The translations under genes and the position numbers were made by a program. From a virus, in IMG/VR virus record IMGVR_UViG_3300032046_000136, positions 1 through 31,526 of that record: a DNA stretch of 31,526 bases; one strand, given 5' to 3'. A model generated the notes under the pieces. The model worked only from the letters and a program-made list of their open reading frames with translations, ran no database searches and was not told where the DNA came from. Within the stretch, counting starts at the first letter, position 1. The number at the start of each line of letters is the position of its first letter. Shown here piece after piece: positions 1-31,526 of this stretch.

Positions 1-11
1 ATATAGAAAAG

Positions 12-1946
12 TTATTGATTGGCTATCTTATTAATTAAAGATTTTAATATTCCAATATCTTTTGTTTGTATATTTTTACCTAAACTAGTCGTATTATCTA
101 ATGCCTTATTTACTATTTTTTCTTTTTCTTCTAGCATTTGCATAATATCTTCATCTATTGTATCTATACAATAGGGGGTTATAATCTGAATATTATCATG
201 AGTTGTTGAGGCTCTATGTATTCTATCTTCGCATTGTTGCATATCTCCAGATGTCCATGCAAATCCCATAAACATAAGTTTGCTAGCGGCAGTTAATGTA
301 ATTCCAACTCCAGAGGCGATAATCATTCCAGAGAAAATTTTTATTTTTTTATCATTTTGGAACCTATCAACAGACTCTTGTTTGTTTAGGTCATTCATAG
401 AGCCAGTATGTAAAACACAAACATCTTTAAAATGTTCATGGATGGCTTCGGCTATCTCCTGGAAATCTGACATGATAACTACCTTCTCGCCAGAATCAAC
501 AATTTCTTGTATGAACTCTATTGTTTGTTTAAGTTTACACTTAGCTAAGAATAATTTTAATTTTAAAACTTTTTCTAAATATCCTTCTTTAACTTCTTTA
601 CCATCTACTATTTTTATACAATCCTCTAAAAGGGCGTTATATTCTTTATATTCGACTGGAGTTAATTCTATAGGGATATTTGTATATGTTTTTGGTGGCA
701 AATGTTTAAGCACATCTTTCTTTAATCTTCTTAAAAATATTGGAGACATTCTTTCATAAAGCTCTTCTAGATTTGAAGCTCCGTCATATTTCCATCCAAA
801 TGTATCTTGAAATCCTGCGCAATATCTAACGCCGAACTCGTGTTGATTATTCCATGTTTTAGGGTCTAGAAAATTGAGGCCCATAAAAAATTCAGCAGGT
901 CTACTTTTAATTGCAGTTCCAGATAATAAAATTTTTCTTGGAATAACATCTCTAAATGCCTCTCTAATGATTTGTGTCCAACTGGTCTTTTTTTCTTTTA
1001 TTCTATGAAACTCATCAATGACAAGAAGGTCATATTCTGCAGGGTCGATGAATTGGTCAAAATCATCAGTAAATCCTTTGTATCCAACTATTTTAGATTT
1101 AAAAGAATTTTGGTTTTTACAAATAGGACACTCTTTGTGCTTTTTATTAAGGTCAACTATTTCTGTATTGCAAGTTTGCATTCCTTTTCCTGGAATAAGT
1201 TTTTGTCCTTTACAAACGTGCTTATATTCAATTTTAAGATACGTTTCTAAAGATTCATAATTTACAATATGAAAAAGAGATTCTTCTTTTTTATGAGCAA
1301 TTATATTACTTTTCTTTCTTGGTTTTAATTTAAATACAAATGGCTTTTCGTTTGTAAATCTTAATATTTCATTTCTCCAGCTTAACTTTAAAGATGATGG
1401 GCATATGATAAGAGTTTTAAATTTATGTTTTGCGGCATACGTAAAAGCTGGACATGTTTTACCAACTCCTGGTTGGTCACCAAGTATAGAAATACCATTA
1501 TTAATTTCAAAGAAACTTACAGCCTGTTTCTGATAAGGGTGTGGCTGAATTTTCATAAAACTAAGAGGCTTATCATCAATAGCTAAATTATCAGCTTTTA
1601 GTTTTAGAACTTGTATTAATCTTTTTTGTCTTTCTAAATATTCGGCTCTTAATTTATTTATATCTTCTTCTGGAACGTTTTCAAATGAAAATGCAATACC
1701 ATTATCAAGAAAAAAAGAAATCATTTGGCCCATAGCAACATCTCTTATGATACGCACCCAGTCATCTTTTTTAACGCCATCTGCATTTATAATACTATCT
1801 ACCCTAATGCCTCTATGTTCTTTAGGAATAGTTTTTATATATTCAGTCAGCATCTTATTATAATCAAACCTCAACTCGTAGTTTGTTCTTAATTTTCTGA
1901 TGTTTACTGAAAATTGCTTTGACTCTCTTTCTTTTTTCTTAGCCAT
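12..1946 (-). CDS. SNF2-family (superfamily 2) DNA helicase/translocase with zinc-binding insertion
   Basis: 644-aa ATP-dependent DNA translocase. The N-terminal ~130 residues are unassigned. The first RecA-like lobe begins near the QPHPYQ segment (residue ~134), with Walker A GDQPGVGKT (156-164), a DEFH box in place of DEAH (311-314) and motif III SGT (342-344). The second lobe has motif V GVGITLTAA (546-554) and motif VI QCEDRIHRAS (571-580), which are typical of SNF2 and SMARCAL1-like proteins. Between motifs Ia and II lies a four-cysteine cluster (C245, C259, C273, C276) that looks like an inserted zinc finger. The ATG lies 5 bases past the stop of the Hc1-like gene, so it is probably the last gene of a three-gene operon. 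T4 phages encode the SF2 helicase UvsW for fork regression and branch migration; a similar role here is inference. The family call is firm, the exact DNA substrate unknown. Confidence 0.93.
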   Translation of the reverse strand: MAKKKERESKQFSVNIRKLRTNYELRFDYNKMLTEYIKTIPKEHRGIRVDSIINADGVKKDDWVRIIRDVAMGQMISFFLDNGIAFSFENVPEEDINKLRAEYLERQKRLIQVLKLKADNLAIDDKPLSFMKIQPHPYQKQAVSFFEINNGISILGDQPGVGKTCPAFTYAAKHKFKTLIICPSSLKLSWRNEILRFTNEKPFVFKLKPRKKSNIIAHKKEESLFHIVNYESLETYLKIEYKHVCKGQKLIPGKGMQTCNTEIVDLNKKHKECPICKNQNSFKSKIVGYKGFTDDFDQFIDPAEYDLLVIDEFHRIKEKKTSWTQIIREAFRDVIPRKILLSGTAIKSRPAEFFMGLNFLDPKTWNNQHEFGVRYCAGFQDTFGWKYDGASNLEELYERMSPIFLRRLKKDVLKHLPPKTYTNIPIELTPVEYKEYNALLEDCIKIVDGKEVKEGYLEKVLKLKLFLAKCKLKQTIEFIQEIVDSGEKVVIMSDFQEIAEAIHEHFKDVCVLHTGSMNDLNKQESVDRFQNDKKIKIFSGMIIASGVGITLTAASKLMFMGFAWTSGDMQQCEDRIHRASTTHDNIQIITPYCIDTIDEDIMQMLEEKEKIVNKALDNTTSLGKNIQTKDIGILKSLINKIANQ

Positions 1947-1951
1947 TTTAG

Positions 1952-2278
1952 TTATCGTTGAGCGATTCTTTTTTCTTCTAATTCTTTAATTCTAACCTCT
2001 TCACGCAACAATCTTTTTTTCTCAGCATCTATTGCTTTGTATAGTTTTGATTCTTCTATTGCCCCTCGTTTAAGCTTGCCTCTTTGAACCTTGTCTCTTA
2101 TGATTTCTGAAAGCATTCTTATATCTTGCATAGCTTTTCTAACATCAACTCCAGCAGATTTATTTCCTTTTAAAATTTGCTCAGTTCTTTTCTTAATTCC
2201 TTCAGCTTTTTCAATAAGCTTATGAAGCAAGTCTAGTTCATTGCATTTTTTTAATTCATTAAGTTCTTTTAATTCCAT
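1952..2278 (-). CDS. Hc1/histone-H1-like small basic protein (putative)
   Basis: 108 aa, highly charged and predicted almost fully helical. Residues 38-53 (GNKSAGVDVRKAMQDI) match the characteristic GNKxAGxxxRKAxxxI pattern of Hc1/histone-H1-like proteins of Bacteroidota, which bind DNA non-specifically. The C-terminal ~35 residues are a Lys/Arg/Glu helix rather than the usual Lys/Ala tail, so the resemblance rests mainly on the central helix. It sits between the 136-aa unknown and the SNF2 helicase with gaps of 9 and 5 bases, so it is probably co-transcribed with both. A nucleoid-like role on phage or host DNA is inference; a generic coiled-coil protein is the alternative. Confidence 0.6.
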   Translation of the reverse strand: MELKELNELKKCNELDLLHKLIEKAEGIKKRTEQILKGNKSAGVDVRKAMQDIRMLSEIIRDKVQRGKLKRGAIEESKLYKAIDAEKKRLLREEVRIKELEEKRIAQR

Positions 2279-2287
2279 AATAAAATA

Positions 2288-2698
2288 TTATTTTCCAGTT
2301 ATATCTCCTGCATTATCTGCTAGGTAATTTTTTAAAGTCTCTAAAACATCGGGGCTCATTTCTTTTTTAGCTTCCTGTTTTTCTTTCTCTCTCTTTTTTA
2401 TAATATCTGTCACTGAAATTCCTTCTTTTGCGGCATGATATGAATCAACAGCAAATCTATCATCTGTATAGACTTCTGAGTTTAATCTAACAAAAAGCTT
2501 TCCTTCCATTTTTATTCCAACCCCATTTTCTCCATTAGAAGAAAGTTCAAGCCAAAAAAATCCAACCAAATCTTGCTCATTTGTAAGTTCATCAATAGCT
2601 TTTTGTGGGTCAGTGATTGGAGTGTGTTTTTCTTTTTTAATTTCTTCGCATGAAGAATTAATAAACTCCGATATTTGTTGTTTGTTATAATATGCCAT
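2288..2698 (-). CDS. Hypothetical protein, 136 aa
   Basis: I do not recognise this family. The frame is open from 2743, but I place the start at the ATG at 2698 (MAYYNKQQIS). The longer start would lie inside the terminator hairpin at 2734-2762 and would add a hydrophobic, non-conserved-looking stretch. The chosen ATG is preceded by an A/G-rich leader (AAAAAGAAAATT) nearly identical to the one before the RuvC-like gene. The protein has an acidic, mixed N-terminal domain with a probable beta core (GFFWLELS, VGIKMEGKLFVRLN), then a Lys/Glu-rich helix (about residues 95-115). It is the first gene of the operon leading to the Hc1-like protein and helicase, so a DNA-associated function is possible but unproven. 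Confidence 0.75.
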   Translation of the reverse strand: MAYYNKQQISEFINSSCEEIKKEKHTPITDPQKAIDELTNEQDLVGFFWLELSSNGENGVGIKMEGKLFVRLNSEVYTDDRFAVDSYHAAKEGISVTDIIKKREKEKQEAKKEMSPDVLETLKNYLADNAGDITGK

Positions 2699-2720
2699 AA
2701 TTTTCTTTTTATAAAATATA
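2699..2720 (-). promoter_or_regulatory. Candidate early/middle promoter-leader before the 136-aa gene
   Basis: Read on the minus strand, TTTTATAAAAAG followed by AAAATT leads directly into the ATG, just after a terminator hairpin. The same order and almost the same sequence occur before the RuvC-like gene (11010-11031). A gene directly downstream of a terminator needs its own promoter, which is why the shared leader is flagged. The promoter role is inference. Confidence 0.35.
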
Positions 2721-2733
2721 AGCATATTAAAAC

Positions 2734-2762
2734 AAAAAACCAAGGCTTTTGACCTTGGTTTT
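2734..2762 (-). terminator. Factor-independent terminator after the Cas4-like nuclease
   Basis: A perfect 10-bp inverted repeat (AAAACCAAGG at 2736-2745, CCTTGGTTTT at 2753-2762) has a 7-base loop. On the minus strand it is followed by a T-rich run (TTTTTTGTTTT). It starts 8 bases beyond the stop codon of the nuclease gene, ends that transcription unit, and argues against the longer start of the 136-aa gene. Confidence 0.85.
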
Positions 2763-2770
2763 GATGTAAA

Positions 2771-3691
2771 TTATTGTGTGTTTTTATATTCTTTTAGAAT
2801 TTTTTTGTATTGTTTATCGCTGGAATCACAGAGTGGGTGCTTACCTCCTTTAAGAGGGCAAAATATACACCCTCCAACTCCAGATATTTGTTTCACCTTT
2901 GGAAAGTGCTTATCTATATGAATCATTTTGATTGTTTCGGCTAACTTTTCTAAGGAACCTCTAATCTCTTCTGGTGTAGAATCAACATCAACTTCCTGTA
3001 ATCTGCCTGGATATGATTTTGCGTCCTTTTTATCTCTTAATCTATTCAACACGACATATCCACATTCAATCTGGTCCATTGATACATCGTTTTTTCTTCC
3101 CCAGAAGAATTTATAGAATCGCATTTGAGCAAGGAAAATTTCTTCTTTTAGCTTTTTTGAAACGACCCAATCGGTTCCAGATGTTTTCCAGTCAATTATT
3201 TTATACTTCTTTGTAACCTTGTGTCGAACAACCAAGTCAATAAATCCTTTAAAGAAATAATTTAGATGAACGTTTTCATATAAAGCCTCTTCTATAGCCA
3301 CAATTTCATAATCTCTAAGTATCTTTTCAAAATCAAGTATTCTTAAAATGTGCTCACCTTGGTCAAGAAAGTCATAAAAATTATTTTTAAAATCAGAAGT
3401 ATCTTTCATATTATCCATCATATCTTTTGTGAATGTGGACCTGAAAAATTCAACTCTCTTTTCTATATTTAGATGTTCTTTTAAAGTTGTTTCAATTGAG
3501 GCATGTATTGCATTACCAAAATACAAGTGAATAGAGGGTGGTTGCTTAAGTATTCCGAGCTTTTTTTCTAATAAATGTCTATGGCCACATTGATTAAACA
3601 ATGAGAATTCGCTAAAGCTAATATGTAATTTATTAGCATTTGCAAGTTGCATTGACTGGTATTCTTCTGATTTGTTTGTAGGAGTTTCCAT
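2771..3691 (-). CDS. Cas4/RecB-type PD-(D/E)XK nuclease with probable Fe-S cluster
   Basis: 306 aa. The RecB-family nuclease motifs are in order: GNAIHASIE with His63, FKGFIDLVV with Asp152, IIDWKTSG with Asp167 and Lys169, and the QxxxY motif (Gln189, Tyr193). One Cys near the N-terminus (C35, in QCGHRHL) and three near the C-terminus (C275, C278, C288) reproduce the C...CxxC...C layout of the 4Fe-4S cluster in Cas4 and AddB-like nucleases. The protein is expected to be a DNA exonuclease for recombination, repair or host-DNA degradation. There is no CRISPR array or other cas gene nearby, so it is read as a phage recombination nuclease. It forms a single-gene unit with its own terminator, divergent from the 240-aa gene. 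The ATG sits in an AAATTATG context without Shine-Dalgarno. Confidence 0.88.
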   Translation of the reverse strand: METPTNKSEEYQSMQLANANKLHISFSEFSLFNQCGHRHLLEKKLGILKQPPSIHLYFGNAIHASIETTLKEHLNIEKRVEFFRSTFTKDMMDNMKDTSDFKNNFYDFLDQGEHILRILDFEKILRDYEIVAIEEALYENVHLNYFFKGFIDLVVRHKVTKKYKIIDWKTSGTDWVVSKKLKEEIFLAQMRFYKFFWGRKNDVSMDQIECGYVVLNRLRDKKDAKSYPGRLQEVDVDSTPEEIRGSLEKLAETIKMIHIDKHFPKVKQISGVGGCIFCPLKGGKHPLCDSSDKQYKKILKEYKNTQ

Positions 3692-3741
3692 AATTTACTT
3701 TAAAAATATAAAAAAAAATCGACAAAATAAGCTTTTTAGCA

Positions 3742-3751
3742 AATATTTATA
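3742..3751 (+). promoter_or_regulatory. Candidate late promoter element (AATATTTATA)
   Basis: A perfect copy of the recurring element lies 6 bases before the ATG of the 240-aa gene. The short distance would give a leaderless or nearly leaderless transcript if it acts as a -10-like box. Confidence 0.5.
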
Positions 3752-3757
3752 CTAACA

Positions 3758-4480
3758 ATGTTATTGTCAGAATCATATATCAATAGATTACAAGAACTTG
3801 CTGGCTTAAAATCTAGTAATAAAGCCAATATTCTAAAAGAGGCTGAAGATTTATATTCAAATAGCGGAAAAAGAGTAAAATTCGATACAAATATCATGAA
3901 ACAGGCCATTGAAGGTGGTATGGAAATTGGTATGGTATTTCAAAGTGATAACACAAAATATAAAATGCCAGTTTGGAAAATGAGAATTGTCCAGCCTGTA
4001 GCAATGGGATATGACAAGAAGGGTCAACTTGTAATAAGAGGTATTCATGTTGAGGGCCAATCAGAAAAGAAAGCTATTGAGGCCGCTAGGCTTAATAAAG
4101 GACAAAGAAAAGGTAGTGCTGAAGCAAAAAATGAGTGGAGACTTTTCAAGGCTTCAAACATTAAATCAATGTTTTTTACTGGTAGATTATTTGATACGGT
4201 TGCCCTACCTGGATATAATCCTAATGATTCGGCAATGACAAGTGTTATAGCGAGCTTTAATCCAGATAAGGCTAAAGAGTACCAAAAACAACTTAACGTT
4301 ACTAAGGACAAAGCTATGGCAGAACCTGTAGCTAAAAAACCAACAACTAAGCCAGCAGTTAAGCCAGTAGTTAAACCGACAACTAAACCAGTTGTTCCAA
4401 AAACTCCAGTGAGCACAAAAGGAAAAGAGGATGTTGCAAAATTACAACAAAAGATTGATAAGTTAAATAATCTTTTTTGA
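3758..4480 (+). CDS. Hypothetical protein with Lys/Pro-rich linker, 240 aa
   Basis: This rightward gene stands alone in a leftward block. The N-terminus (LSESYINRLQELAGL) is a short amphipathic helix. Residues ~70-150 form a beta-rich domain (MRIVQPVAMGYDKKGQLVIRG, then WRLFKASNIKSMFFTGRLFD) whose pattern recalls WYL-type domains; this is a weak resemblance. Residues ~190-220 are a repetitive KPTTKP/KPVVKP linker, followed by a C-terminal helix (DVAKLQQKIDKLNNLF). The candidate late element 6 bases upstream suggests expression with virion genes, so a capsid- or packaging-associated protein is possible. Its last 18 bases overlap the 3' end of the leftward AT-hook gene. Stop is TGA, the only non-TAA stop in the window. 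Function unknown. Confidence 0.8.
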   Translation: MLLSESYINRLQELAGLKSSNKANILKEAEDLYSNSGKRVKFDTNIMKQAIEGGMEIGMVFQSDNTKYKMPVWKMRIVQPVAMGYDKKGQLVIRGIHVEGQSEKKAIEAARLNKGQRKGSAEAKNEWRLFKASNIKSMFFTGRLFDTVALPGYNPNDSAMTSVIASFNPDKAKEYQKQLNVTKDKAMAEPVAKKPTTKPAVKPVVKPTTKPVVPKTPVSTKGKEDVAKLQQKIDKLNNLF

Positions 4481-5011
4481 TTTATCTTTTAGTTCTTGAA
4501 TCTTTTTTATAAAATCTTCTGATTTATTTTTTAGCTTATAAAGATTCATGGAACAAGACATATAAGAGGACCTTATTTTTTGCTCTTTAATTATCTCCTT
4601 ATCTTTAATGTATAAATTAAATACAGCTAGGCCTTTTTTAATTTCAAAAACTAACTTATTTTTATAATATCCTTCAAGGGTATCTCCAGCCCCAATTGCT
4701 TTCCACTTTATTTTACTACCAGACTCAAGATATTTTAGGGTGTTTTTTTTGATATCTTCTAATTCTTTTTTCTTTAAGTTTTCTCTTAATTTTCTTTTGA
4801 TTTGTTCTTGGGCTAACTTAACTCTTTCTGCCTCTGCCTTCATTTTTAAATTGAAGCTTTCTATTTCGGCTTCTTCTGCCTCTTTTTTTAGAGTTTCATC
4901 ATCTGTTTTTTGTTCAGTTTGTTTAATTAAGTCCATAGCTGCAGCAGCAACTTCCTTATTTGGTGGTCTGCCTCTTTTCTTTTTATTTTGGTCTGGCGAT
5001 GATAAGTCCAT
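4463..5011 (-). CDS. AT-hook and coiled-coil protein, putative DNA-binding, 182 aa
   Basis: Residues 10-19 (KKKRGRPPNK) contain a canonical AT-hook core (RGRP), a minor-groove DNA-binding motif. Residues ~35-95 are a long Glu/Lys helix that should form a coiled coil. The C-terminal ~85 residues are a small globular domain (KIKWKAIGAGDTLEGYYKNKLVFEI) that I cannot assign. The ATG follows the stop of the 66-aa gene directly (TAA then ATG), indicating translational coupling at the end of the primase/Mre11-Rad50 operon. The 3' end overlaps the converging 240-aa gene by 18 bases. A transcription- or recombination-accessory role is inference from the AT-hook and operon position. Confidence 0.8.
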   Translation of the reverse strand: MDLSSPDQNKKKRGRPPNKEVAAAAMDLIKQTEQKTDDETLKKEAEEAEIESFNLKMKAEAERVKLAQEQIKRKLRENLKKKELEDIKKNTLKYLESGSKIKWKAIGAGDTLEGYYKNKLVFEIKKGLAVFNLYIKDKEIIKEQKIRSSYMSCSMNLYKLKNKSEDFIKKIQELKDKSKKII

Positions 5012-5212
5012 TTAAATAAAGTTTGTTTTTATAAAATCAATTATCCACTGTCTTCTATGTTCGCATAAATAACCGTCATCATGATTACATATCTTTTCAT
5101 AATCCATAATAGAATCAGGATGATAACGTACACTATAACTCCCGCTAGTGTGTAGTTTATTTTCTAATTCAATTAAAAGAGCCTCAGTTGTTTTTTTTTC
5201 TATATTTTCCAT
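5012..5212 (-). CDS. Small hypothetical protein, 66 aa
   Basis: Short ORF in the operon between Mre11-Rad50 (1-base gap) and the AT-hook gene (no gap), so it is real by context. Residues ~41-52 (ICNHDDGYLCEHRR) have a CxH-x5-CxH arrangement that could bind one zinc ion. The N-terminal half is helical (TTEALLIELENKL). No family recognised; possibly a small accessory subunit for its operon partners. Confidence 0.7.
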   Translation of the reverse strand: MENIEKKTTEALLIELENKLHTSGSYSVRYHPDSIMDYEKICNHDDGYLCEHRRQWIIDFIKTNFI

Positions 5213-5213
5213 T

Positions 5214-8200
5214 TTAACGTATATTTAACTTTGTTACTCCAGCCTTAGGATTATTATCTATTACCTCCTGAGTAAGTCCTTGTTGAACTTTCATAACCTC
5301 AATCACATTGTCAGCAAAATCTTTAATCTCATTTCTGTGTGATATCACAATAACATTCTTATGCTTATTTTTTAAATAGTTTAAGATATTAATTATTTCA
5401 AATGTAAGCTCATCATCCAGAGTGCCGAAGCCTTCATCTATAATACAAAGAGATGGTTTTGTAAGGCTGCTAATATAATGTAGAGCATCTTTTATTGCTA
5501 TTGATGATACGAACTTCTGAGCTCCAGAGGCAAATGACAAAGGAAGAGAGTCAGACTTATCATTGTTAAAATAGAAAGTTTCCACAAGGTCACCATTAGC
5601 CAGGATATCAAAATCTATCTTAAAATCAACAGCTTGCTGCAAGATTGTATTTATCCTGTGGTTTATTAGAGGTAGTTTTTTTCTAATAATCAAAGCAGGA
5701 ATTCCATCTCTATGCATGGCCTGAAGATATACAGAATATTTTTTGTATAATTTTTCATACTCTTTGATGTCAATTAATTTTTGGTCTTGAACTTTTATGT
5801 TATTCTCAATAACCTTTAACTCTCCGAATAAAATATTTGTTTGCTTATCTAAATTAAATACAACCAATTTATGCACTTTTGATTCTTCGGTAAATTCATC
5901 AATTTGTACTTTTATTACACCATTGTTTTTTATCTTAGATTCATTATTTTTAATTTTTATAAGGTCTTCGTTTAATTTTACAATCTCGTTTTTCAAAAAA
6001 TCAATTCGCTCTTTGGCTTTTGTTAGGTTTATAGTTTTTGTTTCAACTTGTTGATTGTGGTCTATAATATCTTTTGATTTATTAAATAGCTCTATCTTTG
6101 CTTTAATAGAATCCATTTTCTCTTTTCTATTTAATAGAGTTTGTTTTAAAATATCTTTTTTACTAATTTTATTTTGAAAAGCTGTATTATGATTTTTAAT
6201 ATCATTACTTTCTTTTATCTTATCTTGTTTATGTTTTAATAGTTCTTTCTTTTGCTTTATTTCCTCAATACACTCTTCTTCCTTATGCGGATTTGCTTTT
6301 GCGTGAATGGTTCCACATGTAGGGCATTTTTTGCCTTTAAATGTCAGAAGTTGTCCATCCAATTGTATAATACTTTCTTTTATTTTATCAATATCATCCT
6401 CAAACCCTTCAGTAGAAATCTCTTTTTTAATAGGATTTTCATTAATCCACTTTTCAATAGCAAGATATTCTTCTTTATCTTTTACTAGAGCATCTCTTTC
6501 TTTTTTTAAATTTTCCTCTAATTGTTCTACTGTTGTATTCTCATCAAACGGAAGCTCTTTTTTAAAATTAGTAGAAAGCCAGTCAGATAAGGTTTTAGAT
6601 TCTTTTGTTTTAGTTTCAATATCAGAACTGTGCTGAGTTATTAATCCATTAATTTTAGACTTATCATTAATAGTAACAGGTTCAAGTCTTTCAAGTTTTT
6701 TTGTAAGTTCTAAAATTTCTTTATCCGACTTTTCTCTTTTATCATTAGCTTCATTTTTTTCAAATACAGTATTGTCGTACTCTTGTTTTTTAAGAGTTTT
6801 ATCTAATTCTAATCTTTTTATTTCTTCTTCTATTTTAGGTCTTTCTCCAAGTTCTTTTTGTTTCTTTTTAATATCATTGAAAAAATCTTTTCTAAATTCA
6901 TATCTAAGTTTATATGACTCAAGACCTAGATACTTACTTACCAAGGCGTTTTTTGGCTGTTGGGACATATTTAAATAATCATCCTTTCCCCCTTGTGTTT
7001 GTAGGGATGTTTTTGTAAAATCATCAAAAGTTCCTACAGCATTTTCAACTAATTTACTAACTTCGTTTTTTTCTGCAGTTTTCTCATCTGATTTTTCATT
7101 CTCCCACTTTTCATTATCTAAATTACCTTCTTCGTCATATTCAAACTCTAGAGTTTTATAAAATATAGAATATGAATTTGATGATGTTCCATCTTTTTTT
7201 ACAGTAGTTCTTACAGACCTTTCTATATAATATTTTTTACCGTCAATAGTAATCCATATTTTTACATAACCTTTATTTGAGTCTGTGTAAATATTTGTAA
7301 TGAAACTTGGGTTGCCGCCGCCGAGAATCTCTTTATATAAACCCCATACAAAAGCTTTTATGAAATTAGACTTACCATTATAGTTCTTTCCAAACACTCC
7401 AGTAATACCTTGTAGTTCGTCAAAATTAATTATTGCAGGTTTAACTGGGAATGAAAATATATTGCTTATTTCTACTTTGTTTAATTTCCATTCAGAGCTT
7501 ATTTTTTCTTCTTCTGTAAGTTCTAATTGCTCATTGGTTTCTCTGTGAAGTTTTATTATTTCTGTTACCTCGTCTTTAGAACAATCAAAATTGCCATTGT
7601 TAATAAATTCTTTAAGATATTCTTCACTTTGCTTATAAGTCTCATCAGCTTCGTTTTCATCAATAATGATATCTTTTACTATAGTTTCAAATTGAACCTT
7701 TACTATCTCGCAACCATGCTTGTCTTTTACAAGTTTTATAATTTGATTTTCTCTTTCCTGAGAAAAATTCTCTTCATAATCTTCCCAAATTACATAAACC
7801 TTTGTTTTCTTTTTATTGCTGCTGAATTTAATATGTTCTATTCGGTCTTCAAACTGTTCGCCTTTAGCAATTGTTATTTTTGCAAAACCAAAATCATTTG
7901 GTATATATTTTCTTTCGTGTGTTCTTTTTTCTACATCCCAAAGTAAATAACCCTTATCTATTGCTTCTCCAAAATTTTGCTGAATCAAAGACCCACAATA
8001 AGCCATACTTTCATCCTCACGGAAGGTTTGATATTCGTGTATGTCACCCATCATGACAATATCAAAATTGTCAAATGTGCTTATTTTTATAAGATTATCT
8101 GAATTTAAAGTATGACCATTATCTCCTCTGGCACCAAATACTTGACCATGGAAAAGAGCAACGTAATTTACGCCTGGCTCTTTTTTATCTAAAGATAAAA

Positions 8201-8666
8201 TTTGATTATCTTTCATGGAATACACTCCATAAACCAAATCGTCAGCAAGTTTATAAAATCCACTATCTGGATAATAATAAATGGCATTCTTTTTAAAATT
8301 TATTGAGTCTTTATTTTCGTTTGTTACGATATAGGCTACTTTTTTATTTTCATCTTGGATGAGATTGGCAAGATTTAATATCGGACTGATTGCGTCACCT
8401 TGTTCCATCTGCTGAAGGTTCATATCATGATTACCGAGAATAACGTCCGTAGGTGCTATTCTAGATAAATTAACAAGGAATTCTGAAATTAGGTCAAATG
8501 AACCAGGTGAGATATTTATTTTATGGTGACTAATATCTCCATCAACAACAATTCTGTCTGGCTTAACTTTATTTAAATCGGAATACAATCTTTCAAATAC
8601 AGACCTGTACTCAGCATGTCTCGAACCAAATCTTACCTGTATGTCTGCAATATGTGCTATCTTCAT
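5214..8666 (-). CDS. Single-chain Mre11-Rad50 (SbcD-SbcC, T4 gp47-gp46) fusion, recombination nuclease
   Basis: 1150 aa in one open frame. The N-terminal ~340 residues are an Mre11/SbcD phosphoesterase: Asp8 in ADIQ, GDISHH (43-48), GNHD (78-81), His173 in LFHGQ and GDIH (207-210). The first motif normally reads DxH; here it is Asp8-x-Gln10. A linker (~340-392) leads to a Rad50/SbcC ATPase: Walker A GKNYNGKS (426-433), Q-loop region near TQGG (557-560), two long coiled-coil arms around the zinc hook CPTC (781-784), signature LSFASGAQ (1043-1050), Walker B CIIDEGFGTLD (1074-1084) and H-loop His1110. The family resects DNA ends for recombination. T4 uses two separate proteins of 339 and 560 aa. 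The gene follows the primase by 1 base, so the two are co-transcribed and probably coupled. Confidence 0.95.
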   Translation of the reverse strand: MKIAHIADIQVRFGSRHAEYRSVFERLYSDLNKVKPDRIVVDGDISHHKINISPGSFDLISEFLVNLSRIAPTDVILGNHDMNLQQMEQGDAISPILNLANLIQDENKKVAYIVTNENKDSINFKKNAIYYYPDSGFYKLADDLVYGVYSMKDNQILSLDKKEPGVNYVALFHGQVFGARGDNGHTLNSDNLIKISTFDNFDIVMMGDIHEYQTFREDESMAYCGSLIQQNFGEAIDKGYLLWDVEKRTHERKYIPNDFGFAKITIAKGEQFEDRIEHIKFSSNKKKTKVYVIWEDYEENFSQERENQIIKLVKDKHGCEIVKVQFETIVKDIIIDENEADETYKQSEEYLKEFINNGNFDCSKDEVTEIIKLHRETNEQLELTEEEKISSEWKLNKVEISNIFSFPVKPAIINFDELQGITGVFGKNYNGKSNFIKAFVWGLYKEILGGGNPSFITNIYTDSNKGYVKIWITIDGKKYYIERSVRTTVKKDGTSSNSYSIFYKTLEFEYDEEGNLDNEKWENEKSDEKTAEKNEVSKLVENAVGTFDDFTKTSLQTQGGKDDYLNMSQQPKNALVSKYLGLESYKLRYEFRKDFFNDIKKKQKELGERPKIEEEIKRLELDKTLKKQEYDNTVFEKNEANDKREKSDKEILELTKKLERLEPVTINDKSKINGLITQHSSDIETKTKESKTLSDWLSTNFKKELPFDENTTVEQLEENLKKERDALVKDKEEYLAIEKWINENPIKKEISTEGFEDDIDKIKESIIQLDGQLLTFKGKKCPTCGTIHAKANPHKEEECIEEIKQKKELLKHKQDKIKESNDIKNHNTAFQNKISKKDILKQTLLNRKEKMDSIKAKIELFNKSKDIIDHNQQVETKTINLTKAKERIDFLKNEIVKLNEDLIKIKNNESKIKNNGVIKVQIDEFTEESKVHKLVVFNLDKQTNILFGELKVIENNIKVQDQKLIDIKEYEKLYKKYSVYLQAMHRDGIPALIIRKKLPLINHRINTILQQAVDFKIDFDILANGDLVETFYFNNDKSDSLPLSFASGAQKFVSSIAIKDALHYISSLTKPSLCIIDEGFGTLDDELTFEIINILNYLKNKHKNVIVISHRNEIKDFADNVIEVMKVQQGLTQEVIDNNPKAGVTKLNIR

Positions 8667-8667
8667 A

Positions 8668-9651
8668 TTATTCGTTTAATATTTTATTTATTTCAAATAA
8701 TTCATCAATTTTTTTGGCCGTTTTTAAAAATTTATTTAATTCTTCTTGGCCACCTTCTTCATATATTTTAGAAATATCTCTTCGACCTTTTAAATCTACA
8801 AAAAAAACATTTAAACCTAAAGAAGAAAGTTGTTTATAAATTCCCATACCATCTTTAAAAGCATCTGGGTCAAGACAAATAATTACTGTTGAGTTGTTTT
8901 TTAGTAATTTATTTATCAATAATTCAGATGGGCTTTTTCCAAGCATTGGTATTGAGTTCGGTATTCTGATTGCATCAAAAACCCCTTCAACTAAATATAT
9001 TGGTAAATCCCAATTTATATAATATTCATTGTATATGATATCATTTTTATCTGGAGAATCTGGTTTCATATATGTTCTCTTTGCATCTTTCAAATAAGCC
9101 CTGGCTTCATAATAATTTAACTTACCGTGAGAATTAAGAGAGGGTAAAATAATTCTAAATTTTCTTGTACCACTTTCAGTATAACCAATTTTATATTTAT
9201 CTATTTGGGCTGGAGATATTTTTCTTTGATTAACCGCATAGTCCCAGGCTAAATCATACAGTCTACTTTTTCTCAACTGACTAAGTGGCAAGTAACCATC
9301 TGGTAAGTCACATATAATTAAGTCGTAATCTAATTTAGGCTTCCTAAAAACATTAAAAGTGTTATTATTATATTTTGGTAGTATAAGATTTAAACGCTTT
9401 ATGTCATCTTTAGAACCATATTCTCCAACAAGTTTATGAACATATCCACTATATTTACATTTCCAGCACTTAAAAACTTTATCATTTGATTTGTAGGCTA
9501 AGTTAAATTTACCACTATCATGACGACAAGTTGGAGATGGACAATTAAATTCCCATTGAATCCTGGTGTCTGAATCTTTGCTGAATCTTGGGTCGCCCAA
9601 AAACCCTTCAATTATATTAACAATTATGTAATCGTCCTGACTATTTAACAT
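8668..9651 (-). CDS. DnaG-type DNA primase (T4 gp61-like)
   Basis: 327 aa, close to T4 gp61 (342 aa). An N-terminal zinc-binding domain has C37 and C42 (CPSPTC) and C62 and C65 (CWKC). The TOPRIM catalytic domain has the acidic residue Glu222 in YLVEGVFDAI and the DxD pair Asp261/Asp263 in ICLDPDA, with a further conserved-looking segment GRRDIS (289-294). It should make RNA primers for lagging-strand synthesis with a replicative helicase not seen in this window. First gene of the operon leading into Mre11-Rad50, with a 1-base gap. The start context has no Shine-Dalgarno. Confidence 0.9.
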   Translation of the reverse strand: MLNSQDDYIIVNIIEGFLGDPRFSKDSDTRIQWEFNCPSPTCRHDSGKFNLAYKSNDKVFKCWKCKYSGYVHKLVGEYGSKDDIKRLNLILPKYNNNTFNVFRKPKLDYDLIICDLPDGYLPLSQLRKSRLYDLAWDYAVNQRKISPAQIDKYKIGYTESGTRKFRIILPSLNSHGKLNYYEARAYLKDAKRTYMKPDSPDKNDIIYNEYYINWDLPIYLVEGVFDAIRIPNSIPMLGKSPSELLINKLLKNNSTVIICLDPDAFKDGMGIYKQLSSLGLNVFFVDLKGRRDISKIYEEGGQEELNKFLKTAKKIDELFEINKILNE

Positions 9652-9772
9652 AGTTGCAAATATAACTAAAAAAAGCGAAAATTACAATAAAAATATAATA
9701 TTATAAACCTACTACATAACAATCAGACAGAAAAAGAAAATTTTGACATATTTATAACAAAATTAATATCTT
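9652..9772. other. Divergent intergenic region between primase and GIY-YIG gene
   Basis: About 120 very A/T-rich bases that must hold the promoter of the leftward primase operon and that of the rightward endonuclease. The only element I can name is the candidate late box at 9748-9756 facing the endonuclease. I see no hairpin, tRNA or ORF here. Confidence 0.5.
9748..9756 (+). promoter_or_regulatory. Candidate late promoter element (ATATTTATA)
   Basis: A match to the recurring element in the correct orientation, 16 bases before the ATG of the GIY-YIG endonuclease gene. It suggests this gene is expressed with the late class, unlike the leftward replication genes on either side. Confidence 0.45.
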
Positions 9773-10441
9773 ATGAATGTAAAAATTTACGGTTTAATAG
9801 AGCCGATTACTGGTCAAATAAAATATATTGGAAAAACAAAACAGCTGTTACAAAAGCGCCTAAGTGCGCATATTTCAGAATGTAATAAATCTAATACAAA
9901 AAAAAATACATGGCTAAAAAGTCTTAAGAAAAATGGTTTAAAGCCAAAAATAGAGGAATTAGATTTAGTATTAGAATCAGAATGGGAATTTTGGGAGCAA
10001 TATTGGATATCACAATTTAAAACATGGGGATTTGAGCTAAAAAATACAGATGAGGGCGGAAAAGGGCAATCTTCTGAATTTATGAAAAAAAATAACCCTA
10101 TGTTTAAAAAGAAAAACAGAAAAAAGGTATCACAATCTCTAAAAGGAAATCAATTTGCAAAAGGGTTTAAACATTCCGAAGAAACAAGAAAAAAAGTTAG
10201 TGATAATAGTTCTAAATTTTGGTTAGGAAAAAATAGAGACCAAAAAACAAAAAATAAAATTAGTAAAACAAAATCAAAACCAGTATATCAATTTAGTTTA
10301 GATAATATTTTTATAAAAAAATTTGCTTCTGTTGCAGAGGCTATAGAAAAAACAAATTCAGATAGAACTACTTTATATAAATGTTTAACTAATAAAGTAG
10401 AAAAATGTAACGGATTTATTTGGAAGAAGAATCTTGATTAA
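9773..10441 (+). CDS. GIY-YIG homing endonuclease with NUMOD domains
   Basis: 222 aa. The N-terminal GIY-YIG nuclease domain has Ile5-Tyr6-Gly7 and Tyr18-Ile19-Gly20 in the two signature strands, the catalytic-type Arg29 (QKRLSAH) and Glu75 (EFWEQYWI). The middle (~105-165) carries Lys-rich NUMOD3-like DNA-binding repeats (NPMFKK..., GNQFAKGFKHSEETRKK). The C-terminal ~50 residues form a NUMOD1-like helix-turn-helix (VYQFSLDNIFIKKFASVAEA to NGFIWKK). This is a classic phage homing endonuclease that cuts homologous alleles and spreads with flanking DNA. It runs opposite to both neighbours, and its last 26 bases overlap the 3' end of the RuvC-like gene, consistent with insertion of a selfish gene between primase and resolvase. 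Confidence 0.93.
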   Translation: MNVKIYGLIEPITGQIKYIGKTKQLLQKRLSAHISECNKSNTKKNTWLKSLKKNGLKPKIEELDLVLESEWEFWEQYWISQFKTWGFELKNTDEGGKGQSSEFMKKNNPMFKKKNRKKVSQSLKGNQFAKGFKHSEETRKKVSDNSSKFWLGKNRDQKTKNKISKTKSKPVYQFSLDNIFIKKFASVAEAIEKTNSDRTTLYKCLTNKVEKCNGFIWKKNLD

Positions 10442-11009
10442 GAGCTCCTTTTTGTCTTTCAATTGTAATTAACATTGCAATTCCAATGGTGTACGCATCA
10501 GCCATGTCATAGTTCTCATCCAGCAATTTCATTGACCTTGGGCCGTATTTCCAGTTAATTAGAGGCTCCAATTCCATTACTTTTTTCCAGATATCATGTT
10601 TGATGGAATTACCGCCCTTTTCTGGCTTATCTTCACTTTCGCCAGAAGTGCCTCCTTTTGTTCTCTTTCCAAAAGCAAGACTTCTTGCGTTATTAACATT
10701 AAAATAAATCGGTTCCATACCAAATTCTAAATATAGATAAGAGCTAATCATTCCATTAAAAAAGTTTAATAAAGCTATGGTTGTTGCTGAGGAGAATTTG
10801 CCCATAAATTTCTTAAGAGGCTCTTCAATAGCGATAAATGTTATTGGGAATTTTTTTAAATATTCAGTAACTCTTTTGAATTCTTCTAATTTTTCAAAAA
10901 TAGTTATTTTATCTGCAAATTTAACACAGTTAAGTTCTATTAATTTTCCGTCTTCATTAAATATGGCATATCCGATACATGAAGTAGAAATGTCTAATGC
11001 TAAAATCAT
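10416..11009 (-). CDS. RuvC-like Holliday-junction resolvase (RNase H fold)
   Basis: 197 aa. The N-terminus MILALDISTSCIGYA carries the first catalytic Asp (Asp6). IAIEEP supplies the second acid (Glu62/63) and YDMADAYTIG the C-terminal acids (Asp168/Asp171), the layout of RuvC-type resolvases. It would resolve branched recombination intermediates before packaging, the job done in T4 by the unrelated endonuclease VII (gp49). Residues ~115-135 are a flexible Gly/Lys/Glu loop. The last eight or so residues are encoded opposite the end of the GIY-YIG gene and look non-conserved (QDSSSK). It lies immediately downstream of a terminator, so it needs its own promoter (see 11010-11031). Confidence 0.88.
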   Translation of the reverse strand: MILALDISTSCIGYAIFNEDGKLIELNCVKFADKITIFEKLEEFKRVTEYLKKFPITFIAIEEPLKKFMGKFSSATTIALLNFFNGMISSYLYLEFGMEPIYFNVNNARSLAFGKRTKGGTSGESEDKPEKGGNSIKHDIWKKVMELEPLINWKYGPRSMKLLDENYDMADAYTIGIAMLITIERQKGALNQDSSSK

Positions 11010-11031
11010 AATTTTCTCTTTTTATAATAAT
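11010..11031 (-). promoter_or_regulatory. Candidate early/middle promoter-leader before the RuvC-like gene
   Basis: On the minus strand TATTATAAAAAGAGAAAATT runs straight into the ATG and follows a terminator, mirroring the leader of the 136-aa gene at 2699-2720. The two differ mainly by one extra AG. It could be a promoter -10 region, an A-rich translation enhancer, or both. Confidence 0.35.
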
Positions 11032-11061
11032 AAAAAAAACCTTGACAAATATCAAGGTTTT
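11032..11061 (-). terminator. Factor-independent terminator after the 375-aa virion gene
   Basis: A 10-bp inverted repeat (AAAACCTTGA at 11036-11045, TCAAGGTTTT at 11052-11061) with a 6-base loop, followed on the minus strand by eight T. It terminates leftward transcription of the structural block before the RuvC-like gene. Confidence 0.82.
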
Positions 11062-11093
11062 CAATAAAAATAATTATTTAATAATCAACTCTA

Positions 11094-12221
11094 TTAAACT
11101 TGAATATCTAAGTTGAATGTGATTAAATTAGTATAGTTTTTTTCTACTGGTTCGCTTAATTTAGCAATAGCAATCAATTCATTTTTAACATTATAAAGTC
11201 CAACTTCAGTCATATAAAGTGGGTCATAATTATTTGTGTTATTTTTAAATTCTTGCGCATTTTTATTTAAATCCCAACTTGGGTTGTTTGTAAAGAAAAA
11301 TTCAGTTGGCAAAGCGATACATACTACTGAAGTTAAATAATTTATATTAATATCTGTAAATGTTATCTGAGAGTTTGCAGCTGCTGTGGCACCTGAAAAC
11401 CAAATATTAGTTGTACCAGAACCAGCGCCTGTATTTGCTGTGTTTGTAATTTGTTGATAACCTTGGGTCCATGGTATATTATTAACAAGCTTAGGGTGAG
11501 TTAAAATCATAAACCCTTTATCTAAACAAGCAAATCCTACTGGAATATCATAATTATAACCTTGATTTGTGTTTGTTGGAAATGATGGAGTAACTGGCAC
11601 TGCATAACTTACTGCAGAAAGAGGTCTTTGGTCAGTATTAATATCAATTGATGGTGTTAAAATAGAATAAGGTATAGCGGCAGGTCTAGAACTAAAATTA
11701 GTAGTATTCCATGTGGTTACTGAACTGTGAGATAAACCACCATTTGTCTTACCTGTATATGGAAGATTTATTTCATCACAAAATAAAAAAGCAATATTAT
11801 TTCCAAGAAATACATTATTTTCTCTTTTTTGTAATGATGTATAAGTACTAGAAACAACTGTTTTTGAACTCATGGTTATACCATCCACTTGCGGTACTTT
11901 AAATGTGATACTCCTACCATCAATCATTTCGCTATAAGCTTCTCTTGGTATTGGAACAATTACAACATTATCCACATTTATTTGAAATAACTCTGGAGAA
12001 GATTGAACTAAGGTTGAGCCGCTCGGTAAAGACGAGGCTGCTACAGGCAAATTAAAAGAAACAAAATAATTTGTATTTTTATCTGATAAGTTAGTTCTAT
12101 CACAAAGAGAATATGATAATGCGCTTAAAGGAAAGCTAGTGCTATTACTAGTTTTAAGAGCCGAAGTCTCCTGTCTTGTAGATATTGTACTAGTTACTGG
12201 TTTATATATTTGAGTTGCCAT
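11094..12221 (-). CDS. Putative virion/tail structural protein, 375 aa
   Basis: Ser/Thr/Asn-rich, Lys-poor beta protein typical of phage fibre or decoration proteins; no signal peptide or membrane segment. The last ~40 residues (YMTEVGLYNVKNELIAIAKL to FNLDIQV) share a pattern with the C-terminus of the 687-aa protein (YITEIGILDSNNILVGVGKP to FQLEIDF), so the two have a homologous terminal module. Similar TEIGLYD-type modules occur in tail and fibre proteins of T4-like phages. It is the last gene of the leftward structural cluster, followed by a terminator. No exact late element is seen; the A/T-rich stretch upstream has only AATATAATTTA-like sequence, so it may be read from the gene before. 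Exact role unknown. Confidence 0.75.
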   Translation of the reverse strand: MATQIYKPVTSTISTRQETSALKTSNSTSFPLSALSYSLCDRTNLSDKNTNYFVSFNLPVAASSLPSGSTLVQSSPELFQINVDNVVIVPIPREAYSEMIDGRSITFKVPQVDGITMSSKTVVSSTYTSLQKRENNVFLGNNIAFLFCDEINLPYTGKTNGGLSHSSVTTWNTTNFSSRPAAIPYSILTPSIDINTDQRPLSAVSYAVPVTPSFPTNTNQGYNYDIPVGFACLDKGFMILTHPKLVNNIPWTQGYQQITNTANTGAGSGTTNIWFSGATAAANSQITFTDININYLTSVVCIALPTEFFFTNNPSWDLNKNAQEFKNNTNNYDPLYMTEVGLYNVKNELIAIAKLSEPVEKNYTNLITFNLDIQV

Positions 12222-12272
12222 ATTTTTTTAATTAAATTATATTTTAGTTGCAATATTTTGATTGAGTTATTT

Positions 12273-13004
12273 TTAAACAGCTTTTTGTACAGTTACTGTT
12301 GTTTGTGTTGCAACAAAATTAACTGCTGGACTAAATGTACCTTGATAATTTACATAAAAAGTAACAGCATTAGCTGGTTTGTTTGTTGAGCTTCCGTAAC
12401 CAACAAATTTTAATGACCTAGTTCTAACTGTTTGTACATTATTCACATAAGGCTGGCCAGTTGATGGGTTTGTATTAATCCAAGCTCTTAATGCATTAAA
12501 ATAAGCCGTTGGAACGCCTGTAAGATAATCATAATAACCATCTACCATTTTACTATTAGCTACACAATAAGTTACGTATAACATATTGCCAGCTGGACTA
12601 GTTGGGAAGTGTATTTTTAAAAATGGGGCACCATTAGCAGATGATGTAGTAAGAGGAATAACAACTTTAGCTCCACTTGAAATAATTAAAGGAGATACAC
12701 CTGGAGAAGTTGGTCCAGATACAGTATACCCTTCAGTTATTGGTGCATTATTATTGTTTTGGTCGACTGTTGAAAGGGCTATAGAGTTTTTAAACGTTAT
12801 ATTTTGAGGTAACTGATTAGAAATTGAATAATCTGCATATACCAAAGGCCCAATCGGTCCTGTTGTTGCCGTTGTTGTTGTTGTTGTTGTTATTGCTGGA
12901 GTTGTTGTTATTGCTGGAGCTGTTGGAGTTGTCGTTGGAGCTGTTTGTACAGGCGTATTTGATGCTGTTGTCTGTTGTGTAGAAAATGAAAATGTTTCTG
13001 CCAT
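12273..13004 (-). CDS. Putative virion protein with Thr/Pro-rich N-terminal region, 243 aa
   Basis: Residues ~15-50 are low-complexity Thr/Pro/Ala, probably a flexible or stalk-like segment. At DNA level this is a run of GTT/TGT triplets at about 12871-12930 with an 18-bp unit repeated. The rest is a beta-rich domain (VSGPTSPGVSPLIISSGAKV, AVTFYVNYQGTF) without recognisable family. A copy of the candidate late element lies 20 bases before the ATG. Position between two other structural genes suggests a tail or decoration protein; inference only. Confidence 0.7.
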   Translation of the reverse strand: MAETFSFSTQQTTASNTPVQTAPTTTPTAPAITTTPAITTTTTTTATTGPIGPLVYADYSISNQLPQNITFKNSIALSTVDQNNNNAPITEGYTVSGPTSPGVSPLIISSGAKVVIPLTTSSANGAPFLKIHFPTSPAGNMLYVTYCVANSKMVDGYYDYLTGVPTAYFNALRAWINTNPSTGQPYVNNVQTVRTRSLKFVGYGSSTNKPANAVTFYVNYQGTFSPAVNFVATQTTVTVQKAV

Positions 13005-13024
13005 GTTAATTTTTTTTAGTTGTT

Positions 13025-13034
13025 TATAAATATT
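13025..13034 (-). promoter_or_regulatory. Candidate late promoter element (AATATTTATA)
   Basis: A perfect match on the minus strand, 20 bases before the ATG of the 243-aa gene and downstream of the stop of the preceding 133-aa gene. Each gene of this cluster except the last has its own copy. Confidence 0.5.
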
Positions 13035-13038
13035 TTAA

Positions 13039-13440
13039 TTAAGTAGTTGGTGGCGTATCTGTATTTACTGGAAATGCAGTATCAGTAGCTATTGTAAGTA
13101 CATTATTTATAATATTAGTATTATACAATGGATTAGCAAATGCTAATGCATCAACCATAAAATAAGAAATAGTAGTTTGCGCATAATCAGTAGTGGCTTT
13201 TAAACAACCTTCAGATTTACCTGTAATATCAGGAACATCACCAGATTTTAGTAAATTTACAGTAAGGTCAGATATTTTATAATTTGTATCTGGGTCACCC
13301 AATGCAAATTTTTTAACTTCAAACAAATCATTGCCACTTGAATCAAAACGCACATTTCCCTTATTAAATAAATAAGTTCTGCCTTTTTCTGTTAAGTATG
13401 CTGTGGCATATACTGTGTCTGCCGATGCTATTTTTCCCAT
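13039..13440 (-). CDS. Putative virion protein, 133 aa
   Basis: Small acidic beta-type protein. Its N-terminus (YATAYLTEKGRTYLFNKG, then FALGDPDTNYK) parallels the N-terminus of the 687-aa protein (INIKLTDDGRKKLSLGQ, then LSDREIDYG). Both share LTxxGRxxL followed by a D-x-(E/D)-x-x-Y segment, which suggests a common attachment domain to the same virion component. It ends with a Thr/Pro-rich tail. Its own candidate late element lies 13 bases upstream of the ATG. Function not recognised beyond probable tail structure. Confidence 0.7.
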   Translation of the reverse strand: MGKIASADTVYATAYLTEKGRTYLFNKGNVRFDSSGNDLFEVKKFALGDPDTNYKISDLTVNLLKSGDVPDITGKSEGCLKATTDYAQTTISYFMVDALAFANPLYNTNIINNVLTIATDTAFPVNTDTPPTT

Positions 13441-13453
13441 TTTGTAACTTTTT

Positions 13454-13463
13454 TATAAATATT
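13454..13463 (-). promoter_or_regulatory. Candidate late promoter element (AATATTTATA)
   Basis: A perfect match on the minus strand, 13 bases before the ATG of the 133-aa gene, in the short gap after the 687-aa gene. Confidence 0.5.
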
Positions 13464-13477
13464 ATAATTTATTTTTT

Positions 13478-15541
13478 TTAAAAATCAATTTCTAATTGAA
13501 ATGCTAAATATCTGTTCACGTTTTTAACTATAGGATATGTAGGCTTTCCAACTCCAACCAAAATATTATTACTATCTAATATACCAATTTCTGTAATATA
13601 AGTATCAGTATTATATGTAGGATTAAATGATGGATTTAAAGTTGAATTAAACTGATTATCTGGCGCAAGAACCGTCAATACGGTTTTAAATGCAGTTGCC
13701 ATAATACAAGTCTGTATATTACCATAAAAGAATGATTCATTACCAAACGTTAATCCACTTAATGTAACATCTGAATTCATTGTGAAAGCAGAATATTTAC
13801 CATTTAAAACAAATGTAGAACCTGAATTATAATCTTCTTGAGAAATAACATAAGTAGATGTCAGTAAACTAGATGCATCAACAGAACCACTTCCTCCACT
13901 ATATATACCATTACCACTTGGCTCGCTTGAAATCAATCTCCAATTATCAGTAGGCAAATCATCAATTTGCATATTTGGATAAGTTGTTGTGTTAATTTTA
14001 TTAACCATTAACTGTACTTTATTTGCATTCCAGCCAGTTCCAGAGAATGCAGAATTTGCATCCATTGTACTACCATTTCTTAAAAAAGGAAAGCCATTAC
14101 TAGCAAATTCTGCTTTTAAGTATTGAGGGTCACCATTAATGTCGCTAACGCCATCAATTTTAGAGATGTAATTACAGTTAATTGGTTGTGGATATCCAAA
14201 GCTATGACCTGACATATATTGTGGGTCACTTTCTACTAAATAAGTTACATAATAAGAATATCCAGTCTGAAGTATACCAGTAGCATTAGTAGTTGATAGT
14301 GGGTATTTAGGTGATAATGTACTATCTAATTTTAATGCTGGAAGAGTAAAGTTTCTATTAGTTTTATAAGTTAATGCTGTAAGTAATTCAATATCAGTAA
14401 TAACTATTATTTTAAGCTTGTGATATACTCTACCGACAATTAATCCGTTTGAGGAAGTACTATCTCTTAATTGTCTATATGTTGTTCCTGCTAAATTATC
14501 AAAAACAGTTGGTCCAGCTGCATCAGTAAGCGTTAAGCCCCACAACATACCCTCACCTGCATTTGCAGCAGTATTATGCCACATAATGTAAGGAATATCA
14601 ATTACAACAGTTCCTTCTACTAGCTGTTCGGCATATGTATTTCCGCTAAAATTATTGCTATAGTGTATAATACCTATGTCTCTTGTTTCTGCTGAAAATC
14701 CTAAATATTGTTTTGTTCCATTATATTGTATTGAACCGTAACTTGTATAACCACTCATTGACATGTCTGTACCTATAACCGAACTTGTATGAACAATATT
14801 CATATTCCAAACTTTAGTTTGAACAGTTGTAGCAGAGCCATAATATGTTTGAATTCCGTTGTAAGGATAGAAATAGGCATTTGAAAACTGAGAAGACGTG
14901 GCTATTGTAGCTCCAAAATTTGGCAAGTTTCTATCTACATAAACAGTAGAAGTTCCAGTACTAGCAGTTAAAACTCTGTACCATAAAGCTACATTTGGAT
15001 TTGCTGATAAAATATGATGAGCAGTTAAGGCTGTATAACCTTCAGTTGTTAATGTTACTCCGCTATTTTGAATTGATGGCCATTGAACAAACATTAAATC
15101 TCCAGTCTTTGGAAAATAAGTTCCTCCAGTCATTTGTATTGAAGTTCCTCCTGCTGGAGTTGATGCTGAATAAGAAATTTTAGAGTACCCAAATGATTGA
15201 GTTAAATCCACTCCCCAATTTGAGGATGACCCAGTAAAAAAACCAGTAGAACTTGTACAAGCTGATACAATTTGCTTAGATGAACCAACACTACTAAATG
15301 GTACTGGAGCAGACCCATCAAAATTAAAAAGAGGTAAAATAGGCTGAGCGTCTTTTGGGCTTAAAATCCTATCACAACATGATATATTGTAAACATTAGT
15401 ATTGTCTATTCCATAATCTATTTCTCTATCTGATAATATAGATTTTGAGAAATTAAGCTGACCTAAAGAAAGCTTTTTTCTGCCATCATCAGTAAGTTTT
15501 ATATTGATAAAAGTTATCGGTTCTTGTGGTAAATAGCTCAT
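13478..15541 (-). CDS. Large putative tail-fibre/virion protein, 687 aa
   Basis: Ser/Thr/Asn/Tyr-rich beta protein. Residues ~13-47 form an N-terminal module shared with the 133-aa protein; residues ~645-687 form a C-terminal module shared with the 375-aa protein. It therefore looks like the full-length version of a modular fibre or adhesin whose ends recur in its two neighbours. The centre (~100-640) is unassigned and may be host-contacting. First gene of the leftward cluster, with a candidate late element 13 bases upstream. It diverges from the 813-aa gene across a 138-base gap. Confidence 0.75.
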   Translation of the reverse strand: MSYLPQEPITFINIKLTDDGRKKLSLGQLNFSKSILSDREIDYGIDNTNVYNISCCDRILSPKDAQPILPLFNFDGSAPVPFSSVGSSKQIVSACTSSTGFFTGSSSNWGVDLTQSFGYSKISYSASTPAGGTSIQMTGGTYFPKTGDLMFVQWPSIQNSGVTLTTEGYTALTAHHILSANPNVALWYRVLTASTGTSTVYVDRNLPNFGATIATSSQFSNAYFYPYNGIQTYYGSATTVQTKVWNMNIVHTSSVIGTDMSMSGYTSYGSIQYNGTKQYLGFSAETRDIGIIHYSNNFSGNTYAEQLVEGTVVIDIPYIMWHNTAANAGEGMLWGLTLTDAAGPTVFDNLAGTTYRQLRDSTSSNGLIVGRVYHKLKIIVITDIELLTALTYKTNRNFTLPALKLDSTLSPKYPLSTTNATGILQTGYSYYVTYLVESDPQYMSGHSFGYPQPINCNYISKIDGVSDINGDPQYLKAEFASNGFPFLRNGSTMDANSAFSGTGWNANKVQLMVNKINTTTYPNMQIDDLPTDNWRLISSEPSGNGIYSGGSGSVDASSLLTSTYVISQEDYNSGSTFVLNGKYSAFTMNSDVTLSGLTFGNESFFYGNIQTCIMATAFKTVLTVLAPDNQFNSTLNPSFNPTYNTDTYITEIGILDSNNILVGVGKPTYPIVKNVNRYLAFQLEIDF

Positions 15542-15554
15542 TTCTAATTTTATC

Positions 15555-15563
15555 TATAAATAT
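15555..15563 (-). promoter_or_regulatory. Candidate late promoter element (ATATTTATA)
   Basis: A match on the minus strand 13 bases before the ATG of the 687-aa gene; same spacing as for the 133-aa gene. Confidence 0.5.
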
Positions 15564-15654
15564 GGTATAAAAAAAATAATTGAAAACGGTTGAAATCTAA
15601 ATAGTTTATCAAAACTTTAATGTCATTTGATTTATATTCGAATTCTTTTTTGGT

Positions 15655-15664
15655 AATATTTATG
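15655..15664 (+). promoter_or_regulatory. Candidate late promoter element (AATATTTATG)
   Basis: A 9-of-10 match to the recurring element, 15 bases before the GTG start of the 813-aa gene. It supports that unusual start because the spacing equals that before the fibre gene at 19942. Confidence 0.45.
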
Positions 15665-15679
15665 TAAAATAGATTTAGA

Positions 15680-18121
15680 GTGGCAAATAACATACCTACA
15701 GTTAATTCAGCGAATACTTTATCGCTTTTTTTCAGACCTGGTGAAGACAAACGTCTTTTTAACACCAATTCTGATTCTATTTTCACGTTTGGGGATTTTA
15801 AGATTTATAAAGACACCTCCACACAAACACTTACTTCTCAAACTCAGAGTCTTAGTTTTGATTCATTTTCAACAAAAGATAGCCTTGGAACAGATAACTT
15901 TACTCCACCACAATCTTATTCCGTTAATTATAGTGAACTGACATCCCCAGCAAATAGCCCATTTAGCTATTCTTATTTTAGTTCTTTTTATACAGAAGTT
16001 ATCTATGCAATAAATGATATTATAGAAAATTTTCCATATGCGATTCTGTCTTATGGTAATGGTGTTACAAATACAATATATGACTATGTAACTAATTTCA
16101 ATAATATAACTGGTAAAAAAACAGCCACATTTAAAATACCATATTCAACATTAATAAACCAAGGTAATATCATTATAAATTCAGGTTCTAGTATTGATGG
16201 TGTTTATAGTTTAGTTGATAGCTTCACTAGTTTTGCGATACAGATGAGCGCTCAAACTGCAACAGCAACTACACAAGTTATTGATATACTATCTTATAAT
16301 TTTTCGGCTGGTACAAATTCGTATTTAGAATTTAAAATAAATGGTCACCTTGAGTATATTTCAGGTCCTACATCTACATTACCACTATATATAAGACCTA
16401 CTAGTCAGAGATTAGGAGAGTATGATATGAATATAAGTAAGTTGGAAAACAATTTACTTTATGGTCAAAAATTGATGGTGCCGAATGTAGAAGATGATAG
16501 AACAGAGACAGAGCAAACATTTGTATGGCCAAAAACAATTGATGGGTTTTCTCCAGATTCTTTTGGAAATAGTTTTACAACCTATAAAAATAATATATTA
16601 AAAGCCGCATCTGATATTGATGATTCTAAAACAAATATCATGTTAAAGACTATGATTCCAGAGAATTTTACTGACATGGATTCAAGTGGGCATATTTATA
16701 AAAATACAGTTCAGGCTTATGCTCATGAGTTTGATGAAATAAAACAATTCATTGATGGTATAGCCTATGCTCACAGTGTAGAATACAGTGGAGAAGAAAC
16801 TGTACCTCAAAAATTCATGGGAAAATTATCAACCTTACTTGGATGGCAATTGTCAGAATCTTTTAATGAGGTAGATTTGTTTGAATATCTTGCAGGTGAT
16901 GCTGATGGTCAAGGTAATTCATATTCTAAATTTAGCTTAGAAATATGGAGAAGAATTTTAATTAATATTAATTGGCTTTACAAGAAAAAAGGAACAAGAG
17001 ATGCATTACAATTTATATTTAAATTAATAGGTGCTCCAGATTGTTTACTAAACATAGATGAATTTACATACAAAATAAGCCAAATTGGAAAAAACGCTTC
17101 TAATTCAGCTTTAACAAATTCTCCTAAAGTTAATGACAATGGTTATATTCAATATAGCGAGAGTCAGTACGCTTTCCAAGAAGGCGGAAAAGGAAGAGGG
17201 ACTGGAGAAAAATACATTTCTCAATGGGAGCCCGAATTTGACCCCTTAAAAGAAAATGATAATATAAAAACTTGGGTTGGTAATCCAGCTGTTTTTGGTT
17301 CTGAAGATACAATTAATACGAAAGAATTAAATATAACACTAGACCCAGCAGCAGCTATTGAGTGTGATGTATTTGCATTTTTTCAACAAAGTGGAACTTG
17401 TTGGAATTGGGGAAGCTATTATCCTCCATTTAGTTCTAATACTGTACCTTTTGAATTTCTTGAAGGTTGTGGTAATATAAAGCCATACAATATGTCTGCA
17501 TATACACTTTCTCAGTGGATAAATTTTATTTATGCAAATTCAATAAACCCTAGAGATAGAAAAATTATTGGAAGACCTCATACAGTATATATTTATCCGC
17601 AATTAAGAAATATATATTTAATGTATTATTATTGGAGCAATCCAAAATCTAATAGATTAACATTTAAAAAATTAGATGGATTTTTAAATTTAATTGAGAG
17701 AGATTTTACTTTTTATACTGAACAACTTATTCCTGCCACAACTATTATAAATAGACAAGGCACGACAATAAGAAACACAGTTTTTAATAGACAAAAATTT
17801 GTATATAAAGCTGGTGTTAATGATGGTTCTGAATTTAGAAATAGAATTCCAAAAATTGATGGTGCTTTAACGCCAAGAACAATAAATAGCGTTGTTAATG
17901 ATTATATACATACAGCTATTACTACTACTGTAATATCTGCTAAAGTTAATAACAAATTAAAAGTTGTGTTAACACCACATTCAGTTGTAGGTAAAATTAT
18001 CACCACTCTCAAATCAACAGTTGAAGGATTTGAGATTAAAGCTACAATAGAAGTTCCTACAACACTTATAGTGCCTGTAGGTCCGCCAATTTCATCACCA
18101 TCAGCATCAGTATCGCCTTAA
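15680..18121 (+). CDS. Tail/baseplate protein, P2 gpI-like central domain, 813 aa
   Basis: Starts at GTG (GTG GCA AAT AAC); no in-frame ATG occurs for over 180 codons, and the candidate late element sits 15 bases upstream. The first ~240 residues are Ser/Thr-rich. Residues ~340-465 contain a helical segment ending in WRRILININWLYKKKGTRDA and LQFIFKLIGAPDCLLNIDEF. This motif (a tryptophan-arginine helix, then KKGT, then a helix and Gly-x-Pro) is known from tail or baseplate proteins of the gpI type, which form the periphery of contractile baseplates. Residues ~620-710 are aromatic-rich. It probably attaches fibres to the baseplate. It is 4 bases from the next gene, so the two are co-transcribed. 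Confidence 0.78.
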   Translation: MANNIPTVNSANTLSLFFRPGEDKRLFNTNSDSIFTFGDFKIYKDTSTQTLTSQTQSLSFDSFSTKDSLGTDNFTPPQSYSVNYSELTSPANSPFSYSYFSSFYTEVIYAINDIIENFPYAILSYGNGVTNTIYDYVTNFNNITGKKTATFKIPYSTLINQGNIIINSGSSIDGVYSLVDSFTSFAIQMSAQTATATTQVIDILSYNFSAGTNSYLEFKINGHLEYISGPTSTLPLYIRPTSQRLGEYDMNISKLENNLLYGQKLMVPNVEDDRTETEQTFVWPKTIDGFSPDSFGNSFTTYKNNILKAASDIDDSKTNIMLKTMIPENFTDMDSSGHIYKNTVQAYAHEFDEIKQFIDGIAYAHSVEYSGEETVPQKFMGKLSTLLGWQLSESFNEVDLFEYLAGDADGQGNSYSKFSLEIWRRILININWLYKKKGTRDALQFIFKLIGAPDCLLNIDEFTYKISQIGKNASNSALTNSPKVNDNGYIQYSESQYAFQEGGKGRGTGEKYISQWEPEFDPLKENDNIKTWVGNPAVFGSEDTINTKELNITLDPAAAIECDVFAFFQQSGTCWNWGSYYPPFSSNTVPFEFLEGCGNIKPYNMSAYTLSQWINFIYANSINPRDRKIIGRPHTVYIYPQLRNIYLMYYYWSNPKSNRLTFKKLDGFLNLIERDFTFYTEQLIPATTIINRQGTTIRNTVFNRQKFVYKAGVNDGSEFRNRIPKIDGALTPRTINSVVNDYIHTAITTTVISAKVNNKLKVVLTPHSVVGKIITTLKSTVEGFEIKATIEVPTTLIVPVGPPISSPSASVSP

Positions 18122-18125
18122 TAAT

Positions 18126-19907
18126 ATGCCAATAGATAGAGAAATAAGATTTGTAACAGCTGGAGGGAGTAATTCTGTCTCTCAAGTTTTTTATAATAAT
18201 TACCTGGCAGATTCAATACCAGTAGCAACTGAATTTTTTTCTTTCTACAAACCAGGATATTATACCTATGGAGGAACTCTTGATTATTATGGTCAAGATG
18301 TATATACTATTTTTACAAATTTATCAAACCCTCCAATAAGATTTAAATTTACTGCTCACACAGAAAGTTTAACTGGTGATTCATATTTCATTCATGAAAT
18401 ATATAAATTGAATTATGATGTCTATAAATTATATAGTGATAATCAAATTGCAAGTAGTCAAGAAATAATAAACAATACAAACAATACTACAAAATTAGAC
18501 CCAAATCAATCACCTCAATTTAAAGCTAATAATTTAATAAGCTCAAATAGTGTTGGGTTTGGAAATAATGAAATACCAGTTCCAGATAAATTTTTTGGCC
18601 AATCACTTACACCTAATGACCAAAAAACTATACAGAGTTATCTTGAAAATCCTTTAATTGTTATTACAGCATCTACAAGTGGTGTTACAGGAGACATTTA
18701 TGATTTAGTCTTAGATGAATATGTTAAAAAATTAGGAAATTATAAAGATGAATTTTTTACAAGTAAAGGTCAGTATTTTGTTAATACAAAAATAGTATTT
18801 AATATAAATCTAAATAAAGACTATACAAATTTTTATTCAATTATAACTGGAGAAACTAGTGCAGTAACTACAACTGTTATTTTAACTGCTACAACTTTTT
18901 TAAGTGGAGAAACAGGAGCATCACCTGGAGTTCCTATTACATTTACATCAGCTACTATTGTAACTGGAGTTACATCTACGACAGAATCTATTGGGGTTGA
19001 CAAACAAGAATGGAATAATACATTAAAGATTGAGGCCACAAACAACTATCTTCATACAATCAGTCTTGGGCCATTTGCTGGAATAAATGTTATCGGTAAT
19101 TTTTTTACTTATTTCATAGTTCCAGATAAACCAGTTATGGAATATCCAATCATGCAAGGTCAATTATCTACATTTACACCAGAATTTAGATGGTCTAATG
19201 GAGATAAAGCAGATAGTTATATTGTTCAAATAAATTACGATACTTCAAATACTGGATTTACTGGAAGTAGTGTAATAAATTATCCAGTAGAAAAAAGCGA
19301 AAAAAACGCACAAGTAATAAGAAGCAAAACAAAAGGGCCTACTGAAGAAAGCGAAACTGAAAAAACAACTTATAATTTTCAATTACCAATGAAATCAAAT
19401 AAATCATTTCTTTGGAGAGTTGGAAATTCAGTTGAGCTTATAGATTTATTTAACGTTAGAAGAAATGTTGTTACATTCTCAGACTATTATTTTGCAACAA
19501 GTCAAGCAGAACCAGTTAAGACATATGTTGTAACAGAATCTGATAGTCCGCACATTTCAGATGTAGCTGGGTTTGGAATTCCGCCTTCTCTTGATTATGA
19601 ATCAGCTGTTTCTGAATATACTTTAAGCGGTACAGTTAGTGGAAGTACAGTTACTGGAGCTACAATACAACTTACATATCCAAACAGTGCTTATACGTTT
19701 ACTGTAACTGATTTAACTGGAGCCTATGTATTTACTGGATTGGAATCTGGAATTTATATGTTAACAACAAGCTATAGAGGTTATGAAACAGATGTTCGAT
19801 ATGTTAATGTAACTTCTGATACGGTTGAAAACTTTAAAATACGACTACTTTGGAGTAATGATGTTGATACTTGGGGTAAATTGGGCTCAGAAAGTTATTA
19901 TACATAA
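18126..19907 (+). CDS. Multidomain tail protein with Fn3-like and CarboxypepD_reg-like domains, 593 aa
   Basis: The N-terminal ~320 residues are unassigned and beta-rich, with a Thr/Val-rich stretch near 240-290. Around 333-450 the pattern (PDKPVMEYPI ... FRWSNGDKADSYIVQINYD ... SFLWRVG) resembles a fibronectin type III or Ig-like domain. From ~498 to 580 the pattern SGTVSGSTVTGATIQL ... TDLTGAYVFTGLESGIYML matches carboxypeptidase-regulatory-like beta-sandwich repeats, often used as surface or spacer domains. It follows the 813-aa gene by 4 bases, so it is probably a partner in the same baseplate or fibre assembly. There is no catalytic motif. Confidence 0.72.
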   Translation: MPIDREIRFVTAGGSNSVSQVFYNNYLADSIPVATEFFSFYKPGYYTYGGTLDYYGQDVYTIFTNLSNPPIRFKFTAHTESLTGDSYFIHEIYKLNYDVYKLYSDNQIASSQEIINNTNNTTKLDPNQSPQFKANNLISSNSVGFGNNEIPVPDKFFGQSLTPNDQKTIQSYLENPLIVITASTSGVTGDIYDLVLDEYVKKLGNYKDEFFTSKGQYFVNTKIVFNINLNKDYTNFYSIITGETSAVTTTVILTATTFLSGETGASPGVPITFTSATIVTGVTSTTESIGVDKQEWNNTLKIEATNNYLHTISLGPFAGINVIGNFFTYFIVPDKPVMEYPIMQGQLSTFTPEFRWSNGDKADSYIVQINYDTSNTGFTGSSVINYPVEKSEKNAQVIRSKTKGPTEESETEKTTYNFQLPMKSNKSFLWRVGNSVELIDLFNVRRNVVTFSDYYFATSQAEPVKTYVVTESDSPHISDVAGFGIPPSLDYESAVSEYTLSGTVSGSTVTGATIQLTYPNSAYTFTVTDLTGAYVFTGLESGIYMLTTSYRGYETDVRYVNVTSDTVENFKIRLLWSNDVDTWGKLGSESYYT

Positions 19908-19916
19908 TTTTTATTC

Positions 19917-19926
19917 AATATTTATA
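19917..19926 (+). promoter_or_regulatory. Candidate late promoter element (AATATTTATA)
   Basis: A perfect match 15 bases before the ATG of the fibre gene, in the 34-base gap after the 593-aa gene. Confidence 0.5.
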
Positions 19927-19941
19927 TTAAAAAGATAAGAA

Positions 19942-21420
19942 ATGATTGGAGAATTAATACCAACAGCATATACCTACGACCAAGGTAGAGTCGCATTAAA
20001 TGATTCATTTAGCGCTACAGCCTATTTTGTTAATACAGAAGCTAGTGGAAATGTAACTGGAGGAACTTATTATTCTGGTGCCACTCCTCTTTCTCTTATA
20101 ATTCAAAATCTTGCTGTTGCTGGTTCTGTAACAACAGTTCAACCAGGAACAAACATATTAACTGGTGGCTCTGCAACATCTCCAATCGTAAGCACTGTTG
20201 CTTCTCCTAGTTTTAATTCAATCACAGCATCGGGTTCAAGTATATTTAATGGTGGTTTATCTGCAAGTACATTAAGTGGTGGAACAATATTAAGTGGCTC
20301 AACAAACTTATATGCAATATTTGCAACTGCCGCTGGTTCTGTAACAACAGTTCAGCCAGGAACAAACATATTAACTGGCGGTTCTGCAACAAGTCCAATT
20401 ATAAATGTTGTTCCATCTCCTTCGTTTAATAATGTGACGTTTTCAGGAACAGCAATTGGTGGAACTGTACAAGCAGGCGCTGGTACATTCACATCTTTAA
20501 GCGCAACAACTTTATCGGGTGGAACAATCTTATCAGGTTCAACAAATTTATATGCAATATTTGCCCCAATTGGAGGAAGTGGTGAAGCAAATACAGCTTC
20601 AAATGTTGGTTCTGGTTTTGGATTGTTTAAACAAAAAACTTTAGTTGACTTAGAATTTAGGAGTTTATCAGCAGGTAGTAATGTAACATTTATAACTGGA
20701 GATACTCTTACAATAAACGCTAATGCTTCTGGTGGTACAGGATTTAGTGGATGGACAAGTTCAACAGGAATAGATTCAATTATTGCAAATAATGGAACTG
20801 GAAATGTTGCATCAGGAAATTATGCTCTTGCTAGCGGAACTGGAAATACGGCATCTGGAATTTATTCTTCTATTGTTGGAGGGCATGATAATTTAGCTGA
20901 TGGAATTTCATCTTTTGTATCTGGAAACGGTAACATTGCTAATGGAATTGGTTCAGTTGCATTTGGTATAAATACAGTTGCATCTGGAGATTCATCTTTT
21001 TCAAGCGGATTTGGTTTAGTAGCGTTTACTGCAGTTAAAGCAAATGGGCTTTGTTCATTTAATCACTGTTATGCTGTTGGTGCTCCATCTATTGCTGGTG
21101 CGGATTATTCTGCAATCTTAGGAGGTATAAATAATTCTATTTTTGGAGCCGCATCAAACTCTGCAATATTAGGAGGTGGAAATAACACTATTGATGACTC
21201 TGCTACATATTCAGTAATTCTTGGAATGAATGGATTTACAGCAACGGCTGCAAGTACAGTACATATGTCAAAGGCATATATTGATGAATATATTGATTTA
21301 AAACCTCAAACATCAGCTCCATCTCCAGTACCTGGAAGAATGTTTTTTAGTGGTTCTCCGTTATATAGAATGATTTTATTTACTGGAACTAATTCATACG
21401 ACTGGATGATATTATCTTAA
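19942..21420 (+). CDS. Repeat-rich trimeric tail fibre with YadA-head-like beta roll, 492 aa
   Basis: The N-terminal half has two tandem copies of a ~70-residue unit (each [20 protein letters not shown] ... [18 protein letters not shown]). From ~290 to 440 there are short 14-16-residue repeats of the type [46 protein letters not shown]. These resemble Hep_Hag/YadA-head repeats of trimeric adhesins, left-handed parallel beta rolls. The C-terminus ([25 protein letters not shown]) is short; there is no intramolecular chaperone or peptidase domain. It is likely a receptor-binding or connector fibre. Last gene before a bidirectional terminator. Confidence 0.85.
20119..20392 (+). repeat. Direct repeat inside the fibre gene
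   Basis: A 61-base segment at 20119-20179 recurs at 20332-20392 with only a few mismatches, mostly synonymous. A second pair at about 20271-20327 and 20511-20566 ([18 protein letters not shown]) is more diverged. Together they form two copies of one module, evidently by recent tandem duplication. Confidence 0.85.
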
Positions 21421-21422
21421 TT

Positions 21423-21453
21423 AAAAAGACCTCAATTGAGGTCTTTATTTTTT
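21423..21453. terminator. Bidirectional factor-independent terminator
   Basis: A 22-base perfect palindrome (arms AAAGACCTCAA and TTGAGGTCTTT at 21425-21446), flanked by A on the left and ATTTTTTT on the right, lies between two converging genes. The right-hand T run serves the fibre gene; the left-hand A run serves the leftward baseplate operon, whose last stop codon overlaps its edge. Confidence 0.85.
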
Positions 21454-22327
21454 ATAATCCTTGAGCTACATTAAAGAAATTTTGATTCAAATTAATATTT
21501 GACCTTTCTTCTTTAATATCCAAATTAGCATTATTAAACGTGCTCTTTGTTGTAAGTAAATTATATTGTTTATATAAGTTATTGTTTTCATCAAATATAG
21601 AGAATACACCATTCGAAAGGTCTCTTACAGCATTTCCGAATATACCATAACTTAAAGTTTTTATTGTTTGGTCAACCATTTCAACTTCCATCATAACTGG
21701 GTCAAAAAAAGTATTAGAAATAATTATTTTCTGACCAGCCTTACCAAGGTCTGGCTTTTGTTGATTGGTTATTAAACTTACTTCATCTGGAGTAAGAGTT
21801 AAAAACAATTGAGTACCATTAGGGTCAAGAGCATATGAAATTGCGCTTGGATTTGAAGATGAACTATTTGAACTAACACTTACTAAATCACTACTTGTTA
21901 CAATTCTATGGAAATTTTTAATCTTAATTCCATTGTCATCAAAATACTCTATTTGATATCCTATTAATGACCCAGTGCTCTGGAACTGTAATTTTGGTAT
22001 AACTATACCTTTTTTAGATATTTGTATTTCCTGGTCATTATTTGTAACTACAAAAGAACAATCTACGATAGTTGTTTCAAATGATTTTGGCTTAATTAAA
22101 ACAAGATAAAATCCTAATTTATTAAATGCTGACGCTGGCAATCTTAGTTTATAACCGCCATCGGCCCCAAGCATTTTTCTAAATTCATTTGTGGTAATGG
22201 AGTTGAATAAAGGTACAAACTGAGTATCTCCTAATGTCTCTCTATCTGAAGAATAAGAAAAGAAAATATCAACGTCATTAAAGTCAACATCTGCCAATTT
22301 CTTATTTCCATAAATTCCTACTGCCAT
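21452..22327 (-). CDS. Putative tail/baseplate structural protein, 291 aa
   Basis: No family recognised. Mixed alpha/beta N-terminal domain (YKLRLPASAFNKLGFYLVLIKP), then a beta domain with an FDDNGIKIK turn, a Ser-rich linker (~150-163, SVSSNSSSSNPS) and a C-terminal domain ending in an Asn-rich tail. Last gene of the leftward baseplate series, 49 bases after the 265-aa gene. A weak AATTATTTATTT version of the late element lies ~20 bases upstream, so it may have its own promoter. Position supports a virion role; the precise part is unknown. Confidence 0.7.
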   Translation of the reverse strand: MAVGIYGNKKLADVDFNDVDIFFSYSSDRETLGDTQFVPLFNSITTNEFRKMLGADGGYKLRLPASAFNKLGFYLVLIKPKSFETTIVDCSFVVTNNDQEIQISKKGIVIPKLQFQSTGSLIGYQIEYFDDNGIKIKNFHRIVTSSDLVSVSSNSSSSNPSAISYALDPNGTQLFLTLTPDEVSLITNQQKPDLGKAGQKIIISNTFFDPVMMEVEMVDQTIKTLSYGIFGNAVRDLSNGVFSIFDENNNLYKQYNLLTTKSTFNNANLDIKEERSNINLNQNFFNVAQGL

Positions 22328-22376
22328 AATTAAAGTGTTTTAAATAAATAATTAAAAATAATATTTCCATTCCATA

Positions 22377-23174
22377 TTATAAACCTATATTCTCATTAGT
22401 TTCTAAATTAATATCAACAAAACAGTCCAATATTGTATGTAATCTAGTACTTGAACTGACAGGTAATGGAAATTTATAAGAATCAGTAATTGCGCTAAAT
22501 TGAGGAAAAAGACTTCTTGTCATTTTGTTTATTGTGGCATCACAAAAATCATATCTATACTTAGATAACTGATTTGTTCCACGTTCTATATAAACTGGAA
22601 TATAATAACTTGGCTCTCTCGTGAATTCTTGCCATACACTAAAACTCTGAACACTATTATTTGATAAAGGTATATTTTGCGAGAAATTTTGGGTGAACTG
22701 AAAACTTTGAGAGCTATTCATATTTGACTCATCTATACTTTCTGGTATTCCAGTTAATTGTTGGTCTGATGAATATCCATTCCATAGGTGATTATAAGTA
22801 TAGCCAATTATCTGAGTTGAGCCTGTTAGATTTTTTTGTATTTCTACTGTACTTGCAAATTGTATTCCTGATAAAACAATCCTTTGATAATAATCATTAA
22901 AAACACGTGATAGTTTTTCGTCAGAACCTAAAATATTCAAGGCCTGACTTGTTGTTGTATTTCCAGTTAAATAAGCAAAAAAATCATTTGTTATTTGTTT
23001 GTTTTTTTGGTCATTTAAATATCCTCTTACATTAGAAAAATCTACCATGCCTCCGCCATTGCTTACATTATAAACATAATAGCCATTATCAAGCCCAATA
23101 TTTTCTGTTGTTGCAGTTACTGTTTCTGTTATAGCTGTATATCTATTATTTAATTCTATTTTAAAGGTTTGCAT
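22377..23174 (-). CDS. Putative tail/baseplate structural protein, 265 aa
   Basis: Unrecognised. Begins one base after the stop of the 185-aa gene, so the two are probably coupled. Thr-rich N-terminus (TETVTATTEN), a helical segment (residues ~65-110) and a Gln/Ser/Asn-rich middle (FQFTQNFSQNIPLSNNSVQS) are followed by YYIPVYIERGTNQ, which faintly echoes FYLPVFITKTGNL of the 185-aa protein. No enzyme motif. Likely a small baseplate or fibre-attachment component by operon position. Confidence 0.68.
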   Translation of the reverse strand: MQTFKIELNNRYTAITETVTATTENIGLDNGYYVYNVSNGGGMVDFSNVRGYLNDQKNKQITNDFFAYLTGNTTTSQALNILGSDEKLSRVFNDYYQRIVLSGIQFASTVEIQKNLTGSTQIIGYTYNHLWNGYSSDQQLTGIPESIDESNMNSSQSFQFTQNFSQNIPLSNNSVQSFSVWQEFTREPSYYIPVYIERGTNQLSKYRYDFCDATINKMTRSLFPQFSAITDSYKFPLPVSSSTRLHTILDCFVDINLETNENIGL

Positions 23175-23175
23175 G

Positions 23176-23733
23176 TTATTTATTTATATCTATATTATAA
23201 CGCTTAGCTTTTGAAATTATATTTTCATTTATAAAACTTGTTGTATCTGATGAGAATCCAATAAGAGTTAATGAGTCTATTGTTGTTTCTCCACTTCCGC
23301 CTTTATTCCAAGCAAAATCAAATTTACCTTGATTATCGAACCAATTTTTAAGTGTAGAATCCGATGGAAATAAAACTGAAACTTCTGGTCTTACAGACCT
23401 TATATAAGTTATCATTGTAGTTGTCAGTTCAGATGCATTATTAATTTTATTTCTTTTAATAGTATCAAAAAATTTAAACTCTATAAAATATGGATTTATT
23501 TCTTGTCTTTCCATTGTAAATATAGTATCATCACTATCTACATTTACATATTCCATTAAATTTCCAGTTTTTGTAATAAAGACTGGAAGATAAAAGTCAA
23601 ACTGAGGAAAAACACCCAATGTTCTAGTGTTTCCATTTTGATGTACAAAACCATATCCATTTGTCATGTTTGGAGTTGGAGATGTTACAACTGGAATCTG
23701 AAATTTATGTATATTATCTGAGTAATTTTCCAT
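23176..23733 (-). CDS. Putative tail/baseplate structural protein, 185 aa
   Basis: Unrecognised; aromatic-rich with central beta strands (FDFYLPVFITKTG) and a helical segment (ASELTTTMITYIRSV). An ATATTTATT variant of the late element lies 3 bases upstream of the ATG, so a new transcript may start here, 19 bases after the stop of the 336-aa gene. Coupled to the 265-aa gene downstream. A role in the baseplate or fibre network is inferred from neighbours only. Confidence 0.68.
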   Translation of the reverse strand: MENYSDNIHKFQIPVVTSPTPNMTNGYGFVHQNGNTRTLGVFPQFDFYLPVFITKTGNLMEYVNVDSDDTIFTMERQEINPYFIEFKFFDTIKRNKINNASELTTTMITYIRSVRPEVSVLFPSDSTLKNWFDNQGKFDFAWNKGGSGETTIDSLTLIGFSSDTTSFINENIISKAKRYNIDINK

Positions 23734-23736
23734 TTA

Positions 23737-23745
23737 AATAAATAT
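23737..23745 (-). promoter_or_regulatory. Possible late promoter element (ATATTTATT)
   Basis: An 8-of-9 match on the minus strand only 3 bases before the ATG of the 185-aa gene. The spacing is shorter than in any other case, so support is weaker. Confidence 0.3.
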
Positions 23746-23752
23746 GTTTATT

Positions 23753-24763
23753 TTAACTAGCAACTAATATATCCATATCTAAAATAGCTCCTGGGTTAAC
23801 ATTTACTAAATTAGAAATTTGTAATTCTAAAACTTTTGATTGTCCGAAAACGATTATGTCATCAAATGTTATAAATTTATCTTTATCTCCAATTGCCCAA
23901 TTTATTGTATAAGGAATAACATTTGATTCTACGTAGTGTACTCCCAAAATTGCAGTAGATGTAGGTTTTTTTATTATAGTTACAGATTCATTTCCAAGAG
24001 TACTATTTACATCTAATGATATTTTTACAGTTAATGTAACAGGTTTTTTGACTAAATCAGAAGATTTTTCAAAACTAACCTTATGAATAACTGGCGTAGG
24101 TGGCGTAGGTGGCGTAGGTGGCGTAGGTGGCGTAGGTGGCGTAGGTGGCGTAGGTGGCGGCGTAATTGTTTGTCCAGATTTTACAATTAACAAATCTTTC
24201 TTCACCCAATGTTTATTATAAAGAAAATAAAAATCATTATCAATTATAATTGAATTTCCTTCTTCGTCAATATCTTCTGTCTGAGTTCCATAATCTACAA
24301 AATTACCTTCACCGTCTTTAAATACAAGTTGTTGTACAAATAATTGGTCATCATATGTTAAATTATCAGTTGGTATAAATATATAAGCCATATCAGATGG
24401 ATAATTATTTAGTTCAAACAAATACTTTCCTCTTTTTTTTCCAAAAGCATTTACTTCACTATAAACTAAAGAGGAAGTTTTTGACGCTTGGAATAAATCA
24501 ACAAAATCTGTAAAAGCAGAAAATAAATATATATCAAGAGCATCAGAATTAGAAGTGATAGAATCAACAGTTCCATAAATTCTAAAATCTCTGGATGCGT
24601 TTCTTTCTCTATCAAATTGTTTAGATACATCAAAAACATTATCAAATCTATCTTTTCTAATTTCAGAAAAAGTTGTATTTAGATTTAGGTTAATAAAAAT
24701 ATCTTCATTGTTTTTAGCAATAATATCTTTTTCACCTAATAATATTTTTTTCTTTTCATCCAT
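23753..24763 (-). CDS. Putative baseplate/tail protein with (TPP)n linker and Calx-beta-like domain, 336 aa
   Basis: Residues 1-200 form an unassigned domain (FDVSKQFDRERNASRDFRIYGTV is a notable segment). Residues 201-224 are a pure Thr/Pro linker built from a 9-bp DNA repeat. Residues ~229-336 look like a Calx-beta or Ig-like sandwich (TAILGVHYV, then NWAIGDKDKFITF, as in the GTAxxGxDYxx...GDxxKxIxI pattern). Follows the 974-aa gene by 5 bases. By operon position and size it could be the counterpart of T4 gp8 (334 aa), but I see no sequence similarity, and the extra surface-type domain argues for caution. Confidence 0.75.
   Translation of the reverse strand: MDEKKKILLGEKDIIAKNNEDIFINLNLNTTFSEIRKDRFDNVFDVSKQFDRERNASRDFRIYGTVDSITSNSDALDIYLFSAFTDFVDLFQASKTSSLVYSEVNAFGKKRGKYLFELNNYPSDMAYIFIPTDNLTYDDQLFVQQLVFKDGEGNFVDYGTQTEDIDEEGNSIIIDNDFYFLYNKHWVKKDLLIVKSGQTITPPPTPPTPPTPPTPPTPPTPPTPVIHKVSFEKSSDLVKKPVTLTVKISLDVNSTLGNESVTIIKKPTSTAILGVHYVESNVIPYTINWAIGDKDKFITFDDIIVFGQSKVLELQISNLVNVNPGAILDMDILVAS
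24092..24154 (-). repeat. Seven perfect tandem copies of a 9-bp unit
   Basis: TGGCGTAGG on the plus strand is repeated seven times without mismatch, encoding Pro-Thr-Pro triplets in the linker of the 336-aa protein. It is much more G+C-rich than the surrounding DNA. Identical copies suggest recent slippage expansion and likely length variation. Confidence 0.95.
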
Positions 24764-24768
24764 TTAAA

Positions 24769-27693
24769 TTAGTTATTAGCAATATATACATGGAAAATTC
24801 TATCATCTTTCTTTTTGTCTGAACATCCATCATCAGTAATACCATTCACAGTATTTCCAACGTAAGGCTGTGACACTATTTTCCACTTACTATTATCAGC
24901 ATTGGCAGTTGCTGCTGTATTCCAAACAAGAGGGCTAATTCCACCAGAAGCTGCATCATTTCCACTCCAATATCCATATTGACCAGGAGAATCAAGATTT
25001 CCATCAACTACTATTCTTAAGCTATATTTTACATTTTCATATTTATTTGTATTGATATTATAGCTTGAATTTCCTGGAAATGTAAGTTCAGTATGTTCTA
25101 CGGCTGTTTTTGGATTTGTTACTGTAGGTTTTTGTATGACGAAATAAGCGCCTGGTTCTAATTTAAATTTATATCCTTCATTTCCAACTGGTCCATTATA
25201 ATTTATGCTATTACCTCCAACCATAATTGCATCATTAAATTGTTGAGATATTTCTACGGTAATATCTCCAGAATTCCATACTTGTAATGCAAATAACCTA
25301 TTAGCGCTTGGTCCGAATTTTAATTTAGCAAAAGTAGGTATTCTAAAGTTTTCTGGAGTTCCAATGTTGTCATATCCTGAATTAACTATTCTATAAATAT
25401 CTATTCCGTCTAAACGTGCCTTGTTATCTTCTGGATTATTAAGCGCAAGAGCAAAATTTTGGTCGTCTAAATTATATACATTAGCATAACGTTCTATTAT
25501 ATTAAACCCAAATCCGTTTGAGCCTCCTGCATAATTTGGTTGTGGATTTGGAGGTGTAGTGAAATAAGTATCCCATACCCATGGCCATGTATATATAAGA
25601 GGCCAATCAGAATATTTCATAAAATATCCATAACCACATTCTACTCTTTGATATTTTTCTCCATTCAAAACAGATGACATTCCTGCTAATAGAGGATGTG
25701 TTCCATTTACATTTGTTGCCCATGGTCCAAGTCCAGTTCCACCAGGCCCAGTTCCTGTCCAATATGGTTCATATCCATTTGCGTATTTTTCTTTCCAAGA
25801 AACATTTCTTTCATATTTATACATATATGTTTTTGATGCCACGAAAGCAATTCTATTTTGAAATCTAGTGCCATTAAATTCTTGTAAACCAAATCCACCA
25901 ACAGGAGTGTCTCCAATAATAGCAGAAGCATCAGTTGGAGAACCAACTAAGTCTCCATCTGAATATCTAGGCTCCTCTATTGGATATGGAGTGCTATTAT
26001 ATGTTCTATCGGTTTGATATCCATATCTTTGTTTGACTGGCATTGCAGGTATATTATATGGTTCTGGATATGAAATAGACCATGGCTTTTCATATGGGAA
26101 TTGACCAATAGCTGAATTATCATTGTTAATTCCAAAATTTGTATTCGTATTAGAATAACTCAATCCATAATGACTTTGAAGTTGCGCTGTTCCTTTTTTA
26201 AATGCTCCAGTATCTCTATATCCTATTGTTTTATTTACGAAAACTCTAAATTGATATGCTGATAACCAAACTCCTTTTTGTGCTGTAGGAACACCATAAA
26301 CATTGGTTTTAAAGCCATTTGGGTCATACATATTTGCTGGCAACTTAAGAACATGACATCCAAATTTTGAATATTGTAATTGAGTTTTCTTTAATCCAAA
26401 TTCATTATACCACGAATATTGAGATTCGTTATCTCTATCAAGGTCATCTGATATTTGAACAACTTCTAAATCTTTTATACCAAATCCCGCATTTGTCATA
26501 TCTCTAATTTGTATCTTAAGAGTATTTGCTGCGTTTTTAGCGGTTGTTGATTCTAATTTTTCTTTACCATATGCAGCTGGAGCAAACATATATGTAGTCC
26601 ATTTTCTTAAATCTAAATTAACAGTAATATCCAATTCAGTATATCCAGTCTGCACTGTCCCCCATGCTGGAACAATATCTACTGGAACTTGATTGTAATA
26701 ATAACAAGGAAACTCTCCAATGTTTGCATTATCACTAGGCGGGAATGGAAAATTATTTAGTATTATTTCATCTTTAGAAAGACCTTGTTTAAATAAATCC
26801 ACTTCAAATACAACTGTTTGATTTCCTACTGGAGCATTATAAATAACAAACTCTCCATTTTCATTTGTTATTGTTACAAACTTAAATTTATCTGGAAGAG
26901 ACAATAAATCTGAATTAGACCTCAAAAATTTTTGGTCTTCAGAGTATGCAATAGGAACTGTTGATGATGGTCCTGTTGATGGGCTGAAGTAAATATTTGA
27001 ACTAGATACTCCACTTAAATTCATATAAAACCTATCCCCATTTTCATCTAATGAGCTTGGGGTAGGAAATTCTTCGCTTGGATTAAAAATTCCTATTGGA
27101 ACATTAGCTAATGGTATTCTAATAGAATTTCCTTCGTCATCTTTTAGTAATTGTATAGCTTCTAATTTTCCAAATAAAATTCCAGTTTTAGCTTCTTGTT
27201 GCGGTATGCTATTTATGGGTGTATTATAAATTTTTAATGTATCTAGCGTTTCATATGTTCTGCTTAATTTAATATTTGCAAACATATCATCTATTTCTTT
27301 TTGCTCAAAGAAAACATAAGTTTGATAACTTAGTGGTATTTGAGTTTGTGCAGTAATAGTAGATGTTACACTATTATTAAATCTTTGTTTAATAGTTTCT
27401 TTTTCGCTATCTGATAATGTTTTATTAATCGTCTGAGTAACGCTATATCCAGTTACAAAGTTATTTGTAGAAGACTCAAGAAGCGTATTTAATTGATAGT
27501 TATATACGCTATTTAATTTCCATATTTCTTTTCCATTATATGTAGAAAAGTATATTGGCTGATTATAATTATTAAATACCAAATACGCAAGTTCTTGCAG
27601 TTGCGGAACTGTTTCTGGCGTTTGATTTGGCGCAAAAGAAAATATAGTTGTGCCAGTTCTTGATTTTTTATATAATATTTCTTCTCTAAGCAT
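24769..27693 (-). CDS. Large baseplate wedge-type protein, 974 aa (possible gp7 counterpart)
   Basis: Third gene of the gp25-gp6 operon, 8 bases after gp6. Residues ~165-310 contain a carboxypeptidase-regulatory-like sandwich (GILFGKLEAIQLL ... IRIPLANVPIGIF ... NENGEFVIYNAPVGNQTVVFEVD). The middle and C-terminal parts are rich in Tyr, Trp, Pro and Gly (SWKEKYANGYEPYW, WPLIYTWPWVW), as expected for a rigid structural protein. No catalytic motif or membrane segment. T4 has gp6 (660 aa), gp7 (1032 aa) and gp8 (334 aa) in a row; here 619, 974 and 336 aa follow one another. The gp7 equivalence is inference from order and length only. Confidence 0.72.
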   Translation of the reverse strand: MLREEILYKKSRTGTTIFSFAPNQTPETVPQLQELAYLVFNNYNQPIYFSTYNGKEIWKLNSVYNYQLNTLLESSTNNFVTGYSVTQTINKTLSDSEKETIKQRFNNSVTSTITAQTQIPLSYQTYVFFEQKEIDDMFANIKLSRTYETLDTLKIYNTPINSIPQQEAKTGILFGKLEAIQLLKDDEGNSIRIPLANVPIGIFNPSEEFPTPSSLDENGDRFYMNLSGVSSSNIYFSPSTGPSSTVPIAYSEDQKFLRSNSDLLSLPDKFKFVTITNENGEFVIYNAPVGNQTVVFEVDLFKQGLSKDEIILNNFPFPPSDNANIGEFPCYYYNQVPVDIVPAWGTVQTGYTELDITVNLDLRKWTTYMFAPAAYGKEKLESTTAKNAANTLKIQIRDMTNAGFGIKDLEVVQISDDLDRDNESQYSWYNEFGLKKTQLQYSKFGCHVLKLPANMYDPNGFKTNVYGVPTAQKGVWLSAYQFRVFVNKTIGYRDTGAFKKGTAQLQSHYGLSYSNTNTNFGINNDNSAIGQFPYEKPWSISYPEPYNIPAMPVKQRYGYQTDRTYNSTPYPIEEPRYSDGDLVGSPTDASAIIGDTPVGGFGLQEFNGTRFQNRIAFVASKTYMYKYERNVSWKEKYANGYEPYWTGTGPGGTGLGPWATNVNGTHPLLAGMSSVLNGEKYQRVECGYGYFMKYSDWPLIYTWPWVWDTYFTTPPNPQPNYAGGSNGFGFNIIERYANVYNLDDQNFALALNNPEDNKARLDGIDIYRIVNSGYDNIGTPENFRIPTFAKLKFGPSANRLFALQVWNSGDITVEISQQFNDAIMVGGNSINYNGPVGNEGYKFKLEPGAYFVIQKPTVTNPKTAVEHTELTFPGNSSYNINTNKYENVKYSLRIVVDGNLDSPGQYGYWSGNDAASGGISPLVWNTAATANADNSKWKIVSQPYVGNTVNGITDDGCSDKKKDDRIFHVYIANN

Positions 27694-27701
27694 AATTTAA
27701 A

Positions 27702-29561
27702 TTAAGCAACTCTTATCAATATATCTTTGCTTGGAAATTTCACTTCAAAAAGAGATAGTGGTGTTCCAAAAATTGTATTATCAATAAAGTCAATTTGAGT
27801 TCTAAATCCACCAGTTTCTACTATAATATTTTTATTCCCAACTGCCTGAGAAATTAAAGTGCTAGAATATCCTCCAGCTTCCATATTATAAAACCTAATA
27901 TCAACAACGTTTATTACACCTGGAACTTCTCTTAAAATATCCGTAAGTTGTGATACATAAATATTTTGATTCATTTCCCATTTCTCTATATCAAGAAAAC
28001 TCTGTATAGCAGATATTGCATTTGATTTTATTTCATTTAGATTAAAATCTTTATTTACAAACAAATCAGCTTCAACTTGAAGATTTACAACCTTTCCATC
28101 ATTTATTTCAATATAATCATTAATCATTCTAAATGGAACTAAAAAGGTAGCTAAGTTATTTTTTATATCACTTGTAGAATTTGAAATAAGAGTTCCATCT
28201 GCAGCTCTTGATAAAATGTATAATTTAACTTTATTGTCTTGTACCTCTCCATGAACTTTAAAAGGCGCTCCAAACTTTCCTGGCATTTGATATGCTCTTG
28301 AAATATAATCTCCAAGAGTTACGGCACGCATTTGACTTGCGAAGTTTGCTGCAATGTTATTTCTAATTTCATCAATAGTTGGAAGTCCAACTCCTCCAAT
28401 AGCTGGAACTGGATTGTTCGCTCGTGCTGAAGCTAAAACTCTTTGGTTCTGTGCTGCATTTGGGCCATTTATAGAAGCATCAATACTAGAAACATCATTC
28501 AATGTATTTGCTCCAACATTACTTAATGTTCCTCCTCCAACTCTATATTTTACGAATATTGTAGAATTTGGTGGAACCATAACACCAAGAGCAGTGTTGT
28601 TTAATATTTTATTAATAGTAATATCGTTAGATGGGCAATCTTCACCTGATAATTGGTCAAAGAAATCAGAATAAGCATCATAATCTCCAGTTCCTCCTCC
28701 GAATGTAATTTTACAAGAACCATCTGTTAAAAATTCTTTTATAAATCTTTTTTCAACTTCTACATATTCCCCTATTCTATAAGAAGAATCTACTGGAGAT
28801 ATACCAGTATCCATAAATATCTTATCAGTGGGAAGAAAATCTACTTCCCAGAATTTGATATTGAAATCATTAAATTCTTGATATGTTGGATTTCTATTCA
28901 TCCCTAAAGATTGAAATATTATAACACTTACTATTTCTAATACATTATTTTCTGGAAGAGTCAATTGATAAAACGGTCCAGATTCTTCTGCTGTAACTTC
29001 TCTTTTAAATATTTTTGTTGCTCCAGCTTTTATTTTTTCACGTTTAATAATACGATATCTAATCAAATCTTGATTTCCATTTAAAATGGGCTGTATTATT
29101 CTATTTGCAATACCAGACTCACTAAAGTCTCTAGAAAAATCTATTTCAGATATTGTTTCAAATACTTGGCCTGCACCTTTAATTTGAACGCCTGGTCTAA
29201 AAATTGGAAGATAATCTGGGTCTGGTCCATTTGCAGTAACAGGAACTTCAATTGTGACATCAGCTAATGTAATGGCTGGCCTAACACCAGGAACTTGATA
29301 GCCTAATGTTTTTGCTAATCTATAAGCCGATTTTCTTTCTGAAATACCGTCAAGAAATAATTCGTTGAATTTTTTATCAGCCACATATGATAATAAATCT
29401 CCAACATAGGCATTAAGCTCTAATAAGGCCATACCAGGAGATGACACATTAAAATCTTGCCATTGTTCTGGAAAAAAGGCTTTTAAGTAGTTAATCAAAT
29501 CTTGTCTGATTGTAGCATAATCTCTACTTAAATAATTTACTTGTACATTTTGAGTTGCCAT
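27702..29561 (-). CDS. gp6: Baseplate wedge protein, T4 gp6 / baseplate J-like, 619 aa
   Basis: The N-terminal segment VNYLSRDYATIRQDLINYLK followed by DFNVSSPGMALLELNAYVGD, then LSYVADKKFNELFLDGISER and the SAYRLAKTLGY helix, is the signature of gp6/J-family baseplate wedges. Length is close to T4 gp6 (660 aa). Gp6 dimers form the inner iris ring around the hub and connect wedges during tail contraction. The C-terminal ~120 residues include a typical J-like end (SFLDIEKWEMNQNIYVSQLT, LREVPGVINVVDI). Eleven bases downstream of the gp25-like gene. Family call is firm. Confidence 0.94.
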   Translation of the reverse strand: MATQNVQVNYLSRDYATIRQDLINYLKAFFPEQWQDFNVSSPGMALLELNAYVGDLLSYVADKKFNELFLDGISERKSAYRLAKTLGYQVPGVRPAITLADVTIEVPVTANGPDPDYLPIFRPGVQIKGAGQVFETISEIDFSRDFSESGIANRIIQPILNGNQDLIRYRIIKREKIKAGATKIFKREVTAEESGPFYQLTLPENNVLEIVSVIIFQSLGMNRNPTYQEFNDFNIKFWEVDFLPTDKIFMDTGISPVDSSYRIGEYVEVEKRFIKEFLTDGSCKITFGGGTGDYDAYSDFFDQLSGEDCPSNDITINKILNNTALGVMVPPNSTIFVKYRVGGGTLSNVGANTLNDVSSIDASINGPNAAQNQRVLASARANNPVPAIGGVGLPTIDEIRNNIAANFASQMRAVTLGDYISRAYQMPGKFGAPFKVHGEVQDNKVKLYILSRAADGTLISNSTSDIKNNLATFLVPFRMINDYIEINDGKVVNLQVEADLFVNKDFNLNEIKSNAISAIQSFLDIEKWEMNQNIYVSQLTDILREVPGVINVVDIRFYNMEAGGYSSTLISQAVGNKNIIVETGGFRTQIDFIDNTIFGTPLSLFEVKFPSKDILIRVA

Positions 29562-29572
29562 TTTTTATATTT

Positions 29573-29959
29573 TTAAAGTGGTGGTAAAATTTGAACGTCT
29601 ATTTCTACAAAATCTGTTAGTCCTGCCATTTCTATTATTGAGTACACTATTTTTGTAGTTAATACATTTGTAGATTCATCAAAGCTAAATATCACATCTT
29701 GAGTTGTAATTTCTGGTATAAAAGTTATTATTTTATCTAGCAAATCAGATTTTAATTTATCTGCAGATATTTCATCCCATGGCTCGAAAATATAGTCATA
29801 TAGGGGTGAATATAGACTGTTATGCATAGGCCTTTGTCTCCTTTTTAGCGTAAGAAGTGCAATAAGGTTAGTTCTAACCTTTTCTGGAGTCGTTTTTGTA
29901 TATCTGTAAATTCCACCCTCAAAAGACTCTGAAAACGGAAATTTTATGCCTATAGCCAT
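29573..29959 (-). CDS. gp25: Baseplate wedge protein, T4 gp25-like (GPW_gp25 family), 128 aa
   Basis: 128 aa against 132 in T4 gp25. It shows the family's SF-x-G start, the TTPEKVRTNLIALLTLKRRQRP segment containing the RRxRP signature, the YIFEP motif and a beta-rich C-terminal half (EIDVQILPPL). Gp25 joins the wedge core with gp6 and helps trigger sheath assembly. First gene of the leftward baseplate operon; a CTATTTATA copy of the late element lies 19 bases upstream. This gene and the gp6-like gene are the strongest evidence for a contractile tail. Confidence 0.93.
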   Translation of the reverse strand: MAIGIKFPFSESFEGGIYRYTKTTPEKVRTNLIALLTLKRRQRPMHNSLYSPLYDYIFEPWDEISADKLKSDLLDKIITFIPEITTQDVIFSFDESTNVLTTKIVYSIIEMAGLTDFVEIDVQILPPL

Positions 29960-29978
29960 ACTTAATTGTTAATTTAAA

Positions 29979-29987
29979 TATAAATAG
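29979..29987 (-). promoter_or_regulatory. Candidate late promoter element (CTATTTATA)
   Basis: An 8-of-9 match on the minus strand, 19 bases before the ATG of the gp25-like gene; it would drive the gp25-gp6-974-aa-336-aa operon. Confidence 0.42.
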
Positions 29988-30054
29988 ATGGCCAAAAAAA
30001 ATAAAGACCTAGAAGACTATTTATCTATATAAAAACAAAAAAGGTTTTTTGCTG

Positions 30055-30064
30055 AATATTTATA
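30055..30064 (+). promoter_or_regulatory. Candidate late promoter element (AATATTTATA)
   Basis: A perfect match only 4 bases before the ATG of the zinc-repeat endonuclease gene. No copy precedes the structural gene that starts inside the endonuclease gene's 3' end, so both may depend on this element. Confidence 0.48.
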
Positions 30065-30068
30065 ATAA

Positions 30069-30998
30069 ATGAAAAAATTAACAAATATAGAATTTATTAA
30101 AAGAGCTAAAGATATACATAGTAATATTTATAATTACTCCCTAGTCGAATATAAAAATTCTCATACAAAAGTGATAATAATATGCCCAGAACATGGCGAG
30201 TTTACGCAGAAACCATATAAGCATCTATCTGGACAAAAGTGCATAAAATGCTCTGGTAAGATTGTTTCATCATTAGATAGTTTTATAAAAAAATCTGTTG
30301 AAATTCATGGTAATAAATATGATTATTCTTTAGTTGATTATAAAAGTAGTTATTGTAAAATACAAATTATTTGTAAAAAACATGGTCCTTTTGAACAAAC
30401 CCCCAATAGTCATTTGGCTAAACATGGCTGCCCATCTTGCAGCAATAAAGCTAAAATCACAAAAGAAAGTTTTATAAAAAGAGCAGTAGAAATTCATGGA
30501 GAAAAATACGATTATTCAAAAATAGAATATGTTTTAAATAATACAGAAAAATTAAAAATAACCTGCTTTGAACATGGTGTGTTTTTTCAATCTTCCGATG
30601 ATCACCTAAACCAAAAACAAGGGTGTCCAAGTTGTAAAGAATCAAAAGGGGAGAGAATTATAGCTAACTTTTTAATAAATAATAATCTTAAATTTATTAA
30701 ACAAAAAACTTTTAAAAGCTGCTTAAATAGTAAAACTGGAAGAAAATTAAAGTTTGATTTTTATTTGCCAGAATATAATATCTGTATTGAATATGATGGG
30801 AAGCAACATTTTACTCCAATTAAAAGATTTGGTGGTGAAAATGGATATAATTCAACTATTTATAGAGATAATATAAAAAATGAATTTTGTGTACTTAATA
30901 AAATAGAATTAATTAGGATTAAGTATAATGAAAGAATTTTAAACAAGTTAAAAAAAATAAAACATGGGAATTTTAAGAATATATCCGACAAAAAATAA
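30069..30998 (+). CDS. Putative homing endonuclease: three zinc-binding repeats plus PD-(D/E)XK (Vsr/DUF559-like) nuclease, 309 aa
   Basis: Three repeats of ~60 residues share F-I-K-x-A-x-x-I-H-G-x-K-Y-D-Y-S and C-x-x-H-G-x-F-x-Q...H-L...G-C-P-x-C. Likely zinc ligands are C39/H42/C58/C61, C102/H105/C121/C124 and C166/H169/C186/C189. Residues ~192-309 form a Vsr/DUF559-type PD-(D/E)XK nuclease with Glu195 (GERIIANFL), Asp230 (FDFYLP), Glu241 and Asp243 (CIEYDGKQHF), Asp267 and Lys285. This mix of DNA-binding zinc units and a Vsr-fold nuclease is typical of free-standing phage endonucleases, possibly mobile. It runs opposite to the gp25 operon, and its last 35 bases overlap the start of the next gene in another frame. 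Homing activity is inference. Confidence 0.85.
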   Translation: MKKLTNIEFIKRAKDIHSNIYNYSLVEYKNSHTKVIIICPEHGEFTQKPYKHLSGQKCIKCSGKIVSSLDSFIKKSVEIHGNKYDYSLVDYKSSYCKIQIICKKHGPFEQTPNSHLAKHGCPSCSNKAKITKESFIKRAVEIHGEKYDYSKIEYVLNNTEKLKITCFEHGVFFQSSDDHLNQKQGCPSCKESKGERIIANFLINNNLKFIKQKTFKSCLNSKTGRKLKFDFYLPEYNICIEYDGKQHFTPIKRFGGENGYNSTIYRDNIKNEFCVLNKIELIRIKYNERILNKLKKIKHGNFKNISDKK

Positions 30999-31526
30999 TT
31001 CCATTGCTTCTGGTGTTTACAGAAACTTTAACGCTGGACAAAATGCTGTTACGGATTTATTTTATGGTGGAGGTGGAACTGATACGGCTCCAGAAAAGAG
31101 AAATTCTTACAGTAGATTTATAGTTCATTTTGACCTTACTGATTTACAAAGCAAAATAGCCAATGTAGATATAAATACAGGGCTGACAATTACATATAAA
31201 CTAAAGATGAAAAACGCTATCCCAAAGGATAAAGTTTTAGAGTCAGAGTATGAATTTGATGTTCTAAATAAGAACATAGCGGCATCATTTGACCTTATTT
31301 GCTTCCCATTAAACAAAGATTGGGATGAAGGTAGGGGTTATGACCTTGGAAAAGAAAACTACCTTGTAAAGCAAGTTGGAAACCCATTAATTACAGGCTA
31401 TTCTAACTGGAATTATGCCACTTCAACAACAGCATGGGATGAGCCTGGCGTTTATACAGACCCAACTGGCTCTACAGCAGTTACATCATATTCAGCTCAA
31501 CATTTCGACCTTGGAAATGAGGATAT
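30964..31526 (+). CDS. Putative tail structural protein, N-terminal 187 residues (runs off window)
   Basis: Open from the ATG at 30964 to the window end. The protein begins MGILRIYPTKNNSIASGVYR and continues FNAGQNAVTDLFYGGGGT and NSYSRFIVHFDLTDLQSKIA. The Arg-Phe-Ile-x-His-Phe-Asp-Leu pattern with a following amphipathic strand resembles DNRLRE/CBM96-like beta-sandwich domains used in surface and tail proteins; moderate resemblance only. Trp/Tyr/Asp-rich segments (DWDEGRGYDLG, SNWNYATSTTAWDEPGVY) fit a virion protein. The start lies 35 bases inside the 3' end of the endonuclease gene, in a different frame, with no Shine-Dalgarno or late element directly before it. No stop is reached, so the length is unknown. 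Confidence 0.78.
   Translation, partial: MGILRIYPTKNNSIASGVYRNFNAGQNAVTDLFYGGGGTDTAPEKRNSYSRFIVHFDLTDLQSKIANVDINTGLTITYKLKMKNAIPKDKVLESEYEFDVLNKNIAASFDLICFPLNKDWDEGRGYDLGKENYLVKQVGNPLITGYSNWNYATSTTAWDEPGVYTDPTGSTAVTSYSAQHFDLGNED

Follow-up and report, generated by a model that had tools for sequence, protein, structure and literature searches.

An AT-rich box upstream of late-type genes as a probable one-box late promoter of T4-like phages

The octamer TATTTATA recurs shortly upstream of start codons of late-type genes in a T4-like phage and in a wide group of its relatives, and its best reading, as judged from sequence, is that of a late promoter. The phage is represented by a 31.5-kb IMG/VR virus fragment with a GC-content of 30% (the window, by which we mean the whole stretch of DNA analysed). 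Its genes are those of a T4-like myovirus: a UvsW/SNF2-like helicase, a RecB-like exonuclease, an SbcD-SbcC fusion, a primase, a RuvC-like resolvase, and gp25 and gp6 baseplate proteins. The late-promoter reading, proposed in a preliminary description of the window, draws support from the class of gene served, from orientation, spacing and conservation among orthologues, from the operons that lack the box, and from a candidate sigma factor. We consider it likely that the box is the late promoter used by a wide range of T4-like myoviruses, probably infecting Bacteroidota (the host phylum that we infer), and that a gp55-like sigma factor is its reader.

Distribution of the box in the window and its relatives

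The element had been described as a 10-mer, AATATTTATA; the conserved core unit is instead A or C followed by TATTTATA. With up to one mismatch the 10-mer occurs 37 times in the window, against an expectation of 25.5 +/- 5.6, and 4 of 100 shuffles reached a count as high. The raw count is therefore only mildly above chance; the part that chance does not provide is the position and strand of the cores. An exact core lies on the coding strand no more than 45 nt 5' of the start at 8 of 26 starts, compared with one in antisense, whereas 1000 dinucleotide shuffles of the window's upstream DNA gave a mean of 0.61 cores and a maximum of 4. Both an orientation bias relative to the gene and an enrichment over shuffled DNA are thus borne out. 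The accompanying statement that few copies fall inside genes holds in a relative sense, about 14 of the 22 cores in the window being intragenic.

Exact copies of the 10-mer precede the starts at 3758, 13004(-), 13440(-), 19942 and 30069, and copies with one mismatch those at 9773, 15541(-) and 15680, as listed previously; the site at 29959(-), also on that list, departs from the 10-mer at two positions while keeping the 8-base core exact. The distances, put at 4-20 bases, measure 3-20 nt, a close match. On the plus strand, exact cores lie at 3744-3751, 6 nt 5' of ATG 3758 (at most one mismatch in 4 of 8 orthologues); at 9749-9756, 16 nt 5' of ATG 9773 of a homing endonuclease-like gene (exact in all three homologues); at 19919-19926, 15 nt 5' of ATG 19942 (exact in 14 of 16 orthologues); and at 30057-30064, 4 nt 5' of ATG 30069 of an HNH endonuclease gene, for which a leaderless transcript is predicted (three of five homologues have an exact box, each at 4 nt). 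A variant, TATTTATG, occupies 15657-15664, 15 nt 5' of GTG 15680; among 17 orthologues 4 are exact and 14 have at most one mismatch.

On the minus strand, exact cores lie at 13454-13461 and 15555-15562, each 13 nt 5' of its ATG (13440 and 15541) and each exact in 13 of 15 orthologues, and at 29979-29986, 19 nt 5' of ATG 29959 of the gp25-like baseplate gene, where 16 of 17 orthologues carry an exact box 13-19 nt from the start. The core at 13025-13032, 20 nt 5' of ATG 13004, is weakly conserved, with no exact copy among its homologues and 4 of 12 within one mismatch. The weaker copy reported before 23733(-) was found as the variant TATTTATT at 23737-23744, 3 nt from the ATG; its transcript is predicted to be leaderless, and among 16 orthologues an exact box was found in 10, in each case at a distance of 2-4 nt. 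The same variant at 22343-22350, 15 nt 5' of ATG 22327 (10-mer ATTATTTATT), had escaped the earlier list, and here all 17 orthologues carry an exact box at 10-18 nt. The sites with an exact box in 13 to 17 orthologues belong to structural genes, those with the coordinates 29573 (gp25), 21452, 19942, 13478 and 13039; the site conserved at 2-4 nt belongs to the gene at 23176. Orthologues of genes internal to operons, and of replication genes, have almost no exact boxes.

Several genes of the window deserve mention in their own right. The homing-type endonuclease genes at 9773-10441 (+) and 30069-30998 (+) are free-standing, adjoin divergent genes and have a late box each; the second is predicted to be leaderless, as are those of its homologues that have the box. 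A tail-type protein encoded at 19942-21420 (+) contains internal repeats (a 20-residue unit, twice), and the product of 23753-24763 (-) has a PPTPPTPPT repeat linker. SbcD and SbcC, the equivalents of T4 gp47 and gp46, are apparently fused in one 1150-aa protein (5214-8666, minus strand).

A search with gp6 returned 17 relatives at 56-92% identity, the DNA of which was analysed whole (including G010, 187 kb), and many more at 30-43%. A second clade comprises five genomes (G018, G020, G021, G022 and G024) with a gp6 about 39-40% identical. A simple ORF caller gave 1133 starts; in the 60 nt 5' of these, no 8-mer has a stronger strand bias than TATTTATA, which counts 200 sense and 42 antisense copies against 12.6 expected. 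Pooling 16 non-identical genomes, window included, places the box at 179 of 1053 starts, and 31 times in antisense. Among 8-mers made of A and T only, it has the highest share of copies at starts (172 of 378 in the relatives, 23 of 75 in G010 and 119 of 452 in the second clade, which carries the box as AGTATTTATA). Where the gap upstream of a gene is at least 25 nt, 179 of 599 genes have the box; where it is under 10 nt, 9 of 387 do. In the cultured Flavobacterium phage immuto the box stands at the genes for tail sheath, tail tube, portal and terminase and at other structural genes; the immuto gene at 142474 is an example with the box 2-4 nt from the start codon.

The same procedure applied to 50 kb of the T4 late region ranked TATAAATA first, with copies 14-28 nt from starts and none nearer, and applied to Tenacibaculum phage PTm1 it gave the host-type word TATATTTG. 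Enrichment of TATTTATA was not found in the stretches of PTm1, crAss001, Mel-JY01 and LR756508 that were run through it, and the T4 word shows no sense enrichment in the genomes studied here, where the box is TATTTATA, with two central changes.

Anatomy of the box and comparison with known promoters

Aligned sites share a T-rich patch 8-10 nt upstream, a base that is A or C but G in the second clade, TATTTATA, two free positions, and AAA(A), which occupies offsets 10-13 counted from the first base of the box; this A-run follows 3-5 nt after the box. At leadered sites AA occupies offsets 11-12 in 113 of 133. Beyond the weak T-rich patch, no element at -35/-33 was apparent among the aligned sites. 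Once similar upstream sequences are removed, the distance from box to start codon is bimodal: 17 sites at 2-4 nt, 5 at 5-9 nt and 122 at 10-24 nt. Where the distance is 2-4 nt, the A of the ATG stands in for the A-run, as expected if transcription starts on that A and the mRNA is leaderless. Judged from this short class and from the A-run, transcription would begin 4-5 nt after the box, rather than the 5-8 proposed beforehand; if so, late mRNAs of this class would lack a leader, and the box would cover positions from about -12 to -5. The -7 element of Bacteroidota has this register (PMC6847099), and that of the T4 box, which runs from -13 onwards, is close to it (PMC2988020).

T4 late promoters consist of the box TATAAATA, recognised with the gp55 sigma, the gp33 co-activator and the gp45 clamp (PMC2988020). 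In both systems a single 8-bp AT box stands 5' of late genes on either strand, followed by an AT-rich segment and with no -35 element, and in both the specificity factor is of the sigma region 2 type (here a candidate). The box had been taken for the reverse complement of TATAAATA. So it is, but when read in sense it differs from the T4 box at no more than the two central positions, with TT in place of AA, which makes an inverted promoter needless; were it a T4 box pointing the other way, tandem genes would be read in antisense. Lineage-specific variants of the one box occur elsewhere, as NATAAATA in S-PM2 (PMC2984593) and with a/gC at -13/-12 in Aeh1 (PMC2988020); these keep the central AAA as described, whereas the present phages have T at positions 4 and 5. 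They differ from T4 also in the start deduced 4-5 nt after the box, in the predicted leaderless class (there is none in the T4 stretch examined, with its 14-28 nt), and in a sigma candidate that is very divergent and has a C-terminal domain. Neither of the sliding-clamp profiles phrog_223 and PF02767 had a match in immuto or in any of six large relatives (phrog_223 did score in T4), although a very divergent clamp could escape such a search. Activation of the T4 kind is thus unsupported, no clamp of the gp45 or beta type having been detected. Since the box differs and neither clamp was found, this is not a plain T4-type member; the system operates in the manner of T4 late promoters, and the term variant describes it best. 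Motifs of multisubunit polymerases (DFDGD, DFDID) were absent from the large genomes.

The replication operon lacks the box, as had been reported. At its head, a sigma-A-type promoter, TTG-N20-TATATTTG, occupies 9657-9687 on the minus strand, 5 nt 5' of the primase ATG at 9651, and the primase gene is the only one in the window to have it; of 10 relatives, 9 have the -7 box TAnnTTTG and 6 the complete promoter. In immuto a block of small early-type genes carries TTG-N-TATATTTAG. The sigma-A promoter of Bacteroidota is TTTG-N-TAnnTTTG (PMC6847099, PMC9723704). It resembles the late box in probable register (-12 to -5) and in the TA at the upstream end, and differs in its -33 element and TTTG: the combination of a -7 TAnnTTTG with a -33 TTG or TTTG was not found at the late boxes of the window. 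The same phages use it for another gene set, the replication operon and small early genes, so that replication genes can be told from late genes by their promoters.

Other signals were noted in passing. Terminator-like hairpins lie in the window at 21421-21451 (AAAGACCTCAATTGAGGTCTTT, between convergent genes) and at 11010-11093 (AAACCTTGACAAATATCAAGGTTT, upstream of 11009). G010 has a block of small single genes (L094-L095; 140-172 kb of the record), many with a terminator-like GGGG..CCCCCTTTT followed about 12 nt on by TTTCTTTATATGTTTATAACC, a second promoter-like element that resembles neither the late box nor host promoters. We considered CCCCCTTTT as a -35 element and rejected it; it often comes after a GGGG arm, and such copies resemble a terminator for the gene before.

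A candidate sigma factor and alternative explanations

The preliminary description had suggested looking for a late sigma like T4 gp55. Direct searches with the T4 gp55 families phrog_234 and phrog_12791 found no match in the near relatives; a pattern search for region-2-like sequence did yield a conserved, unannotated protein containing FNPxQNTKSFSYxGTIAKHYL, a divergent candidate family with matches to region 2. One orthologue each is present in 14 near relatives, five second-clade genomes and immuto, where it is YP_010114565.1 (KNV73_gp118), labelled 'hypothetical'; nearly all relatives whose sequence spans the region encode it, and a scan with the candidate extended the family to more than 300 relatives. 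In G010 some 5 kb separate the gene from gp25, so its counterpart in the window phage should lie roughly 5 kb past the right end of the window.

The closest orthologues (G010, G008 and G011) have no significant family match of their own. Among ten family members scanned, two exceed the curated cut-off for Sigma70_r2 (PF04542; 25.0 and 25.2 against 24 bits) and one matches phrog_234, the late sigma family of T4 gp55 (E 8.8e-7). Aligned by hhalign, the family matches bona fide sigmas (93%, E 4e-7) and gp55 (P 3e-4 over 111 columns); the two members above the cut-off and the hhalign result together place sigma-70 region 2 in the family. For an AlphaFold model (pLDDT 73) compared by Foldseek with the PDB and a viral library, sigma factors were the commonest matches, each of them weak and none with E <0.05; a second, poorer model had no useful match. 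Loci fetched by the candidate alone carry the box in the sense direction, with sense to antisense counts of 63/4, 11/2, 5/0 and 6/1 in four subgroups (the loci being partly redundant), and 0/0 in one marine subgroup; a relative of the candidate is also encoded by Mel-JY01 and LR756508, in which the stretch examined has no box. The box is probably read by this divergent phage sigma, encoded just outside the window.

Weak phrog_234 matches in G018 and G019 were also considered as the late sigma and set aside, as they represent a short separate protein. These proteins of about 105-115 aa (L149, G019 23421-23531; L150, G018 149312-149647) have a gp55-like region 2 segment, FNSNKTNNAYAYVVTIIR, and are distinct from both the conserved candidate and the ECF sigma of the same genomes.

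That ECF-type sigma, with regions 2 and 4, provides the strongest of the alternatives, in which the box is still a late promoter but is not read by the gp55-like protein. Each of G010, G018, G020-G022 and G024 encodes one, above the PF04542 cut-off and matching phrog_1740, and the G010 gene (165382-166002) sits within the block of small early-type genes, where a gene that controls later ones would be expected. An ECF sigma that has region 4 normally requires a -35 element, however, and the box sites have none; no ORF of immuto matches the ECF profile, yet immuto has the box; and the loci picked by the gp55-like protein alone carry it. We therefore think an ECF reader improbable, though it deserves some weight.

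Less probable again is that the box is a variant -7 element for unmodified host sigma-A, perhaps aided by a phage activator, with no phage sigma involved. A register shared with TAnnTTTG (PMC6847099) and the TA at the start of the box would suit such a role. Against it, the box has no T-7, G-5 or -33 element; true TAnnTTTG promoters with TTG occur alongside it, at the replication operon of these genomes and in similar form at the small genes of immuto, and are distinct from it; and PTm1 and crAss001, likewise phages of Bacteroidota, lack the box.

The strong coding-strand bias near start codons might also reflect a signal acting in the mRNA, in translation initiation or processing, the more so as Bacteroidota lack Shine-Dalgarno sequences (PMC6847099). 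Yet genes in tight operons also need translation, and they rarely have the box while genes with room upstream often do; early genes lack it; and a spread of 10-24 nt with a separate mode at 2-4 nt is unlike a ribosome-binding signal. We hold this very unlikely. Chance occurrence in AT-rich DNA, which the mildly raised 10-mer count might suggest, is refuted at the level of enrichment by strand bias, position, orthologue conservation and rank among A/T-only 8-mers, and hardly merits consideration.

A model of late transcription and its implications

With the late-promoter reading preferred, a simple scheme can be proposed. Host RNA polymerase core, joined by the phage gp55-like sigma (a divergent protein of the sigma-70 region 2 type that has a C-terminal domain of its own), would melt the AT-rich box, and RNA would begin on an A some 4-5 nt after it. 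Early and replication genes would use host sigma-A promoters (TTG-N-TAnnTTTG), so that making the gp55-like sigma would switch transcription to the structural genes. At a minority of genes the start site would coincide with the AUG, giving leaderless mRNAs, which would suit hosts whose ribosomes need no Shine-Dalgarno sequences. The fuller picture, in which a widespread, unannotated gp55-like sigma family serves a clamp-free one-box late promoter and part of the late mRNAs are leaderless with the AUG as start, we put forward tentatively, as a possibility that is less likely than not.

Among open-licence papers we found no description of this box or of a late sigma of Bacteroidota phages. For a large phage group whose gene control is undescribed in the literature searched, the present analysis supplies a late promoter together with a probable late sigma, and it makes late genes in metagenomic fragments recognisable from sequence alone. 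On this evidence, too, the central bases of the T4 one-box late promoter may be open to change together with a diverged sigma. The cultured Flavobacterium phage immuto makes two matters testable: the need for clamp coupling, and leaderless late mRNAs without Shine-Dalgarno initiation.
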